From Janthinobacterium saanense (GTDB lineage: Bacteria > Pseudomonadota > Gammaproteobacteria > Burkholderiales > Burkholderiaceae_D), in NCBI RefSeq assembly GCF_014200675.1, contig NZ_JACHCI010000019.1, positions 1 through 64,000 on the forward strand: a stretch of DNA of 64,000 nt. Reading direction: 5' to 3'. The notes beneath the pieces are model-generated. The model was not told the DNA's origin. It did no database searches and worked only from the letters and a program-made list of their open reading frames with translations. Position 1 is the stretch's first letter. The number at the start of each line of letters is the position of its first letter. A program made the translations under genes and the position numbers. This document shows, one piece after another, positions 1-64,000 of the stretch.

Positions 1-96
1 AATAATGAAACGCCGGTGCAGGCGATGAAGAAATGGCAGGCGGAAAAGCCGGAATTATTCGTTAAACGCGTTTATAACCAAGCGGGTCTTGACAGT
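1..96 (+). mobile_element. Right end of an insertion sequence (transposase C-terminus)
   Basis: The plus strand is open from base 1 to a TAA at 97-99. It encodes the last 32 residues of a DDE transposase/integrase, ending PELFVKRVYNQAGLDS. This looks like the C-terminus of IS481-type transposases, recalled from memory and not searched. The element end is probably the CA near 93-94, because the sequence then becomes fibre-gene sequence on the other strand. Only the end of the element is inside the window, so family and target duplication cannot be fixed. Confidence 0.6.
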
Positions 97-1188
97 TAAA
101 TTCCCATAGCCGCCTGCACACTTTCTGAATCCGCCAGAGTCGACAAGTGTCAAAATATCGTCTCCTTCCTCACCTCCTTCTATTCCAATAGCGTGATGAA
201 CAAGATCGCTTCCAGCTCCTGCACTCAATCTGTGCATATACACACGCCCAGCGCCAGTAACTGAAAAAATATCGTTACTCCATGCACTCGATCCGGTGTC
301 GTATGCTCTCAGATGCAGTTTGTAGCCCTCTTTTACCAAAGAGCCATTCGCAGCTGAGGATAGAAACCCGAAGCACCCCTCATAAGCTCGCCCCTCAATA
401 CCTCCCACACCCAAGCGCAAGACTTCTTTAGCAACTCCTGGTGCGGATTCATTTAACTTTGCCCCAGCGCTCAGGAGCGAATCGCTAATCCTTCCATTGC
501 CAACACCGATTCCTTTATTAAATAGCGCGGCAATGCTGCTATCGCCATGTCCTCGCCAGCGCGGGGCAATATATGAAGATTGCCCCGGCACGGCTGACGT
601 GTCGAATACCACAGTACCTTCCGGCCCCAGACCACTTACCGGTTCTGGTGTGGCATACGTCGCCACATTTACCCCGGCAAGATCAAATGATGCATTTGCA
701 AAATCATCAAGAAAGGCATAGACGCCATAAGTCAGATCAGGGTGCTGATAGACTATGATGCGAGCATTCCCTCGTGGCACACCTTCGAGATGCCAATCCA
801 CATACAATCCATTCCTTACACCCATCAGTAGAGTAATCGCCGACGTTTGTGCTGAAAGCCATCCATCATTTAAGGTACCGCGTATGAGAAGGTTCTCTTG
901 AGTTCCTGCATCATCCTGCGCAAAGGCTGCGAGTTTGTACCAGTTGCGGTACCCAACAGAGCTTGTAAATTGATAGCCGTACTTGGCCGTCGACCCCGAA
1001 CAAATCCTGGCGTTTGATTGAATCGGCAAGTTTGGATCCAGCCAGGCTGGCGTAATGCATCCATTCGCCCCACCCAACGGCGACATGCCCATCTTGGGTG
1101 TAGTCGACGCCACTACCGCACCGCGCCCTGCCAGCTCGTTCAGGCGCTGGATCGTGTCCTTCTGGCCATAGTAAAAAAATTCACTCAT
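55..1188 (-). CDS. Phage tail fibre protein of cassette 2, C-terminus replaced by IS sequence
   Basis: This is a 377-residue fibre-like protein and the last gene of the leftward tail operon. Its N-terminus (FFYYG, then QRLNEL) matches the start of the fibre at 2179-3150 (YFYDG, then ERLNQL), which suggests a shared attachment segment; the distal part is unrelated. The start codon overlaps the stop of the preceding adaptor gene as TAATG, with GAGGAG just upstream. The last 13 or so residues (TVKTRLVINAFNE) are encoded antisense to the transposase reading frame. The native C-terminus, where receptor binding normally lies, is therefore missing. Product identity is inferred from position and from the paralogous N-terminus. 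Confidence 0.7.
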   Translation of the reverse strand: MSEFFYYGQKDTIQRLNELAGRGAVVASTTPKMGMSPLGGANGCITPAWLDPNLPIQSNARICSGSTAKYGYQFTSSVGYRNWYKLAAFAQDDAGTQENLLIRGTLNDGWLSAQTSAITLLMGVRNGLYVDWHLEGVPRGNARIIVYQHPDLTYGVYAFLDDFANASFDLAGVNVATYATPEPVSGLGPEGTVVFDTSAVPGQSSYIAPRWRGHGDSSIAALFNKGIGVGNGRISDSLLSAGAKLNESAPGVAKEVLRLGVGGIEGRAYEGCFGFLSSAANGSLVKEGYKLHLRAYDTGSSAWSNDIFSVTGAGRVYMHRLSAGAGSDLVHHAIGIEGGEEGDDILTLVDSGGFRKCAGGYGNLTVKTRLVINAFNE

Positions 1189-2018
1189 TACAGCTCCTCT
1201 ACTTCAATGTTGGTGGCATAGGCCTGGAAAGATGGGGTGGTGATGGCGGCCAAATTAGCCAGGCGCCCGTACACCTGGTGCGCCTGCTCCAGTTCGACGT
1301 CGTCGCTGTCCGGGTACAGGCTGACGAAAAGCGGACGCGACAGACCGCTGCCGTGCACGATGCGCCACAGTTCTGCACGGTCCAGCGGCGTCATATGATC
1401 GAGCGACAGCGACAGCTTGCGATACACGGTGCCCCGCACCACTTTTTGCCCGCCGGCGTCGCTGCGGTATTGGCTGCTGGTATCGACCGGCGTAACACCA
1501 GCGCCGTACGAGGCATTCTGCTCCGGGCTCCAGTAAGCGCCAGCCACCAGGCGTGTCGCTTCGATGCAAGCCGCAGGATTGCCAGAATCCGCCAGGTCGA
1601 TCACGAGCTTCTTGATACTGCGCATGGGGACCCAGCAGCGGGCGTAGGTGCCGCCGCCATAGCTGAAGGCATTCACACCCAGCGAAATCGCGCCCCAGTC
1701 CCACATGCCCAGGCGCGCGTATTCGCACGCTGGCACGATGCCGCTGTCGAAGGCAGGTGCCGTATCGAATGGCTCGATGTAGCCGCGCACGCGCATCAGT
1801 GCCAATGGCGTCAGGTTGCAAAATGGCAGCGCCACGCCGCCGATGATTTCTGGTGTAGGCCAGACGGCGGTGATAGTCAAATCCGTGCCAACGGAGCGCA
1901 GCAGCGACGATTTCCCGTCGCGCTGCAAGTTGGCCGGCCCCAGCGCGCCAGCCTGGCTCGATGCGCTCAGCACCGCGCGGTCGGCCGCGTTGTCGTAAAT
2001 GATGCGTAGGTTGGGCAT
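1188..2018 (-). CDS. Tail fibre adaptor-like protein, copy 2
   Basis: A 276-residue structural protein that is a clear paralog of the product at 3151-4005. Both begin NNLRI(L/I)YDNAADRA and share segments such as the MRVRGY stretch and a C-terminal region around LTP(L/M)DRA. Each copy sits directly upstream of a fibre gene, so an adaptor or baseplate-decoration role that anchors the fibre is the simplest reading. AGAGGAG lies 3 bases before the ATG. A terminator-like hairpin separates it from the upstream cassette. The exact biochemical role is not recognised. Confidence 0.65.
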   Translation of the reverse strand: MPNLRIIYDNAADRAVLSASSQAGALGPANLQRDGKSSLLRSVGTDLTITAVWPTPEIIGGVALPFCNLTPLALMRVRGYIEPFDTAPAFDSGIVPACEYARLGMWDWGAISLGVNAFSYGGGTYARCWVPMRSIKKLVIDLADSGNPAACIEATRLVAGAYWSPEQNASYGAGVTPVDTSSQYRSDAGGQKVVRGTVYRKLSLSLDHMTPLDRAELWRIVHGSGLSRPLFVSLYPDSDDVELEQAHQVYGRLANLAAITTPSFQAYATNIEVEEL

Positions 2019-2130
2019 GTGCTCCTCTGAGTATTCGCTGTCAAAAGACAGGTTCGATAGTGCGGCAGCGGATGTGGGATCTCAGGCTCCGCCGCCAACA
2101 CTACCTGGCCTACCGCATATTGCTGAAATA

Positions 2131-2154
2131 AAAAAAAACCGCCGAAGCGGGTTG
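2131..2154 (-). terminator. Intrinsic terminator between the two fibre cassettes
   Basis: On the minus strand, CCGC, a TTCG tetraloop and GCGG are followed by nine T residues. The hairpin lies in the 160-base gap after the S74 fibre gene and before the copy-2 adaptor gene, so it would reduce expression of the second cassette unless transcription is antiterminated. Confidence 0.75.
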
Positions 2155-2178
2155 ATAGATGGTGCCGTCAACTCGGGA

Positions 2179-3150
2179 TCAGGCAGCCGCCTCCAGTGTC
2201 GTCAGCCGGGCCTCCTGGCCAGCCGCAATAAACATGGCCAGTTCGTCGTAGCGGAAGGCGTAACGGTCGCCGGCTTCCAGGGTCACTTCTGTGTAGGCTG
2301 CGCGCGCTTCGATGGCAGGGTAGCCTGCGCTGGCGGGCTGGGCTGGCGTCACGACATTGCCAAGCGCATCCACCACCTCCGGTAGTGCCTCGGTCGCCGG
2401 CACGGCCGGCCGCGCCTCAACGGCCGCATGCTCGATGGCCTCCCGCGCCCACTCGTCGTAGCAAATAAAACCGTAATTAAAAGGATCCAGGCCGTGCGAG
2501 CGCATGATCTCGATGGCGCGTTGCACGGTCGGCCCGATGTGCTCGCGCGCGTCCGCCCCCTTGCTATGGACCGCATCACGCCAGCGATAGACACCGATGG
2601 CGCGGGCCAAGTCCTTGGCAGCAGCTATCTCTGCAGCGTTCAGATCACGGAAATTACACTTCAGGCGGACATCGGAAGTGTTGATGGCACCGGTGCGGGC
2701 ATACACTACGTTATACGCCAGCGGCGCAGAGCCGAGAGAATATGCGTTATCCGTGCGTGGGAGCAGGTTTCTTGCCGTGCTCACCTTTTCCCCATCGATC
2801 AGGAACGCGGAAGTGAATCCGCCCCCACCTCCACTGTAAAATTTTATGGAATTGTTCACTGAGTCGAGTACCAAATCGTTCGCATTTCCACCTCGTAGGC
2901 CGCTCTCGTTACCAATGAAATACGTTTGAACATCCCCACGATAGCCCAATATTGCCGTCCCGTACGAGGGAACATTGGAACCTAACAGCGCTAATATTGC
3001 AGTTCCCGAACGTTGGTCAATCGTCAATTGCCCAGTGATTGTTCCGCCCACCAACGGCAGCGCGTTATACGGGCCGGCAGCGAACGCGCTATATAGCTGA
3101 TTCAGCCGCTCATTAACATTGGGCATGCCGTCATAAAAATAGTCTGCCAT
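2179..3150 (-). CDS. Tail fibre with C-terminal S74 intramolecular chaperone domain
   Basis: A 323-residue fibre. Residues 1-20 form the N-terminal attachment segment shared with the other fibre. A glycine-rich middle follows, and from about residue 157 comes the TSDVRLK motif that opens peptidase S74 (endosialidase-type) chaperone domains. In that family the chaperone folds the trimeric fibre and then cleaves itself off just before the conserved serine (Ser159 here). A long C-terminal part with AFRYDELAMFI fits the same domain. The ATG directly follows the adaptor stop codon (TAAATG), with GAGGGA upstream. The mature fibre would be about 158 residues. Confidence 0.8.
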   Translation of the reverse strand: MADYFYDGMPNVNERLNQLYSAFAAGPYNALPLVGGTITGQLTIDQRSGTAILALLGSNVPSYGTAILGYRGDVQTYFIGNESGLRGGNANDLVLDSVNNSIKFYSGGGGGFTSAFLIDGEKVSTARNLLPRTDNAYSLGSAPLAYNVVYARTGAINTSDVRLKCNFRDLNAAEIAAAKDLARAIGVYRWRDAVHSKGADAREHIGPTVQRAIEIMRSHGLDPFNYGFICYDEWAREAIEHAAVEARPAVPATEALPEVVDALGNVVTPAQPASAGYPAIEARAAYTEVTLEAGDRYAFRYDELAMFIAAGQEARLTTLEAAA

Positions 3151-4005
3151 TTAAATTCCCTCGATCTGTAGTGGTGCTGAATAGGTTTCAAAGTACGGCG
3201 TAGCCACCGCGTCGATATTGCTGGCCTTGCCATACAGCATGTGGTCCTGCTCCAGCAACGGGTCGGCATTTTCTGGAAATAGGCTGAACAGCATGGCCTT
3301 GCCCTTGCCGTTTTCACGCAGGATGCGCATCAAGCGCGCGCGGTCCATCGGCGTCAGGTGGGACAAGTTGATGCTCAGCTTGTCGCTGGTGCTGCCCCTG
3401 GCAGTTTTCAGGTCGCCAGCAGCCGTGCGGTAGTCTTCGCTGCTGTCCTGCAACAGCAATTGGGCGCCGTAGTCGGCGTTGTATTCGGGCGACCAGTAAT
3501 TGCCGGCCACCAGGCGCGATATCTCCAGGTAGCCTTCAGGGCTTTGCGGGGACCATACATCAATCACCAGCTTGCGCACGCGCACCGGGGCAAACCAGGC
3601 CACGCCATCGGCGCCGCCGCCACGCCCCCAGGTATTCACGCCACCGGCCTGGTAGGCATTCCAGCCCAATGGCAGTACCCCCCACGGAAAGGAGCCGTGC
3701 ACGGCGGCGCGGCAAGGGAAGACGTTGCCGGTATCGAGCACAGGATTGGTGTCGCCAGGCTGGGCATAGCCGCGCACCCGCATACGGGCGCTGCTGGTCA
3801 TATTGGTGAAGATCAGCGCCACGCAGGAAATCGACTCCTGTGTCGGCCAAGTGGCGGTGATGGTTTGCGCCGTGCCGGTCGCGCGCAGCACGGCCGACTT
3901 GCCGTCGTGCTGCAGCTTGGCTGGACCAAGCGTACCGGCCTGGCTTGATGCTGTCAGTGCGGCACGGTCGGCTGCGTTGTCGTAGAGGATGCGGAGATTA
4001 TTCAT
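3151..4005 (-). CDS. Tail fibre adaptor-like protein, copy 1
   Basis: A 284-residue protein paralogous to the product at 1188-2018, with shared blocks at the N-terminus, in the middle (ARMRVRGY, ISRLVAGNYWSPE) and at the C-terminus. The start is set at 4005 because GGAGGT lies three bases upstream and the ATG overlaps the previous stop as ATGA; an ATG seven codons earlier lacks this support. It is followed with no gap by the S74 fibre gene, so the two genes form a cassette that has been duplicated. Function is inferred only from this arrangement. Confidence 0.65.
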   Translation of the reverse strand: MNNLRILYDNAADRAALTASSQAGTLGPAKLQHDGKSAVLRATGTAQTITATWPTQESISCVALIFTNMTSSARMRVRGYAQPGDTNPVLDTGNVFPCRAAVHGSFPWGVLPLGWNAYQAGGVNTWGRGGGADGVAWFAPVRVRKLVIDVWSPQSPEGYLEISRLVAGNYWSPEYNADYGAQLLLQDSSEDYRTAAGDLKTARGSTSDKLSINLSHLTPMDRARLMRILRENGKGKAMLFSLFPENADPLLEQDHMLYGKASNIDAVATPYFETYSAPLQIEGI

Positions 4006-4490
4006 GCCACCTCCGACGCTGGCCATTGGATGGCGTCTGCCTGCTCAATACTAACCGTCGCAGCAATCTTCTCGCGCAAGTCACGGGCGATGGCAAACGC
4101 AACACTGAGGTGCTCGGCAAGTGCCGCGCCCACGGCGATCATGGCGGCAGCATCGAGTGTCACGACGGTGTTATCAGACAAGGTCCAGTCAATTGAATAC
4201 GGCTTACCTGCGGTCTGCGCCTGCAAAGCCAGTTGCGCGGCGCAGCTAATGTTTTCCTTATTGGCCTGATAAACGCCACCATTGCAGATAAAGTCGGAGC
4301 ACTCGGCCTCGGTACGCGCTTGCTTGATGCGTTCCCAGGTACTGGCCTTGACGCTAGCCAAGGTTTTCATATCAATCCAGAGATCAGCCTTGGCATCATA
4401 TATGTGATGCACACTCGGCTGAGGCAGCACAATCTTTCCTGTCCGCTCATTTGTGTGGGTACCATCGCTATTACTAATGATTGTTTCCAT
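4002..4490 (-). CDS. DUF4376-like phage tail protein
   Basis: A 162-residue protein. Its second half (AAQLALQAQTAGKPYSIDWTL, then TVVTLDAAAMIAVGAALAEH) has the pattern of DUF4376 proteins found beside tail-fibre genes in many phages, where they are thought to act as tail-fibre assembly proteins. Translation is coupled on both sides: the start forms TAATG with the stop of the upstream tail-tip gene, and its stop overlaps the next start as ATGA. AAGGA is found before the ATG. The family assignment is from memory of the motif. Confidence 0.7.
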   Translation of the reverse strand: METIISNSDGTHTNERTGKIVLPQPSVHHIYDAKADLWIDMKTLASVKASTWERIKQARTEAECSDFICNGGVYQANKENISCAAQLALQAQTAGKPYSIDWTLSDNTVVTLDAAAMIAVGAALAEHLSVAFAIARDLREKIAATVSIEQADAIQWPASEVA

Positions 4491-6334
4491 TAAAAATTCC
4501 TTGCGATCACAATTGCCTGGCATTGTTTGACATAAAGCCTACCCATATCGGCAGCTCTTAAATATTGATTGGTACCGGAAACGCCGAACTGGATCGTCCC
4601 GCCGGGACTAATGTTCTGGGTAAGCCCGAAGCACGTGGCCGCAGGCCCATCCCCTCCCTGCCGCTCCTCAACACCGCTCATCCACACCCATGCCCCGCCG
4701 TTGAGGCGGTACCAGATGCTCAACTGGTCATCGACCACCGCAGTGCAATTGATAGAAAAGAACACAGGACCGGAACGAATACGACGCGCAGCAGGCCATG
4801 CAGGATCGTTATGTTTGAAAAGTACCTCGTTGGACGAAAACACAGTTGCTGAACTGAACGTACCCGGTTCAACATATACCCCAGCAGCGGAAGACTGCAG
4901 CGAGACAGCAGGATAATCAGGCTCAAAAAATACTGTTGCTTCCGATGAAGTACCGACAGATACGCGTGCGGCACGCAAGTCGCCCGAAAATTTCCCCCAG
5001 GCAGCTTTTAACTCTCCCGAAAATGACCCGGAGGCAGCTTTCAATTCACCAGAAAATGATCCATAAGCGGCTACCAGCTCTCCTGAAAATGTGGCTTTAC
5101 CCTTTTCAATTGTGAGTCCAGGTGCATAAATATTGCCATTATCCGAAATTTGTATATAGCTGCCTGTCGAATAATTACCCAGTAACAGACCGTATGGGCC
5201 AAGGTAGTACCCGCCGCCGCCATCTGTCGGCCATGCCCAGCCGGTAATACCCCCACCCGTAATCTGGCCGCGCGCCTGAAGATTATTCACTTCCATATTA
5301 CCGGCCCTGTTCAGGCGCCAACCAGCCTGTCCGGCAACGTAATTGCTGGACCAGATGTCGCCGCCTATCTTGGCGTTCGTGACCGAGGCATTCTGGATAA
5401 AGGCATTGGCGATATACACGCCGATAGGGATGGTGACGCCCTCAATCACCGTTTCCGTCGTGCGCACGATAAAGGGCACAGCCGGAGCGATACCGCTGCC
5501 TGTCGGCGCCGCGATGGAAAATGCGTTGGCGCGAACGCCAAAATTTATTTGTCCACCTCCAGCCAAAAACTCAAACCCGCCCGCGACGCCATCCGTGTCG
5601 ACCTGAACGCCGTATTTTCTGGCGAGTGTGCCATCAAGTTGCAGGCCGCTGATCTGCTTAGTAAGTACTTGTAGCAGGTGTTCGACTTCAGCGTCGGAAG
5701 CGCCCAACGTACCGGTGCTATCGTTGTACGCGCCGGGAATGGCAGCACGCGACACATGGCGTATCCAGTAATAACGTACGGCCCCTGGTCCCACAGGATC
5801 AGTATATTCACTGCCCTCGGCGCGGCCAATCAAGGCTGCCTTGCTGAAATCATTCACCGGCGCGCACCATATTTCCGTATGCGACAGATTGTTGTAATTG
5901 GCGGGCGTGGCATTCCAGCGCAGCACGATGGTGCTCGGCGTGCCAGTAGTAGCCAGTCCAGTGGGAGCAGGCGGCGGCCGGAAGTCAAGCGCCTGCTGCT
6001 TGGCCACCGTCTGGCGGGCAAGGTAGGTCAGGCCATCGATCACCGTGGAGGCTGAAATCGTGACAATGCCGACATTCATGTCAGCGAATTTCAGTACCGC
6101 GTCACCGTTCGCAACAGTCAGCGGCACCGGCGGATCGCTGGAAAATACGATGTTGCCCACAGCGCCCAGCATCAGCGCTGAAAACGTGATGGCTTCCGGC
6201 GTGGGCGCACCTGCCGCCGACACTTCAAACATCGTGGCACTGGCCGTCAGCAGCAGCGCACGGTCGATGGGTGCCGCATAGCGCGGCACCGTGTTCATGA
6301 TGAGCGTATCGCGCTCGCCAATCACGGCACTCAT
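4490..6334 (-). CDS. Phage tail tip / host-specificity J-like protein
   Basis: A 614-residue structural protein. Residues 125-205 resemble a fibronectin type III domain (PTGLATTGTPSTIVLRWNA). A region typical of J-like C-termini comes next (TDGVAGGFEFL, then VPFIVRTTETVI and IGVYIANAFIQNASVTNAKIG). Four perfect-length 11-residue FSGEL repeats follow, and then a beta-rich C-terminal domain. Its place just after the hub-like protein and before the fibre genes fits a tail-tip component that carries receptor contacts. The start overlaps the previous stop as ATGA. Confidence 0.7.
   Translation of the reverse strand: MSAVIGERDTLIMNTVPRYAAPIDRALLLTASATMFEVSAAGAPTPEAITFSALMLGAVGNIVFSSDPPVPLTVANGDAVLKFADMNVGIVTISASTVIDGLTYLARQTVAKQQALDFRPPPAPTGLATTGTPSTIVLRWNATPANYNNLSHTEIWCAPVNDFSKAALIGRAEGSEYTDPVGPGAVRYYWIRHVSRAAIPGAYNDSTGTLGASDAEVEHLLQVLTKQISGLQLDGTLARKYGVQVDTDGVAGGFEFLAGGGQINFGVRANAFSIAAPTGSGIAPAVPFIVRTTETVIEGVTIPIGVYIANAFIQNASVTNAKIGGDIWSSNYVAGQAGWRLNRAGNMEVNNLQARGQITGGGITGWAWPTDGGGGYYLGPYGLLLGNYSTGSYIQISDNGNIYAPGLTIEKGKATFSGELVAAYGSFSGELKAASGSFSGELKAAWGKFSGDLRAARVSVGTSSEATVFFEPDYPAVSLQSSAAGVYVEPGTFSSATVFSSNEVLFKHNDPAWPAARRIRSGPVFFSINCTAVVDDQLSIWYRLNGGAWVWMSGVEERQGGDGPAATCFGLTQNISPGGTIQFGVSGTNQYLRAADMGRLYVKQCQAIVIARNF
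4958..5089 (-). repeat. Four tandem 33-bp coding repeats (FSGEL units)
   Basis: The tail-tip gene contains four consecutive 11-codon units: FSGELVAAYGS, FSGELKAASGS, FSGELKAAWGK and FSGDLRAARVS. The DNA of neighbouring units is close to identical, so the array can expand or contract in frame. It probably forms a short spacer before the terminal domain. Confidence 0.9.
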
Positions 6335-7800
6335 ACCATCACCCCCACCGTAACACGCCCCGTCAGCCAGAAACGCGACAGCAGCACCACCACACCCGGC
6401 ACGCCGTCCTGCAGGCCGAAGCGTTCATTGCGCAGCCGCACGGGCTGCCCCAGTTCCAGCATCATCATCTCGGGCTCTCCATCAAATTCATAAATCGTGC
6501 GCGGCACTTGGTTCAAGGCCAGGCGCCGCGCCGCTTCCGCCCTGGCGTCGGCACGCCTCTTGAGGCAGGTCTCGACCGGCACCGGGTCCACGTTCAAGCG
6601 GTGACGCACACGTACGGCCTCATCGACCACTGTTTCGGTCAGCCATTCGGTGGCGTACAAATCCGCATGCGCTGGCGGAATGCTGGTCGTCAAACCAGCT
6701 TGTACGGTCCAGTTGCGGTCAAAGGCGATTTTCACGGCGGCCACCACCGGCAGGCGCGCGCTCGGATGCAGCGAACGCTCCTTCATCTGCTCGGGGCCGA
6801 TTTCCACCGGCACGCCGGGGGCCGGCAGCGCGATCTGCACCAGGCGCAGCTTGCCGGTGCGCGACATCAGCGCCTGCGCACCCACGCTAGCCGCCAGTTG
6901 CTGAATGGCTTGCGCCTGATTCGTACGGTCCGCAACATACAAGCCCACCGGCTGCGGGTGGGCGGCATCGAACGCCGCCAGGTTGGCCAGATCCAGATCC
7001 GCTTCCGAAAAGCGGTCTTCAAGCTTGCCGTAAGCGGTGGCGATGCGCCGCACCAGCGGTGCAATCCGCGGTGCATAAGCTCCTCCCTTATCCCCCTGCA
7101 CGCTGGCCGTGATCGTGGTGGAAAACGGGTCCGTAGTGAGATTGAAACGGCCCGCCTGCTCATTCAACGCCACGGCAATCGGCTTGCCGTTGGTGCGCAC
7201 CTCGAAAACCGATTCCACCGCCCCCAGAAAACCATATTCCAGCGTGACCGGATTGGTCAGCAGCGGCGCCACGTTGTGGCATTCGCCAAACGGAATCGGC
7301 AAGATCGCATCCTTGTTTTGCGTCGCGCCCCCCAGCTTTGCTTCGCTGATCGGCGTATTCAGGCGCTGCAGCTTGTCGCGCAATACCAGGTTGACCGACT
7401 CGCGCCCGGAACTGGCCACGTCGGCAATCACGCCATCGAAAACCAGCTGGAAGTCCATGCGCGGCCAAGCCGGGTCGCCCACCCAGACATGGATGGGCCG
7501 GTTCATCCAGACATCGTCCAGCCAGCCATCGAGCGCGCCGTCGGCATTATCGAGTTCGATATCGCCGCCCGACAGGCCCGCCTCGCCCGTCAGGCTGACC
7601 TGCTCGGTGAAGGCCAGGCCGCCGGTGGCCAGCGGCAGGTACTCGGTATTGGCTGGCACCTCCTGCGCGCCAGTGACATACGGCCGCGAAGCGATATAGC
7701 GCGTCACCTCGCTACCGGCCACATTCACCTGGGCCTCGATCAGCACCATGCGGATGGCCGACGCGCTTTGCAGCCATGAGATCCATTGCTCATCGCTCAT
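6331..7800 (-). CDS. Phage tail hub-like protein
   Basis: A 489-residue protein encoded immediately after the tape measure gene (ATGA overlap) and before the tip protein (ATGA overlap), where siphophages carry their distal tail and hub genes. The sequence is rich in short beta-strand patterns, with a phage-like stretch GDIELDNADGALDGWLDD near residue 85 and a segment FQLVFDGVIADVASSGRESVNLVLRD that recalls baseplate hub proteins. The name of the family is not recognised, and the role is inferred from order and translational coupling. Confidence 0.6.
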   Translation of the reverse strand: MSDEQWISWLQSASAIRMVLIEAQVNVAGSEVTRYIASRPYVTGAQEVPANTEYLPLATGGLAFTEQVSLTGEAGLSGGDIELDNADGALDGWLDDVWMNRPIHVWVGDPAWPRMDFQLVFDGVIADVASSGRESVNLVLRDKLQRLNTPISEAKLGGATQNKDAILPIPFGECHNVAPLLTNPVTLEYGFLGAVESVFEVRTNGKPIAVALNEQAGRFNLTTDPFSTTITASVQGDKGGAYAPRIAPLVRRIATAYGKLEDRFSEADLDLANLAAFDAAHPQPVGLYVADRTNQAQAIQQLAASVGAQALMSRTGKLRLVQIALPAPGVPVEIGPEQMKERSLHPSARLPVVAAVKIAFDRNWTVQAGLTTSIPPAHADLYATEWLTETVVDEAVRVRHRLNVDPVPVETCLKRRADARAEAARRLALNQVPRTIYEFDGEPEMMMLELGQPVRLRNERFGLQDGVPGVVVLLSRFWLTGRVTVGVMV

Positions 7801-10800
7801 GCGTATTCTCCTTTCACTGTATTGGCCCAGGCCGAAGCCCTGGCCGATTGATCGACGCCATCGACCACCATGCGCGCGGCATTGGCAGTCGATTCGACGG
7901 TGGCCTGGATGGTGGCGCCCGTCTGCGCCCGCTGATCGGCACGCAAGCCTTCCAGCTCTTCGCGCATGGCCTGGTTGTCCTGGCGCAGGCCGCGAATCTC
8001 GGTGACCAGGGCGTCGGAACCCAGGTTGGCCGCCGCCGAGTAGCGCCCGGCATCGAACGCCACCGGTGTGGCAGGACCGGCCAAGGCGGCAAGCGCCGAA
8101 CCGGCAGGCGGGTTACTGAACTGCACACCCAGACCGGCCGCGCCGCCCATTGCTGCCTGCAGGTTGGCGATGGCCTGGGCCACCGTCAGCACACTGTCGT
8201 TGACAGTGATCAGCCCCGATACCTGAGCTTCCAATGCATTCAGGCTGGCCTGCTGCACGTCGACCTGCGCCGCCGCCCATTTCAAGGCATCCTGATTGGC
8301 CGCCATCACGCGGGCATAATCGGCCGCGTACCTGGCGTCCGATGCATTGACCACTTGCGACGCCGTCAGGAAGGCCTGCTCGGCGGCGGACAAGCCCGAT
8401 TGCGCCGTCGTATCGCCCGCATTGGCAGCGGCCAGGGTCTTCTCGAACTGCGCACGCGCTTCAGCGTATTTCTGTTCCGGCGTCAACGTGGACTGCGCGC
8501 CCAGGACCATGCTGGCGTTCAGGCCATTCAGGGTCGTGACCCAGGATTTGGATTTTTCCAGCGCCGACCTGGCGGCCGCCGCTTCGGTCTCGTAGGCTTT
8601 GGACAGCGCGTCCTTGGCACTAGTGACCGCCTTGGCCGCCTGGACCTGGTCGAACAGGGACTTGTTGACGTCGGCAATACCCGCACGCTGGCTAGCCAGC
8701 AGCTCGGCCGAACTCTTCGTCAATTCGTTCAACTGCTGTTGCAGATCCTTGTGCTCGCTGGCGATTTCACTGGCAGTTTTGCTGACTGCAGCCAGCTCGC
8801 CCGTGGCGGCGGCCAATTGCGCCGCATAATCGGCTGCCGTCTTGAACGGTTCGGCCAGCGCCAGCAACGATGCGTACAATTCCGCCGCGCCTTCCCTGCC
8901 TGTCGCCACGCCATCGGCAGCAGACAATACAGCCGCCTTGAAGCCGTCCATGGTCGTCACGCCACCCAGCTCCAACTTGCCCATGGCATCGTGGACGGAC
9001 TTGCTGATCGGCCCCATGCGTTCGGCTTCGGTGAGGAAGTTCTGCACGAAAAAGCCGGTACCACTAGTCAGCTTGTCAACGCCGCCAGCCACTTCAATCA
9101 GGTGTTCGCTCAACTTCACCGCACCCAGGCCCGTCGTATTGAACGACTTGCCCAATACCGCCAGCACGTCCGTCACCTGCATATAGTTGTTGGCAACGCG
9201 GGCCAGCGTTTCCAGATAGCCTTCGCCCACCTTCTGATACTTTTCCAGGCCGCCCACGCCAAACTTGGCCATGTCATCGCCCAGTTTTGAGAACGCGGCT
9301 TCCAGCGCTTTCTGGATTTCGTCACCCTTCAAATCTTTCAGCGAGATCTTGCCCAGGTCGACTACGAAGGTCTTCAACCGCGCATTGAATGCATCGCCGC
9401 CCAAGCCCAGCATGCCAGCCGCCGCGCTAACGGTATCGGACAGGCCAAGTATGACCTTGGTGAACTGGTCGTTCGCCTCGCGGTCAAGACCATTCAAGCC
9501 CGTTCTGTACTTATCTTTGGAGAACCAGCCGCCGGATGTCTTGGTATCCGTATATTGGCTGGCCAATACGCCACCGGTCTCAATACCACCCAGCGTAGCC
9601 TTGTTCAATAACAGGCCGGTATCGATGGTCGACGTTTTGCCACCAAAAATGGAGCCCAACACGCCGCCGGTGATTTTCCCGATCAAACCGCCAGTCAACT
9701 TATCGATTGCCAGACCGATGACGCCACCGGCGACTGCAACAACCAGCGCAGAAGAGCCAAATGTCGCCGCACCGCCTTTGCTGTCAGGAGCCGTGGCACC
9801 GGTCACACCGGAATTACGCACCAGCAGTCCACCCAAGCCACCAATGCCGGCCACCACCTGGCGCAGCGAATTGGCCATGGAAGCGGAGTAAGCCAGGCCC
9901 AGGCCGGAATTTTTCTCCATGATTTCCAGCGAATTCGAGATCGAATTGCTCTTGGCATTCGAGTCGCCCAGCACCGTGCCGGTGCCGGTGGCAGCCTGGC
10001 GATCCTTGGCGGTGGTATCGGCGCCACCACCGCCACCGGAAACAGCGACACCGATGGCCAACAGCATGCCGGCCACCATCGCAAACGCACCGATATTGGC
10101 GGGGAACGGGGCGGCCAGGGCCGATGCCAGGGCTGACACACCATAGGCGCCGGACTTGGCCGTTTCTGCGGCAGTGACTGGTCCGACCGATGCCACCGCG
10201 CCTGCAACCTCTGTCGTTGTCGCGGCCGTTTTCGCCGTCGTCACCAAAGTGATATTCGTCAGCTTTTCAAACAGGGACTTGGCATTCATGGCGAATTCGT
10301 ATGCGCGAAATCCCCTTTCCACCTTTTCCATCAGCTCATAGCCGGTGGAATGCGCGGTGAAAAAGCCTTTTGCCGCCGTGGCCATGTCGTGGTATTGCTT
10401 GACCGTCGACATATGCCTTTTATCTTCTGCCTTCTTCTTGGCATCTGGATCATCCTTTGCATCCACCATATCCTTGGCAAAAGTAAAATCGATATCTTCC
10501 TGCGTCTTGCGGAAACCCAGCAAGGCCGTGGTCATTTTTCCGATGGTGCTGCCGACATTGCCGAATGCCCGCTCAAGCTTCTTGCCAAATAAGACGGCAA
10601 ACTCACCCGCCTCCTTCCATTCCGCTTCGCTGTACTTGCGCTTGGGCGCTGCCGGCGCGGCTTTTTCCTTGGCCTTAGCGTCTGCTGCCGCTTTACCCGC
10701 CGTCTCAAGATTGGCATCGCTCTGCTCTTCCGATGCAAAAGAGCCATACTTTGCTGCCGCACCACCTGCAGCGAGGGCGGTGGGAGCGCCGGCGGCGCGC

Positions 10801-11096
10801 AGGGCCGCGAGCCGCGTGTAAGCATTTCCCAGGCCGCTGACCAGCTTGAAGGCGTCGGCCATCGACTTCGCCTCGTTTGCATTGAATGCACCGAGCGCTT
10901 TTGCGGCAGCAGTCGCATCGCGCGCCTGCTCAGCCTGGGCGCGCAACAGCAGTGCCGACGATTCCGCCTCCGTATTGGCGGCCTTGAGGCTCTCGGCGGC
11001 AACCAGACTGGCCTCACTGAGTGCCTTCAGCACTTGTACCGCGTCGACTCCCTTGCTCAAGTCGAGGCTAAGTTTTAATTCTGTTATCTCTGGCAT
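7797..11096 (-). CDS. Tail tape measure protein
   Basis: A 1,099-residue protein, by far the longest of the cluster. It has alpha-helical, Ala-rich coiled-coil ends (for example SALLLRAQAEQARDATAAAKAL near residue 50 and a long helical region after residue 770) and a central hydrophobic Gly/Ala-rich part (AFAMVAGMLLAIGVAVSGGGGG, then GGVIGLAIDKLTGGLIGKITGG) typical of tape measure proteins. These fill the tail tube and set its length. The start was moved to 11096 because the longer frame begins inside a terminator hairpin. It follows the frameshifted chaperone gene, as in other siphovirus-like tails. Confidence 0.9.
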   Translation of the reverse strand: MPEITELKLSLDLSKGVDAVQVLKALSEASLVAAESLKAANTEAESSALLLRAQAEQARDATAAAKALGAFNANEAKSMADAFKLVSGLGNAYTRLAALRAAGAPTALAAGGAAAKYGSFASEEQSDANLETAGKAAADAKAKEKAAPAAPKRKYSEAEWKEAGEFAVLFGKKLERAFGNVGSTIGKMTTALLGFRKTQEDIDFTFAKDMVDAKDDPDAKKKAEDKRHMSTVKQYHDMATAAKGFFTAHSTGYELMEKVERGFRAYEFAMNAKSLFEKLTNITLVTTAKTAATTTEVAGAVASVGPVTAAETAKSGAYGVSALASALAAPFPANIGAFAMVAGMLLAIGVAVSGGGGGADTTAKDRQAATGTGTVLGDSNAKSNSISNSLEIMEKNSGLGLAYSASMANSLRQVVAGIGGLGGLLVRNSGVTGATAPDSKGGAATFGSSALVVAVAGGVIGLAIDKLTGGLIGKITGGVLGSIFGGKTSTIDTGLLLNKATLGGIETGGVLASQYTDTKTSGGWFSKDKYRTGLNGLDREANDQFTKVILGLSDTVSAAAGMLGLGGDAFNARLKTFVVDLGKISLKDLKGDEIQKALEAAFSKLGDDMAKFGVGGLEKYQKVGEGYLETLARVANNYMQVTDVLAVLGKSFNTTGLGAVKLSEHLIEVAGGVDKLTSGTGFFVQNFLTEAERMGPISKSVHDAMGKLELGGVTTMDGFKAAVLSAADGVATGREGAAELYASLLALAEPFKTAADYAAQLAAATGELAAVSKTASEIASEHKDLQQQLNELTKSSAELLASQRAGIADVNKSLFDQVQAAKAVTSAKDALSKAYETEAAAARSALEKSKSWVTTLNGLNASMVLGAQSTLTPEQKYAEARAQFEKTLAAANAGDTTAQSGLSAAEQAFLTASQVVNASDARYAADYARVMAANQDALKWAAAQVDVQQASLNALEAQVSGLITVNDSVLTVAQAIANLQAAMGGAAGLGVQFSNPPAGSALAALAGPATPVAFDAGRYSAAANLGSDALVTEIRGLRQDNQAMREELEGLRADQRAQTGATIQATVESTANAARMVVDGVDQSARASAWANTVKGEYA

Positions 11097-11107
11097 GGTT
11101 GGCCCAT

Positions 11108-11129
11108 AAAAAAAGCCGCGCATGGCGGC
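11108..11129 (-). terminator. Intrinsic terminator before the tape measure gene
   Basis: On the minus strand, GCCGC, a five-base loop and GCGGC are followed by seven T residues ending only 12 bases before the tape measure ATG. It lies between the chaperone frame and the tape measure gene. Confidence 0.75.
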
Positions 11130-11168
11130 CTGGTTGGAAGATGCCAGCGTGGACGCTGGCCGCGTGCG

Positions 11169-11956
11169 CTAGGCTTTGGCATGCTGGTGCGACAAAAACA
11201 GCGCGTCGAGCCGGTCCAGCAGCTGGTGCTCGAAGGGCTCGATGGCGATGCCGTGGCGCGCCTGCCAGGCGAGGATTTCGGTGCTGGCGATGGGATTGAC
11301 GGCCATGCCGTTCTGGCGCTTGCCATTGAGCTGCGCAAACCATTCCCATACATGGGCCAGTTCGAACGGCAGCGATGGCGCCGCCTCTTCGGGCGGCGCG
11401 CGGAACAAAGGATGGCGCCGGGCGGCATCGAGATGCTCGCCCTTGGCATGGCCGTCGGCCGCGCGCGCGCCGCGCTCGAACTGGTAGCCAGCGTAGCGCA
11501 GCAGGCTGGCCGTCAGAGTTTCAAAAAAATCGACTCGTTTTCCAGCGCATTGGTGACTTTTTCCTGCCAGGTCGGGTATTTTTCAAAGGCCGCTTCCAGC
11601 AGCGTGGCATCGAGTGGCACGGCAGCGCCGTTGCTGGTAAAGCCATACCAGCCCGTCACCACGGCCAGCGCCAGCCGTTTCTGGTTGCCGTCGATGGCTT
11701 GCACCAGCAATTCAGCGCCTTCGTCAGTCGAGGCATCGATGGCCGTCTTGCGGCGCGCCGACTTTTTGTAGCCTTCGGCGCGCACGGCATTGTTCGCCAC
11801 ACGGTATTGTTCGCTGTTCTTGCCGACGATGGTCAGGCCGGCAACCGCTTCGCCATCGGCGTCGAAAATGACGGGGACGTCGAAGGTGACGGGAGCGGCC
11901 ACCGCGTTGATGTTGCCGATATCGAAACCTGCCTGGATTTTTTGTGCGTTGTTCAT
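11169..11956 (-). CDS. Tail assembly chaperone, -1 frameshift product (GT-like)
   Basis: A second reading frame runs without a stop from the slippery site at 11528-11522 to a TAG at 11169-11171. A -1 slip would add 117 residues to the first 145 residues of the short chaperone, giving a 262-residue fusion. The added part includes LAHVWEWFAQLNGKRQNGM and LAWQARHGIAIEPFEHQLL, a helical pattern common in second-frame tail chaperone extensions. No ATG with a ribosome site starts this frame; the first candidate is a TTG well inside it. In lambda-like tails the fusion recruits tail tube protein to the tape measure. Confidence 0.85.
11513..11956 (-). CDS. Tail assembly chaperone, unshifted product (G-like)
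   Basis: A 147-residue protein encoded between the tail tube and tape measure genes, the standard place for the tail assembly chaperone. It has mixed alpha/beta composition (FDVPVIFDADGEAVAGLTIVG near residue 25; a helical C-terminus with LLEAAFEKYPTWQEKVTNAL). Translation stops at a TGA only three codons after the TTTTTTG heptamer, exactly as needed for a minority -1 frameshift into the longer product. The family is inferred from position, size and the frameshift. Confidence 0.75.
   Translation of the reverse strand: MNNAQKIQAGFDIGNINAVAAPVTFDVPVIFDADGEAVAGLTIVGKNSEQYRVANNAVRAEGYKKSARRKTAIDASTDEGAELLVQAIDGNQKRLALAVVTGWYGFTSNGAAVPLDATLLEAAFEKYPTWQEKVTNALENESIFLKL
11522..11528 (-). promoter_or_regulatory. 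Programmed -1 ribosomal frameshift heptamer T TTT TTG
   Basis: The zero-frame codons are ATT TTT TTG, so the heptamer has the X XXY YYZ form in the right phase. After a slip, reading continues in GAA ACT CTG and stays open for 117 codons. The zero-frame stop follows three codons later. This mirrors the G/GT arrangement of lambda-like tail chaperones. Confidence 0.85.
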
Positions 11957-11982
11957 TGGTGTGATGCTTTCTGATTGAGTGA

Positions 11983-12011
11983 AAATAAAAAGGCCGCCAC
12001 GCGGGCGGCCC
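11983..12011 (-). terminator. Intrinsic terminator after the tail tube gene
   Basis: On the minus strand, GGCCGCC, a five-base loop and GGCGGCC are followed by TTTTTATTTT. It lies in the 75-base gap between the tail tube and the chaperone genes. It could lower downstream expression relative to the tube subunit, which is needed in the highest copy number. Confidence 0.85.
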
Positions 12012-12031
12012 TGGAGCCAAGCGTTAGATGC

Positions 12032-13237
12032 TTACAGGGCGCTGTCCTGGATGGTCAAGGTGGTCGCTTCGTGCTGTGCATCGATGCCCTGGTAACGCAA
12101 CACATCAAAGGCGCAGGTGACGATCTTGTTTTTCTCGCCGTCGTCGATCTTGGCCGAAGTGATCTTGATGCGGCCCATGGCCAGCGCCAGTACGTCGGCG
12201 TTAGTCGCCGTGCCCGACGCCATGGCGTAAGCCAGCGGGATTTCCGTCTCGGCCTTGAAGTAGTCAAGATAGGTGGCGTCCTGCAGCAGCACCGTGAACT
12301 GGCCCGAGCCCAGCACCTTGCCGCGCGAGGCGGCCGTGGCGTACTTGGAGCCGATCACCGGATCGACCTTGACCTGGCCGTCCAGCGACACCGACATGCC
12401 GGTGCAAATCTGCGATGGAATGCCATTGACCGACAGCAGCGAGGTGGCGCCCGAGAATTTGCCGGCGCCAGGTGCGGCCACCGGCGTGGGGAAATACGGC
12501 ACGGCCGTGGTCGGGCCTTCCGCCTTGCCTATCAGGGTGAAGTCCACGCTGGTGATGCCGTTCGGCTGCACCGCGATATCCATCTTGCTGACCAGCTGGT
12601 CGACGAAGCTGCGGTGTACGCCAACGCCGGGGTCCTGCACTTCGACGGTGAACCAGTCGGTGGTATGGCCTTTCAACGGGGTGAAGCTGCGCTTGCCGAC
12701 AGCAGCCACGCCGACCGAATCACCGGCCGCCTTGACCACAATGGCCGAACCGTCCATGAACTGGCCATTCAGGTTGGTGGCCGTGACGGAAGTGACGAAA
12801 AAGTTCTTCGCGTTATTGACGGTGGCCGGCGCCGCCAAGCCGCTGAAACGCACCACGCTGCCGGCGCGGAAGCCGTCGGCCAGCCAGGAGCCGGCGCTGC
12901 GGGTCAGGCCGGTAGCGCCGGCGGCGATGGTGGTTTGCGCGGCAGTGACGCCGCCCGCCGTGAAGTCGCGGCGCAGCAGCGCAGCCATCAGCGGTGCGTA
13001 GGTGCCGCAAGCCGCTTCGGCCTTGATGGCGCCCGAGGTGCGGAAGTTACCCAGGCGGGTATCGCCCTGCTGCTGGCTGGCGTCGATTTCGGCGCTCGCA
13101 TATTTATCTGCTTCGGTGTCGAAGGTGGCCGTGACGCGGGGATAAATCTGGCCGCCGCCGGCAGCGGCCTTGCTGCCTTCTGCTGCCTGTTTGCTGATAA
13201 CGATCAAGCTGTCGATGCCGTTTGCTGTCGATGCCAT
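12032..13237 (-). CDS. Major tail tube protein
   Basis: A 401-residue protein at the head of the structural operon. It is beta-rich and ends TCAFDVLRYQGIDAQHEATTLTIQDSAL. It begins with a short helical lead and a PRVTATFDTEADKYASAEIDAS segment, like siphovirus tube subunits. It directly precedes the chaperone and tape measure genes. AAAGG lies nine bases before the ATG. Two terminator hairpins stand between it and the regulatory genes, and one stands after it. No sheath gene accompanies it, so the tail should be non-contractile. Confidence 0.75.
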   Translation of the reverse strand: MASTANGIDSLIVISKQAAEGSKAAAGGGQIYPRVTATFDTEADKYASAEIDASQQQGDTRLGNFRTSGAIKAEAACGTYAPLMAALLRRDFTAGGVTAAQTTIAAGATGLTRSAGSWLADGFRAGSVVRFSGLAAPATVNNAKNFFVTSVTATNLNGQFMDGSAIVVKAAGDSVGVAAVGKRSFTPLKGHTTDWFTVEVQDPGVGVHRSFVDQLVSKMDIAVQPNGITSVDFTLIGKAEGPTTAVPYFPTPVAAPGAGKFSGATSLLSVNGIPSQICTGMSVSLDGQVKVDPVIGSKYATAASRGKVLGSGQFTVLLQDATYLDYFKAETEIPLAYAMASGTATNADVLALAMGRIKITSAKIDDGEKNKIVTCAFDVLRYQGIDAQHEATTLTIQDSAL

Positions 13238-13259
13238 AGGTAGTGCCTTTCATGGGATG

Positions 13260-13285
13260 AAAAAAAAGACCGCCGGGGCGGTCTT
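13260..13285 (-). terminator. Intrinsic terminator upstream of the tail tube gene (proximal)
   Basis: On the minus strand, AAGACCGCC and GGCGGTCTT form a nine-pair stem with a two-base centre (in practice a slightly shorter stem with a small loop), followed by an eight-base T run. It precedes the tail tube start by about 25 bases, so readthrough is required for tail expression unless a promoter lies between. Confidence 0.85.
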
Positions 13286-13315
13286 GGGATGGAACTGAAA
13301 AATAGGAAGTAAAAC

Positions 13316-13378
13316 GAAAAAGCCCGCGCACGGTGAGGCGGCGGGCTGAAGTCTGGTCCAAGGGCGTAAGAACGCCCT
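13316..13378 (-). terminator. Second terminator and adjoining hairpin in the 300-base leader of the tail tube gene
   Basis: AGCCCGC and GCGGGCT at 13321-13347 enclose a 13-base loop and are followed on the minus strand by TTTTTCG. A separate hairpin, AGGGCGT and ACGCCCT with a four-base loop, lies at 13361-13378 without a T run. The rest of the 13238-13536 stretch shows no convincing gene. Confidence 0.7.
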
Positions 13379-13536
13379 ATGGGACTATTTGCTGGATCAG
13401 GTTCTCCTATCGGTGTCGCGCCGGAAGCGCGTCTATTACGAGTGGAGAAGCATGTGGTGTTGCTGTGCTGCTGCGTTACTGAGACTTCATTATGGGGCTG
13501 TTTTTTTTCCTGTCCAGGCATATTGCAAAAACTTTT

Positions 13537-14070
13537 TCAGCGTCCCAACCGGCGCATGGCACGGGCGCCGTGGGACTGGAAGATGCTTTCCAGTTCACTG
13601 ACCATATCCTTGATACGTTCCAGCTCAAAACCGCCGGAACAGTTGATGGCGGCCTCGCCGCTGCCACTGCAGGCCTTGCAGATGGCGTGCACGCCAGCGG
13701 CTTCAACACCGGTGCCGTGGCAAGTTTTACATTTGCTGTCCAGCCAATGCGCCAGCGACGCTTCGGCCACGCGGCGGTACAGGGTGTTGGCCGCCTGCGC
13801 ATCCCAGGCGGTATTGGCCTTGACCCAGCGCCGCGCGCGGCCTTTTTCGGTGACAGCTGCGGTCCAGGCGCGCAGCAGCTGCGCCAGGTTGCCCGCATTG
13901 CCCTCGAACAGACGGCTGATGCTGCCATCCGCATATTTGACGCGGCACAGCAAGGCGCCCATGTCGCCGGCCAGCGCGGCCGCCGCGAGCACGTCCAGGC
14001 TGTGGTGGTGGGCATCGCCGCGCAGATTTTGCGATGACAGCGATGCGATATAGTGTTCAGCAAACCCCAT
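13537..14070 (-). CDS. Zinc-finger protein in the position of a Q-type late antiterminator
   Basis: A 177-residue protein with two DnaJ-like CxxCxGxG motifs, CKTCHGTG (about residue 111) and CKACSGSG (about residue 132), which should bind one zinc. The rest is helical. Some lambdoid late antiterminators carry such a four-cysteine finger, and this gene lies between the control region and the terminator-studded tail operon. An antiterminator role is therefore attractive but unproven. GAGGAG lies five bases before the ATG. It could also be a phage zinc-binding protein of another function. Confidence 0.5.
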   Translation of the reverse strand: MGFAEHYIASLSSQNLRGDAHHHSLDVLAAAALAGDMGALLCRVKYADGSISRLFEGNAGNLAQLLRAWTAAVTEKGRARRWVKANTAWDAQAANTLYRRVAEASLAHWLDSKCKTCHGTGVEAAGVHAICKACSGSGEAAINCSGGFELERIKDMVSELESIFQSHGARAMRRLGR

Positions 14071-14101
14071 GATTTCTCCTCGTTGATACTTGATTCTGCT
14101 A

Positions 14102-14527
14102 CTAGCCGTTGCGTTTTTGCGCCGGTCCGAACAGCGCTTCCACCAGCGGATCGCGGCCCGCCGCGCCAGGCGCCCAGTTCGACGTATGGCGCACCTGGGG
14201 CGGCAGTTCGGCCCAACCGTCGCCTTCGTCGTCCAGCGCGCCCGGTCCGTACAGGGCCGGCCGCTGGCGCCCCGGTTCGGTGCAATGGCGCTGCGCCAGG
14301 TGGATCATGCCGCTGCCGCACATATGGCGCAGGTAGCGGCTCATGGTGCCCGCGTCCAGCGACAGCAAGCTGGCCAGCTGGGCGGCGCTGGCCTGGCCGT
14401 GTTCGGCGATGTATTGCACGATGCGTGCGATATGCAGCTGTGACTTCTTGCTGCGGCCTTTCAATTCGCGCGGTCCCTGTGGCGCGCTGCTCGTCCGCTT
14501 TACCCGGCTTATACTCGTAATCAACAT
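14102..14527 (-). CDS. Winged-helix DNA-binding protein of the tail operon
   Basis: A 141-residue protein with a helix-turn-helix of winged-helix type at about residues 35-80 (IVQYIAEHGQASAAQLASLL, then DAGTMSRYLRHM). It is the first gene of the leftward operon. The start at 14527 is set by GGGGGAGGT five bases upstream; the longer open frame has no such site. It is divergent from the S24 repressor gene and shares its operator region. By analogy with pyocin control it might activate the tail genes, but only the DNA-binding fold is visible. Confidence 0.65.
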   Translation of the reverse strand: MLITSISRVKRTSSAPQGPRELKGRSKKSQLHIARIVQYIAEHGQASAAQLASLLSLDAGTMSRYLRHMCGSGMIHLAQRHCTEPGRQRPALYGPGALDDEGDGWAELPPQVRHTSNWAPGAAGRDPLVEALFGPAQKRNG

Positions 14528-14597
14528 GCTAGACCTCCCCCTTGTGCTTGCCCGGCGTGAGACGCTGTTGTGCGAATTTGCGACAGGCAACAAGTGG

Positions 14598-14653
14598 ACT
14601 TTATCAATCGCTAATGTTAAAGTCAAGCATTTGGTAATTTATCAAACGGTAAA
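14598..14653. promoter_or_regulatory. Overlapping divergent promoters with two operator boxes
   Basis: Leftward promoter: TTGACT at 14626-14621, 17-base spacer, TAAAGT at 14603-14598. Rightward repressor promoter: TTAAAG at 14617-14622, 17-base spacer, TATCAA at 14640-14645. Each -10 is covered by a 16-base box related to TTTATCGAACGATAAA: O1 at 14638-14653 (14 of 16 matches) and O2 at 14600-14615 (12 of 16). This is the layout of a repressor that blocks both directions. Confidence 0.7.
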
Positions 14654-14666
14654 TTTAAGGTCTAAT

Positions 14667-15401
14667 ATGGAGATGAATATGTATCAATACAGACGCGATC
14701 GCCTCCTGATGCTGATCGGGGAACGCTACGACAACACGCGCAAGAAAATTTCCGACGCCAGCGGCTGGAGCGAGGCACGCATCTCGCAAATCCTCTCGCC
14801 CACTTATCGCGACGGGCGCGCCTTCAGCGAAAAGATCGCGCGCAAACTGGAAGCCGATCTGCAGCTAGCCAGCATGTACTTCGACCAGGGCGCCGCGCCC
14901 GACCAGGCAAGCCTGGCGGCGCGTGCACTGGCCGGTGGGCAGGCGGTGGTGGTGGCTGGCGGCGCAGACGAGGAAGATGAACGCTTTTACGCCATCCGCA
15001 AGGTGAAACTGCGCCTGTCGGCCGGCATCACGGGCTTTGCCATCGAACCGGAAACGCATGATGGCAGCACCATCAGCGTGCCGCGCGGCTGGGTCGAACG
15101 CAATGGCTATCACCCGGACAAACTGGTGGCCATCAAGGTCAAGGGCGAGAGCATGGAGCCGGCCCTGTACGAGGACGATGTGGTGATCATCAACACGGCC
15201 GACAGCCGGCCCGTCGATGGCGTGGTATTTGCCGTCAACTATGAAGGTGAACCGGTGGTCAAGCGGCTGGCGCGCGATATCGGCGAGTGGTGGCTGACGT
15301 CGGATAATCCCGACCAGCGCAAATACCACCGCAAAATGTGCCGTGGCAATGAATGTCTGATCGTCGGCCGGGTCGTGCGCAAGGAAAGCGAGCGGATTTG
15401 A
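14667..15401 (+). CDS. LexA/CI-like S24 repressor of the tail module
   Basis: A 244-residue repressor. The N-terminal helix-turn-helix lies at about residues 18-55 (KISDASGWSEARISQILS). The C-terminal S24 domain holds the nucleophile serine in VKGESMEP and the general-base lysine in EPVVKRLA. An Ala-Gly pair in VVVAGGADEE lies between the domains, where RecA-stimulated self-cleavage usually occurs. It should hold the tail operon silent until DNA damage. The start is taken at 14667, six bases after AAGG; in-frame ATGs at 14673 and 14679 are alternatives. A perfect operator-like box follows the gene. Confidence 0.85.
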   Translation: MEMNMYQYRRDRLLMLIGERYDNTRKKISDASGWSEARISQILSPTYRDGRAFSEKIARKLEADLQLASMYFDQGAAPDQASLAARALAGGQAVVVAGGADEEDERFYAIRKVKLRLSAGITGFAIEPETHDGSTISVPRGWVERNGYHPDKLVAIKVKGESMEPALYEDDVVIINTADSRPVDGVVFAVNYEGEPVVKRLARDIGEWWLTSDNPDQRKYHRKMCRGNECLIVGRVVRKESERI

Positions 15402-15405
15402 AGAT

Positions 15406-15448
15406 GGAGTTTATCGAACGATAAACTCCGTTTAAACATTTTTTAAAC
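15406..15448. terminator. Perfect inverted repeat with operator-like core, plus second hairpin, between convergent genes
   Basis: GGAGTTTATCG (15406-15416) and CGATAAACTCC (15419-15429) are exact inverted copies separated by AA. The core TTTATCGAACGATAAA matches the boxes in the repressor promoter. A second inverted repeat, GTTTAAA and TTTAAAC with a CATTT loop, lies at 15430-15448. The site separates the repressor (+) from prpF (-) and may act as terminator, operator or both. Confidence 0.6.
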
Positions 15449-15452
15449 TGCG

Positions 15453-16643
15453 CTACAAGACATCGCCCGGTATGCGCACCGTGCCTTCCATCAACACGCG
15501 CGCGCTGCGGCTCATGATGGCTTTGGTCACGCTCCAGTTTCCGTCGACTTGCGCCGCTTCCGCGCCCACCATCAAGGTGCCTGACGGATGGCCGAAGCGC
15601 ACTGTATTGCGCGCACCGCCGCCCGCCGCCAGGTTGACCAGGGTGCCGGGAATGGCCGCCGCCGTGCCGATGGCCACCGCCGCCGTGCCCATCATGGCGT
15701 GATGCAGCTTGCCCATGGACATGGCGCGCACCAGCAAGTCGATATCGCCCGATGCCACCGGCTTGCCGCTGGACGACACATAACTGGCCGGCGGGGCGAC
15801 AAACGCCACCTTCGGCGTATGCTGGCGCGTGGCTGCCTGCTCCAGATTCGTGATCAGGCCCATGCGCAGGGCGCCATGCGCGCGTATGGTTTCAAAGCGG
15901 GCCAGCGCCTGCGGGTCGCTATTGATCGCGTCCTGCAGCTCCGTGCCCGTGTAGCCGATGGCGCTTGCCTCGACAAAGATGGTCGGAATGCCGGCATTGA
16001 TCAGCGTGACTTTCAGGGTGCCGATGCCGGGCACTTCCAGTTCGTCGACCAGATTCCCGGTCGGGAACATGGAACCGCCTGCGCCCTCCTCTTCGGCTGC
16101 CGGATCAAGAAATTCCAGCTTGACTTCGGCGGCCGGAAAGGTCACGCCATCGAGTTCAAAGTCGCCCGTTTCCTGCACTTCACCGTTCGTAATCGGCATG
16201 TGGGCGATGATGGTCTTGCCGATATTGGCTTGCCAGATGCGCACGGTGGCCACGCCATTGTGCGGAATGCGCCCGGCGTCCAGCAGGCCGCTGCTGATTG
16301 CAAACGAGCCGACGGCCGCCGACAGATTGCCGCAATTGCCGCTCCAGTCGACAAAGGGCTGGTCGATGGAAACCTGGCCAAACAGATAATCGACATCGTG
16401 GCCGGGCCGGCTGCTTTTGGACAGGATCACCGTCTTGCTGGTGCTGGACGTGGCCGCGCCCATGCCGTCGATCTGCTTGCCATATGGGTCGGGACTGCCG
16501 ATCACGCGCAGCAGCAGCGCATCGCGCGCCGCGCCAGGAACTTGCGCACTGGCCGGCAGATCCTGCAGGCGAAAGAAGACGCCCTTGCTGGTGCCGCCAC
16601 GCATATAGGTGGCGGAGATTTTGATTTGGGGGGTATGGGTCAT
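15453..16643 (-). CDS. prpF: 2-methylaconitate cis-trans isomerase PrpF
   Basis: A 396-residue protein of the PrpF family. It opens KISATYMRGGTSKGVFFRL and contains GNCGNLSAAVGSFAI near residue 105, both hallmarks of the family. PrpF isomerises trans-2-methylaconitate made by AcnD to the cis form for hydration in the methylcitrate cycle, so AcnD can replace PrpD. It is the last gene of prpB-prpC-acnD-prpF, 101 bases after acnD with a palindromic repeat between them. AGGAA precedes the ATG. It ends beside the convergent tail-module repressor gene. Confidence 0.95.
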   Translation of the reverse strand: MTHTPQIKISATYMRGGTSKGVFFRLQDLPASAQVPGAARDALLLRVIGSPDPYGKQIDGMGAATSSTSKTVILSKSSRPGHDVDYLFGQVSIDQPFVDWSGNCGNLSAAVGSFAISSGLLDAGRIPHNGVATVRIWQANIGKTIIAHMPITNGEVQETGDFELDGVTFPAAEVKLEFLDPAAEEEGAGGSMFPTGNLVDELEVPGIGTLKVTLINAGIPTIFVEASAIGYTGTELQDAINSDPQALARFETIRAHGALRMGLITNLEQAATRQHTPKVAFVAPPASYVSSSGKPVASGDIDLLVRAMSMGKLHHAMMGTAAVAIGTAAAIPGTLVNLAAGGGARNTVRFGHPSGTLMVGAEAAQVDGNWSVTKAIMSRSARVLMEGTVRIPGDVL

Positions 16644-16690
16644 GGAAATTCCTGACTTGAATGGCTGATTAAGCCCAACGGCGAAATACC

Positions 16691-16717
16691 GGGGTCGGAC
16701 CCTGAGGGTCCGACCCC
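16691..16717. repeat. REP-like perfect palindrome between acnD and prpF
   Basis: GGGGTCGGACCC and GGGTCCGACCCC form a 12-pair stem with a TGA loop. There is no T run, so it is more like an interspersed repeat or mRNA-stabilising hairpin than a terminator. Confidence 0.8.
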
Positions 16718-16744
16718 AGATCTTGCCTTTGGGGGAAATTGAAG

Positions 16745-19342
16745 TTATGCCACTGCCTTGGCCGACTTAAGGAAGTCTTGAGCAAATCGCTGAAGCACCC
16801 CTCCCGCCTCGTAGATCGACACCTCTTCCGCCGTGTCAAGGCGGCAGGTGACGGGCACTTCGACCGTCTCGCCGCTCTTGCGATGGATCAGCAGGGTCAA
16901 AGTAGAACGCGGCGTGCGCTCGCCCACCACGTCATAGGTTTCGCTGCCGTCCAGGTTCAAGGTCTTGCGATCCACACCCGGTAAAAACTCCAGTGGCAAG
17001 ACGCCCATGCCCACCAGGTTGGTGCGGTGGATGCGCTCGAAACCTTCGGCCACGATGGCTTCCACGCCGGCCAGGCGCACGCCCTTGGCGGCCCAGTCGC
17101 GCGACGAACCCTGGCCATAGTCGGCGCCGGCGATGATGATCAAGGGCTGCTTGCGCTCCATATAAATCTCGATGGCTTCCCACATGCGCGAGATCGTGCC
17201 TTCCGGTTCGATACGTGTGAGCGAACCCGCTTTCACTTTGCCGTCCTCGATGACCATTTCGTTTTTCAGGGTCGGGTTGGCAAAGGTGGCGCGCTGCGCG
17301 GTCAAATGGTCGCCCCGGTGGGTAGCGTAGGAATTGAAGTCTTCCTCGGGCAAGCCCATTTTGGCGAGGTATTCGCCGGCCGCGCTATCAAGCATGATGG
17401 CGTTCGATGGCGACAGATGATCGGTGGTGATGTTATCCCCCAGGACCGCCAGCGGACGCATGCCTTTCAAGGGGCGCGCGCCAGCCAGCGCGCCTTCCCA
17501 GTACGGCGGGCGGCGGATATAGGTCGTCTGCGGACGCCAGTCATACAGCGGGCTGACCTTGATGCCATCATCGGGCTGCGCGGCAAACATGGGGATATAC
17601 ACCTTGCGGTACTGCTCCGGCTTGACGCTGGACGCAACGATGGCGTCGATTTCTTCGTCCGATGGCCAGATATCCTTCAGCTGGATAGGCTTGCCGTACG
17701 GGTCGTGGCCCAGCACGTCTTTTTCAATATCAAAACGGATGGTGCCGGCAATCGCATACGCCACCACCAGCGGTGGCGAAGCAAGAAAAGCCTGCTTCGC
17801 GTACGGGTGGATGCGGCCGTCGAAGTTGCGGTTACCCGACAAAACGGCCGTGGCGTACAGGTCGCGCGACACGACTTCGTCCTGGATCACCGGGTCGAGC
17901 GCGCCCGACATGCCGTTGCACGAGGTGCAGGCGAAAGCCACCACACCAAAGCCCAGTTGTTCCAGTTCCGGCATCAGGCCCGCTTCCTGCAGATACAGTT
18001 CCACCGTTTTCGAGCCGGGCGCCAGGGATGATTTCACCCACGGCTTGCGCGTCAAACCGAGGCGGTTTGCATTGCGGGCAATCAGGCCGGCGGCGATCAT
18101 GTTGCGCGGATTGTTGGTGTTGGTGCAGCTGGTAATGGCGGCGATGATGACGGCGCCGTCCGGCATCTTGCCCGGCTCGTTTTCCACTACGCCGGAAATG
18201 CCGCGCGCGGCCAGTTCCGACGTCGGCACGCGGTTGTGCGGATTCGACGGACCGGCGATATTGCGCACCACGGACGACAGGTCGAAGTGCAAGACGCGCT
18301 CATACTCCGCGTCTTTCAGGCTGTCGGCCCACAAGCCCGTTTCCTTCGCATACAGTTCGACCAGTTTGACCAGTTCATCATCGCGCCCCGTCAGTTTCAG
18401 ATACTTGACGGTTTGTTCGTCGATGTAGAACATGGCGGCCGTGGCGCCAAATTCCGGCGCCATATTGGAAATCGTCGCGCGGTCGCCCAGAGTCAGGTGT
18501 GAAGCGCCTTCGCCAAAGAATTCCAGGTAGGACGAGACGACTTTCTGCTTGCGCAAAAATTCCGTCAGCGCCAGCACCGTGTCGGTCGCCGTAATGCCAG
18601 GCTGCGGCTTACCGGTCAGCTTGACGCCAATGATGTCGGGCAAACGCATCCACGAGGCGCGGCCCAGCATCACGCTTTCCGCTTCCAGGCCACCGACGCC
18701 GATGGCGATCACGCCCAGCGCATCGACCATCGGCGTATGCGAATCGGTGCCGACCAGGGTGTCGGGATAAGCCACGCCGTTTTGCACCTGGATCACGGGC
18801 GACATGCGCTCAAGGTTGATCTGGTGCAAGATGCCATTGCCCGGCGGGATCACGTCAACGTTCTTGAACGCCTTCTTGGTCCAGTCGATGAAGTCGAAAC
18901 GGTCTTCGTTACGGCGGTCTTCAATGGCGCGGTTCTTGGCAAAGGCGTCGGGGTCGAAACCGCCGCATTCGACGGCCAGCGAATGGTCGACCACCAGCTG
19001 GGTCGGCACGACAGGGTTGACCAGGGCCGGGTCGCCGCCCTGGGCGGCGATGGCGTCGCGCAAGCCAGCCAGGTCGACCAGGGCCGTCTGGCCCAGAATG
19101 TCGTGGCAGACCACGCGCGCCGGGAACCACGGAAAATCGAGGTCGCGGCGGCGTTCGATGAACTGGCTCAGCGAGGCGTTCAAGGTCGCAGGATCGCAGC
19201 GGCGCACCAGGTTTTCAGCCAGCACGCGCGAGGTGTAGGGCAAGGTGGCGTAGGCGCCTGGCTGGATGGCATCGACGGCGGCACGCGTGTCGAAGTAGTC
19301 TAGCTGGGTGCCAGGTAATGATTTGCGGTGCAAGGTATTCAT
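16745..19342 (-). CDS. acnD: Fe/S-dependent 2-methylcitrate dehydratase AcnD
   Basis: An 865-residue aconitase-family enzyme. It dehydrates 2-methylcitrate to trans-2-methylaconitate in propionyl-CoA breakdown. The 4Fe-4S ligands are visible in TSCTNTNNPRN and in FACTSCNG, and swivel-domain motifs GADYGQGSSRDWAAKG and NTDNITTDHLSP-like GDNITTDHLSPS are present. The start MNTLHRK at 19342 fits the family's usual beginning; an ATG at 19354 that forms TAATG with the prpC stop is the alternative and would add four residues. It is coupled to prpC and followed by prpF, as expected for AcnD rather than housekeeping aconitase. Confidence 0.93.
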   Translation of the reverse strand: MNTLHRKSLPGTQLDYFDTRAAVDAIQPGAYATLPYTSRVLAENLVRRCDPATLNASLSQFIERRRDLDFPWFPARVVCHDILGQTALVDLAGLRDAIAAQGGDPALVNPVVPTQLVVDHSLAVECGGFDPDAFAKNRAIEDRRNEDRFDFIDWTKKAFKNVDVIPPGNGILHQINLERMSPVIQVQNGVAYPDTLVGTDSHTPMVDALGVIAIGVGGLEAESVMLGRASWMRLPDIIGVKLTGKPQPGITATDTVLALTEFLRKQKVVSSYLEFFGEGASHLTLGDRATISNMAPEFGATAAMFYIDEQTVKYLKLTGRDDELVKLVELYAKETGLWADSLKDAEYERVLHFDLSSVVRNIAGPSNPHNRVPTSELAARGISGVVENEPGKMPDGAVIIAAITSCTNTNNPRNMIAAGLIARNANRLGLTRKPWVKSSLAPGSKTVELYLQEAGLMPELEQLGFGVVAFACTSCNGMSGALDPVIQDEVVSRDLYATAVLSGNRNFDGRIHPYAKQAFLASPPLVVAYAIAGTIRFDIEKDVLGHDPYGKPIQLKDIWPSDEEIDAIVASSVKPEQYRKVYIPMFAAQPDDGIKVSPLYDWRPQTTYIRRPPYWEGALAGARPLKGMRPLAVLGDNITTDHLSPSNAIMLDSAAGEYLAKMGLPEEDFNSYATHRGDHLTAQRATFANPTLKNEMVIEDGKVKAGSLTRIEPEGTISRMWEAIEIYMERKQPLIIIAGADYGQGSSRDWAAKGVRLAGVEAIVAEGFERIHRTNLVGMGVLPLEFLPGVDRKTLNLDGSETYDVVGERTPRSTLTLLIHRKSGETVEVPVTCRLDTAEEVSIYEAGGVLQRFAQDFLKSAKAVA

Positions 19343-19353
19343 AGTGATACTCA

Positions 19354-20508
19354 TTAGGTACGGTCTTTGATCGGCACGAATGCCAGGTCTTCCGGGCCGA
19401 CGTAATTGGCGCTCGGGCGGATGATCTTGTTGTCGATGCGCTGCTCGATGATGTGGGCAGCCCAACCCGAGGTGCGCGAAATGACGAACAGCGGTGTAAA
19501 CATCGCTGTCGGCACACCCATCATGTGATACGACACGGCCGAGAACCAGTCCAGGTTCGGGAACATGTTCTTGATTTCCCACATGACCGATTCCAGGCGC
19601 TCGGCAATGTCGAACATCTTGGTGGAACCTGCTTCCAGCGACAGATTGCGCGCCACTTCCTTGATCACCACGTTGCGCGGGTCCGAGATCGTGTAGACCG
19701 GGTGGCCGAAACCGATCACCACTTCCTTGTTGGCGACGCGCTCACGGATATCCGCTTCGGCTTCGTCGGGATTGTCGTAGCGTTTTTGAATCTCCAGCGC
19801 CACTTCGTTGGCGCCGCCGTGTTTCGGGCCGCGCAGCGCGCCGATGGCGCCCGTGATGGCTGAATGGATGTCCGAACCCGTGCCGGCGATCACGCGGCTG
19901 GTAAAGGTGGAGGCGTTAAATTCGTGTTCCGCGTACAGGATCAAGGACGTGTGCATGGCTTTTTCCCACGATGCCGATGGCTTTACACCATGCAGCAGGT
20001 GCAGAAAGTGGCCGCCGATCGAGTCGTCGTCCGTTTCCACTTCGATGCGCTTGCCGTTATGGCTGTAGTGGTACCAGTACAGCAGCATGGAGCCGAACGA
20101 GGCCATCAAGCGGTCGGCGATATCGCGCGCGCCCGGTGCATTATGGTCGTCTTTTTCCGGCAGGGTGCAGCCGAGGACAGAGACGCCAGTACGCATCACG
20201 TCCATCGGATGGGCGCCAGCCGGCAGCGCTTCGAGCGCCTGCTTGACGGCGGACGGCAAGCCGCGCAGGGATTTCAGCTTGGCCTTGTAGCCTTTCAGTT
20301 CAGCGGCGGTCGGCAGCTTGCCATGCACCAGCAGGTAGGCGATTTCTTCAAACTCGCAGCTGTCGGCCACGTCCAGGATGTCATAGCCGCGGTAGTGCAA
20401 ATCGTTGCCGGTCTTGCCGACCGAGCACAGGGCCGTGTTACCGGCGGTGACGCCGGACAGGGCGACGGATTTTTTAGGCTTGAAAGTGGCGGCTTGTGGT
20501 GCGGTCAT
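19354..20508 (-). CDS. prpC: 2-methylcitrate synthase PrpC
   Basis: A 384-residue citrate-synthase-family protein that condenses propionyl-CoA with oxaloacetate. Catalytic regions are visible: GPKHGGANE with the first histidine, [13 protein letters not shown] with the second, and the C-terminal [11 protein letters not shown]. The N-terminus has [22 protein letters not shown], the usual PrpC form of the YRGYDI motif. The ATG at 20508 has GGAGA eight bases upstream; the longer frame to 20649 lies inside prpB and is not used. It is the second gene of the operon. Confidence 0.95.
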
Positions 20509-20530
20509 GGTCTTCTCCAAAATAGTGTAA

Positions 20531-21418
20531 TTATTTCTTCTGCGCGGCGAACAGCGCGTCGAGCTTTTGCTCGAATTCGTGGTAGTTGATCGACTCATAC
20601 AGCTCCATGCGCGTCTGCATGGTATCGAGCACGTTCTTTTGCGTGCCATCGCGGCGCAGCGAGGTGTAGACGTTTTCTGCCGCCTTGTTCATGGCGCGGA
20701 AAGCCGACAAAGGATACAGCGCCAGGCCCACGTGGGCGCTGCGCAGTTCGTCCAGCGTGAACAGCGGCGTGGCGCCAAATTCGGTGATATTGGCCAGAAT
20801 CGGCACGTTGACGGCCTTGGCGAAGGTGGCATACATATCGAGGTCGGTGATCGCTTCCGGGAAGATCATGTCGGCGCCCGCTTCGACGCAGGCGACGGCG
20901 CGTTCCAGCGCGGCGTCCAGGCCATCGACAGCCAGCGCATCGGTGCGCGCCATGATGACGAAGTTCGGGTCGGTGCGCGCATCGACGGCGGCCTTGATAC
21001 GGTCGACCATTTCTTCCTTGCTCACGATTTCCTTGCCGGGGCGATGACCGCAGCGCTTGGCGCCCACCTGGTCTTCGATATGCAGGGCGGCCGCGCCGAA
21101 CTTGATCATCGATTTCACCGTGCGCGCCACATTGAAGGCGGACGAACCGAAGCCCGTGTCGGCGTCGACCAGCAGCGGCAAGTCGCACACGTCGGTGATG
21201 CGGCGGATATCGGTCAGCACGTCGTCCAGGCTGGAAATGCCCAGGTCGGGCAAGCCCAGCGAGCCGGCCGCAACGCCGCCGCCGGACAAATAGATAGCCT
21301 TGAAGCCGGCGCGCTTGGCCAGCAAGGCGTGGTTGGCGTTGATGGCGCCGACCACTTGCAATGGGGATTCTTCCTGGACGGCCTTGCGGAACGCTGCACC
21401 TGCGGAGTATAGACTCAT
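20531..21418 (-). CDS. prpB: 2-methylisocitrate lyase PrpB
   Basis: A 295-residue enzyme of the isocitrate lyase / PEP mutase superfamily, which cleaves 2-methylisocitrate to pyruvate and succinate. Visible motifs are [18 protein letters not shown], the Mg-binding VDADTGFG, and the catalytic [11 protein letters not shown] loop. It is the first gene of the operon, read from a sigma-54 promoter about 55 bases upstream of the ATG. AGGTGA lies five bases before the start. Confidence 0.96.
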
Positions 21419-21473
21419 GTGTTCACCTATGGAATGTCGAATGTTTCATGGACTTGCTATATGGAACAGTAGT

Positions 21474-21489
21474 GCAATTGCCGTGCCAG
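21474..21489 (-). promoter_or_regulatory. Sigma-54 promoter of the prp operon
   Basis: The minus strand reads CTGGCACGGCAATTGCAC: TGGCAC, five bases, TTGC. This is an exact match to the -24/-12 consensus. It would start transcription about 45 bases before the prpB ATG and implies an RpoN-dependent activator such as PrpR, whose gene is not in this window. Confidence 0.9.
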
Positions 21490-21620
21490 CTGGCTACCGA
21501 TGGGCAGACGATTGGTGCCATAGAGGGAGAATAGCGCCAACGCAGGCAAATACAAGGGCTGAGAGGCGCCATGACGGCATATCGGCCATGTGACAATTAC
21601 ACCTTGATATGCTTCAAAAA

Positions 21621-21655
21621 CGTTTCATATTGAAACATTGAAACAGTCTGAAACA
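21621..21655. promoter_or_regulatory. Upstream activator repeats for the prp promoter
   Basis: GTTTCA-TAT-TGAAAC (21622-21636) is an exact inverted repeat. Further TGAAACA copies follow at 21639-21645 and 21649-21655. They lie about 135-180 bases upstream of the sigma-54 promoter, where an enhancer-binding activator would sit. One further TGTTTCA lies at 21442-21448. The rest of the 21419-21769 gap shows no gene. Confidence 0.65.
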
Positions 21656-21769
21656 TCGCTTGAAATAAAACAGGGAACGCAGAAAACAGCGCGGCCAGCA
21701 TCGCTGCTGGCCGCGTGGCAGGACAGGCAAGCGGCAGGCGCCGCTTGCCCTGGGGTCATTGAAACCGGA

Positions 21770-22018
21770 TCAGGCCAGCCGCACCAGCGGATTGGCGATG
21801 ATATTGTCGACCTGGCGTATCGCCTCGTCGCAAGCGGCGGCGATGGCCTCGTCTTCGTCGTCGCGCACGAATTGCATGGTCGAGCCTTCGAATACTTCCA
21901 CTCCGTCGGCGCCAGCGCGTTCGATGTCGCAACTGGCCGACCATTTGCCATCACCGGTCGGCACGGCCAAAGGAACGATCTCCCAGCCTTTATAGTGAAT
22001 TTTGGAACTGTTGCTCAT
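21770..22018 (-). CDS. Small hypothetical protein (CV_2116-like)
   Basis: An 82-residue acidic protein with HYKGWEIVPLAVPTGDGKWSASCDIER at the start and an acidic helix ending AIRQVDNIIANP. AAGGAGG lies six bases before the ATG at 22018. It resembles the next gene (22150-22386) in its opening Tyr-Lys/Arg-Gly-aromatic motif and in its closing VDN(I/L) helix, so the two are probably paralogs. They match my memory of a small domain named after Chromobacterium CV_2116; no function is known to me. Confidence 0.7.
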   Translation of the reverse strand: MSNSSKIHYKGWEIVPLAVPTGDGKWSASCDIERAGADGVEVFEGSTMQFVRDDEDEAIAAACDEAIRQVDNIIANPLVRLA

Positions 22019-22149
22019 GGGGGCCTCCTTGCGGGTGAGTGACATAAACTGGCTGATTTAGCGGATAGGGGAAATCCTAGCATGAAGCACGGCCTGCCGC
22101 GATGTGTTTCAACGGGACCGTGCCATCGGGCTAAACAATTTACGCGCGT

Positions 22150-22386
22150 TCAAGGGCGCAGCAGATTATCCACTTCGATTTTCGCCACTTCAAAGCCGGC
22201 CACGTAGGCCGATTCCGGGTCGATATGACCGCCCAGGGTGCGGCTGCGGCTCACTTCCAGCCCATCGGACTGCCCGTCGCGCTGCAGGCGGTAGCTGAAA
22301 TCCCATAAATCGTCATTGTCCTTTTGCGGCGTCACCGAAATCGTAAAACCGCGGTACTGTTCGCTGCGTGCTGTGCTGTCTGACAT
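22150..22386 (-). CDS. Small hypothetical protein, paralog of the neighbour
   Basis: A 78-residue protein with EQYRGFTISVTPQKDNDDLWDF near the start and a closing helix AGFEVAKIEVDNLL. The layout is the same as in the 82-residue protein encoded 130 bases downstream on the same strand. GAGAAAGAGGAAAGCC precedes the ATG. No signal peptide, membrane segment or known catalytic motif is visible. Function unknown. Confidence 0.7.
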   Translation of the reverse strand: MSDSTARSEQYRGFTISVTPQKDNDDLWDFSYRLQRDGQSDGLEVSRSRTLGGHIDPESAYVAGFEVAKIEVDNLLRP

Positions 22387-22576
22387 GGCTTTCCTCTTTC
22401 TCTTAATCTGGTACAGACGAGATTAGCACGCAGCGCACATCAGGGTGCGCACGACAGCTATCTGCCTCCTTATTTGATTTCCGCATATCAAGTGCACGTT
22501 TTTAGCATTTTCTTATCCGGCTCTGGCGATATAATGACCATCCCTGTCACGGACCCAGCTTCGCCCTGCCGCCACG

Positions 22577-23434
22577 ATGAATCCACAAATCCAAGCTTTC
22601 TTTGATCCTGCCACCGCCACCGTGACCTATGTCGTGTATGCGGCCGATGGCGGGGAATGCGCCGTCATCGATTCCGTGCTCGACTACGACCCAAAAGCGG
22701 GCCGCACCTCGACCACCTCGGCCGACAAGGTGGTCGCCTTCGTGCGCGCACATGGCTTGCAATGCCGCTGGCTGCTGGAAACCCATGCACATGCCGACCA
22801 CCTGTCGGCGGCGCCTTATCTGCAGCAGCAACTGGGCGGCGACGTGGCCATCGGCGCGGCTATCCAGACGGTGCAGCAGGCGTTCGCCCAGGTCTATCAC
22901 CAGGATGGCGCGCAGGCCGACGGCTCGCAATTTGATCAATTATTTGCGCCCGATCAGGTGTTCAATATCGGCCCGCTGGAAGTACGCGCGCTGCACGTGC
23001 CTGGCCATACGCCGGCCGATCTGGCTTACCAGATCGGCGACGCCGTCTTCGTCGGCGACACCCTGTTCATGCCCGACGTGGGCTCGGCCCGCTGCGATTT
23101 TCCCGGCGGTTCGGCCACCCTGCTCTACCGCTCCGTGCAGCGCTTGCTGTCGCTGCCGCCGCAAACGCGGCTCTTCATGTGCCACGACTATCCGCCCAAC
23201 GGCCGCCCGCCGCGCTGGGAAGTGACGGTGGCCGAACAGCGCGCCCACAATATCCATTTGCATGACGGTGTCACGGAAGAGCAGTTCGTGACCATGCGCA
23301 CAAGCCGCGACCAGACGCTGGACATGCCGACCCTGATCCTGCCCGCCATCCAGGTCAATATCAATGCGGGCAAGCTGCCCGAGCCGGAAGAAAACGGCGT
23401 GCGCTATCTGAAGATACCGCTGAACGCGATCTGA
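22577..23434 (+). CDS. MBL-fold metallo-hydrolase, persulfide dioxygenase-like
   Basis: A 285-residue metallo-beta-lactamase-fold enzyme. The metal site is seen in THAHADH (about residue 72), the later histidine in VPGHTPADL, the aspartate in FVGDTLF, and the final histidine in MCHDYPP. The DSVLDYDPKAGRTS start and the FMPDVGSARCDFPGG stretch are typical of Blh/ETHE1-related sulfur dioxygenases, which oxidise glutathione persulfide. It stands alone between divergent small genes and the T6SS effector locus. The specific substrate is inferred from family resemblance. Confidence 0.85.
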   Translation: MNPQIQAFFDPATATVTYVVYAADGGECAVIDSVLDYDPKAGRTSTTSADKVVAFVRAHGLQCRWLLETHAHADHLSAAPYLQQQLGGDVAIGAAIQTVQQAFAQVYHQDGAQADGSQFDQLFAPDQVFNIGPLEVRALHVPGHTPADLAYQIGDAVFVGDTLFMPDVGSARCDFPGGSATLLYRSVQRLLSLPPQTRLFMCHDYPPNGRPPRWEVTVAEQRAHNIHLHDGVTEEQFVTMRTSRDQTLDMPTLILPAIQVNINAGKLPEPEENGVRYLKIPLNAI

Positions 23435-23575
23435 TTTTGCGGCTTCTGCCCTCTCCGCCACACTGCCCTTCTTGATTCCCCGCAATTCCCACTCCAGGCA
23501 ATCCGCATACAGTGCAGATTGCCTGGGTACGCTCTGGCGCAGCTTTTCCCTGCTATCCCTTGATGGAGCGCCTGC

Positions 23576-25722
23576 ATGTGGACAGACTACAAACCTGAGG
23601 CCGATTGCATCTTGCTGGCCGAACCGGAAGGCACGACGCTGTTCAGCCACAGCCTGCTCGATGCGGTAAAACGCTTGCCGCGCCCCGGCATCATCATCTT
23701 CGCGCATGGCGTGAACTCCGATGGCGAGTGGTACGAGCAGGCCGAACAGGGATTGTGCGCAGGACTCAATACCCGCCTCAAGCGCCGCGACGAGGATCTG
23801 AAAATCCCCGGCCCCGCAGCCGGGCAGATGAAAGCGGCGTCTTACGAGCGCGAGCTCACCGATGACGGTTTCCTCAATCCCAAACGCAACGCCGCCACTT
23901 TTTTACTGGCAGACGACGCCAATTCACCCGTGATCCGTTTTCGCTGGGGCTACAAGGCCAACGGTGAAGAGTTGCAGGAATTCGGCGAGGGCATTTATCT
24001 GAACGAAAAAAACTATTGGGGGCGGCGGCCCGTTTGCCAATGGCTGCAGCGCCTTGCCCGATTTATGGGGCAATGGCTTGTCGGAAGAGCTATTCCTGTG
24101 GATGCACATCCAGCACATGAACCCGACCAATGACCGGCAAGTGTACGCCGGCCCGCCGCGCCCGTATTTTGTGTTCGCCGCCTGGCGCCTGGCGCCTGGC
24201 GCGGCTGGTGCAATCCATACGCGCTTGCCAGAAGGACGCGCCCGTCACCATCGTTTGCCATAGCCAGGGCAATATGGTCTCCATGGCCGCCGCCTTTTTG
24301 GGAGAAACCCTGGGGCCGTCCGCCGTGGCGGACAGCTATGTGCTGTGCAATCCGCCGTACAGCCTGCTGGACAGGAATTTTACGGAAAACTGGGTCAGTG
24401 GCAATCTGAAAGACGAACATGGCAATACGGGCCGGCAAAAATATACGGCGCGCACGCAAACCCTGAAGGCCTTCTTTGACATCCTGCGCACGCGCCTAGC
24501 CTTGCAGCAAAACGCCGCCTTTGTCGACGAATTCTCCGCCAATCAAAAACCTGACCCCAAGCACAGTTACACGGCGGCGCTGGACCGCGCAGCGTACGGC
24601 TTGCATGGTTCCAGCTATGGGCGGGTCACCTTGTATTTCAATCCGCACGACCAGGTGATTTCCGCCACGCCCGTGCAAGGCATAGGCTGGCGCGGCATGT
24701 CGGCCCAGGAAATTGCGGATACGGGCGGCGACGGCGTGTTTACCCAGCGCGTGTTTGCGCAAAACCACGACGTGGGGCAAAAAAATGAAGCGGACTACGA
24801 TATCTGGCAGCGCAATGGCCAACCCTTGACGCCTGGCAGCCTGGATTTCTGGCTTCCGCTGTCGCAGGTGGCCGAATATTTTATCCAGAAGGGTTTGCGG
24901 GCCAGCAAAGGTTTCGGCCGCAAGATCCTGACCTTTCTGTTCGCGCCCATCGTGATCGTCGGCAGCAAACTTGCAGGCACGCGCATCAACGCCCTGCCAC
25001 CCAAGGATTGGAAGCTGCCGATGAAGGCGCCCGAACTGCCCGAGAAATTCTCGCCGCAATCGCAGCGCTTTGGCAATATCAGTGAGCAGTTTGACGAAGG
25101 CTGCGACTCGCCAGCCGACTCCCTGCACAGCGCGCGCGCTTTTGATGCCGATGATGTGTATGCGCCCTACCGTGCCCAGGGCAAAGGCAGTGCACAGGAC
25201 GAAGCCGCCCTGCGTTACGAACTGAACGGCATGCTGCGCATGCAAGCCAGGCGCGATGAACTGGCGGAAAAAGACGGCTCTGTGACCGGGGTGGACAAGC
25301 CGGAAGCGGCGTCAGACAAATTCAAGGCCTGGCGCACGAAAGAGATACACAACTACCTGGCCGCCAATGTCGACACCCACGCCACTGACCACTCGACCAT
25401 CATGAGCAACGCCATGCATGCGGAAAAGGCGCTGGCGTATGACGTGGCGGTGGGGGTGTGCACGATCAGGCAGGAGGAGTTGCGCAAATTAAGAGTTGTG
25501 GCGGACTGGTGCTTATTAAAGAGATTGGATGACACTGAAGACAGCAAAGAATTTTTTGAGTATTACGACAAAGGAAAATTCAAACGTGTACCACTATACG
25601 AGTGGGCAAATAATAAAGACAGTCCAGCCAAGAAACCTCAAAAAATAATGGATGAACGTCAGAATGTGGTGGTGCGTGCGGCACCGACTGGCATCTCTGC
25701 ATTGGGGACTGACGATGCGTGA
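23576..25722 (+). pseudogene. T6SS Tle3-like lipase effector, broken by two frameshifts
   Basis: Three frames must be joined to read one alpha/beta-hydrolase. Frame 1 (from 23576) has IIIFAHGVNSDGEWYEQ; frame 2 (24021 to about 24194) reads ALPDLWGNGLSEELFLWMHI; frame 3 (about 24196-25722) has the nucleophile motif TIVCHSQGNMV. The first shift is one extra G in a run of five at 24018-24022. The second is a third copy of CCTGGCG at 24181-24201, where two copies restore the frame. Repaired, the protein would be about 712 residues, matching Tle3/DUF3274 lipases delivered by T6SS. The next gene encodes the Tla3-type adaptor. As read, the effector is inactive. Confidence 0.8.
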
Positions 25723-25849
25723 TTTGAGCTCGCAACCAGGCAAACGCCTTCTATTTAGTCTGATCTTTGCCTTATTAGTCCTAGCCCTGCTTTGGCTGAT
25801 ATGGAATCCCGAGAATGGGCACGCCGATACCTTATCGAATGGAGGCATC

Positions 25850-27184
25850 ATGAAACGCTTTATTGCTATCCCAGTGTTTGCCGGTGTGGCATTTTTCGCC
25901 TTCCTGACAGCATGCACAACGACGGACTCACGTAATGCGGTAACAGCCACGCCGCCAGCAAGCAGTCCCCAACCCGCATTCATGGCGCAAGTGGTCGGCT
26001 TGCAATGGCTTAATCCCCTTCAGCGGCGCGACTATCCAACCGAATGGCAGCTGTTATGGACTTTGGGGCTGGCAAACCCCAATAAGAACGACGATATGGT
26101 GAGAACAGATCCCCGAGGCTTCAGTACCTTGCAAGCGGTGTCACCGATTGCCTTTGATCTTGAAGGCAAGGAAACCTTTAAAGGCTATCATCGTAAATAT
26201 TTGCAAGAATTGATGACCAATTTTCACGACATCTATTTTTCCAGCCCCACTTACTTTTACCACGTCTATCCCCGTGACGATAAGAAAAACTGGCGCGAGC
26301 TGGCCGGCATACGCGTGGAATATGCTCTGCCTGAAAGCAAATTCGATGCCGTGGCTGTGCACCAGACTATACAACAGGAAATTATCGATAATTTCGACAT
26401 CGGCAATACGCATTTCCCCACCCTCTGGACCCGCGCTACCCCGCCCGACGTGCGCATCACCATGGGTGGCAATAACGCCGGTTTCGTTTCTTTAAAGGCG
26501 GCGCTCGGCTACCTGGAAGCGCATCCGAATGAAACCGTGTGGGTCATGAACTGGGATGCTCCCAGCCGGCCCAAAGACATGCAGATCAATGAAAACCTGG
26601 TGCTGCTGGTGCTGGCCGGCCCGCACTACAAGACCGAACGGGCGGCGCTGGCGTGGATAGGCTATCCGGCTACCCAAAATATCGGCGACTTTGAGCTGGC
26701 CAAGGGCAAGCCGCCACGCGCCGTGCAGGCATGGCAAGCGGCATTTGCGCAAGCGGCGCGCAATGGGGGCAAGACGGAAACCGATATCAGTTATGTCATC
26801 CATGACGCCAACAAGACCTTGCCCACCTCGTCGGACCGCCTGGCCCACCTGGCCCACGCGCTGACGCTGGAAGTGCCGGAATTCGACTTTATACCGCAAA
26901 GCTTCAATACGCCGGCGCTGCTGGGCGAAATGGGCGCCGGCACGGCCTTGACCAATGTGGCGCTAGCCATCGCGCAGGCGAACCATTTTGGCAAACAGGT
27001 ACTGGTGGCGGGCACCAGCGACGCCCTCAGCGTCACCGGCGTGCTGGTGTCGCCACCGGCCAGGGTACGTCCCATCGACCACGACAAACCGTGGTTCCGT
27101 GCGCGCGGCGAAAATCACGCTTACCTGCCCTGGTGGGGTATCCGCCATGATGCGGCCGATGATATGCAGGGCTACTCGAAATAG
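25850..27184 (+). CDS. Type VI lipase adaptor Tla3-like protein (DUF2875)
   Basis: A protein of 444 residues from the chosen start. The body (VVGLQWLNPLQRRDYPTEW, then LVLLVLAGPHYKTERAALAW and PWWGIRHDAADD) looks like the DUF2875 family, to which P. aeruginosa Tla3, the cytoplasmic adaptor that loads Tle3 onto VgrG, belongs. It follows the broken Tle3-like gene as in that species. GGAGG precedes the ATG at 25850, which opens a lipoprotein-like signal ending FLTAC. An earlier ATG at 25715, overlapping the effector stop, would add another membrane segment (LLFSLIFALLVLALLWLIW) and place the body in the cytoplasm. Confidence 0.8.
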   Translation: MKRFIAIPVFAGVAFFAFLTACTTTDSRNAVTATPPASSPQPAFMAQVVGLQWLNPLQRRDYPTEWQLLWTLGLANPNKNDDMVRTDPRGFSTLQAVSPIAFDLEGKETFKGYHRKYLQELMTNFHDIYFSSPTYFYHVYPRDDKKNWRELAGIRVEYALPESKFDAVAVHQTIQQEIIDNFDIGNTHFPTLWTRATPPDVRITMGGNNAGFVSLKAALGYLEAHPNETVWVMNWDAPSRPKDMQINENLVLLVLAGPHYKTERAALAWIGYPATQNIGDFELAKGKPPRAVQAWQAAFAQAARNGGKTETDISYVIHDANKTLPTSSDRLAHLAHALTLEVPEFDFIPQSFNTPALLGEMGAGTALTNVALAIAQANHFGKQVLVAGTSDALSVTGVLVSPPARVRPIDHDKPWFRARGENHAYLPWWGIRHDAADDMQGYSK

Positions 27185-27204
27185 TGCAGCCCTGCCCGTA
27201 CAAG

Positions 27205-28662
27205 TTACTCCGATTGCACCGGCGCGCGGCCGATTTCGCCATCGATATTGGCCAGGAACCAGGCCAGCGAAGACATCAGCGCCACGTTGCGTTTCAGGTT
27301 ATCGGGGTCGACCTTGTCCAGCGTGTCGGCTGGCGTGTGGTGGTAATTGAAATAACTGTGGCTGTCGACCAGCGGCTCGAAGCTCGGTACGCCGCCCGTT
27401 TCCAGGTGGTGCAAATCGCCCGTTTCCAGCGCATCGCGGCGCGTAAAGGCGTTGGCGCCCATCGGTTGCAAGGAGGCCAGCAAAGGCGCGAACAGTTTTT
27501 CAGCTTTCGGGCCCACGCTGGCCTTGATGCCGAACGGACGACCCGCGCCGCTATCCATTTCGATGGCCGCATATTGTTTACCGAGCGCCTGCTTGTGGGC
27601 TTCATAGTAGGCCTGGCCGCCGCGGCCGCCGTTTTCCTCGTTCATCCAGGCGATCACGCGGATGGTGCGGCGTGGATGGTAATCGAGTTTTTTCAGGGTT
27701 TCCAGTACGCCCATGGCAGACATGATGCCGGCGCCATCATCATTGGCGCCGGTGGCCAGGTCCCAGGAATCGAGGTGGCCCGACACGACCACCACTTCAT
27801 CGGCCTTGTCCGTGCCTGGCCAGTCGGCGATCACGTTGTAGCTGTCGGCGTCGGGCAAGGTTTGCGGCGTCAGGGTCAGGTGCATTTTCATGGGGCCGCG
27901 CGCAGCCAGGCGGCCGATCAGCAAGGCGTCTTCGACGGTGACGGCGGCAGCCGGAATGCGCTTGCCGTCTTCCAGCCCGGTGGCGCCAGTGTGCGGAATG
28001 CGGAAGTTGGCGCCGCCGATGGAGCGCACCAGCGCGGCGGCGGCGCCCAGTTCAGCGGCCGCTTTCGGACCATTGAAGCGGAAGCGCGAACCCTGGCCAT
28101 AGCTGACGCCAGCCAGTCCCCGTTCCGCCATTTCCTGGTCGAACGGCGTATCGATCAGGACGATGGCGCCCTTCACTTCGGCCGCGCGCGCCTTGAGTTC
28201 CTCGAAGCTTTTTACGATCAGCAGCGGCGCCGTCAGCCCGGCGGCTGGCGTGGCGCCCGAACCACCGAGGGCCGTCAAGACCACGCGCTGGCTGAGGCCT
28301 TGCGGACGGCCGGCGTAGTCGACGATTTCAGCTGTTTCCACGCCGCGCACCCAGTGCGGCACCTTGACCGGCTGCAGGGTAACGGTGGCGCCCAGCTTGC
28401 GCATGGTGTCCGCCACTTGCTGCACCGCGGCGGCAGCGCCGGCGGAACCGGACAGGCGCGGGCCAATCAGGTCCGTCAGGTCGGTCAAATGGGTGTAGGC
28501 CCAGTCGCTTTGCAAGGCGGTGTCGCGGATTTTCGCCAGCGCTTGCGAGTCATTGCCCGGCGCTGCGGCAAAGGCGCTGGCGCTGACCATGCAGCCGAGG
28601 ACGATGGAGGAAATAGAACGGGACAGGATGGAGCGCGGCGCGCCAGACAGGACGGTATGCAT
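27205..28662 (-). CDS. M28-family zinc carboxypeptidase (carboxypeptidase Q-like)
   Basis: A 485-residue secreted metallopeptidase. A signal peptide (SILSRSISSIVLGCMVSASAFA) precedes the mature protein. Zinc ligands are visible in VSGHLDSWD, GANDDGAG and MNEENGGRG, with later ligands in AIEMDSG and SYFNYHHTPADT. The PA-type insert lies between about residues 120 and 260. The family removes N-terminal or dipeptide residues in the periplasm or outside the cell. The start at 28662 gives a normal signal peptide; the longer frame does not. The gene is convergent with the tla3-like gene, with only 20 bases between them. Confidence 0.88.
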   Translation of the reverse strand: MHTVLSGAPRSILSRSISSIVLGCMVSASAFAAAPGNDSQALAKIRDTALQSDWAYTHLTDLTDLIGPRLSGSAGAAAAVQQVADTMRKLGATVTLQPVKVPHWVRGVETAEIVDYAGRPQGLSQRVVLTALGGSGATPAAGLTAPLLIVKSFEELKARAAEVKGAIVLIDTPFDQEMAERGLAGVSYGQGSRFRFNGPKAAAELGAAAALVRSIGGANFRIPHTGATGLEDGKRIPAAAVTVEDALLIGRLAARGPMKMHLTLTPQTLPDADSYNVIADWPGTDKADEVVVVSGHLDSWDLATGANDDGAGIMSAMGVLETLKKLDYHPRRTIRVIAWMNEENGGRGGQAYYEAHKQALGKQYAAIEMDSGAGRPFGIKASVGPKAEKLFAPLLASLQPMGANAFTRRDALETGDLHHLETGGVPSFEPLVDSHSYFNYHHTPADTLDKVDPDNLKRNVALMSSLAWFLANIDGEIGRAPVQSE

Positions 28663-28822
28663 AGAGATAGGGTTCCAGTATCGAAGGGGAAACAATTGCG
28701 GTGCAGCCTGCCACGATAGCGTATTTATTCTGTCATTGCAGCAACTTTTAGCCTGCATCGCCATTGCTTGCAACATCTTGTTTGGATTACCATGAAGTTC
28801 GTCTTCGCCACCGGAAACAGCC

Positions 28823-29365
28823 ATGCTCAAGGGAACACTTTGCACCGTCCGGCATCTGCTTGCAGCCGACCTCAATGACTATATTGCGAAGGTCAATGAC
28901 CTGCCCTCGCGCGGGGAGTTCTTTTCCATGCAGTTCAAGTCGCCCGAAGCGATGCGGCGCGATTTCATGCAAACGGGCTTTGTCAGCGAAGACAGCGAGC
29001 TGTTTCTGATCGAGGACTTGCACCAGAACATCATCGGCACCATCACCCACTTTAAAAGCCGCACACCGGCCGGGCGCGAAATCGGCTACCGCCTGTTCGA
29101 CCAGCAAAGGAGCGGACGCGGCTACACCACTGAAGCGACGCGCTTGCTGGTCAATTATCTGTTCATGGCCTATCCCTACCATAGGCTGGAATTGCTGATG
29201 GATCCGTTCAACACGGCGTCCGAACGCATCGCGCAAAAATGCGGTTTTACGCAGGAAGGCCTGATGCGGCAGGCGTTCTTCATCAACGGCGCCATGCACG
29301 ATGTCAAAATGTACAGCCTGCTGCGCCATGAGTGGCAGGCTAATTTGGCTGCGCTTCAAAGCTGA
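28823..29365 (+). CDS. GNAT-family N-acetyltransferase (RimJ/RimL-like)
   Basis: A 180-residue acetyltransferase with the acetyl-CoA loop DQQRSGRGYTTEATRLLV (about residues 95-112), followed by HRLELLMDPFNTASERIAQKCGF, a pattern of the RimJ/RimL branch. Substrate cannot be told from sequence. It is divergent from the M28 peptidase gene, sharing a 160-base intergenic region. Confidence 0.85.
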   Translation: MLKGTLCTVRHLLAADLNDYIAKVNDLPSRGEFFSMQFKSPEAMRRDFMQTGFVSEDSELFLIEDLHQNIIGTITHFKSRTPAGREIGYRLFDQQRSGRGYTTEATRLLVNYLFMAYPYHRLELLMDPFNTASERIAQKCGFTQEGLMRQAFFINGAMHDVKMYSLLRHEWQANLAALQS

Positions 29366-29386
29366 GATGTTACAAGCTTGCCTAGT

Positions 29387-29440
29387 ATGTAATAAGTTGT
29401 ATTAGACGTGGAACAAGCACGTGCGTGCGGATATAGTCCA
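29387..29440 (+). promoter_or_regulatory. Promoter of the glycine-zipper gene, shared with 46.0 kb
   Basis: ATGTAATAAGTTG (29387-29399), a 32-base gap and TATAGTCCA (29432-29440) also occur with identical spacing at 45943-45996, upstream of another envelope-protein gene. TATAGT is a good -10 box, and the upstream block is a candidate activator site. Confidence 0.6.
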
Positions 29441-29485
29441 ACTCATGCAGATCACTGTGATCTCGCCGAAATGGAAGGAAATGCC

Positions 29486-29923
29486 ATGTTGAACAAGAAA
29501 CTCCTGGGTGCAGTAATGGTAGCGGCAGTGGCTGTTTCGTCGGCCGCAGTAGCCGATGACCGCGACTTCAATACTGTTGCAGGCGCCGTAGTCGGAGCGG
29601 CCATCGGCCACAGCACTGGCGGCCGTAACGGCGCGATCGTGGGTGGCGTCATTGGCGCCGCCGTCGGCAACAGCATCAGAACGAATGACGGTTACTACAA
29701 CGGTGGCGGCTACCGTGGCAGCTATTACCAGCCAGCACCGCAGCCTGTGTATTACCAGCAGGCGCCGCAACCGGTTTATTACCAGCCTGCGCCGCAGCCC
29801 GTGTATTACGCGCCGGCCCCACGCTACTACGGCCCGCCAGCCGTGATTTACGTGCAGCCACGCGGCTACTACCATGATCGCGGCCGCTGGGAAGGCCGTG
29901 GCGGCTACGGCTGGCGCCGTTAA
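29486..29923 (+). CDS. Glycine-zipper envelope protein with YYQPAPQPV repeats
   Basis: A 145-residue exported protein. It has a signal peptide to about residue 23 (VAVSSAAVADD). A glycine-zipper segment (AGAVVGAAIGHSTGG, then GAIVGGVIGAAVGNS) can span a membrane. Three tandem nine-residue units of the YYQPAPQPV type come next, and the protein ends in a Tyr/Gly/Arg-rich tail. Start 29486 has AAGGAA five bases upstream; the longer frame does not. An intrinsic terminator ends the transcript. It is likely an outer-membrane or periplasmic stress protein; the promoter resembles that of the gene at 46027. Confidence 0.75.
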   Translation: MLNKKLLGAVMVAAVAVSSAAVADDRDFNTVAGAVVGAAIGHSTGGRNGAIVGGVIGAAVGNSIRTNDGYYNGGGYRGSYYQPAPQPVYYQQAPQPVYYQPAPQPVYYAPAPRYYGPPAVIYVQPRGYYHDRGRWEGRGGYGWRR

Positions 29924-29941
29924 TCAGGTCCCCGTCTTCAG

Positions 29942-29978
29942 AAAAACCTGCGCAGCCTGGCTGCCGCAGGTTTTTTTT
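29942..29978 (+). terminator. Intrinsic terminator after the glycine-zipper gene
   Basis: AACCTGCG and CGCAGGTT pair around a 12-base loop (which can pair partly with itself) and are followed by eight T residues. Confidence 0.9.
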
Positions 29979-30070
29979 CATCCAGATACAGTTGCTTTTA
30001 CTATATCGCCTGCGGGCAATATCGGCTAAGCTCTCCCCATGATCAATAGTGATGCCCATGCATTTAATTC

Positions 30071-31036
30071 ATGTATTTAATTAAGGATGGCCTGGATTTC
30101 GGCCCCTGGGTCGATGCTGCTGCTGGCAGCAGCATCGGTGCAGGCCCGGCACCGCGACGAGAAAACCAGGATAACTTGCTGCTGATCGACGGTAGCGGCA
30201 ATGCCGTGTACCTGTCGCAGCAAGCACCGCTACGCTGCCGGGTAGACAACTGGCCAGCCGGCCATGTGCGGGCAGCCGTGCTCGATGGCATGGGCGGTCA
30301 TGGGCATGGCCGTGAAGCAGCCGAAGCAGCCGTGCACGGCTTGTTGCAGCTACCCGCCTGCCGTGATGTGGCCACCCTGGCGTCCAGCCTTGATGCTCTG
30401 CATACCCGCCTGCAAACCAGTTTCGAGCTACCGCCGCTGGTGGTGGCTCGCCCGCCCGGCACCACCCTGACCCTGCTGGAAATCGCGCCGGGCCAGGCGC
30501 CGCTGCTGTATCACGTGGGCGATTCTCGGCTCTACGAAGTCATTGCAGGAAACGAAGACGCCGATGGCACCGTGCATAGCCTTACTGTGGACCACGTGCC
30601 AGCCACCGTGCACGCCATGCACGGCAGGCTGAACGAAGCGCAGTGGCGCTTGCGCGTGCATGGCGAGCACCATCCGCAAATCTCGCAAGCCTTTATATTG
30701 GGCAACGCCATCGGCGACACGCAGCAGCTCGACAAACCTTTGCGCGCGCTAGACGCCGGCAATTTGCCGCCCTTCCTTGCCCATCTGCCCGACCGCCGGG
30801 TGCTGCAGGTGCGCAGCGATGCGCTATACCTGCTGGCCAGCGATGGTTTCTGGGCCTGCGCCGATCCGCTGGCCGCCGTGGGCCGCTGGCCAGGCTTGTG
30901 CGCAGGCAAAACCGCCGTGCAAGCGCTCGCCGCCGTGTTCGACGACTTTCTGGCCCAGCCGCCCTTGGGCATGCACAGCGATAACCTGACCATGCTGGCC
31001 CTGCGTTTTACACCACCACCGGGCTCAACTGCCTGA
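30071..31036 (+). CDS. PP2C-type serine/threonine phosphatase
   Basis: A 321-residue phosphatase of the PPM family. Metal-site motifs are RRENQDNLLL (about residue 30), LDGMGGHGHG (about 74), HVGDSRLYE (about 148), LASDGFWAC (about 258) and HSDNLTML near the end. Such enzymes reverse Hanks-type kinase phosphorylation; candidates are the kinase at 40797-43079 and the FHA protein at 31774-33357. The gene end overlaps the end of the convergent DUF2177 gene by 12 bases. Confidence 0.88.
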   Translation: MYLIKDGLDFGPWVDAAAGSSIGAGPAPRRENQDNLLLIDGSGNAVYLSQQAPLRCRVDNWPAGHVRAAVLDGMGGHGHGREAAEAAVHGLLQLPACRDVATLASSLDALHTRLQTSFELPPLVVARPPGTTLTLLEIAPGQAPLLYHVGDSRLYEVIAGNEDADGTVHSLTVDHVPATVHAMHGRLNEAQWRLRVHGEHHPQISQAFILGNAIGDTQQLDKPLRALDAGNLPPFLAHLPDRRVLQVRSDALYLLASDGFWACADPLAAVGRWPGLCAGKTAVQALAAVFDDFLAQPPLGMHSDNLTMLALRFTPPPGSTA

Positions 31037-31477
31037 GCCCGGTGCAGCCTTCAGCCGGCTGGCCGCCAGCCATGCGGCCACAGCGCTGATACCAGACAAC
31101 ACGGCGCCCCAGGCAATATCGATCAAGGTCAAGGGGAGCGGCCATCCTTGCAAGGTAGAGTAATTGCTCAAGTCGTAAGTGCCATAGGCCACCAGTCCCA
31201 GCAGCGCAGCCAGCCGCGCCACCATGCGCCAGTTGCCTGCCCGCAAACCCGGCACGATGGCAAACACCAGCAAGCCCAGGGCATACAAGAGGTAGAACAG
31301 GATCGCCGGCAACCAGCGAGGCTGCTCCAGCAGCAGATCGCCCAGATAGCGGGCGTACATCGGGCCCATCAGCAAACCCAGCCATAAACCATCGACCAGC
31401 AGCAGCACGCACAGCGCGCTGCAATAGGCGACGGCCAGCTGGGGCAAGCGGATGGCAGGCGGAATATTCGGCATCAT
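31025..31477 (-). CDS. DUF2177-family membrane protein
   Basis: A 150-residue inner-membrane protein with about four hydrophobic helices, including VAYCSALCVLLLVDGLWLG, LPAILFYLLYALGLLVFAI and a final IAWGAVLSGISAVAAWLAA. The stretch YGTYDLSNYSTLQGWP is a signature of DUF2177. No function is known. The start at 31477 has GGGA six bases upstream; the longer frame to 31585 is unsupported. Its 3-prime end overlaps the phosphatase gene. Confidence 0.8.
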   Translation of the reverse strand: MMPNIPPAIRLPQLAVAYCSALCVLLLVDGLWLGLLMGPMYARYLGDLLLEQPRWLPAILFYLLYALGLLVFAIVPGLRAGNWRMVARLAALLGLVAYGTYDLSNYSTLQGWPLPLTLIDIAWGAVLSGISAVAAWLAASRLKAAPGSGS

Positions 31478-31773
31478 GGTTTTCCCAAGCAAGAAAATCG
31501 GAGGCGTACGGATGTCAGGCCAGCATACACCGGCTTGCCCGCGCTTGCCGTCTTGCTGGCGTTCTGCGGAGGATCGAGCAGACAAGCACGAAGTTGTTTA
31601 AAATAGGTATCTGTAAATCCACAATATATGATTTAAAGCAATAGTTTCCGAGATGGTACAAGGCAGGGCGAAATTCGCTGACGTTTTTATCCACAAAACA
31701 GGGCGCGGCTTGCTGTGCTGGTTGCCAAGCGCGCCCAAAAGCGCGTAAGCTCTCAGGTATAACAGAGGGCGTC

Positions 31774-33357
31774 ATGCCCCCACTCGGTTCGAGTCAGAAT
31801 GTCATGAAAAAATGCAGTAATCCGGAGCACCCGCACTGTACGTTCTGGGTCTTGCCTGGTGACAGCGTCTGCGCGGGTAATCACCCGCAAACAGCCGCTC
31901 CCGTCAGCAGCTATGACTTGTTGAACGCAGCGCGCAGCGCCCGTTCCGAGCAATCGGCAACGGCGCCTGTCCGTGCGCCCGTACCGGACATGACGCCAGC
32001 AATCACAGCGGCGCAAACTACGCTCCTCCCCTCTGCTACGCCTGCCAAAGTGGCTTACCAGCCGGTGCAAGCCCATTTGCATATCAGCGGTTTCGACCCG
32101 CGTGCCGCTGGCGGCCGGCAAACCCTGAAAATGGAATTGCGCGGCATGGCGGCCAACTGCGCGCCGCAACTGACCTTGCGCCTGCGCTCGGACCTGATCC
32201 CGCGTGGTCAAGTGCAACATGATTTCGTGCGCACCACGCGCGGCGACTGGCGCCCCGTCTTCGTCGAGTTCTCTTCCCGCAACAAGGAGCACGGGCAATA
32301 CCAGATCGAGGTGGAAGTACAGAGCCACCTCGATGGCGCCGCCGCCCAAAAATGGGTGTGCACCTTTGTCATCCTGGTGCCGCGCCGCGACGCCACTCTG
32401 ACGGAAATCCACCAGATCTTCCTCAGCACGCATAAAAATGTGCGCGTGATGGCCGATGACGCATCGATTGCCCGCGTGCGCGGCGGCGATGGCTACAATC
32501 TCGATGTGACCGCCCGCAATGCCGGCATCGCTCACGTGGACTTGACCGCGCCGCAAGGCAAGATCGACATGGGCTTTACCACCATTGCCTGGGATGAAGA
32601 ACTGATCGAAGTCGACTTGCCCACCGACAGCCATGTCCACCCGCATCCCAGCGATGCAGCCTGCCTGGTCAACGCGGCGCCGGAAGCGGGCGCACAGCGC
32701 CAGATACGTTTGTTTGCACTGGAAGCATGCACCCTGGGCCGTTTTGAGCTGGTCGATCCGGAAGCCGATGTGCTGCTCAGCCATTTCAGTCTTGATGGCC
32801 AGGACAACAATGGCTTGACGCGCCGCCTGTCCGGGCGCCACGCTGTTATCCGGCGCGGCCAGCAAGGCTTTGAAATCGAGGATGTCTCGCGTTATGGCTT
32901 GCTGCTCGACGGCGTCTGGCCCGGCAAGCACAAGCCCGTGCCGCTGCGCCTGGGCATGCGCATCGAAATGAGCGCCAGCATCAAGGGTATCGTGGTGCTC
33001 AGCGTGACCGCCATGCTGCATCACGGCGTGATTCTGCACCGCATCGACCAGGGTGCGCATGCGGAATGTTTTTACCTGCTGACACCGGAAACGCAGCCTG
33101 TTTCGCTGCCGCAGGCTAACGCCGCCGCACCGAACGCGGCCGCCCTGCCCGTCCTATTCCACCGCGATGGCGGCTTCTGGCATCTGGACCCTGCCAGCGG
33201 CAAGGAAACGCCCTTGGCGCCCACCACGGCGCTCGACAAGCTCAGTGGTTTTGCCAGGCATAACCGTTTCGCCAGCGAACCGTATCCGGAATGCTGGATC
33301 ATCCGCACCGAAGGCGCCGGCCTGTGCGACAGCAGCAACGCCCTGTTGACGGCATAG
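31774..33357 (+). CDS. FHA-domain protein with N-terminal Cys/His motif
   Basis: A 527-residue protein. The opening MKKCSNPEHPHCTFWVLPGD holds a Cys/His cluster that may bind zinc. A beta-rich region follows to about residue 300, and a forkhead-associated domain lies at about 325-410 (TLGRF, then RRLSGRHAVIRR and IEDVSRYGLLLDG). FHA domains bind phosphothreonine, linking it to the nearby PP2C phosphatase and the kinase-FGE protein. The ATG at 31774 has GAGGG just upstream; an ATG at 31804, where the Cys/His segment starts, is an alternative. No secretion signal is visible. Confidence 0.8.
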   Translation: MPPLGSSQNVMKKCSNPEHPHCTFWVLPGDSVCAGNHPQTAAPVSSYDLLNAARSARSEQSATAPVRAPVPDMTPAITAAQTTLLPSATPAKVAYQPVQAHLHISGFDPRAAGGRQTLKMELRGMAANCAPQLTLRLRSDLIPRGQVQHDFVRTTRGDWRPVFVEFSSRNKEHGQYQIEVEVQSHLDGAAAQKWVCTFVILVPRRDATLTEIHQIFLSTHKNVRVMADDASIARVRGGDGYNLDVTARNAGIAHVDLTAPQGKIDMGFTTIAWDEELIEVDLPTDSHVHPHPSDAACLVNAAPEAGAQRQIRLFALEACTLGRFELVDPEADVLLSHFSLDGQDNNGLTRRLSGRHAVIRRGQQGFEIEDVSRYGLLLDGVWPGKHKPVPLRLGMRIEMSASIKGIVVLSVTAMLHHGVILHRIDQGAHAECFYLLTPETQPVSLPQANAAAPNAAALPVLFHRDGGFWHLDPASGKETPLAPTTALDKLSGFARHNRFASEPYPECWIIRTEGAGLCDSSNALLTA

Positions 33358-33379
33358 ACACACCTCTCTGCTGGCATGC

Positions 33380-33484
33380 CTAGCGCGGCGCCAGTATCAA
33401 AAACACCAGTGACAGGCCAATAATAAAGACCGCTTCCAGCGAAAAAACGATGGCCGGTATCTGCAATTCGCGCGGGATTTTCAT
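33380..33484 (-). CDS. 34-residue single-span membrane peptide
   Basis: A short frame reads MKIPRELQIPAI, then a hydrophobic span to VFLILAPR and TAG. AAGGGGG lies five bases before the ATG, one of the best ribosome sites in the region. It sits between the convergent ends of the FHA gene and the barrel-protein gene. No homolog is recognised. Codon use and the strong ribosome site make it a credible small membrane protein. Confidence 0.6.
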   Translation of the reverse strand: MKIPRELQIPAIVFSLEAVFIIGLSLVFLILAPR

Positions 33485-33634
33485 GATGTCCCCCTTACAC
33501 TCAGAATAGACCTTCAGTATAGGACGCGGCACGAAAAATAAATCGATATTTTAATCAATGCCGATACATGGAACCAGGCACAGTCCACATATCGGCACTA
33601 TCGACGACAGGTTTTATTAATTTAATACGTATGA

Positions 33635-33676
33635 CTTAGTACATGTGGCTTAGTACATGTGACTTAGTACATGTGA
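33635..33676. repeat. Three tandem 14-bp repeats
   Basis: CTTAGTACATGTG plus one purine is repeated three times head to tail (33635-33648, 33649-33662, 33663-33676), ending three bases before the stop codon of the barrel-protein gene. Each unit contains the palindrome ACATGT. Confidence 0.9.
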
Positions 33677-33679
33677 CGA

Positions 33680-34207
33680 TTAAAAATTGTATTGCACACC
33701 CAGCAGATAGGTATTGACTTTCGTCTTGGTAAAACGCGTGGCTTCCAGATTAATGCTCCAGGCAGGACTGAATGCATAACGCACACCCAGACCCAGCGAG
33801 GGATCCGTCTCGCTATAGTCCTTTTTCGCTTTGCGGCCAGACTTCATTTCGGTGCGTCCAACACCCAGGCGGCCATAAAGGCTGAAATCATTGGACAGCG
33901 GAATAGTTCCCAGGACGGCCACGCCTACGTGGGTGTCGGGGTAATAGCTGCTGTCACCGGCAAGACCATCGAACAGGCGAAAACTCAGGCTGCGCGCGAA
34001 GACTTCAGCAGAAAAATTCTGGTTAAAGCGATAGCCGACGTCGACATTCAGGGATGGATCATTATCGCTATCGACGGCGTGCGAAGAAACTGAGGAGCTA
34101 CCAACACCAGCACCGACATAAACGCCACTGCCATTCTGCGCATAAGCGGCATGCGCACACAACAAGGAAAATCCAATACCGGCAATCAGTTTTTTATGCA
34201 AAGTCAT
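33680..34207 (-). CDS. Outer-membrane beta-barrel protein
   Basis: A 175-residue exported protein. A signal peptide (LIAGIGFSLLCAHAAYAQ) is followed by alternating beta strands such as GVYVGAGVGSSSV, SLNVDVGYRFN and VGVAVLGTIPL, and the chain ends in phenylalanine (LLGVQYNF), the outer-membrane assembly signal. Length and pattern match eight-strand OmpA/OmpW-like or opacity-type barrels. Ligand or function is unknown. Confidence 0.85.
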   Translation of the reverse strand: MTLHKKLIAGIGFSLLCAHAAYAQNGSGVYVGAGVGSSSVSSHAVDSDNDPSLNVDVGYRFNQNFSAEVFARSLSFRLFDGLAGDSSYYPDTHVGVAVLGTIPLSNDFSLYGRLGVGRTEMKSGRKAKKDYSETDPSLGLGVRYAFSPAWSINLEATRFTKTKVNTYLLGVQYNF

Positions 34208-34588
34208 AGCTAACTACTTTCAATTCATAATTGTTAAAATAACGGGGTTTTTATATTGCCAGAATTGATTACACATAAGCAGAAAATATTCATTAATGAC
34301 AATATTTTCAGCGCCAATGCAACAAACCACTGTTATCAAAAAATTCAAGCAGGATTTTTTGGTGCATCCATCGCATGCTGATCCACTCCCCTGCCTGATG
34401 ATCTATCCCTCACGGGCTCTTTCTGCAAACCCGAATGACGGCTGCCACCTCAAAAAAACGGGCAGCAGCGCATTCCCCAGCGATGCGACCGCCCCATCGG
34501 CAAGACACATAATTTAACAATTCTCTTGCATATACTATCGCATTATGCCCCACGATACTGTATATTCATCCAGCTTATCTCCCCGACG
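34208..34588. other. Gene-free stretch upstream of the barrel and YdjM-like genes
   Basis: About 380 bases with lower GC than the surroundings and no frame with a plausible ribosome site. It must hold the promoter of the leftward barrel gene and of the rightward YdjM-like gene; no promoter is clear enough to mark. Confidence 0.5.
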
Positions 34589-34618
34589 TTTTACAATACG
34601 CCAGTCTGGCGTTTTACA
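34589..34618 (+). promoter_or_regulatory. Hairpin flanked by GTTTTACA repeats in the leader of the YdjM-like gene
   Basis: ACGCCA and TGGCGT (34598-34612) form a stem with a GTC loop. It is bracketed by two copies of GTTTTACA, at 34589-34596 and 34611-34618. The ATG follows five bases later, and no Shine-Dalgarno sequence is visible. Confidence 0.5.
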
Positions 34619-34623
34619 TTTCT

Positions 34624-35217
34624 ATGGCTTCCAATAAAGCGCATCACGCGACTGGCTGGGCTGCCGGCGTGATTGCCGCAGCCGTGGTCGCGCACGCTGG
34701 CGCTGGCGGCCCTTATCAAGTACTGAGCGTGCTTGCTTTTCTGATGGGCGCACTGGGCGGTACGGCGCCCGACTGGATGGAAGTGGCCTGGTGGGCGCGC
34801 ACGCACAAACTGTGGATCACGCACCGCACCTGGACCCACTGGGGCCTGGCCTGGATCGCCCTGCTCGCCTACAGCTACCTGCAATTAGCGCACCATCCGT
34901 GGGCGCCGCCCCTGTTCGGCTTTGCCGCCGGCGGCATCATGCATTTGCTGGCCGACTGGCCCAATCCGCTGGGCGTGCCATGGATCTTCCGCCGCCATTC
35001 GCTGCGCTGGTGGAAAAGCGGCCGCCACGACCTGATCGTCATCATCGCCGCCTGGCTGGCTGCCACCGTGGTGGCCGACCACGTCTTTTTCGATGGCATC
35101 CACCTGCACTACGCCACCGGCGCCCTGGACAGCCTGTTGCATGGCGCCAAATCCGCGCTGCATGAGGGCTGGGCATATCTGCAACAGTGGCTGCTGGATT
35201 GGCGCCAGGGCGCCTGA
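34624..35217 (+). CDS. YdjM-like inner-membrane metal-dependent hydrolase
   Basis: A 197-residue membrane protein with conserved histidine/aspartate motifs of the YdjM/DUF457 family: KAHHATGW at the start, GGTAPDWMEV, HRTWTHWGLAW and GIMHLLADWPNPLG, ending with a helical tail. Several hydrophobic helices are present. E. coli YdjM is LexA-controlled; no LexA box is seen here. The start lacks a ribosome site but fits the conserved N-terminus. Confidence 0.8.
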   Translation: MASNKAHHATGWAAGVIAAAVVAHAGAGGPYQVLSVLAFLMGALGGTAPDWMEVAWWARTHKLWITHRTWTHWGLAWIALLAYSYLQLAHHPWAPPLFGFAAGGIMHLLADWPNPLGVPWIFRRHSLRWWKSGRHDLIVIIAAWLAATVVADHVFFDGIHLHYATGALDSLLHGAKSALHEGWAYLQQWLLDWRQGA

Positions 35218-35247
35218 GGTCAATTGACGCGCCAGCCTGGTCAATGT

Positions 35248-35266
35248 GATAATGAGTATCATTCTC
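35248..35266. promoter_or_regulatory. Fur box of the iron-sigma-factor operon
   Basis: GATAATGAGTATCATTCTC matches the 19-base Fur consensus GATAATGATAATCATTATC at 16 positions. It lies 79 bases before the GTG start of the sigma factor gene and overlaps an earlier in-frame ATG, which argues for the GTG. Confidence 0.88.
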
Positions 35267-35344
35267 ACATATCATCTTAACCTGCCCAGCCAGCCGGCAC
35301 GCCACGTTCCGTCAGCCCAGCTATCCACCTATCTGGAGAACGCA

Positions 35345-35854
35345 GTGAGCACCGTCAGCCACGTCCATGCCGCGCACCTGAAGACTTTGTATAGCGAACA
35401 CCACGGCTGGCTGTATGGCTGGCTGCGCGGCAAGCTCGGTAACACGGGCGACGCGGCCGACCTGGCGCAAGACACCTTTGTGCGCCTCTTGGGCAAGCGT
35501 GATGCAGCGCCCCTGCGCGAACCACGCGGCTACCTGGCGACCATCGCGCGCGGCTTGCTGGTCGACCGCTACCGCCGCCAGGCGCTGGAACAAGCCTACC
35601 TGGAAGCGCTGGCCCAACAAGCGGAGCCGCAATCGATTTCCGCTGAAACGCACGCCATCATCATCGAAACCCTGCTGGCCATCGACCGCCTGCTCGACAG
35701 CCTGGGGGCGCGCACACGTGCCATCTTCTTGCTGGCGCAAATCGAGGAACTGAGCTACGTGGACATCAGCACACGCCTCGGTGTATCGCTGCCCACCGTC
35801 AAAAAACACCTGGTGCGCGCCTACACGGAATGCCTGGTGCTGGCTGCCGCCTGA
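35345..35854 (+). CDS. ECF sigma factor, FecI-like
   Basis: A 169-residue sigma-70-family regulator of iron-uptake type. Region 2 is seen in GDAADLAQDTFVRLL and REPRGYLATIARGLLVDRYRR; region 4 in LLAQIEELSYVDISTRLGVSLPTVKKHL. The GTG at 35345 is chosen: GGAGAACGCA precedes it, and earlier in-frame ATGs lie in the Fur box. Its TGA overlaps the ATG of the anti-sigma gene as TGATG. It should direct transcription of the TonB receptor gene that follows. Confidence 0.88.
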   Translation: MSTVSHVHAAHLKTLYSEHHGWLYGWLRGKLGNTGDAADLAQDTFVRLLGKRDAAPLREPRGYLATIARGLLVDRYRRQALEQAYLEALAQQAEPQSISAETHAIIIETLLAIDRLLDSLGARTRAIFLLAQIEELSYVDISTRLGVSLPTVKKHLVRAYTECLVLAAA

Positions 35855-36819
35855 TGTTTGCCCAGCGCGCCAGCCTTCCCCGCATCGACCGGGCCATCCT
35901 GGCCGCCGCCGCGCACTGGCATGTGGAATGCAAAAGCGGCACGGCCGACCCGGCCGCCTTGCAAACCTGGCTGGCCGCCAGCGCCGAACACGCACGCGCC
36001 TGGGCGCTGCTGCAGCGCATGGATGGCCAACTGGGCGAGATTCCCGCCACCTTGGCCCTGCCCGCGCTACAGGCAGCCCAGGTGCGCCGCCGCGCCGCCG
36101 CCAAAGTGCTGGCGCTGCTGGTGACAGCCGGCGGTGGCGTCTGGCTGGGCCAGGCCGGCCTGCATTCGACGCCGTGGCAAAGCTGGAATGCAGCGCTGCG
36201 TACGGCGCCCGGCCAGCGCCGCCATGTGCGTCTGGCCGATGGCGGCAGCATGGAACTCAATACCGGCAGCGCCGCCGACATCGATTACACGGCCAGCAGT
36301 CGCCGCATCCGCCTGCACGAAGGCGAAATCATGCTGGCGACGGCGCCCGATCCGCGCCCCTTCCTGGTCGAGACCAGACACGGCGTGATCCGCGCGCTGG
36401 GCACGCGCTTTGGCGTGCGCTGCGATGGCGCCAGCAGCACCGTCAGCGTGTTCGACCATGCGGTGGAAGTACGCTGCGCCGCCTCAAGCACTGCGGTGAG
36501 CCGCGTCGAAGCAGGCCAGCAGCTGCGTTTCTTCGCCAGCGGCGCGCAGGGTGTCGCGACCCTGCCTGTCCACCAGGATAGCTGGCTGCAAGGCATGCTG
36601 GTAGCTGTCGACTGGCCCTTGCAGCGCCTGCTCGATGAACTGTCGCGCTACCGGCGCGGCCACCTGGCCTGCGACCCTGGCGTGGCGCAGCGGCCCGTGA
36701 CGGGCACGTATCGCCTGGACGATATCGACGCCGCTCTGCAAAGCCTGTGCGCCTCGCACGGCCTGCAAGTGCAGTATTTCACGCGCTACTGGGCCACCGT
36801 GTCCGCCAGGCGAGCATAA
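35854..36819 (+). CDS. FecR-family anti-sigma factor / signal transducer
   Basis: A 321-residue inner-membrane protein. The N-terminal cytoplasmic domain (RIDRAILAAAAHWHVECKSG, then LAASAEHARAWALLQRM) binds the sigma factor. A membrane span lies at about 80-100 (AAKVLALLVTAGGGVWLG), and the periplasmic FecR domain follows (GQRRHVRLADGGSMELNTGSA, then RALGTRFGVR). It passes the signal from the TonB receptor to the ECF factor. Translation is coupled to the sigma gene by a one-base overlap. Confidence 0.9.
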   Translation: MFAQRASLPRIDRAILAAAAHWHVECKSGTADPAALQTWLAASAEHARAWALLQRMDGQLGEIPATLALPALQAAQVRRRAAAKVLALLVTAGGGVWLGQAGLHSTPWQSWNAALRTAPGQRRHVRLADGGSMELNTGSAADIDYTASSRRIRLHEGEIMLATAPDPRPFLVETRHGVIRALGTRFGVRCDGASSTVSVFDHAVEVRCAASSTAVSRVEAGQQLRFFASGAQGVATLPVHQDSWLQGMLVAVDWPLQRLLDELSRYRRGHLACDPGVAQRPVTGTYRLDDIDAALQSLCASHGLQVQYFTRYWATVSARRA

Positions 36820-36945
36820 TTTTTTGAGTTTTTTTGCATTCGGGGTTGGTGTTTCGGCGCCCTGCTTCGGCTTACACAATAAGAAGCCGACATCAAGAAG
36901 CCGAAATACTTCGCCATACCACCACCGAGAACAGAAAGACCGACC

Positions 36946-39372
36946 ATGCACCTGAACTACCCCGTCCTGTCCGCCATCGCCGTGGCTTGCGCCGCCGTCA
37001 CCGCCGCGCCCGTGCTGGCGCAAAGCCAGGCTGCCACCATCCATACCTATGCCATCAACGCCGGCCCGCTGGCGAGCGCCCTGAACGACTTCGCTATCGC
37101 CGCCGGCGTCAACCTGTCGACCGACCCGGCGCAAACGCGGGGCTTGCAATCACATGGCTTGCGCGGCCCCTACTCCGTGCCACAGGGTTTCGCCCTGCTG
37201 CTGGCCGGCAGCGGCCTGGAAGCGCTGCAATTGCCGAACGGCGCTTATGTGCTGCGCCAGGCGACAGCGCCGCAGGCGAGCGGTGAAAAAATCATGGCGC
37301 CCGTGCTGGTCAGCGCCAGCATGGAGCGCGATCCCGTCAGTGAACACAGCAACTCGTATGCGGCGCGCGCCGTCACCGTCGGCAAGGGCGTGCAAACCCT
37401 GCGCGAAATTGCGCAATCGGTCAGCGTCATCACGCGCCAGAAAATGGACGATCAAAACCTCAATACCATCGACGCGGTGCTGGCCAACACCACCGGCATC
37501 ACCATGTATGACAGCCCGATGGGCGGGCGCTATGTGTATTCGCGCGGCTTCATGGTCGACACTTACCAGTTCGACGGCGTCAACCGCGCCATGTATTACC
37601 CGCAGGCGAACAGCTTTACCAGCAACACGGCGATACTGGACCGGGTGGAAGTGGTGCGCGGCGCCACCGGTCTGCTGCAGGGCACCGGTGCGCCAGGCGC
37701 CGCCGTCAACATGGTGCGCAAACGCCCGCTGGCGGAAAAGCAGTTGCTGCTGTCCGCCAGTGCCGGTCGCTGGAAGGACATGCGCGGCGAGATCGACGTC
37801 ACCGGCCCCTTGAACGAATCGGGCAGCATCCGTGGCCGCGCCGTGGCCGCACACGAACAGCGCGATTATTTTTATGACGTGGCCGACAGCCGCACCGACG
37901 TGCTGTATGGCGTGCTGGAATTCGACCTGGCGCCTGGCAGCAAGCTGACGACCGGCGCCAGCCATGAAAAACTGCAATCGACACCCTTCTTCTCGGGCCT
38001 GCCCCTGTACAGCGACGGCAGCGATCCGCATTTGCCGCGTTCGACCTTCATCGGCGCCAACTGGAACCGCTGGAACAGCCGGCAGACGGCTGTCTTCGCC
38101 GAATTCGAGCACCGCTTCGACGCCGACTGGTCGCTGAAAGCCACGGCCAACTATACCCACGAGCGGCATGACGTGAAATACATGTTCAACCTGGGCGCGA
38201 TCAACCCCGTCACTCTGGCCGGCATGATGCGTTATGACGGCGTGTTCGATTACGGCACCACCAACAAGGGCATCGACATTTCGCTCGATGGCAAATTCAA
38301 TGCCTTGGGCCGGCGCCATGGCTTCAGCGCAGGCGTGAACACCAACCGCATGGAAAGCGATAGTGACTTCAGCCTGGCCATGCTCAAGCAGGGTATCAAC
38401 CCCTGGCAGCCCGACCACGGCGTGGCCGAACCGAGCGACGCCTGGCTGCGCGAACATAGCTACCGCGGCGCCCCCAGCCTGACCAGCATGCGGCAAACAG
38501 GCGCCTATGGCGTGGCCCGCTTCAGCGTCAGCGACTCGCTCACGGTGGTGGCCGGTGCCCGCGTCACGAATTACCAATCGAGCAGCATCTACCGCGACAC
38601 GGGCGCGCCATACAGCGATCCGTATCGCGAAAACGGCGTGGTCACACCGTATGGTGGCCTGATCTATGCGCTGGACCGGCAGTGGTCTGCTTACGCCAGC
38701 GTGTCCGATATCTTCCAGCCACAAAGCCTGCGCGACGCCGCTGGCGCCCTGATCGACCCACTGAAAGGCCGCAACCTGGAAACGGGGATCAAGGGCGAAC
38801 TGTTCGACGGCAAGGTCAATGCCTCGCTGGCGCTGTTCCGCATCGAGCAAAGCAACCGCGCGGAACTCGACATGGTGAATGTCTGCTCATCGGGTTCGGA
38901 GTGTTATATCTCGACGGGCAAGGTGCGCAGCGAGGGTATCGATGCGGAAATCAGCGGCGAAGTGGCCCGCGGCTGGCAGCTGTTCGCCGGCTACACGCTG
39001 AACAATTTTAAGTACCTGGACCAGACTTCGAACGCGGGCGTGCAGTTTGCCAGCACCTTTTCACCGCGCAACATGCTGCGCGCGTGGAGCGATTACCGCC
39101 TGCCAGGCGCCTTGCAGGCGTGGAGCGTAGGCGGCGGCGTGAACTTCCAGACCGAGAGCTCGCGCGTAACGCAAGCCATCACGGTGGCGCAAAAATCGTA
39201 TGCGCTGTGGACGGCGCGCGCCGCCTACCAGATCGACCGTAACTGGACCGCCTCGGTCAATGTGACAAACCTGTTCGACAAGCGCTACTACCAGACGGTG
39301 GGCGCGCCATCGTGGGGCAATTTTTATGGCGAGCCGCGCAAGGCCAGCCTGACCCTGCGCGCGCGTTTCTAG
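36946..39372 (+). CDS. TonB-dependent siderophore receptor with N-terminal signalling domain
   Basis: An 808-residue outer-membrane receptor. A signal peptide (AVTAAPVLAQ) is followed by an STN signalling domain at about 30-105 (YAINAGPLASALNDFAIAAG). The plug begins near 130 (VQTLREIAQSVSVITRQKM), with VEVVRGATGLLQGTGAPGA, and a barrel closes on TLRARF. The STN domain contacts the FecR protein encoded just upstream, so ligand binding would switch on the system. The exact siderophore is not evident. FpvA/FecA-type architecture and length are normal. Confidence 0.92.
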   Translation: MHLNYPVLSAIAVACAAVTAAPVLAQSQAATIHTYAINAGPLASALNDFAIAAGVNLSTDPAQTRGLQSHGLRGPYSVPQGFALLLAGSGLEALQLPNGAYVLRQATAPQASGEKIMAPVLVSASMERDPVSEHSNSYAARAVTVGKGVQTLREIAQSVSVITRQKMDDQNLNTIDAVLANTTGITMYDSPMGGRYVYSRGFMVDTYQFDGVNRAMYYPQANSFTSNTAILDRVEVVRGATGLLQGTGAPGAAVNMVRKRPLAEKQLLLSASAGRWKDMRGEIDVTGPLNESGSIRGRAVAAHEQRDYFYDVADSRTDVLYGVLEFDLAPGSKLTTGASHEKLQSTPFFSGLPLYSDGSDPHLPRSTFIGANWNRWNSRQTAVFAEFEHRFDADWSLKATANYTHERHDVKYMFNLGAINPVTLAGMMRYDGVFDYGTTNKGIDISLDGKFNALGRRHGFSAGVNTNRMESDSDFSLAMLKQGINPWQPDHGVAEPSDAWLREHSYRGAPSLTSMRQTGAYGVARFSVSDSLTVVAGARVTNYQSSSIYRDTGAPYSDPYRENGVVTPYGGLIYALDRQWSAYASVSDIFQPQSLRDAAGALIDPLKGRNLETGIKGELFDGKVNASLALFRIEQSNRAELDMVNVCSSGSECYISTGKVRSEGIDAEISGEVARGWQLFAGYTLNNFKYLDQTSNAGVQFASTFSPRNMLRAWSDYRLPGALQAWSVGGGVNFQTESSRVTQAITVAQKSYALWTARAAYQIDRNWTASVNVTNLFDKRYYQTVGAPSWGNFYGEPRKASLTLRARF

Positions 39373-39376
39373 CCGC

Positions 39377-40261
39377 CTAGGCGGGACGGATAGCTGCCTT
39401 CGGCAGTGGAATAAACTCCGTCTCGCCCGGCACCTGCCCCATGCGCTGGGCGCTCCAGTCATCGGCTGCCTGCGACAGGCGCTCCTTGCTGGACGAGACG
39501 AAATTCCAGAACAGGAAACGGTGGCCGTCGAGCGGCTCGCCGCCGATCACCACGAACTGCACCGGCCAGCTGCCCGCCGTCACGACGGGTACAGTGCCCG
39601 TTTCCAGCAAGGCCATGGTGTGCGGCGCCAGGGCCACGCCATCGACCAGCACGTCTCCGCTGACCGGGTAAATCGCCGCTTCGGCCGGCAAGCCGTCCAG
39701 GCGCAAAGTGCTCCCCGATTGCAGCGCCACGTCGAAATACACCGTCTCCATATAGGTGCGCACAGGCGAAGTCTGGCCGAAGGCCGTGCCGATCAAGACC
39801 TTCACCACGGCGCCATCGAGCGATACGACAGGAATATCGGCTTGCGGCGTGTGCGTAAAACTCGGTTCATCCTCTTCATGCGCCTTCGGCAGCGCAGCCC
39901 ACAGCTGCAAGCCATGCGTGCGGTGCGGCTGGCCCACCAGGTCGGGCGGCGTGCGCTCGGAATGCACGATGCCACGCCCGGCCGTCATCCAGTTGATGGC
40001 GCCCGGTGCGATACGTTGATACGAGCCGATGCTGTCGCGATGGTCAATCGCGCCTTCGAACAGATAAGTGACGGTGGCCAGGCCGATATGCGGGTGGGGA
40101 CGCACATCATGGTTGGCGTCGGGCGCCACGTCGATGGGGCCGAAGTGGTCAAAGAAAATGAAGGGACCCACGGCCTGCTTGGCGGCCGATGGCAGCAAGC
40201 GCCGCACGACAAAGCCGCCGCCCAGGTCTTTTTCGTGGCTTTTCAGGATGGCCGCGCTCAT
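39377..40261 (-). CDS. Pirin-family protein
   Basis: A 294-residue double-cupin protein. The N-terminal cupin shows the pirin metal residues in DVRPHPHIGLATVTYLFEG and GRGIVHSERT. The C-terminal pirin domain includes VYFDVALQSGSTLRL and ends GQVPGETEFIPLP. Related enzymes include quercetin 2,3-dioxygenases. The start at 40261 overlaps the OsmC-like stop as ATGA, so the two are co-translated, a common pairing. It converges on the TonB receptor gene with only four bases between them. Confidence 0.9.
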   Translation of the reverse strand: MSAAILKSHEKDLGGGFVVRRLLPSAAKQAVGPFIFFDHFGPIDVAPDANHDVRPHPHIGLATVTYLFEGAIDHRDSIGSYQRIAPGAINWMTAGRGIVHSERTPPDLVGQPHRTHGLQLWAALPKAHEEDEPSFTHTPQADIPVVSLDGAVVKVLIGTAFGQTSPVRTYMETVYFDVALQSGSTLRLDGLPAEAAIYPVSGDVLVDGVALAPHTMALLETGTVPVVTAGSWPVQFVVIGGEPLDGHRFLFWNFVSSSKERLSQAADDWSAQRMGQVPGETEFIPLPKAAIRPA

Positions 40262-40656
40262 GCCAGCACCGTCGTCACTTCGGTCGTCACGCTGGTCATC
40301 AGCTTGTGCAGCGGGCATTTGCCAGCCGCCGCCAGTAACTCCTGGCGCTGGGCCTCGCTCAAGTCGCCCGTCAGATGCAAGGTGGCGGCCAGGCGATACA
40401 CACCCTTGCGCTCTTCGCTGGCGTCGCGCTCGGTCGACACTTCCACGTGCTGCAGCGGGATACCCTTGTGTTTGGCATACCACAGCACCGTCAGCGCCTT
40501 GCAGGCTGACAGGGCTGCGTCATACAGGTCATGCGGCGAGGGGCCGGAGTCGCCGCCGCCCTCTTCGACCGAAGCATCGGCCGAGAGGATGTGATCGCGG
40601 ATGTGCACGATGTGGCGCATAGGCTGCGACTGGTCGCGGATGGCGGTGATGGTCAT
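40258..40656 (-). CDS. OsmC-family peroxiredoxin-like protein
   Basis: A 132-residue OsmC/Ohr-fold protein with two conserved cysteines, one in SACKALTVLWYA (about residue 52) and one in GKCPLHKLM (about 113). GGGDSGPSPHDLYDAALSAC is the family signature. These proteins reduce organic hydroperoxides. It is the first gene of a two-gene unit with pirin. Confidence 0.88.
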   Translation of the reverse strand: MTITAIRDQSQPMRHIVHIRDHILSADASVEEGGGDSGPSPHDLYDAALSACKALTVLWYAKHKGIPLQHVEVSTERDASEERKGVYRLAATLHLTGDLSEAQRQELLAAAGKCPLHKLMTSVTTEVTTVLA

Positions 40657-40796
40657 GGCTGTCCCTGGGGTGTTTTAAAAGCCACAATTTACACCGTTTG
40701 TTCGCTTTGCGCAGCTACGCGCCTGTTGCCGCAACCGTGTTATTTGATGCGAAACAGCGCATCGACCGATAACAAGCCGTATCCGGAAACAAGATA

Positions 40797-43079
40797 CTAA
40801 TCCAGGCTGCGCGCCACGCGAAAGCCCACGATATCATTCGACAGCACGATGGAAAAACCGTTGCGCAGGGCCGAGCGCAGGTAGCGCGGGTGGTACAGCC
40901 ATGAACCGCCGCGCAAGATGCGCCGGCCGGTGTCGCCGCCCTCTTCCCAGGCGCTGCCATCGACGGGCGCGCCCTCGTAATTGTCGTGCACGATGTCCTG
41001 CACCCACTCCCATACATTGCCATGCATGTCGTACAAGCCCCAGGCATTCGGCGCAAATGCGCCCTGCGGGCTGGTGCCGCCCCGGTAGCTGCCGCGCGGG
41101 CCGCCGTTGTAGACATACAGGCCATCGTAATTGGCTTGCTCGGTGCTGATGGTGTCGCCCACATTGAAGGGCGTGCGCGTGCCGGCGCGGCAGGCGTATT
41201 CCCATTCCGCTTCGCTGGGCAAGCGATATGCCTGGCCGGTTTTTTCCGTCAGCCAGGCGATATACAGCTGTGCATCCTTCCAGCTGACGCCCACCACCGG
41301 GTGCAAATCGGTTTGCACGAAACCCGGATTGTCCCAGTCCGTTTCGGCGCCGCCTTCCCAGCCGGTCGCCTTGACGAAAGCGCGCCATTCGCCCACGCTG
41401 ACCGGATGGCGGGCCAGTGCGAACGGCTGCGTGATACCCACCCAGTGCTGCGGCGTTTCGCGTTCCAGCCAGGTCTTTTGCGAGCCCGCCTTGATGGCCA
41501 CCTGGTGTTCGGTCTCGTGCGCGCCCATCTGGAAACGGCCGCTGGGTATGCTCACCAGTTCCGGCCCCTGGCCCGAGCCATCGAGAAAATCATCGCGCAG
41601 CATGCCTTCGGCATTGACCAACGGCTCCACCACGGCGCCTTGCGGCGGCGGCGCTTCGCTGGCAGCAGGATTGACTGGCTTGGCTTGCTCCTTGCGGGCC
41701 CGTTCCTGCTCGGCGCGGTACGCCGCTTCCGCTTTCGCCTGGATCGCCTTGCGCTGCAATTCCTGGTGCGCCTGCAGGGCGGTGGCCGCATCGGCTTCGC
41801 GCCGCGCACGCAACTGGCCACGCAGCGCTTCCTTGCGCAGCTTGCGCGCTTCTTCCGCCTCGATTGCCCGCTGCGCTTCCTGTTCGCGGCGCAGCTTGTC
41901 GTGGCGCTGCTTTTCCACGGCCGCTGCCTGGGCTTCCACCTTGCGGCGCTGCTCCAGTTCTTCTTCGCGCCGGCGCGCTTCTTTGCGTGCTTCCTCGGCT
42001 GCCAGCGCGGCCTGTTTTTGCTGCGCCACCAGGCGCGACTGCTCCTGGCGCGCCAGTTCGGCCAGTTCTTCGGGCGATGGTCCGGCTGCCCGCTCCAGCG
42101 ATTCCAGCAAGGCTTGCACCGATTGCGGGCGCAGTTCCGGCGTCAGCGAAAACCCATTCTGCAGCACTTGCCATTGCGCCGCGTTGAGCGCCTGCGGTGC
42201 CGACGGCAAATGGCCATCGGCGCGCGCATCGTCAAACGGCATGCGCCCTTCGAGCATCTGGTAAATCATCACCGCCACTGCATACACGTCCAGGCGCGGG
42301 CTGGGCTGGCGCTGGTGCGTGCCCGCCTCGGGCGGGCGATAACCTTGCGTACCCGCGTTCGGCGTTTCCAGTCCCAGGCTGCTGCCCGCATTGCGCACGC
42401 GCGAAGCGATGCCGTAATCGAGCAGCTTGACGTCGCCCCTGGCGGTCAGGAAGACATTCCCCGGCTTGATATCGCGGTGCACCAGCTTGTGTTTTTCCCA
42501 GGCATACGACAGGGCGTCGGCCACCGGATGCAGCAGTTCCTGCACGGTCGCCAGCGGCAGCCGTCCCTCGCGCGCCAGATAATGCTCCAGGTCTTCGCCG
42601 TCCAGGCATTCCATGATGATGAAATAACTGGCCGTGGCCGGGTCCTGCGCCCATTCATACACGCGCACGATGTTTTCATGCGCGAGTTTTCTTGCCTGCG
42701 TGGCTTCCTCGATCAGCAGCCGGGCGTGCGTGGCGCTCTGCGTCAGTTGCGGCGGCAAAATCTTCAGGGCCACCATTTCACTGCTGCCCAGTTCCGCATG
42801 CGTGGCCAGGTCGGTTGCCTGCCACACCTGCCCCATGCCGCCCGTGGCGATCAGCCTTTCAAGCCGGTAGCGGCGGTTTTGCGGGCCGATTTCCTGGCCT
42901 GTCATGAAGCCCAGCTCCGTGCCCAGGCGCACAGGTACAGACGCGGCCGCGCCACCCGGCGGCGCGTACTCGGCGTCGAGAATGGCGTTCTTGCGGTGTT
43001 CAAATTCCTGCTCGCTGAGCAGCCCATCGTCGTGCAGGGCGCGCAGTTCTCGCAGTTTGTCTCGTGCTTTTTGCATCAT
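40797..43079 (-). CDS. Hanks-type Ser/Thr kinase fused to an FGE-sulfatase domain
   Basis: A 760-residue protein in three parts. It opens with a SHOCT-like helix (LRELRALHDDGLLSEQEFE). The kinase domain at about 68-340 has GGMGQVWQATD, VALKIL, LVHRDIKPGNVFL and LLDYGIAS, where DYG replaces the usual DFG. A charged Ala/Glu/Arg coiled coil covers about 345-480, and a C-terminal FGE-sulfatase domain (about 510-760) shows GRFQMGAHETEH, YRLPSEAEWEYACRAG, NVWEWVQD and GGSWLYHP. FGE-type domains include formylglycine-generating and iron-dependent EgtB/PvdO enzymes; here it may be a sensor. It lies 19 bases after the zinc-ribbon/SPFH-like gene. Confidence 0.85.
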   Translation of the reverse strand: MMQKARDKLRELRALHDDGLLSEQEFEHRKNAILDAEYAPPGGAAASVPVRLGTELGFMTGQEIGPQNRRYRLERLIATGGMGQVWQATDLATHAELGSSEMVALKILPPQLTQSATHARLLIEEATQARKLAHENIVRVYEWAQDPATASYFIIMECLDGEDLEHYLAREGRLPLATVQELLHPVADALSYAWEKHKLVHRDIKPGNVFLTARGDVKLLDYGIASRVRNAGSSLGLETPNAGTQGYRPPEAGTHQRQPSPRLDVYAVAVMIYQMLEGRMPFDDARADGHLPSAPQALNAAQWQVLQNGFSLTPELRPQSVQALLESLERAAGPSPEELAELARQEQSRLVAQQKQAALAAEEARKEARRREEELEQRRKVEAQAAAVEKQRHDKLRREQEAQRAIEAEEARKLRKEALRGQLRARREADAATALQAHQELQRKAIQAKAEAAYRAEQERARKEQAKPVNPAASEAPPPQGAVVEPLVNAEGMLRDDFLDGSGQGPELVSIPSGRFQMGAHETEHQVAIKAGSQKTWLERETPQHWVGITQPFALARHPVSVGEWRAFVKATGWEGGAETDWDNPGFVQTDLHPVVGVSWKDAQLYIAWLTEKTGQAYRLPSEAEWEYACRAGTRTPFNVGDTISTEQANYDGLYVYNGGPRGSYRGGTSPQGAFAPNAWGLYDMHGNVWEWVQDIVHDNYEGAPVDGSAWEEGGDTGRRILRGGSWLYHPRYLRSALRNGFSIVLSNDIVGFRVARSLD

Positions 43080-43098
43080 CTCAGGTGAAAGGCTTCCT

Positions 43099-45312
43099 TC
43101 AAGGCTGCAGGGCTACGCCGCAGCTGGCGCAAAATTTGTCTTCCGGGTGGCCGGTCCGCTGCGCATGGCCGTTCTTGCAGCGCGCCGTGATTGCGGCCAC
43201 GTCCGGCAACGGGCGCCGTTCGCGCTCGGCCTGGCCGTCACGATAGGCGCGCTCCTGGGCCACGCTGTCTTGCACCATGCGCATGGCGTCCAGCGGCGCG
43301 ACACTGTTCTCGGCCGCCGCCAGCGCCGCCAGCGCGTGGATCTGCTCGGCGCTCATGCCCGCCTGCAGCTGCGCCTTGAGCACCTGCGCCAGCGCGCTCG
43401 CATTCGGCCCGGCCGCCATCGCCACCTTGCCCGTGTCGCTCAGGGTGCCGATTTTTTCAATCCGGTCGATGTCGATGCGCGCCAGTTCGGCGGCATGCGC
43501 CTGCTGCGCCAGCAAGGCTTCGTATTCCCCCTTCCAGCGCGCATAATCGCTGTCGCGCTGCTGCGCCATGCCCAGCAGTTCACGCTGCCATTGCGCTTCG
43601 TGTTCCAGCTGGCGCAATTGCTGGCGCTGTTCTTCGACGGCCAGCGCGTCGAGCTGCGCCAGGTGCGCCTGCTGCTGCAGCTGGCGCGCATGCACGCCGT
43701 CCGCCTCGATAGTACGCAGCAGTTTTTCCTGCTGCGCGATGGCTTCCTCGCGCGCGCCGCCACGGCGCAGGGCTGCGACTTTTTCCGCCACTTCGGCCGC
43801 CTGCACCTGGGCCGCTTCATCCTTGTGCGCTTCGGCGCGCAGCAGTTCGCGCTGGCGCGCCAGCTGCATCTGCTCTTCCCATTCCTGCACCCGCTGCGCT
43901 TCGCGCTGGCGCGCCGCGTTGGCCAGAACGGCGCCTTGCCAGACGGCCTTGTGCTGCTCTGCCTCCAGCTGCGCTTCGCGCTGGGCGGCGTCCGCCTCGG
44001 CCTGGCGCAAGCGCGCCAGTTGCGCGCGGCGGCCCGCCTCGTCATCGATCAGCAGCGCGCTTTCCACCTGCTGCGCGATCGACTGCAAATGCACCTGGTG
44101 CGTAAAACGCTGCTGCGCCAGCTGGATCTGCTCACGCCCGTTCAGCTGCGACAATTCCAGTTCGCTGCACATCTTGATGGCGGCCAGCGCGCGCACATGT
44201 TCCCAGTGCGCCGCCTCGTCGGCGCGCTGCGCGCCCTTTTTCGCCAAGGCCTGTTCCAGCTCGCCCAGCGTTTCTGCTGCGCCATGGTCGAGCGCATGGC
44301 GCCGCGATTTGGCTTCCAGGATGCGGCCATACAGGTCGATCTGACGCCCGCGCAGCGCTTGCAGGCGCTCCGCCTGCTGGTGCGCCAGCTCGGCCGCTTC
44401 CACGCTCGCGTCCTGCCGCAGTTCGGCGCGGCGGTGCGCATGGCGCGCCTTTTGTTCTTCGCTGCGGATATGCTGCCATTCCTGTTCGTCGTACAGCTGG
44501 CCGGCCCGCTGCATCTCTTCCACGCTGTGCCCGGGCGCACCACCCAGCCACAAGGTGCCGATGGTGGCAGCGCCATCATTGCTGCCAGCGCGTTTGTCGT
44601 GGCGCAAAGCCAGCGTTTCCACGCGCGCCACGGCCAGGCCCGACTGGGCCAGGCGCTGCGTCAATGACGATTGCAGGCGTTCACTCAATTGCGGGCGCAG
44701 GTCGGCGTTGGCATCCATCTCGCCCAGTGCGCGGCTGGCCGTGAATTCCAGCGCGATCTGGCGCACGGACGGCAGCAGCAAGGCGTGCAAATGGGCGCGC
44801 GTGACGGCGCCCGGCGCGCGCATGAACTGGCGCGCGAACGCGTCGGGCTGGCCCAGCGTGATATCGATACGCAAGCTGGCGGCAATGCTCAGCAGTTCCG
44901 TGCTGGCCAGGTCCGGCAAGTCGAATTCGAGCGGCAAGGCATCCGCGCGCGCGATCAGCACTTCGGCCGGGCGCGCCGGCAGCAGGGCCGGCAGGCGCGC
45001 AAAAAAGGCCGCGCTGTCGTAGTCACCAGCGGGTATCAAGCTAAAAGCGTCGGACTGCACGATCCAGGCGCGCGATTCGGCAGGCACTTGCAAGCGCTTG
45101 GCCGCAGCGCCAAACAGCGAAGACAATTCGCGCACGCCGAAAAACAGCGCCAGCTGATCGTCTGCCAGGCGCCACTGGTTGGCGTGCAGCACGGCCTCGC
45201 TGCCGGGCGCGCCCAGCGACAAACCGCATTGCGCGCAATAACCGGCGGCAGCGCCGTTCTTGTGTTCGCAGCGCGGACAGCGGGCGCCGCCAAAACCAAA
45301 CAGTTGGAACAT
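43099..45312 (-). CDS. Zinc-ribbon / SPFH-like / coiled-coil protein
   Basis: A 737-residue protein with zinc ribbons at both ends: CPRCEHKNG to CAQCG (C-x2-C-x10-C-x2-C, residues 12-30) and a C-terminal CKNGH followed by CASCG. Between them, residues about 45-245 have an SPFH/band-7-like pattern (RAWIVQSDAFSLIPAGDY, then ELLSIAASLRIDITLGQP and LVLPSV-like LLLPSVRQIALEF). A very long Glu/Arg/Ala/Gln coiled coil follows (about 260-640). SPFH proteins form oligomeric rings; paired with the kinase-FGE gene it may be its substrate or scaffold. No membrane span is seen, so it would act in the cytoplasm. The SPFH call is from pattern only. Confidence 0.7.
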   Translation of the reverse strand: MFQLFGFGGARCPRCEHKNGAAAGYCAQCGLSLGAPGSEAVLHANQWRLADDQLALFFGVRELSSLFGAAAKRLQVPAESRAWIVQSDAFSLIPAGDYDSAAFFARLPALLPARPAEVLIARADALPLEFDLPDLASTELLSIAASLRIDITLGQPDAFARQFMRAPGAVTRAHLHALLLPSVRQIALEFTASRALGEMDANADLRPQLSERLQSSLTQRLAQSGLAVARVETLALRHDKRAGSNDGAATIGTLWLGGAPGHSVEEMQRAGQLYDEQEWQHIRSEEQKARHAHRRAELRQDASVEAAELAHQQAERLQALRGRQIDLYGRILEAKSRRHALDHGAAETLGELEQALAKKGAQRADEAAHWEHVRALAAIKMCSELELSQLNGREQIQLAQQRFTHQVHLQSIAQQVESALLIDDEAGRRAQLARLRQAEADAAQREAQLEAEQHKAVWQGAVLANAARQREAQRVQEWEEQMQLARQRELLRAEAHKDEAAQVQAAEVAEKVAALRRGGAREEAIAQQEKLLRTIEADGVHARQLQQQAHLAQLDALAVEEQRQQLRQLEHEAQWQRELLGMAQQRDSDYARWKGEYEALLAQQAHAAELARIDIDRIEKIGTLSDTGKVAMAAGPNASALAQVLKAQLQAGMSAEQIHALAALAAAENSVAPLDAMRMVQDSVAQERAYRDGQAERERRPLPDVAAITARCKNGHAQRTGHPEDKFCASCGVALQP

Positions 45313-45636
45313 GTGTGACTCCCGAAGATATTGTGACGCCCACCTGACCAGGCTGCCATGCCGATTCTAGCAGGCTGGCCGGTCAAACACCGCCTTGCAC
45401 CTTTGACATGCAGCTTTAAATAATGCCATACAGCAATTGCATTCATATGTACGGATACAGGGCTATTTAGCCCTCAATTCGGACGGTGGCGCCACTTGTC
45501 AGCCTTGCAAGCGTTTCAACGCCGTTTTTTTGCAGGCTATCCCGCCAAAACCACGGCTGGTCACAAGTCCATGGCGCCACGGGCGGCACTGGCCTACAGT
45601 GCATCCATACCCACCCGCCACCCGCAAGGAGCGATC
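45313..45636. other. Gene-free stretch between the kinase-pair operon and a small exported-protein gene
   Basis: About 320 bases holding the promoters of the leftward SPFH-like/kinase operon and of the rightward small gene. An inverted repeat, AGGGCTA and TAGCCCT with a TT centre, lies at 45459-45474. TTGACA occurs at 45404-45409 (+) but has no convincing -10. No gene is evident. Confidence 0.5.
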
Positions 45637-45894
45637 ATGAAAACCCTGAAAAACGCCCTGAAAAACATGGAAATCATCTTCACCGTCGCCGTGGCCATCG
45701 CCTGCTCGGCCAGTTACGTGAGTTTCATGCAGCCGCAAGCAGCCAGCCCTGCGAATATTGCCCAGGCCGCTTCCCCTGCCGCCATGCCTGTCGTCACCAT
45801 CAGCGCCAGGCGCATGACAGCGCAGGAAAAACACATCTCGCTGATGCAGGAACGCCAGGCGCTGCTGGCCAAGCCCGCTGTGCACACGCTGTAA
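45637..45894 (+). CDS. Small membrane-anchored protein
   Basis: An 85-residue protein with one N-terminal hydrophobic span (MEIIFTVAVAIACSASYVSF) followed by an Ala/Pro-rich periplasmic part and PVVTISARRMTAQEKHISLMQERQALLAK. The start at 45637 has AAGGAG seven bases upstream; the open frame extends further upstream without one. The phrase VVTISARRM recalls small Oxalobacteraceae hypothetical proteins. Function unknown. Confidence 0.65.
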   Translation: MKTLKNALKNMEIIFTVAVAIACSASYVSFMQPQAASPANIAQAASPAAMPVVTISARRMTAQEKHISLMQERQALLAKPAVHTL

Positions 45895-45942
45895 GACTTT
45901 TTGTATCGGCAACGGATACATCGCTGGCAAGCATTGTGTCAG

Positions 45943-45996
45943 ATGTAATAAGTTGCTTCAAAGACGAAATTACGGCGGGCAAATCGCTATAGTCCA
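45943..45996 (+). promoter_or_regulatory. Promoter of the WxxGxW-repeat gene, shared with 29.4 kb
   Basis: ATGTAATAAGTTG (45943-45955), a 32-base gap and TATAGTCCA (45988-45996) repeat the promoter at 29387-29440 with the same spacing and a similar TCATGC after it. Confidence 0.6.
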
Positions 45997-46023
45997 TTTC
46001 ATGCCACCACCGAAATGGAGTAA

Positions 46024-46608
46024 ATGATGAAAAGCCTCACGCAACCCCTCGCCGTCTACGCAGCAGCTGTACTTGCCATCAGCGCTTGCGCCTTCCTGCC
46101 TGCGCAAGCCATGGCGCAAAGCCGGGTTGACGTCAGCATCGTCGTCAATAACGCCCCTCCTCCGCCACGCTTCGAAAGCGTGCCGGCGCCGCGCCGCGGT
46201 TATGTCTGGGCGCCCGGCTACTGGAACTGGGATGGCCACCACCATGTCTGGAACGGCGGCGTATGGGTGCGCGAACGGGGTGGCAACCAATACCGCAGCC
46301 CCGTCTGGGTACAGCAAGGCAATGGCTGGCGCCTGGACCGTGGCGGCTGGGTGACGGTACAGCCGCAACCTGTCGTCTACGAAGAAATCGCCGTCGCCCC
46401 GCCACCGCCGCGCTTTGAGCGCACACCGCATCCGCGCTATGGCTATGTGTGGGCGCCAGGCCACTGGGAATGGCGTGCCCGCAGCTACGCCTGGTCGCCA
46501 GGCGTATGGATCGCCGAACGCCCCGGCTATGTGTATGCGGCGCCGGTGTGGAACCAGCGCGGCGGACACTGGCGCATGGAAGAAGGTCGCTGGTCGCCAC
46601 GCGGCTGA
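46024..46608 (+). CDS. Exported YXWAPGxW-repeat protein
   Basis: A 194-residue exported protein (signal peptide to about residue 32, PAQAMAQ). It contains two repeats of about 90 residues, each with the pattern PPPRFE...[13 protein letters not shown] (WAPGHWEW in the second) followed by WVRERGG or WIAERPG. Such tryptophan-rich WxxGxW repeats occur in periplasmic proteins of Burkholderiales; no activity is known. GGAG lies upstream. ATG at 46024 or 46027 are both possible. Confidence 0.8.
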
Positions 46609-46681
46609 CAGTAGTGCGTACTCTTCGGTCGGACCAGCTTGCCAAGCTTGCCCGACCCTGCCTCTATCTGCAAGGCTTCGC

Positions 46682-47470
46682 TCAAGATCCGCCAAACCAG
46701 TTATAGCCCTGGTTTTCCCAGTAACCACCGGGGTAGTCATTCGTCACGCTGATCGCCACGATATGCTTGGGATTCTTGTAGCCGAGTTTGGTTGGGATGC
46801 GTAATTTCATGGGAAAACCATATCTGGACGGCAATACCTCACCGTCATAGCTGAGTGCCAGCAAGGTCTGCGCATGCAGTGCCGTGGGCATATCGATGCT
46901 GGTCCAGTAATTGTCTGCGCAGTGCAGCGCCACGTACTTTGCGCTCATGTCGGCGCCCGCATACTGCAGGAAATCGGCAAAGCGCACGCCGCCCCAACTG
47001 CCGATCGCGCTCCACCCTTCGATGCAGATATGGCGCGTGATTTGATTTTGCTGTGGTAGCGCCCGCAGCTCTTCCAGTGTCCAGACCCGTTTGCCGCTTA
47101 GCCGGCCACTCATCCGCAAACGGTAATTGCCGGCATCGATGTCGGGCACCTCATCAATGCCGTAAAACGCGTTGAAGGGAAACGGCCGCGTGATCATCGC
47201 AGCGGGATAAACAGGCGCCATCTGCCGGGCATCAAATAACAGGGCTTGCGCCTGGTCATTGAAGGCCGACATCTTGCGCAACATGCTATTGACAGATTGA
47301 TCATTGGATAAATCGCAGCCCGACAGCATGGCCAGTCCGCCCAGGCTCAAGATTTGCTTGCCCAGCAGCCGGCGCGCCGGATCTTTCAATTGCTTGCGTG
47401 CATCCTGGATAATGCCGGCGGCATGTGTGGACATCGGCGTGCCGGGGAGCAGGATTTTTTGATGAGGCAT
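46682..47470 (-). CDS. Molybdopterin-dependent oxidoreductase, Tat-type lipoprotein
   Basis: A 262-residue protein of the sulfite-oxidase / MsrP fold. Motifs are TRHICIEGWSAIGSWGGVRF, where the cysteine should bind molybdenum, YVALHCADNYWTSIDMPTA and GFPMKLRIPTKLGYKNPKHIV. The N-terminus has twin arginines (RRLLGKQ, residues 33-34), a hydrophobic run and LSGC at residue 52, which together look like a Tat-exported lipoprotein with an unusually long leader. It lies five bases after the cytochrome b gene. The substrate may be a sulfoxide or sulfite, but that is inference. Confidence 0.85.
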   Translation of the reverse strand: MPHQKILLPGTPMSTHAAGIIQDARKQLKDPARRLLGKQILSLGGLAMLSGCDLSNDQSVNSMLRKMSAFNDQAQALLFDARQMAPVYPAAMITRPFPFNAFYGIDEVPDIDAGNYRLRMSGRLSGKRVWTLEELRALPQQNQITRHICIEGWSAIGSWGGVRFADFLQYAGADMSAKYVALHCADNYWTSIDMPTALHAQTLLALSYDGEVLPSRYGFPMKLRIPTKLGYKNPKHIVAISVTNDYPGGYWENQGYNWFGGS

Positions 47471-47475
47471 GATGT

Positions 47476-48069
47476 TTACCGTCCCCGTATCATCAACAGC
47501 AGCGACCTGGGCACCAATGCCACCATGATCACATGCACGGTAAAAAATGCCAGCAAGACACTCATGGCCACAAAATGCACTATGCACGCCTGCTTATAAC
47601 CACCCAGCAGGCTGCGCAGCAGCGGCAGTTGCACCGATTTCCATATCGCCAGACCCGACAGGATCAGCAATGCGGTATCCATGATGGCGATGAGATAAGC
47701 CACTTTTTGCAGCGCATTGTAGCTACTGAGGTCTGCATGCTCCAGCCTGCCGCGCAGCGCGGCGCGCATATCGCTGGAAAATGACTGCAAGCTGAGCGGC
47801 AACAGTTTGCGCCGCAGGCGCCCGGAAATGACATTGAGTCCGATGTAGAGCATGAAATTTGCCGTCAATACCCACATCACGGCAAAATGCCATTGCAAGG
47901 CGCCGCCCAGCCAGCCGCCCAGACTGATGGCGGGAGAAAAATGCAGCGCCGGAAAAATCGGCGATGCATCATAAATCTGCCAGCCGCTACTTGCCATCAA
48001 ACCGACAGCGCAGGCATTCATCCAGTGCGTCATGCGGACCCAGCCGGGCTGTATGATTGTATGCTTCAA
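47476..48069 (-). CDS. Cytochrome b561-type membrane protein
   Basis: A 197-residue four-helix cytochrome b. Helix 1 has RMTHWMNACAVGLMASSGWQI; the others include LQWHFAVMWVLTANFMLYIGL, IAIMDTALLILSGLAIW and CIVHFVAMSVLLAFFTVHVIMV. Histidines on helices 1, 2 and 4 can bind two hemes. It passes electrons to the molybdo-enzyme encoded downstream. A TTG start at 48069 is chosen because GAGG lies five bases upstream and no ATG suits the helix-1 position. Confidence 0.82.
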   Translation of the reverse strand: MKHTIIQPGWVRMTHWMNACAVGLMASSGWQIYDASPIFPALHFSPAISLGGWLGGALQWHFAVMWVLTANFMLYIGLNVISGRLRRKLLPLSLQSFSSDMRAALRGRLEHADLSSYNALQKVAYLIAIMDTALLILSGLAIWKSVQLPLLRSLLGGYKQACIVHFVAMSVLLAFFTVHVIMVALVPRSLLLMIRGR

Positions 48070-48088
48070 GGCGGCCTCGCGATGGGAA

Positions 48089-48703
48089 TCAGAACTGCGG
48101 CACGACGCCGTCTTTTTCAACGAACAGCACCTGCGCCTCATAGGCGTTTTTTGCTACTGGCGTGGCCACCACAAACACTTTTTTACCCACCGTCAAATCT
48201 GTCTTGCTGGCCGGCACTGGCGTCACGACAGGCACGTTTTCGGGCACGGTCACCTTGCTGCTGCCGCCCTTGTAGGACAGATTGAGTTCATGGCCATGGG
48301 CGCCTGTCACCATCGAGACGATGCTGGCGTTTGTCATCGTACTCTGAGGCCCGAAATCATAGGCAAAATGCCCTTCGGCAGTACCGCGCGCCGCTTCGGG
48401 AAAGACGATCATCGAAGTCGCAGTCAACTTCCCATCGCTGCCCGTCATCGCCGGCGTGCCCACGTAAGTGCCGACTTTTGCATCGGACATCTTGGCCGGT
48501 ATGAAAGCGGACACGCCCAACGCAGGTTTCAGATGCACCGTCACGGTGTCCCCGCTCTTCCTGTGTACGGTTAATGTATCGCCCTTGAACGACACAATAT
48601 CGCCCCGTACGCGCTCTACCTTGGCTTCAGGCATTTGCGCAAAGGACACACTCGAAAACACCATGGCGGCGCACAAAGCGCCCAGTTTGTAATAAGTCGA
48701 CAC
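48089..48703 (-). CDS. Periplasmic DUF5666-like protein
   Basis: A 204-residue exported protein. Signal peptide AAMVFSSVSFAQ is followed by an OB-like segment VRGDIVSFKGDTLTVHRKSGDTVTVHL and a second strand-rich half (ELNLSYKGGSSKVTVPENV). The start is GTG with GGAG six bases upstream. It is the first gene of the three-gene unit with the cytochrome b and the molybdo-oxidoreductase; similar small beta-proteins often accompany such genes. Confidence 0.7.
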   Translation of the reverse strand: MSTYYKLGALCAAMVFSSVSFAQMPEAKVERVRGDIVSFKGDTLTVHRKSGDTVTVHLKPALGVSAFIPAKMSDAKVGTYVGTPAMTGSDGKLTATSMIVFPEAARGTAEGHFAYDFGPQSTMTNASIVSMVTGAHGHELNLSYKGGSSKVTVPENVPVVTPVPASKTDLTVGKKVFVVATPVAKNAYEAQVLFVEKDGVVPQF

Positions 48704-48788
48704 GAGTTACTCCATTTATATCAAGACAATTGAACAGGGATGCCGCCTTGTAGCGGCAATATTGCTAAATGACACAGGCACGGCTGTA

Positions 48789-49097
48789 TCAGGCCAGTTG
48801 ATTCTTCATGGCGAGAACATCAAGGGCTTCAATAGAAGGCGGCTGCAGCAGCAGCTCTTCGACGCGCGCCATCAGGGCTGCCGCCATGCTGCCGTGCAGA
48901 TGCGCCTGACGATCTTCCTCGCTGGCAAAAGCATCAAATACGCCAAACGTCGTCGCCGACAACTTAAGCGCGAACCAGACAGGCGTACCGGCTTCCCGAT
49001 TCGTCAGTTCCAGGCCAGCGCGCAGGAAGTCTGCCACTGCCTGCTCTTTTCCCGGTTTCGCTTCCAGACGGACAAATAAAGCATGCTTGATCATCAT
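48789..49097 (-). CDS. Antibiotic biosynthesis monooxygenase (ABM)-domain protein
   Basis: A 102-residue ABM protein with KHALFVRLEAKPGKEQAVADFL at the start, FGVFDAFASEEDRQAHL in the middle and a closing ALDVLAMKN. Relatives act as quinol monooxygenases or stress proteins. AAGGAG precedes two adjacent ATGs. It is divergent from the GlxA-type regulator and shares an operator region with it. Confidence 0.85.
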   Translation of the reverse strand: MMIKHALFVRLEAKPGKEQAVADFLRAGLELTNREAGTPVWFALKLSATTFGVFDAFASEEDRQAHLHGSMAAALMARVEELLLQPPSIEALDVLAMKNQLA

Positions 49098-49144
49098 TGT
49101 TCTCCTTTGTGTGCATGTGGATACATGCGGTAGGGAGCACTATA

Positions 49145-49184
49145 CGAACAGTTCGCGCTGCGGTATATTGTCGCAATCGACAAT
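49145..49184. promoter_or_regulatory. Two inverted repeats between the ABM gene and its divergent regulator
   Basis: CGAAC-A-GTTCG (49145-49155) and ATTGTCG-CAAT-CGACAAT (49167-49184) are exact inverted repeats in the 105-base divergent gap. They are candidate binding sites for the AraC-type regulator. Confidence 0.55.
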
Positions 49185-49202
49185 TATGGTATTGATCCAG
49201 CC

Positions 49203-50162
49203 ATGCGCATTTTTATTCTTGCACTCGAAGGCGTATTCGACACAGGTCTGACCACGGTGTTCGATAGCTTGAGCATGGCAAACGGCCTGGCCAGCACGCT
49301 GGGCATTGCTGCAGAGACATTCGACATACGCATAGTGGGCGTGCGGCCGCAAGTACGTACAGCGATGGGCATGCAAGTGCCCGTCTGCGAGATACACGAT
49401 GGCCCTGCGCCTGATTGGGTAGTCGTGCCGGCACTCAACCATATGAATGCCGAAGCCTTGCTGCCGGTGCTGGGGCGTGACGATGTGATCGACGCCATGG
49501 CTGCCTTGCGTACCTGGCACAACGCCGGCGCCAGCGTTGCCGCAGCCTGTACCGGTACCTTTGTACTGGCGGAAAGCGGCTTGCTGAACGGCCATGCAGC
49601 CACCACCACCTGGTGGCTCTCGGCGCTATTTCGCCAGCGTTATCCGCAAGTGCATCTCGACGCCCATCGCATCATCGTTCCCAGCGGCGGCGCACTGACG
49701 GCAGGTGCGGCACTGAGCCACCTCGACCTTGCGCTATGCCTGATACGCAACAGCAATCCCGAACTGGCCACGCTGGTTGCCCAATACCTGGTCTACGATA
49801 CGCGGCTGTCGCAATCCGTATATGCCATCTCGGACCACATTGCCCATGCCGACCCGCTGGTCGAGCGCTTCGACCGCTGGGTGCGTGAACACCTGGGCAT
49901 GCCGATTTCGCTCGATGACGCGGCCGATGCCCTGGCCACCAGCAAGCGCACACTGACGCGCCGGCTCAATGCTGTCTTCGGCAAAACGCCGGTTGAATAT
50001 ATCCAGGATTTACGAGTGGAACGGGCGGTGCACCTGCTGCGTACCAGCAAACTGGCCGTTGACCGCATCGCAGAGCAAGTTGGTTATGCCGATGGCGTTA
50101 CCTTGCGTACCTTGCTGCGGCGGCGCATAGGCAAGGGCATACGGGAATTACGGGCCGCGTAA
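49203..50162 (+). CDS. GlxA-type AraC-family regulator with DJ-1/PfpI domain
   Basis: A 319-residue regulator. Residues 1-190 form a DJ-1/PfpI-like domain (VASVAAACTGTFVLAESGLLNG with the nucleophile-elbow cysteine). The AraC-type double helix-turn-helix lies at about 225-310 (ISLDDAADALATSKRTLTRRL, then VDRIAEQVGYADGVTLRTLL). It probably controls the divergent ABM gene and the SDR-MFS-SDR cluster downstream. No ribosome site is visible before the ATG. Confidence 0.88.
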   Translation: MRIFILALEGVFDTGLTTVFDSLSMANGLASTLGIAAETFDIRIVGVRPQVRTAMGMQVPVCEIHDGPAPDWVVVPALNHMNAEALLPVLGRDDVIDAMAALRTWHNAGASVAAACTGTFVLAESGLLNGHAATTTWWLSALFRQRYPQVHLDAHRIIVPSGGALTAGAALSHLDLALCLIRNSNPELATLVAQYLVYDTRLSQSVYAISDHIAHADPLVERFDRWVREHLGMPISLDDAADALATSKRTLTRRLNAVFGKTPVEYIQDLRVERAVHLLRTSKLAVDRIAEQVGYADGVTLRTLLRRRIGKGIRELRAA

Positions 50163-50327
50163 TTAACAATCAACACTGGTATTCACTTGAAATCACCCAC
50201 ATTAATAACATGGTGTAACGACTGATTATCCTCTGTCTGTATTTATTCCACCGCTACTCCAGCGTACAGTAAGCCTGACCGATCCATGGAGATCGAATTG
50301 AGGCAATCACTTACTCTGGAGTTCAAT

Positions 50328-51056
50328 ATGTCACAGCAGCAAAAAACCATCATCGTTACTGGCGCATCGCAAGGCATAGGTGCAGGCGTCGTCGAAGCCT
50401 TCCTTGCGCGCGGCTATCAGGTCGTGGCCACTTCGCGCAGCATCAGCAAGAGCGCCGCGTTTGTACCATCGGAACGGCTGGCGCTGGTCGATGGCGATAT
50501 CGCCGACATGGCAACGGCTGCCACGGTGGTGCAGACGGCGATACAAAAATTTGGCGGCATCGATGGCCTGGTCAACAACGCCGGCATCTTTATCGCCAAA
50601 TCCTTCCTGGACTATAGCAAGGACGATTTCGCTGCCCTGGTGCGTACCAACCTGGAAGGCTATCTCTACATCAGCCAGCTGGTCATCAGGCAAATGCTGG
50701 TCCAGCAGCGCGGCGGCAGCATCGTCGGCATCAGCAGCACCCTGGTGGAAGCACCGAACAGCGCTCTGACTGCGGCCGTGCCGATGTTCACCAAGGGTGG
50801 CATCGAAGCCATCAGCCGTAGCCTGGCATCGGAATTTGCCAAGGATGGCATCCGCGTCAACGTGGTCGCGCCAGGCTCGGTCGACACGCCGCTGCTGCAT
50901 GGCGTACCGCAAGATTTCCTGAAGTCCTTGCACCCCATGGGTACGATTTCCAGCGTGGCCGACATCGCCGACGCCGTGCTCTATCTGACGGAAGCGAAAC
51001 AAGTCACCGGTGAAGTATTGCGCGTCGACGGTGGCGCACATAACGGCAAATGGTAA
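50328..51056 (+). CDS. Short-chain dehydrogenase/reductase lacking the catalytic tyrosine
   Basis: A 242-residue SDR with TGASQGIGAGV, NNAGIF and ISSTLVEAP. The YxxxK motif is replaced by PMFTK (the lysine is kept), so the usual proton donor is gone. C-terminal FAKDGIRVNVVAPGSVDTP and ITGEVLRVDGG-like VTGEVLRVDGGAH are intact. The start at 50328 has CTGGAG six bases upstream. It is first in an SDR-MFS-SDR cluster. Confidence 0.82.
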   Translation: MSQQQKTIIVTGASQGIGAGVVEAFLARGYQVVATSRSISKSAAFVPSERLALVDGDIADMATAATVVQTAIQKFGGIDGLVNNAGIFIAKSFLDYSKDDFAALVRTNLEGYLYISQLVIRQMLVQQRGGSIVGISSTLVEAPNSALTAAVPMFTKGGIEAISRSLASEFAKDGIRVNVVAPGSVDTPLLHGVPQDFLKSLHPMGTISSVADIADAVLYLTEAKQVTGEVLRVDGGAHNGKW

Positions 51057-51167
51057 TCAAGCAGGCAAGGTAGAAAGCAAAGTACTAGCCAGAAACCCGT
51101 GTGCGTTGCAGTAATACACACGGGCCATCCGGTCAGTACGGTACATCAATCACCGAGGAAGTCGAGC

Positions 51168-52433
51168 ATGAGCAGCAGCGCCAGCAGTCCTCTGGCAAAA
51201 ACGGACAGTCATAGTTATGCCCAACGCAACGCAGCTTATTGGCGGCGCAATCTGGCCATCTGCGTGTTTGGCTCGTTTACCACCCTGGTCAGCCTGACCT
51301 TGCTACTGCCCTTTTTGCCGATTTATGTGGAGCAATTGGGCGTGCACGACAAGGCCGCCATCGTGGTCTGGTCCGGCATTGCCTTTGGCGCAACATTCCT
51401 CGGCACGGGCCTGACAGCGCCATTATGGGGTTATCTGAGCGACCGCTACGGGCGCCGGCCCATGCTGATACGGGCAGCCGTCGGCATGGCCTTGCTGATG
51501 CCATTGATAGGACTGGCCCACAATGTGTGGCAATTGGTGTTGCTGCGCCTGGCGGCAGGCTTGATTGGCGGCTACGCGTCTTCCGCGACCGTGCTGGTGG
51601 CAACCCAGACGCCGCGCGAACAGGCCGGCTGGGCACTGGGCATACTGTCGACCGGCTCTCTGTCTGGCGGCCTGATCGGTCCCTTGATCGGTGGACTGTT
51701 ACCGGGCCTGATAGGCATACGCCAGACTTTTTTCCTCGGCGGCGGCGTGATCGCGCTGGCTGCACTGGTCACTATCGTGTTTGTCCGCGAAGACTTCCAG
51801 GCCGCGCCGGCAAGCGCAAGGCGCGCCGAACCGGTAAGGCTGGGCAGTGCCTTGTGGCTGGTGGTTGCCCCCATGTTCGCTACCGCGATGCTGGTGCTGT
51901 TTTCGAATATGTCGATCGAACCCATCATCACTGTCTACCTGGCTGAAATCGGCGTAGGCCGCAGCCAGGTAGTGCTGTTCGCTGGCATCGTGATGGCCGC
52001 GTCTGCCCTGGGCAGCTTGCTGATGGCGGCACGTCTTGGACGCCTGGCGGACCGTATCGGCGGCGGGAAAGTGATTATTTATTGCTTGCTGGCAGCCGGG
52101 GGCTTGCTGATACCACAAGCTTTCGTCACGCAATGGTGGCAACTGGTGGGCTTGCGTTTCCTGATGGGCATGGCCCTGGCTGGCTTGCTACCGTCGATCG
52201 CCAAAGTCATCCGTCTATCAGTACCGGAAAAAGCGCTGGGCAAGGTACTCGGTTATGCGCAATCGTCGCAATACGCAGGCCAGGTGCTGGGCCCACTACT
52301 CGGTGGCGCCCTGGGCGGCACCAGCGGCATGCGTTCCGTATTTTTTCTCACCAGTGCGCTGCTGCTGGCAGGTGCTGGCTTGAATTATCTGTTGATGAAC
52401 AAAGCCCGGGCGGCTTTGCATCCCTTGCAATAA
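51168..52433 (+). CDS. MFS drug-efflux-type transporter (MdtG-like)
   Basis: A 421-residue transporter with 12 predicted spans. Motif A is present after helix 2 (GYLSDRYGRRPMLIRA), and the helix-5 motif lies in LGILSTGSLSGGLIGPLIGG. Both are typical of DHA1 efflux pumps such as MdtG. The start at 51168 is preceded by GAGGAAG. It sits between two SDR genes, so it may export the same toxic metabolite they modify. Confidence 0.85.
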   Translation: MSSSASSPLAKTDSHSYAQRNAAYWRRNLAICVFGSFTTLVSLTLLLPFLPIYVEQLGVHDKAAIVVWSGIAFGATFLGTGLTAPLWGYLSDRYGRRPMLIRAAVGMALLMPLIGLAHNVWQLVLLRLAAGLIGGYASSATVLVATQTPREQAGWALGILSTGSLSGGLIGPLIGGLLPGLIGIRQTFFLGGGVIALAALVTIVFVREDFQAAPASARRAEPVRLGSALWLVVAPMFATAMLVLFSNMSIEPIITVYLAEIGVGRSQVVLFAGIVMAASALGSLLMAARLGRLADRIGGGKVIIYCLLAAGGLLIPQAFVTQWWQLVGLRFLMGMALAGLLPSIAKVIRLSVPEKALGKVLGYAQSSQYAGQVLGPLLGGALGGTSGMRSVFFLTSALLLAGAGLNYLLMNKARAALHPLQ

Positions 52434-52449
52434 ATCTGGGAGTATCTGT

Positions 52450-53319
52450 ATGCAAAAGCAACACAACGATGGATCGCGCACCTGGCTGATCACCGGTGTC
52501 AGCTCGGGCCTGGGCCTGGCGTTTGCCCGCGCCGCCCTGGCAGCCGGCCATACCGTGATCGGTACCGTGCGCCAGGATAGTGACGGTGCGCAATTTGAAA
52601 AACTGGGCGCCGGACGTGCCCATGCCCTGCTGCTCGATATCAGCGACTTGGCGGCTATCGGGCCAGCGCTAGCGCAAGCGGAGCAGGCACTGGGCCCGAT
52701 TGATGTGCTGGTCAACAATGCCGGTTACGGCCATGAAGGCACGCTGGAAGAATCGCCATTGGAAGAGTTGCAGCATCAGTTTGCAGTCAATGTATACGGT
52801 CCGGTAGCGATGATCAAGGCCGTCTTGCCGCAAATGCGGCAGCGCCGTAGCGGCTGCATCGTCAATGTTACGTCAATGGCGGGCCTGGCTGCGCTGCCGG
52901 GCATCGCTTACTACAGTGGCAGCAAGTTTGCGCTGGAAGGCATCAGCGCCTCGCTGGCGCAGGAAGTCGCGCCATTCGGCATCCGGGTCATTGCGCTGGC
53001 GCCGGGCTCCTTCCGTACTGACTGGGCCGGACGCTCCATGGTGCGGACCCAGCGCCAGATTAGCGACTATGACGATTTGTTCGAGCCCATCCGCAATGCG
53101 CGCAAGGCAAAAAGCGGCATCCAGGCTGGCGACCCCGAAAAAGCGGCCCAAGTCTTGCTAGCTATTGTGGCGGCAGAGCAGGCCCCACGCCAGTTGCTGC
53201 TGGGCAGTGACGCCTTGACACTGGTACGTGCCCGCATCAAGGCGCTCAGTGCCGAGCTGGATCAATGGGAGGCACTGACACAAGCGACGGATTATTTGCC
53301 TCCCGCAGACCAGATCTGA
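52450..53319 (+). CDS. Short-chain dehydrogenase/reductase
   Basis: A 289-residue classical SDR. Cofactor motif TGVSSGLGLAFA, NNAGYG, serine in VNVTSMAGL, and the active-site YYSGSKFALEG with tyrosine and lysine both intact. It follows the MFS gene by 16 bases. GGGAG precedes the ATG. A strong hairpin terminator ends the cluster. Confidence 0.88.
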   Translation: MQKQHNDGSRTWLITGVSSGLGLAFARAALAAGHTVIGTVRQDSDGAQFEKLGAGRAHALLLDISDLAAIGPALAQAEQALGPIDVLVNNAGYGHEGTLEESPLEELQHQFAVNVYGPVAMIKAVLPQMRQRRSGCIVNVTSMAGLAALPGIAYYSGSKFALEGISASLAQEVAPFGIRVIALAPGSFRTDWAGRSMVRTQRQISDYDDLFEPIRNARKAKSGIQAGDPEKAAQVLLAIVAAEQAPRQLLLGSDALTLVRARIKALSAELDQWEALTQATDYLPPADQI

Positions 53320-53357
53320 GGTGCATGGCTGTTCGTTGCCCTGCTCGCCCGCGATTG

Positions 53358-53394
53358 TGACAAGGCCGCCACACTGGGCGGCCTTGTCATTTTC
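53358..53394 (+). terminator. Intrinsic terminator after the SDR-MFS-SDR cluster
   Basis: TGACAAGGCCGCC and GGCGGCCTTGTCA form a perfect 13-pair stem with an ACACTG loop, followed by TTTTCC. Confidence 0.85.
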
Positions 53395-53453
53395 CTGTCA
53401 TCTGGCTGTCATATAATTGCTGCAAGAACGCTTTGCGCAGAAAGTCAATCACG

Positions 53454-54482
53454 ATGGCGATGGAAACTGCCGGTTTTACCTACGGCTCCGATACCTCAGG
53501 CCTGGTCTGGGGTTTTTTGTTTGGCCGGACGGCGCAGCCGCTGGCGCTCGATTCAAACGCGGCGCAAGCCTGGCTGGACAACAACGCGAGCCACCCGCCC
53601 CAGGAATTCGTCTGGCTGCATTTCAACCTGTCGCATGCGGCCTGCGAGCGCTGGCTGCAAACGCATACCAGCCTGGCCGCGGAATTCTATGAAACCCTGC
53701 ACCAGGGTTCACGCTCGACGCGCATCGAGCAGGCTGAAAACACCCTGATCGCGGTGGTCAACGATGTGGTGCACAATTTTTCCTTCGAGGTCTCCGACAT
53801 CGCCACCATGTGGTCCAGCGTGGCGCAAAACCTGGTCATCACGGCGCGCCGCGCACCGCTGCAATCGATAGAGCGCTTGCGCCAGGCCGTGCTCAAGAAT
53901 CACGAGCCGATACGCTCGTCGGTGGAATTGCTGATCCATCTGCTGCGCGACCAGGCCGATGTGCTGGTCAATATCGTGCGCGACGCGGTGGCCCGCGTCG
54001 ACGATATCGAAGACCATTTATTGTCTGGCCGTTTGACGCCCAAACGCAGCGACCTGGGCGCCATGCGGCGGGTGCTGGTGCGGCTGCAGCGCCTGCTGGC
54101 GCCTGAACCGGCCGCCCTGTTTCGCCTGCTGCAACGGCCGCCTTCATGGATTTCGGAACTCGATAGCCTGGAATTGCGCCAATCGACAGAGGAATTTTCG
54201 GTGGTGCTGAGCGATATGTCATCGCTGCAGGAGCGCATCAAGCTGCTGCAGGAAGAAATCGCCGCCAGCGTCAACGAGGGCAATAACCGCAGCCTGTTCG
54301 TGCTGACCATCGTCACGGTGCTGGCCCTGCCGATCAACATCATCGCCGGCATGCTGGGCATGAACGTGGGCGGCATCCCGCTGGCCCAGCATCCGCAAGG
54401 CTTCTGGATCATCGTCGCCATCATCGTGACATTCACGGTGGCGGCGGGATGGCTGGTCGCCCACGTACAAAAGAATAATTGA
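53454..54482 (+). CDS. CorA/ZntB-type divalent-cation transporter
   Basis: A 342-residue transporter. A long cytoplasmic domain rich in helices is followed by two C-terminal spans. The signature between them is GMNVGGIP, a ZntB-like variant of the GMN loop. Upstream KLLQEEIAASVNEGNNRSLFVL matches the stalk helix. ZntB proteins move zinc. ATG at 53454 or 53460 is possible; neither has a strong ribosome site. Confidence 0.85.
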   Translation: MAMETAGFTYGSDTSGLVWGFLFGRTAQPLALDSNAAQAWLDNNASHPPQEFVWLHFNLSHAACERWLQTHTSLAAEFYETLHQGSRSTRIEQAENTLIAVVNDVVHNFSFEVSDIATMWSSVAQNLVITARRAPLQSIERLRQAVLKNHEPIRSSVELLIHLLRDQADVLVNIVRDAVARVDDIEDHLLSGRLTPKRSDLGAMRRVLVRLQRLLAPEPAALFRLLQRPPSWISELDSLELRQSTEEFSVVLSDMSSLQERIKLLQEEIAASVNEGNNRSLFVLTIVTVLALPINIIAGMLGMNVGGIPLAQHPQGFWIIVAIIVTFTVAAGWLVAHVQKNN

Positions 54483-54520
54483 GCATGCGGCGAACGGCAA
54501 ACGCCGTTCGCCCTTCTTGC

Positions 54521-54928
54521 TTAACGGTGGAATTCGCCAGCGCGCTCGGGCTGGTAGACGATTTCCTCGATCTTCACCTTGACCACGCCGCCCGGCATCG
54601 GCCAGGCGATGCTGTCGCCCACCGATAATCCCAACAATGCGCTGCCAACTGGCGCCAGCACGGAGATGCGGTCGGCCTGGCCATCGACGTCTTTCGGGTA
54701 CACCAGGGTCAGGCAAAACTCTTCCCTGTTTTCCACCGTGAAGCGCACGGTCGAATTCATCGTCACCACGGTCGGCGGAATCTCTTGCGGCTCCAGCACG
54801 TCGGCACGCCCCAGCTCATCGAGCAAGGCGGCCTTGTCGGGCGACAAGTTATTTCCCAAGGCATACAACAATGTTTCCAGTCGTTCCACGTCTTGTGACG
54901 ACAACGTTATTTTTGGTTTCTTTTCCAA
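54521..54928 (-). CDS. rnk: Nucleoside diphosphate kinase regulator Rnk
   Basis: A 135-residue GreA/GreB-related protein. An N-terminal coiled coil (ITLSSQDVERLETLLYAL) is followed by the C-terminal FKBP-like domain (LTLVYPKDVDGQADRISVLAPVGSALLGLSVGDSI). Rnk binds RNA polymerase in the secondary channel. A TTG start at 54928 is chosen, with GAGGA upstream and the family's usual K-P-K-I-T opening; no ATG is available. Confidence 0.85.
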   Translation of the reverse strand: MEKKPKITLSSQDVERLETLLYALGNNLSPDKAALLDELGRADVLEPQEIPPTVVTMNSTVRFTVENREEFCLTLVYPKDVDGQADRISVLAPVGSALLGLSVGDSIAWPMPGGVVKVKIEEIVYQPERAGEFHR

Positions 54929-55379
54929 GATATCCTCACTAATCAATATTTACACCGCGATGTAGCCGCGATTCAAAGACAATTCAAGCGGCGTCCGGTT
55001 TTGCGGGCGTCAAGGCGCACACGGCAAAACAATGGGTATCAGAACGCCCATTGTCGAAGGATTATGGACGAACTCGCCGGGCAAGGCCATAGTGTTTGCC
55101 TATTCATTCTTAATATTTATTAGAATCAATGACTTGCATGATGCGATTGACACAGAAAATGAAAATAAAGCCGGAGTATGCGGCCCGAGGCGCTATTTCC
55201 CTGACGCTAGCTGCCGATTTTATTTACTGGAGGCATGTCTTGACACAAGAAAAAACAGGCAAAACAAAAGAGATTAGAATTGCCAGTGAATATTATTTAA
55301 AAGATATGTCTAAAATTTTTGTGCCGTGGTGACAGAAACTTGAGGCCTCACGACGGTGACACCAAACTGGAATGACAAC
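54929..55379. other. AT-rich gene-free stretch between rnk and the GGDEF-EAL gene
   Basis: About 450 bases. The part from about 55080 to 55320 is much richer in A and T than its surroundings. Two short plus-strand frames (starting 55032 and 55129) have no good ribosome site or recognisable product. TTGACA occurs at 55148-55153. The palindrome TGAGGCCTCA lies at 55341-55350, just before the GGDEF-EAL gene. Confidence 0.5.
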
Positions 55380-57311
55380 ATGGCAGGGCAAGCCCATATC
55401 GAACCAGGCGGCGGCACGCCGTCCCGAGAAGGTCACGACAGGATGGCGCCGTGGCGTGGCGACCGGGTCGCCAGACAAAACCTGCTGCTCGCCGGCGCCA
55501 CGCTGCTGGCCGCCAGCCTGTCGCTGATACTGTTCCAGGCCGTGGCGCTGCACGCGGAGCTGCGGCGCGAGCTGACGGTGCAAGCCGACATGCTGGCGCC
55601 TGCCGCCAGCCAGGCGCTGCGCCAGTCCAGCCACCTGGGCGCCGAACAGGTGCTGGCGCCGCTGGCCGCCGCGCCCGACATCGAACAGGCGCTGATTTAC
55701 AGCCAGAATGGCCTGCCCTACGCCCGCTACGCGCGCAGCAGCGCCGAGGCCACGCCCGCAGCACCGCAAGCCGGCATGCACACGGATGGGCTGGCCGGCA
55801 GCGCGAGCATGTTGAAGCCGCTGCCGGGCGGCGGCGCACTGCTGCTGCGAACCAGCCTGGCGCCGCTCTACCGCAGCCTGGCGCAATTTGCCGCCTTCAC
55901 GCTGGCCATCGGCCTGTGCGCATTCGGCATCACCTTGCTGATGGTGCGCCGCACGCGCGCCGCCGCCGAACAGGCGGAAAACCATTTTCACTACCTGGCC
56001 CATGTCGATCCCGTCACCGCGCTACCAAACCGGCATGAATTCAACGATGCGCTGGCGTATGCGCTGGCACGCGCCGACCGCCAGGACAGCAGCGTGGGCT
56101 TGCTGCTGCTGGACCTGGATAACTTCAAGGTCGTCAACGACACCCTCGGCCACCATCACGGCGACCAGCTGCTCAAACTGGTGGCCGGGCGCCTGGTCCA
56201 CATCCTGCGCACCACCGACATCATCTGCCGCATGGGCGGCGACGAATTCGTGGTCATCATCGAACCGGCCGACGACGCCCTGGAGCTGGCCAGCGTGGCG
56301 CGCAAGATCCTGTCCATGCTGGCCACGCCGTTCACGCTCGATGGCCACCAGTCATACCTGGGCGCCAGCATCGGGGTCAGCCTGTATCCATTCGACGCGC
56401 GCGATGCGGCGACCCTGACGCGCAACGCCGATACGGCCATGTATCACGCCAAGCAACGGGGCAAGAACCGCTACGCCATCTTCCAGTCCGACATGGCACT
56501 GCGCGCCCAGCGCCGCCTGCGCGTGGAAGCGAACCTGCGCAAGGCCTTGCAGGACGGCGACCTGTTCTTGCATTACCAGCCGCAAATCGATTTGCGCAGC
56601 GGCCGCATCGTCGGCGTGGAAGCGCTGATACGCTGGCGCTGCAGCGAAATGGGCGATGTCAGTCCCGGCGAATTCATCCCCGTCGCCGAGGAAAGCGGCA
56701 TCATCGTCGAACTGGGCCGCTGGGTGCTGCACAGCGCCTGCCGGCAAGCAGCCGCCTGGCACAAGGCGGGCTTGCTCGACACCCTGGAACACGTGGCCGT
56801 CAACCTGTCCGCCTGCCAGGCGCGCGATGCAGAACTGATGAACGACATCCGCGCCATCCTGCACGAAACGCAGCTGCCGCATGGCTTGCTGGAGCTGGAA
56901 ATCACGGAAGGCGTCATGATGGACAATGTGCAGACCAATGTGGAACTGATGCAGCGGCTGCAGGAAACCGGCATCCACCTGTCGATCGACGATTTCGGCA
57001 CCGGCTATTCCTCGATGTCTTACCTGAAGCGCCTGCCGATCGACCAGCTGAAAATCGACCGCAGCTTCGTGCACGACCTGCCCGGCGACGGCGAAGCCAT
57101 CGTCACGGCCATCATCGCCATGGCGCACAGCCTGAAGTTGAAAGTGGTGGCCGAAGGCGTGGAAACCCTGCGGCAAGTGGAGTTTTTAAGAAAGGCCGGC
57201 TGCGACAATGCGCAGGGCTTTTTCTTCGCGCGCCCGATGACGGCGGCGCAGTTGACGGCGCTGCTGCTGGAGCGGCGCGACTGGAGCAGCCGCACCGCTT
57301 TGCAGGCCTAG
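55380..57311 (+). CDS. GGDEF-EAL cyclic-di-GMP turnover protein with periplasmic sensor
   Basis: A 643-residue membrane protein. Two spans (LLLAGATLLAASLSLILFQAVAL and FAAFTLAIGLCAFGITLLM) flank a periplasmic domain of about 110 residues. The GGDEF domain has the intact active site MGGDEFVVI. The EAL domain has EALIRW, with NLSACQ, ELEITEG, DDFGTGYSS and KIDRSFV all intact. It could both make and degrade c-di-GMP. The start is uncertain: ATG 55380 is used; GTG 55356 and ATG 55443 are alternatives. Confidence 0.9.
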   Translation: MAGQAHIEPGGGTPSREGHDRMAPWRGDRVARQNLLLAGATLLAASLSLILFQAVALHAELRRELTVQADMLAPAASQALRQSSHLGAEQVLAPLAAAPDIEQALIYSQNGLPYARYARSSAEATPAAPQAGMHTDGLAGSASMLKPLPGGGALLLRTSLAPLYRSLAQFAAFTLAIGLCAFGITLLMVRRTRAAAEQAENHFHYLAHVDPVTALPNRHEFNDALAYALARADRQDSSVGLLLLDLDNFKVVNDTLGHHHGDQLLKLVAGRLVHILRTTDIICRMGGDEFVVIIEPADDALELASVARKILSMLATPFTLDGHQSYLGASIGVSLYPFDARDAATLTRNADTAMYHAKQRGKNRYAIFQSDMALRAQRRLRVEANLRKALQDGDLFLHYQPQIDLRSGRIVGVEALIRWRCSEMGDVSPGEFIPVAEESGIIVELGRWVLHSACRQAAAWHKAGLLDTLEHVAVNLSACQARDAELMNDIRAILHETQLPHGLLELEITEGVMMDNVQTNVELMQRLQETGIHLSIDDFGTGYSSMSYLKRLPIDQLKIDRSFVHDLPGDGEAIVTAIIAMAHSLKLKVVAEGVETLRQVEFLRKAGCDNAQGFFFARPMTAAQLTALLLERRDWSSRTALQA

Positions 57312-57313
57312 AA

Positions 57314-59002
<1,689 letters not shown>

Positions 59003-59185
59003 GATATGGCCCTCGCAAAAAACCCTCGATTTTACAGACTCCCGGGCATTCCGTGTGAACTGTTCCACTCTTGCGCCCTGGCAGCCTTGCCTTTGCGACA
59101 TTGTTAAATCAGTACTTCATCAAGGTGTCACAATTCACAGGCAACATTGCAATGCAGAAACATTGTGACCCTTCCTGGAAATCTG

Positions 59186-61231
59186 ATGAAAATCCTTTTG
59201 ACGCCTGCCATCCGACTCATGCAGCAATTGCGCCTGCTGCCCAAATTCATGCTCGTCTGCCTGGTCTTCCTGCTGCCGCTGGCGCTGGTGACGAGCTTGC
59301 TGATTGCCGAGCTGGGCAAGTCATTGTCGCAGGCACAGCAGGCGCAGCGGGGCGTCAGTTATGTGCAGCAGTTGCAGGAAACCACGCATTTGCTGCAGCG
59401 CCGGCGCGGCGAAGAACATTTGCGCCTGAGCATAAAGCGCGCAGTCGATGGCCCAGCGACGGCGCTCAACGCGAAGATCAGCACCGCCTTGCAAACCCTG
59501 CAAGCATCGCCCTCGGGGGCCGGCCTGCCGCAGGTGGCTGAGCTGCTCAAGCAATGGCAGGCGCTGCTGGCGGGCCAGGCCAGCCTGGGCGCCAAGGAAA
59601 GTTATAGCACCCACACGGCGCTGATACGCCAGGCCGGCAAGCTGGTGCAACTGGTGGCCGACCGCTCGCACCTGGGCCTCGATGGCGAAGCGGGCGCGGG
59701 CCACTTGAGCAATGTCATCATCGGCACCCTGCCCGACCTGGCCGAAAGCCTGTCCGACATCGCCGGCCGGGGCGGCGCCTATATCGACACGGGCTTGTTT
59801 GAAGCCAACGAAGACCAGCTGGTCAACGCCACCGCCCAGATCGCCCGCCATGAACTGGAACGCTTGCCGGCCCGCTACGATGAAATCAGCAGCAGCCAGC
59901 CCACGCTGCGCGCGCCGCTGGAACCGGCGCTGAAAGCGCTGCCGGTGGCGCTGGCCTTTTTGGAGCGCACGAAAAATGAAGTCACCAATTCCTACGACCA
60001 GAGCTCGGGGCCGGCCTTCCACAAGGCGGGCATGCAAGCCATCGATGGCCTGTACGCGCTGGCGACGGCTTCGGGCAATGCGCTGCAAGCCGTGCTGGCC
60101 GAACGCATCGCCCGCGACCAGGCCAGGCGCGCGCTGATCCTGGCCGCCATGCTGCTGGTGCTGGCGATTGCCGCTTATCTATGCGCCGGCTTCTACGCCT
60201 CGTTCTCCCGCGACGTGGCGCAATTGCGCCTGGCCGTGGGCGCGGCAGCAGCCGGTGATTTGTCGCAGCGCATCGATAGCGCTGCACGCGATGAAATCGG
60301 CGACCTGGTGCGCGACTTTGGCGCCATGACGCGTAGCCTGGCCACCCTGGTACAGGAAATCCGCAGCGGCGCCGCCGTCATCGCGGCCGCTGGCGCCGAC
60401 ATGGCGCAAGGCAACCAGGCTTTGTCCGGCCACACCGCCACCCAGTCCGAGGCGCTGGGCGCTACCGTGGACTCGATGCGCGAACTGACGGCGACCGTAG
60501 GCCGCAACGAAGCCCACCTCGCCCAGGGCAGCACCTTGGTCGCCTCGGCTGCCGACGTGGCGCGGTGCGGCGGCGAGACCGTCACCGCCGTGGTCGACAC
60601 CATGGCCTCGATCAAGGCCAGCTCGCACAAGATCGTCGACATCATCGGCGTCATCAACGGCATCGCCTTCCAGACCAATATCCTGGCCCTGAATGCCGCC
60701 GTGGAGGCGGCGCGGGCCGGCGAGCAGGGACGCGGTTTCGCCGTGGTAGCGGCCGAAGTACGCAGCCTGGCGCAGCGCTCGAACGAGGCGGCGCTGGAAA
60801 TCAAGCGCCTGATCGGCGATTCGGTGGCCACGGTGGACGCGGGTGGCGAGCTGGTGAACGCGGCCGGCAGCACCATGCGGCAAGTAGTCGAGGCGGTGCA
60901 GCAGGTGGCGCTGGTGATCGCCCGCATCAGCAGCGCCGGCGCCGAACAGAATGGCGAAATCACCCAGATCAATGGCGCGCTGGCGCAGATCGACGACATG
61001 ACGCGCCAGAACGCGGCCCTGGTCGAAGAAGCGCGCATCGGTTCGCAGCGCCTGCATGAAGAGGGCGACGCGCTGACGCAGGCCGTCAGCCGCTTCCGCC
61101 TGGAAGAGGCAGCGCAAGCCGAGTCCACCGCCCCGCGCGCCAGCTTGCCCAGCGTGCGCCAGGCCGGTTCCTGGAGCGCCAACAAGCCGCGCGTCATATC
61201 ACAAAACCACGTACAACGGCGCAAGGCTTGA
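59186..61231 (+). CDS. Methyl-accepting chemotaxis protein
   Basis: A 681-residue chemoreceptor. Spans are near residues 22-42 ([18 protein letters not shown]) and 310-335 ([20 protein letters not shown]), with a large helical periplasmic domain between. HAMP ([21 protein letters not shown]) and the signalling hairpin [40 protein letters not shown] follow. No C-terminal CheR-tethering pentapeptide is seen. The start is taken at 59186; later ATGs are possible. Confidence 0.88.
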
Positions 61232-61433
61232 TGTCTATAGAACCAACGTAGGACTGGGACTACAATTCTGCCTCAATAGAGACTACAAAATGGCGACTGC
61301 TAATCTTATGTTCGCCAATGACATAAGCTTTTAAAGTAACTACATCGTGATCTGCGCGATAAGCCTGGCAAAAAATCCATGACCAGCAGCGCAGCCATCG
61401 CACTCCGATGTAAAAAAGCCTGTGAGGAATTAT

Positions 61434-62243
61434 ATGAACCATACCCAACTTAGCGCTCCGCTCCAGAAAAACCAGTTGCTGCCGCATGTAATGCCAGCGG
61501 CTGGCCGGGAAATCAAGCTTGCGTCGCGGGTTAGCCTCAGTAGCGCACAACAAAATGAGTTGCTGGCCGCCCTGCCCCGCGCCGCGCTCGAATCGCTGTT
61601 TGAACACCTGGAACTGGTGGAACTACCATTCGGCAAAGAACTCTACGCTTACGGCAATCACCTCGACTACAGCTACTTCCCGACCACCGCCATCGTCTCG
61701 CTGCTGTATGTGATGGAAGACGGCGCCACCACCGAAATCGCCGTAGTCGGCCATGAAGGCGTGGTGGGCGCCTCGCTGGTGGTGGGCGAACGGGCCATGT
61801 GCACGGCCGTGGTGCAAAGCGCCGGCTACGGCTACCGTTTAAAAACGCAATGCCTGCGCGATGCCTTCAATGAAGGCGGCGCGCTGCCGCAACTGCTGAT
61901 GCGCTACACCAATGCCCTGTTTGCCCAGATGGCGCAAAACGCCGTGGGCGGCCGCCACAGCTCGATAGAACAAAAACTGTGCCGCTGGCTGCTCGACCGT
62001 CTGGACCGCTCGCCATCGAATGAATTGAAAGTCACCCAGGAACTCATTTCCATCATGCTGGGCGTGCGCCGCGAAAGCATCACGGCCGCCGCCGGCAAGC
62101 TGCAGGAAGAAGGCTTGATACACTATCGCCGTGGCAATATCACGGTACTCGACCGCCTGGGCCTGGAAGCCTACGCCGGCGAATGCTACAAAGTGGCGAA
62201 GACAGAATACGACCGCTTGCTGCGCGACGTGGCGCGCTGCTAA
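61434..62243 (+). CDS. Crp/Fnr-family transcriptional regulator
   Basis: A 269-residue regulator. The cyclic-nucleotide-type sensor fold lies at about 45-165 (LPFGKELYAYG, then TEIAVVGHEGVVGASLV), and the winged helix-turn-helix at about 185-255 (VTQELISIMLGVRRESITAAAGKLQEEGLIHYRRGNITVLD). No FNR-type cysteine cluster is present. GAGGA lies five bases before the ATG. A bidirectional terminator follows. Confidence 0.88.
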   Translation: MNHTQLSAPLQKNQLLPHVMPAAGREIKLASRVSLSSAQQNELLAALPRAALESLFEHLELVELPFGKELYAYGNHLDYSYFPTTAIVSLLYVMEDGATTEIAVVGHEGVVGASLVVGERAMCTAVVQSAGYGYRLKTQCLRDAFNEGGALPQLLMRYTNALFAQMAQNAVGGRHSSIEQKLCRWLLDRLDRSPSNELKVTQELISIMLGVRRESITAAAGKLQEEGLIHYRRGNITVLDRLGLEAYAGECYKVAKTEYDRLLRDVARC

Positions 62244-62260
62244 ACAGCTTCAGTCCACAA

Positions 62261-62294
62261 AAAAATGGCCGGGCATCATGCCCGGCCATTTTTT
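62261..62294. terminator. Bidirectional terminator between convergent genes
   Basis: AAAAATGGCCGGGCAT (62261-62276) and ATGCCCGGCCATTTTT (62278-62293) are exact inverted copies around a C. It has T runs on both strands and serves both the Crp-like gene and the histidine kinase. Confidence 0.92.
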
Positions 62295-62322
62295 ATGGGC
62301 GCTTATTGTTGCTGATGCAATG

Positions 62323-63756
62323 CTAGGCGTCGAGTTTCTCGCCAGCGTAGGCAACTTCCTCCGCACCAGACTGCTCTGGCGCCAAAGCCATCGGAATCAA
62401 TGCCTCCACGCAAGTGCCCTTGCCATTCGGCCCAGGCCGCACGGTCAGGGTTCCACCCAGCAGCAAGGCCCGTTCGCGCATGCCCAGCAAGCCATGCGAC
62501 ATCGGCTTTTGCAGCGCATCTTCGGCAATCCCGATACCGTCGTCGACCACGCGCAGCACCAAACCGCGTTCATTGCGCTTCAGGGTCACGCTGACCATGC
62601 CGGCGCGTGCATATTTCAGGATATTGGTCAGCGATTCCTGCACGATACGGAACAGCGCAATCGTCAAGGTCGCTTCGCGGTTATCGATATTGATGGCCAC
62701 ATCCGTGTCACAGCGCACCTGGCTCATGCGCGCAAAATCTTCGCAATAGCTCTCGATGGCGGCACACAAGCCCAGGTTGTCGAGCAAACTGGGGCGTAGA
62801 TCCTCGACGATGCGGCGCTTCAGCTCCACCGTTTCCAGCAGAGTCGCCTTGGCGCGACGCAATTGCGCGGCCAGCTCGGGCGCCGTATGCGTCAATTGCT
62901 GCGTGACGGCGCCCAGGTCCATGCTGATGGAGGTCAGGTTGGCGCCCAGCTCATCGTGCAGTTCGCGCGCCAGCCTTGCCTTTTCCACTTCATTGACGCT
63001 GATCAAATGCCGCGACAGCACGGATAATTGCTCGGTACGCTTGTTGACGGTCGATTCCAGGGTGTCATTGGCGTTTTGCAGCGCAAACTCCACTGCGGTG
63101 CGGTTCTGGAAGCTGCGCCGCACCAGTTGGTAAAACATCACCAGCACCAGGATGGCCAGCGCATTGATACCGATGCCCAGCATCACGGCTTTCTGGTACT
63201 CATGGTAAAACGCGGCACTACCGGCGGCCAGTGCCTCGTTCTGTTCACGCGTCATGATCACCACCTGCAAACGGATTTCATCCATGGTGGAGCGTTCGTC
63301 GGTCACGCGCGAGATATTGACGATATCGGCCAGGCCGCCCTGCCGGTAGACTTCGATCGACTGTTGCAGCATCGACATCTTGCGTCGGATCAGGCTCTTG
63401 AGCTGGGCCAGGTTTTTCAGCTGGCTGGGGCTGGACGCCAGCAGGGTTTGCAACTCATTGAATTCGTTTTCAATTTCGGCGTTGACCGTCTTCGACGGCC
63501 CCAGATAGGTTTCCGAGCCGGAAATGTAATAGCCGCGCAAGCTGCTCTCGGTATCGAGTACCAGGACATTGAGGTATTCCAGGCGGTCGGCGACGCGCGC
63601 GCTCTTGGTCAGCAAGGCATTCGTGCCCTTCAAGGATTCCAGGTTATGGTAAAGACTGAAACCATTGAGTATCAGCAGCAATGCACAGGTGACGCAAAGG
63701 ATCGTCTTGTACAGAGGCAAGGGCTGATTCGGGGCCGGTTCAACGGTGAAGTACAT
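62323..63756 (-). CDS. NarX/DegS-type sensor histidine kinase with CHASE3-like domain
   Basis: A 477-residue sensor. The N-terminal span (ILCVTCALLLILNGFSLY) is followed by a CHASE3-like periplasmic domain (RLEYLNVLVLDTESSLRGYYISGSE), a second span near 195-215, a coiled coil, the HisKA_3 phosphoacceptor helix (ARELHDELGANLTSI) and a HATPase domain (VVDDGIGI). It lies downstream of a LuxR-type response-regulator gene on the same strand, its likely partner. ATG 63756 is used; 63768 is an alternative, and neither has a strong ribosome site. Confidence 0.88.
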   Translation of the reverse strand: MYFTVEPAPNQPLPLYKTILCVTCALLLILNGFSLYHNLESLKGTNALLTKSARVADRLEYLNVLVLDTESSLRGYYISGSETYLGPSKTVNAEIENEFNELQTLLASSPSQLKNLAQLKSLIRRKMSMLQQSIEVYRQGGLADIVNISRVTDERSTMDEIRLQVVIMTREQNEALAAGSAAFYHEYQKAVMLGIGINALAILVLVMFYQLVRRSFQNRTAVEFALQNANDTLESTVNKRTEQLSVLSRHLISVNEVEKARLARELHDELGANLTSISMDLGAVTQQLTHTAPELAAQLRRAKATLLETVELKRRIVEDLRPSLLDNLGLCAAIESYCEDFARMSQVRCDTDVAINIDNREATLTIALFRIVQESLTNILKYARAGMVSVTLKRNERGLVLRVVDDGIGIAEDALQKPMSHGLLGMRERALLLGGTLTVRPGPNGKGTCVEALIPMALAPEQSGAEEVAYAGEKLDA

Positions 63757-63881
63757 CCTGATGTGCATCCTTAGCAAGATTCGGCGCAGGAAGCAAGACC
63801 AGCGCCGGCCAATTATAGTCCGCGCCACACACTGCAGCACCGCACAACATCAAGATTGTGCCTGACGTAGCGGACAGTTGG

Positions 63882-63903
63882 GCGATCATGGCTGCATGAT
63901 CGC
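63882..63903. repeat. Perfect hairpin between response regulator and kinase genes
   Basis: GCGATCATG and CATGATCGC form a nine-pair stem with a GCTG loop, just after the response-regulator stop codon. There is no T run, so it may limit rather than end transcription into the kinase gene. Confidence 0.65.
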
Positions 63904-63912
63904 ACCGCCCGG

Positions 63913-64000
63913 CTAGTCAAGCAAATTGTTTTTCATTGCGTAATAGGTCAAGTCGCTGTTCGATTGCAAGCCCATTTTTTCCATGATGCGGGTGCGGTAA
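63913..64000 (-). CDS. LuxR/NarL-family response regulator, C-terminal fragment
   Basis: The minus strand from the window edge reads YRTRIMEKMGLQSNSDLTYY, then AMKNNLLD and TAG at 63915-63913. This is the last part of the LuxR-type winged helix-turn-helix. The rest lies beyond the window. It should form a two-component system with the kinase downstream. Confidence 0.85.
   Translation of the reverse strand, partial: YRTRIMEKMGLQSNSDLTYYAMKNNLLD

Follow-up and report, generated by a model that had tools for sequence, protein, structure and literature searches.

The first 15,401 nucleotides of the window (the whole analysed stretch of 64,000 nucleotides, which begins at the start of Janthinobacterium saanense contig C19) form a tail module of the siphovirus kind, placed under an S24 repressor that resembles LexA, and head genes are absent. 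By its anatomy, the locus is an F-type tailocin with presumed SOS control and killing activity. We consider it very probable that it is a chromosomal F-type tailocin under S24 and Q control, a headless lambda-like derivative whose site holds a tail-less alternative in some species. An earlier reading of the DNA (the sequence-only reading) had also proposed an F-type tailocin, but it overlooked both the control by antitermination and the form without a tail.

Composition of the locus

Profile scans recovered a tail tube, chaperones, tape measure, hub, tip, and fibres, and they bear out the gene order and identities, from repressor to fibres, that the sequence-only reading had assigned, with the exception of a 'zinc-finger' label discussed below. 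The tail genes all lie on the minus strand. The tail tube gene (12032–13237; PF18906, E = 3.2e-26; phrog_290, E = 1.7e-34) is followed by the genes for tail assembly chaperone G (11513–11956; phrog_313, E = 4.3e-4) and its frameshift-read T part (11169–11408; PF23812, E = 6.8e-16). The slippery heptamer T TTT TTG for the -1 frameshift (11522–11528, minus strand) is seen in all five loci inspected, a diverged chaperone type included. The tape measure protein (7797–11123; phrog_7740, E = 9.9e-52) has 1108 aa and belongs to the shorter of two length classes found among the loci (1059–1114 and 1513–1574 aa), for which tails of ~165 and ~230 nm would be expected at 1.5 angstrom per residue. Next come a baseplate hub, whose role is assigned from position (6331–7800; phrog_8917, E = 3.4e-62, function unnamed; 80 per cent identical to its counterpart in the resident prophage C25), a tail tip or central fibre protein (4490–6334; PF09327, E = 1.7e-15; phrog_31, central tail fiber J, E = 1.6e-22), and a DUF4376 tail protein (4002–4523; PF14301, E = 3.5e-19; phrog_2837, tail protein, E = 8.9e-20). 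A fibre-associated protein (3151–4026; phrog_8610, E = 6.3e-35, with no function assigned in PHROG; 86 per cent identical to prophage C25) precedes a tail fibre with a Peptidase_S74 intramolecular chaperone (2179–3150; PF13884, E = 2.2e-9; phrog_7121, E = 6.4e-50). A paralogue of that fibre-associated protein (1188–2018), which stands before a fibre gene in relatives, precedes a second fibre gene (55–1188) that is cut at its 3' end by an insertion sequence; the relative L065 has an uncut fibre of 615 aa at this place. No sheath family was detected among the proteins scanned by profile. Because no gap in 1–15401 exceeds ~0.3 kb, neither a head operon nor an integrase would fit into this interval.

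Of the insertion sequence, bases 1–98 (plus strand) at the start of C19 are the 3' end of a repeated gene, judged by eye to be transposase-like, with 97–99 per cent identical copies on C17, C33, C2, and C31 and an 87 per cent identical copy on C3. The element truncates the last fibre gene and stands between the tail genes and the lysis genes that go with them, which are on contig C28: the first 99 bases of C28 are 97 per cent identical to the opposite end of the element's copy on C2, and C28 carries sequence matching the 3' part of the uncut L065 fibre. Contig C28 encodes a holin-like protein (at 903), a GH19 protein (1328), Rz (1840), and Rz1 (2163), the last two assigned by place and without a match in G016. 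The conjecture that lysis genes would lie outside the window, left of the insertion sequence, thus proved right, and this leftward extension holds no terminase, portal, or capsid gene. Together with the S24, winged-helix, and Q regulators, these genes give the locus regulation and lysis of its own.

Regulation

The S24 repressor (14667–15401, plus strand; PF00717, E = 2.5e-19) has, by domain and residues, an Ala-Gly site (119–120) and a Ser-Lys dyad (Ser162 and Lys199), whose roles we take to be those in LexA and CI; a search against PDB by sequence gave no match for this protein. Among 33 loci with S24, the motifs SAGITGF and GESMEP are present in all 33 and EPVVKR in 32. Facing it is a winged-helix regulator (14102–14527, minus strand; MarR, E = 1.2e-5 in a profile run on 14102–14626); the start codons of both genes were picked by hand. 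Between them lie the operator-like palindrome TTTGATAAATTACCAAA (14630–14646), exact in the inspected loci except for one change in G024, and a promoter-like TTGACT-17-TAAAGT for the winged-helix/Q operon (14598–14626, minus strand), kept in the seven tailed and four tail-less loci inspected.

The protein at 13537–14070 (minus strand), a Cys4 protein labelled a zinc-finger protein in the sequence-only reading, has instead, when modelled, the fold of an antiterminator like lambda Q or AlpA. The top seven structure matches of its AlphaFold2 model (from a 44-row alignment) are all Q-lambda or AlpA, with AlpA third, and its profile match is phrog_127 (Q-like, E = 0.0024). Searched against PDB by sequence, the Q-like family gave no Q, and DnaJ zinc-finger chains came first (E = 0.024–0.025).

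The gap between Q and the tube gene holds a conserved block and terminators, all read on the minus strand. The block, CACTCGTAATAGACG ... GACACCGATAGG (13406–13444), is a candidate Q-utilisation site; the first motif (CACTCGTAATAGACG) is exact in 21 of 24 clade-A loci and CACCGATARG is found in 24 of 24. One intrinsic terminator directly precedes the tube gene (13266–13285), its stem kept across genomes while the stem sequence varies; a second lies at 13321–13347. Perfect terminator hairpins in this gap number two in 12 of the 24 loci, one in 11, and none in G003. A late-promoter-like site, TGGACA-16-CATAAT (13489–13516), is one of two promoter-like sites in 11000–15450, where 1.3 are expected by chance; the direct count of promoters (in that interval) and of terminators is close to chance level.

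This layout suggests a pathway in which DNA damage would activate RecA and lead the S24 repressor to cut itself. Judging from the positions of the operator and promoter, cleavage would free the winged-helix/Q promoter. At the late promoter between Q and the tube gene, Q would then join RNA polymerase and take it past the terminators, as its fold and the arrangement of sites suggest, so that tube, chaperones, tape measure, hub, tip, and fibres could be made. The holin, GH19 lysozyme, and Rz/Rz1 would then break the cell open and set free flexible tails without heads, which, by analogy with F-pyocin, monocin, and rhizoviticin, may kill related bacteria.

Distribution and selection

The locus was found in 24 of 40 Janthinobacterium genomes. 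Of the 24 clade-A loci, 23 occupy one site by prpF in identical orientation. In the window, prpF (15453–16643, minus strand) is the host flanking gene that marks this site; its name, like those of acnD and prpC further along the right flank, was given by eye. The gene prpF is present in 38 of the 40 genomes; in 23 of the 24 clade-A genomes, it is no more than ~11 kb away from the tube gene.

Core tailocin genes are under purifying selection: dN/dS among tailed genomes is 0.09 for the tube (253 pairs from 23 genomes), 0.11 for Q, 0.09 for S24, and 0.07 for the holin. Genomes G002, G003, G011, G022, and G031 were left out of these estimates, as was G024 (split match) for the winged helix. The S24 alignment was trimmed before rates were calculated; the untrimmed dN/dS above 1 is an artefact, which we attribute to upstream stops shifting codons.

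The tail-less form

Nine genomes have at the prp site only S24, the winged helix, and a holin-like gene (a probable membrane-pore gene), without Q. In the holin tree, tailed and tail-less holins form one clade against other holins (support 98/99), within which the nine tail-less holins are a clade of their own (100/100) on a long branch, either nested in the tailed holins or sister to them. In the S24 and winged-helix trees, by contrast, tailed and tail-less states are intermixed, and dS between the two forms is 0.71 for the holin and 0.35 for S24. Fitch reconstruction on the prfC tree, many of whose branches are weak, gave eight state changes, and nine after branches with support below 90 were collapsed. 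The case for repeated switching between forms is built on three clades (support 96, 96, and 93) and on how the gene trees differ from one another. Tailed and tail-less look like an old pair of alternative alleles at one site, although each species is seen in a single genome.

Tailed and tail-less forms also occur at a second site and in Duganella. At the second site, G011 is tail-less and has Q, the block, two terminator-like hairpins (one found by script, one by eye), and a different holin (phrog_2359 holin). A tail-less repressor-lysis form is also found in G166, of genus g40. Repressor and lysis gene without a tail are thus found in the nine prp-site genomes, G011, and G166, the holin role being putative in all except G011. 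In Duganella, G236 carries another F-type tail and G104 a contractile Mu-like tail. The operator-like palindrome adjoins S24 in G011, G236, and G166 as well, and in G104 with two mismatches.

The tail-less form could be mere debris of tail deletions, without function. The state in G011, at another site and with a different holin, does show that tail-less states arose more than once. However, the nine prp-site loci share a single holin clade, their two breakpoints are identical in eight of nine compared pairs, and their S24 and holin genes are under purifying selection (dN/dS of 0.12 and 0.13, respectively) with the autocleavage residues retained. We therefore regard debris as unlikely, and the tail-less form is best read as a DNA-damage self-lysis module. 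More tentatively, and at somewhat less than even chances, Oxalobacteraceae may share one chassis of S24, operator, and lysis gene with swappable payloads (F-type tail, Mu-like tail, or no tail), and in Janthinobacterium, where each species is seen in one genome, the old pair of alleles may be common to several species and exchanged through conserved flanks, tailocin makers coexisting with Alp-like self-lysing non-makers.

Head genes and related prophages

The resident prophage C25 has homologous Q, tube, chaperones, tape measure, hub, fibre proteins, and GH19 in identical order, and a block similar to that of the tailocin stands after its Q. It differs in that its Q and tube genes are separated by genes for terminase, portal, head morphogenesis, scaffold, capsid, and neck, and in having no match to the tailocin holin. 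The G020 prophage has the same layout, so that the Q-tube gap of the tailocin is the place that holds head genes in both. The tailocin probably arose from this lambda-like prophage lineage, which persists in Janthinobacterium, when the head genes that separated Q from tube were lost; in some species, the same site holds the apparently old alternative with only S24, winged helix, and holin-like gene.

With head proteins from the related prophage resident in J. saanense as queries, tblastn gave no match in the loci of 23 relatives, and no head-gene match was seen in the 8–13 kb covered by clade-A UViGs, 11 of 11 of which begin at S24 or the winged helix. Looser UViG relatives with ~10 kb upstream had a head-gene match in nine of nine cases, one of them to a scaffold-like marker only. 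These searches and the prp site uphold the sequence-only reading of a presumed chromosomal tail weapon rather than a prophage: the locus lacks head genes, and in related genomes its tail genes do not belong to a prophage. Because IMG/VR lists these loci as viral contigs, tailocins get counted as viruses.

Decay of a prophage into a functionless remnant, its head lost by chance, would account for the insertion sequence in the last fibre gene, the split tape measure of G029, and the clear kinship to C25. Yet all 24 genomes retain tube, hub, and chaperones, and 23 an unsplit tape measure; the GH19 gene is present wherever the stretch extends far enough (at the 3' end of the locus in 22 of 23 relatives, the stretch of G026 stopping short, and on C28); and no head-bearing version was found in the 23 relatives' loci or the covered parts of the 11 UViGs. 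Given the absence of head genes from the clade-A loci examined, purifying selection on core genes, and the fixed site, we reject this very improbable explanation. Slighter still is the chance that the locus is a satellite donating tails to the heads of a resident related prophage or gene-transfer agent: its tube and hub are 76 and 80 per cent identical to those of C25 in the same genome and 10 of 24 clade-A genomes also carry a clade-B tube, but 14 of the 24 do not (G033 among them has a 28 per cent match), both such prophages examined carry their own tails, and a repressor and lysis genes belong to the locus itself.

Comparison with known systems

Our literature search found no tailocin report in Janthinobacterium, and a full-text search, judged by titles and with partly loose terms, found no tail-less tailocin allele reported. 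Like the F-type pyocin, the locus sits at a fixed chromosomal site. The two also share a headless lambda-related tail module with its own regulators and lysis genes (PMC12090994). Pyocins of Pseudomonas aeruginosa are controlled by PrtR and the activator PrtN (PMC12796719). The Janthinobacterium tailocin belongs to another tail lineage and another site, and it adds a Q-type antiterminator with terminators. From monocin it differs in that the latter has a Gram-positive host and a TP901-1-like tail. Monocin, from Listeria monocytogenes, is likewise a non-contractile tailocin, and F-type tailocins are described as rare, with F-pyocin and monocin named as exceptions (PMC10811719). Rhizoviticin of Allorhizobium vitis, also an F-type tailocin, has a repressor of the LexA family along with holin-like and lytic genes; it differs in that it is chimeric, combining two prophage types, includes replication-type genes, and occurs in Alphaproteobacteria, and no tail-less form was found in the portions of its description that we used (PMC10811719).

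With its repressor next to a lysis gene, the tail-less form resembles the Alp self-lysis system of P. aeruginosa, which comprises the autocleaving AlpR, the antiterminator AlpA, an intrinsic terminator, and the putative holin AlpB, and which its authors think was repurposed from a prophage (PMC7969949). The prp-site form differs in keeping the winged helix and the holin-like gene without Q; Alp has the additional genes alpC-E, and the Janthinobacterium module is an alternative to a tailocin at one site. Within one genus, some species have the locus with its presumed weapon and others without it, and both forms are under purifying selection. This lets two questions be addressed in isogenic strains: what allows tailocin producers to coexist with non-producers, and whether Alp-like self-lysis came from tailocins or prophages. 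If the shared-chassis reading is true, Alp-like modules for programmed death would be tailocins or prophages that have shed their tail.

The probable tailocin locus and its lysis genes

The window lies at the very start of its contig (C19) in a genome of 6.1 Mb. A divergent S24 repressor heads a leftward run of tail genes (55–15401), which continues with genes for a winged-helix protein, a Cys4 protein (a Q-type antiterminator by predicted fold, hereafter Q), the tail tube, chaperones G and T, the tape measure (7797–11123), the hub, the tip, a DUF4376 protein, and two fibre sets. Genomes differ in how many fibre genes they have (55–4523 in the window) and in how long these are, a pattern shared with other tailocins whose targeting varies. 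A related tube is present at 17 named loci, 15 from Janthinobacterium and two from Duganella.

Bases 1–98 are the end of a gene that looks, by eye, transposase-like; copies occur on four other contigs (97–99 per cent identity) and on a fifth (87 per cent). This insertion sequence (IS) cuts the last fibre gene, and the function of the J. saanense copy may be impaired. In a close relative (L065, genome G027; tube 98 per cent identical to that of the window), the last fibre gene is followed by a gene whose 142-aa product (phrog_1024, which has no named function) has three hydrophobic stretches and is holin-like by place and hydropathy, then by a GH19 lysozyme gene (PF00182; phrog_181, endolysin) and two small genes identified by place as Rz and Rz1, which matched no named family in family searches. 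Searched against the window's own genome, this stretch matched contig C28, which carries all four genes (holin-like, GH19 lysozyme, Rz, and Rz1) and the first 99 bases of which match the opposite end of the IS that begins C19. We infer that C19 and C28 adjoin across the IS, and the sequence-only reading, which had suggested that the lysis genes may lie to its left, is borne out.

In both G027 and J. saanense, a receptor-like gene follows the lysis genes in place of a nucleobase permease (names by eye), and no prpE was found next to the tailocin; G027 also has a RelBE-like pair (by eye) between the lysis genes and the receptor-like gene. Further tip-like and GH19-like matches on J. saanense contig C27 (15389–15569 and 19233–19791; L017, L089) suggest another phage-like region.

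Distribution, fixed site, and absence of head genes

With the tube as a query, related tubes were found in 30 of 40 Janthinobacterium genomes from a collection holding one genome per species. Tubes of at least 85 per cent identity (clade A) occur in 24 genomes and copies at 75–78 per cent (clade B) in 15, with both in 10; the sole match in G028 has 34 per cent identity. The proposed fixed site beside the prp genes holds in related genomes: in 23 of the 24 clade-A genomes, the tube and prpF are no more than approximately 11 kb apart and keep the same orientation. Only G003 departs from this, carrying its tailocin at a different site.

Gene order in the 23 relatives that were read is S24, winged helix, Q, tube, chaperones, tape measure, hub, fibres, and lysis genes. 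The tip did not reach threshold in G003 or G030, and in G013 its match was out of place. Also below threshold were the holin and Rz in G003, where a different small membrane protein precedes the GH19 gene, and Rz and Rz1 in G016; the stretch read in G026 stops short of the lysis genes, and a holin-like gene is on a separate contig of that genome. Between prpE and S24, G030 and G033 (L109, L110) have an inserted gene pair, metalloprotease-like and caspase-like by eye.

In tblastn searches with the terminase, portal, head, scaffold, and capsid proteins of the related resident prophage on contig C25, none of the 23 relatives' loci had a match. We also compared 25 loci from a viral collection (IMG/VR), 11 of clade A and 14 looser relatives. 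All 11 clade-A loci begin at S24 or the winged helix and have no head match within the 8–13 kb stretches examined, some of the contigs being longer. All nine looser relatives with approximately 10 kb of upstream sequence have a head-region match (in L151, a scaffold-like marker only); in the remaining five, the upstream sequence is too short to judge. The claim of a tail module devoid of head genes is upheld, with no head match in the loci of the 23 relatives or in the examined stretches of the 11 clade-A viral-collection loci. The latter (L136–L145, L157), cut at the left border of the tailocin, are catalogued as viruses.

Tape measure lengths at 24 loci are bimodal (1059–1114 aa in 11 and 1513–1574 aa in 12, with that of G029 split into 473 and 677), and the two classes suggest two tail lengths. 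A second chaperone type (44–45 per cent identity) is present at six of the 24 loci, all with a long tape measure.

Proposed origin from a related prophage lineage

In the C25 prophage, Q is at 54201 and the homologous tube at 65628, with terminase, portal, head morphogenesis, scaffold, capsid, and neck genes between them. A prophage of G020 has the same layout, with a Q–tube distance of approximately 12.9 kb; the distance in tailocin loci is 302–411 bases. The simplest path to the tailocin would be that the head genes lying between Q and the tube were lost. At approximately 55300 on C25 (L010), a tRNA-like sequence is visible in the stretch that separates Q from the head genes.

A tail-less form at the prp site

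We read the prp site in 14 genomes, 13 of which lack a clade-A tube, the other being G003. Nine (G006, G009, G018, G019, G020, G021, G024, G036, and G038) keep S24, the winged helix, and a holin-like gene; none of the nine has a tail, Q, or lysozyme match. Among the 37 genomes at least 90 per cent complete (the poorer G023, G028, and G037 were not classed), 23 are tailed and nine tail-less at prp, G003 carries the tailed and G011 a tail-less form elsewhere, and neither form is present at the prp site of G002, G022, or G031. A search for S24 relatives at E 1e-60 gave none in G022 or G031; G002 contains two, at 55 per cent.

In sequence comparisons, the two forms look like an old allele pair with recombining flanks more than like debris: the holin clades are separate, the S24 and winged-helix trees are mixed, the breakpoints are mostly shared, and the synonymous divergences differ. 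Specifically, tail-less holins form a single clade (100/100) separate from tailed holins, and the two together form one clade when other holins are added (98/99); the states are intermixed in the S24 and winged-helix trees. A 37-genome prfC tree places tail-less genomes in clades with tailed ones (G036 and G014, support 96; G009, G033, and G016, 96; G019, G010, and G017, 93). Across nine tail-less/tailed pairs of our selection, homology ends with the winged-helix gene and, in eight, returns ahead of the permease, approximately 100–130 bases beyond the holin gene of the tail-less form; G024 has no matching right flank. Between tailed and tail-less forms, dS (Nei–Gojobori) is 0.35 for S24 (0.32 and 0.37 within states), 0.37 for the winged helix (0.38 and 0.34), and 0.71 for the holin (0.28 and 0.45). 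Within tail-less genomes, dN/dS by the same method is 0.12 for S24 and 0.13 for the holin.

A second site and other payloads

A second site, with flanks that match on both sides, is common to G011 and G003; it is occupied by the tailocin in G003 and by a tail-less form in G011. The latter comprises S24, Q, a slightly altered version of the conserved candidate Q-utilization site of the Q–tube gap, a pair of terminator-like hairpins, and a holin from a different family (phrog_2359).

In g40, a genus of the same family, the tube coordinates in G154 are those of the named Duganella phyllosphaerae contig. S24 relatives (59–61 per cent) and a holin relative there stand around one of three payloads: a Mu-like contractile tail in G104 (PF04984, PF10618, PF04865), a different siphovirus tail in G236, or, in G166, nothing. 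The operator-like palindrome adjoins S24 in G236, G166, and G011, and its copy in G104 has two mismatches. No head genes were found in G104 and G236 in a search limited to the C25 markers and the proteins scanned.

At the G104 locus (L210), sheath, tube, and baseplate J are flanked by a related holin and by an S24 relative whose operator is near-identical; the locus is probably an R-type tailocin built on this shared chassis. In G176, G319, G258, and G331 (L215–L218), S24 relatives lie upstream of P2-type-baseplate-like genes (W, J, and I by eye), and these loci are possibly further contractile tailocins; the palindrome was not seen close to their S24 relatives, the only matches having four mismatches and lying at least hundreds of bases away.

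Comparison with known systems

The F-type tailocin class is described in PMC12090994, and F-pyocin, monocin, and rhizoviticin are the members named in PMC10811719. A Janthinobacterium genome paper mentions prophages, and the word 'tailocin' is absent from its main text (PMC12618000). The nearest known system to the tail-less form is Alp of P. aeruginosa. Alp has an autocleaving repressor, an antiterminator, a terminator, and a holin (PMC7969949; PMC12796719), and its authors propose that it originated from a prophage (PMC7969949).
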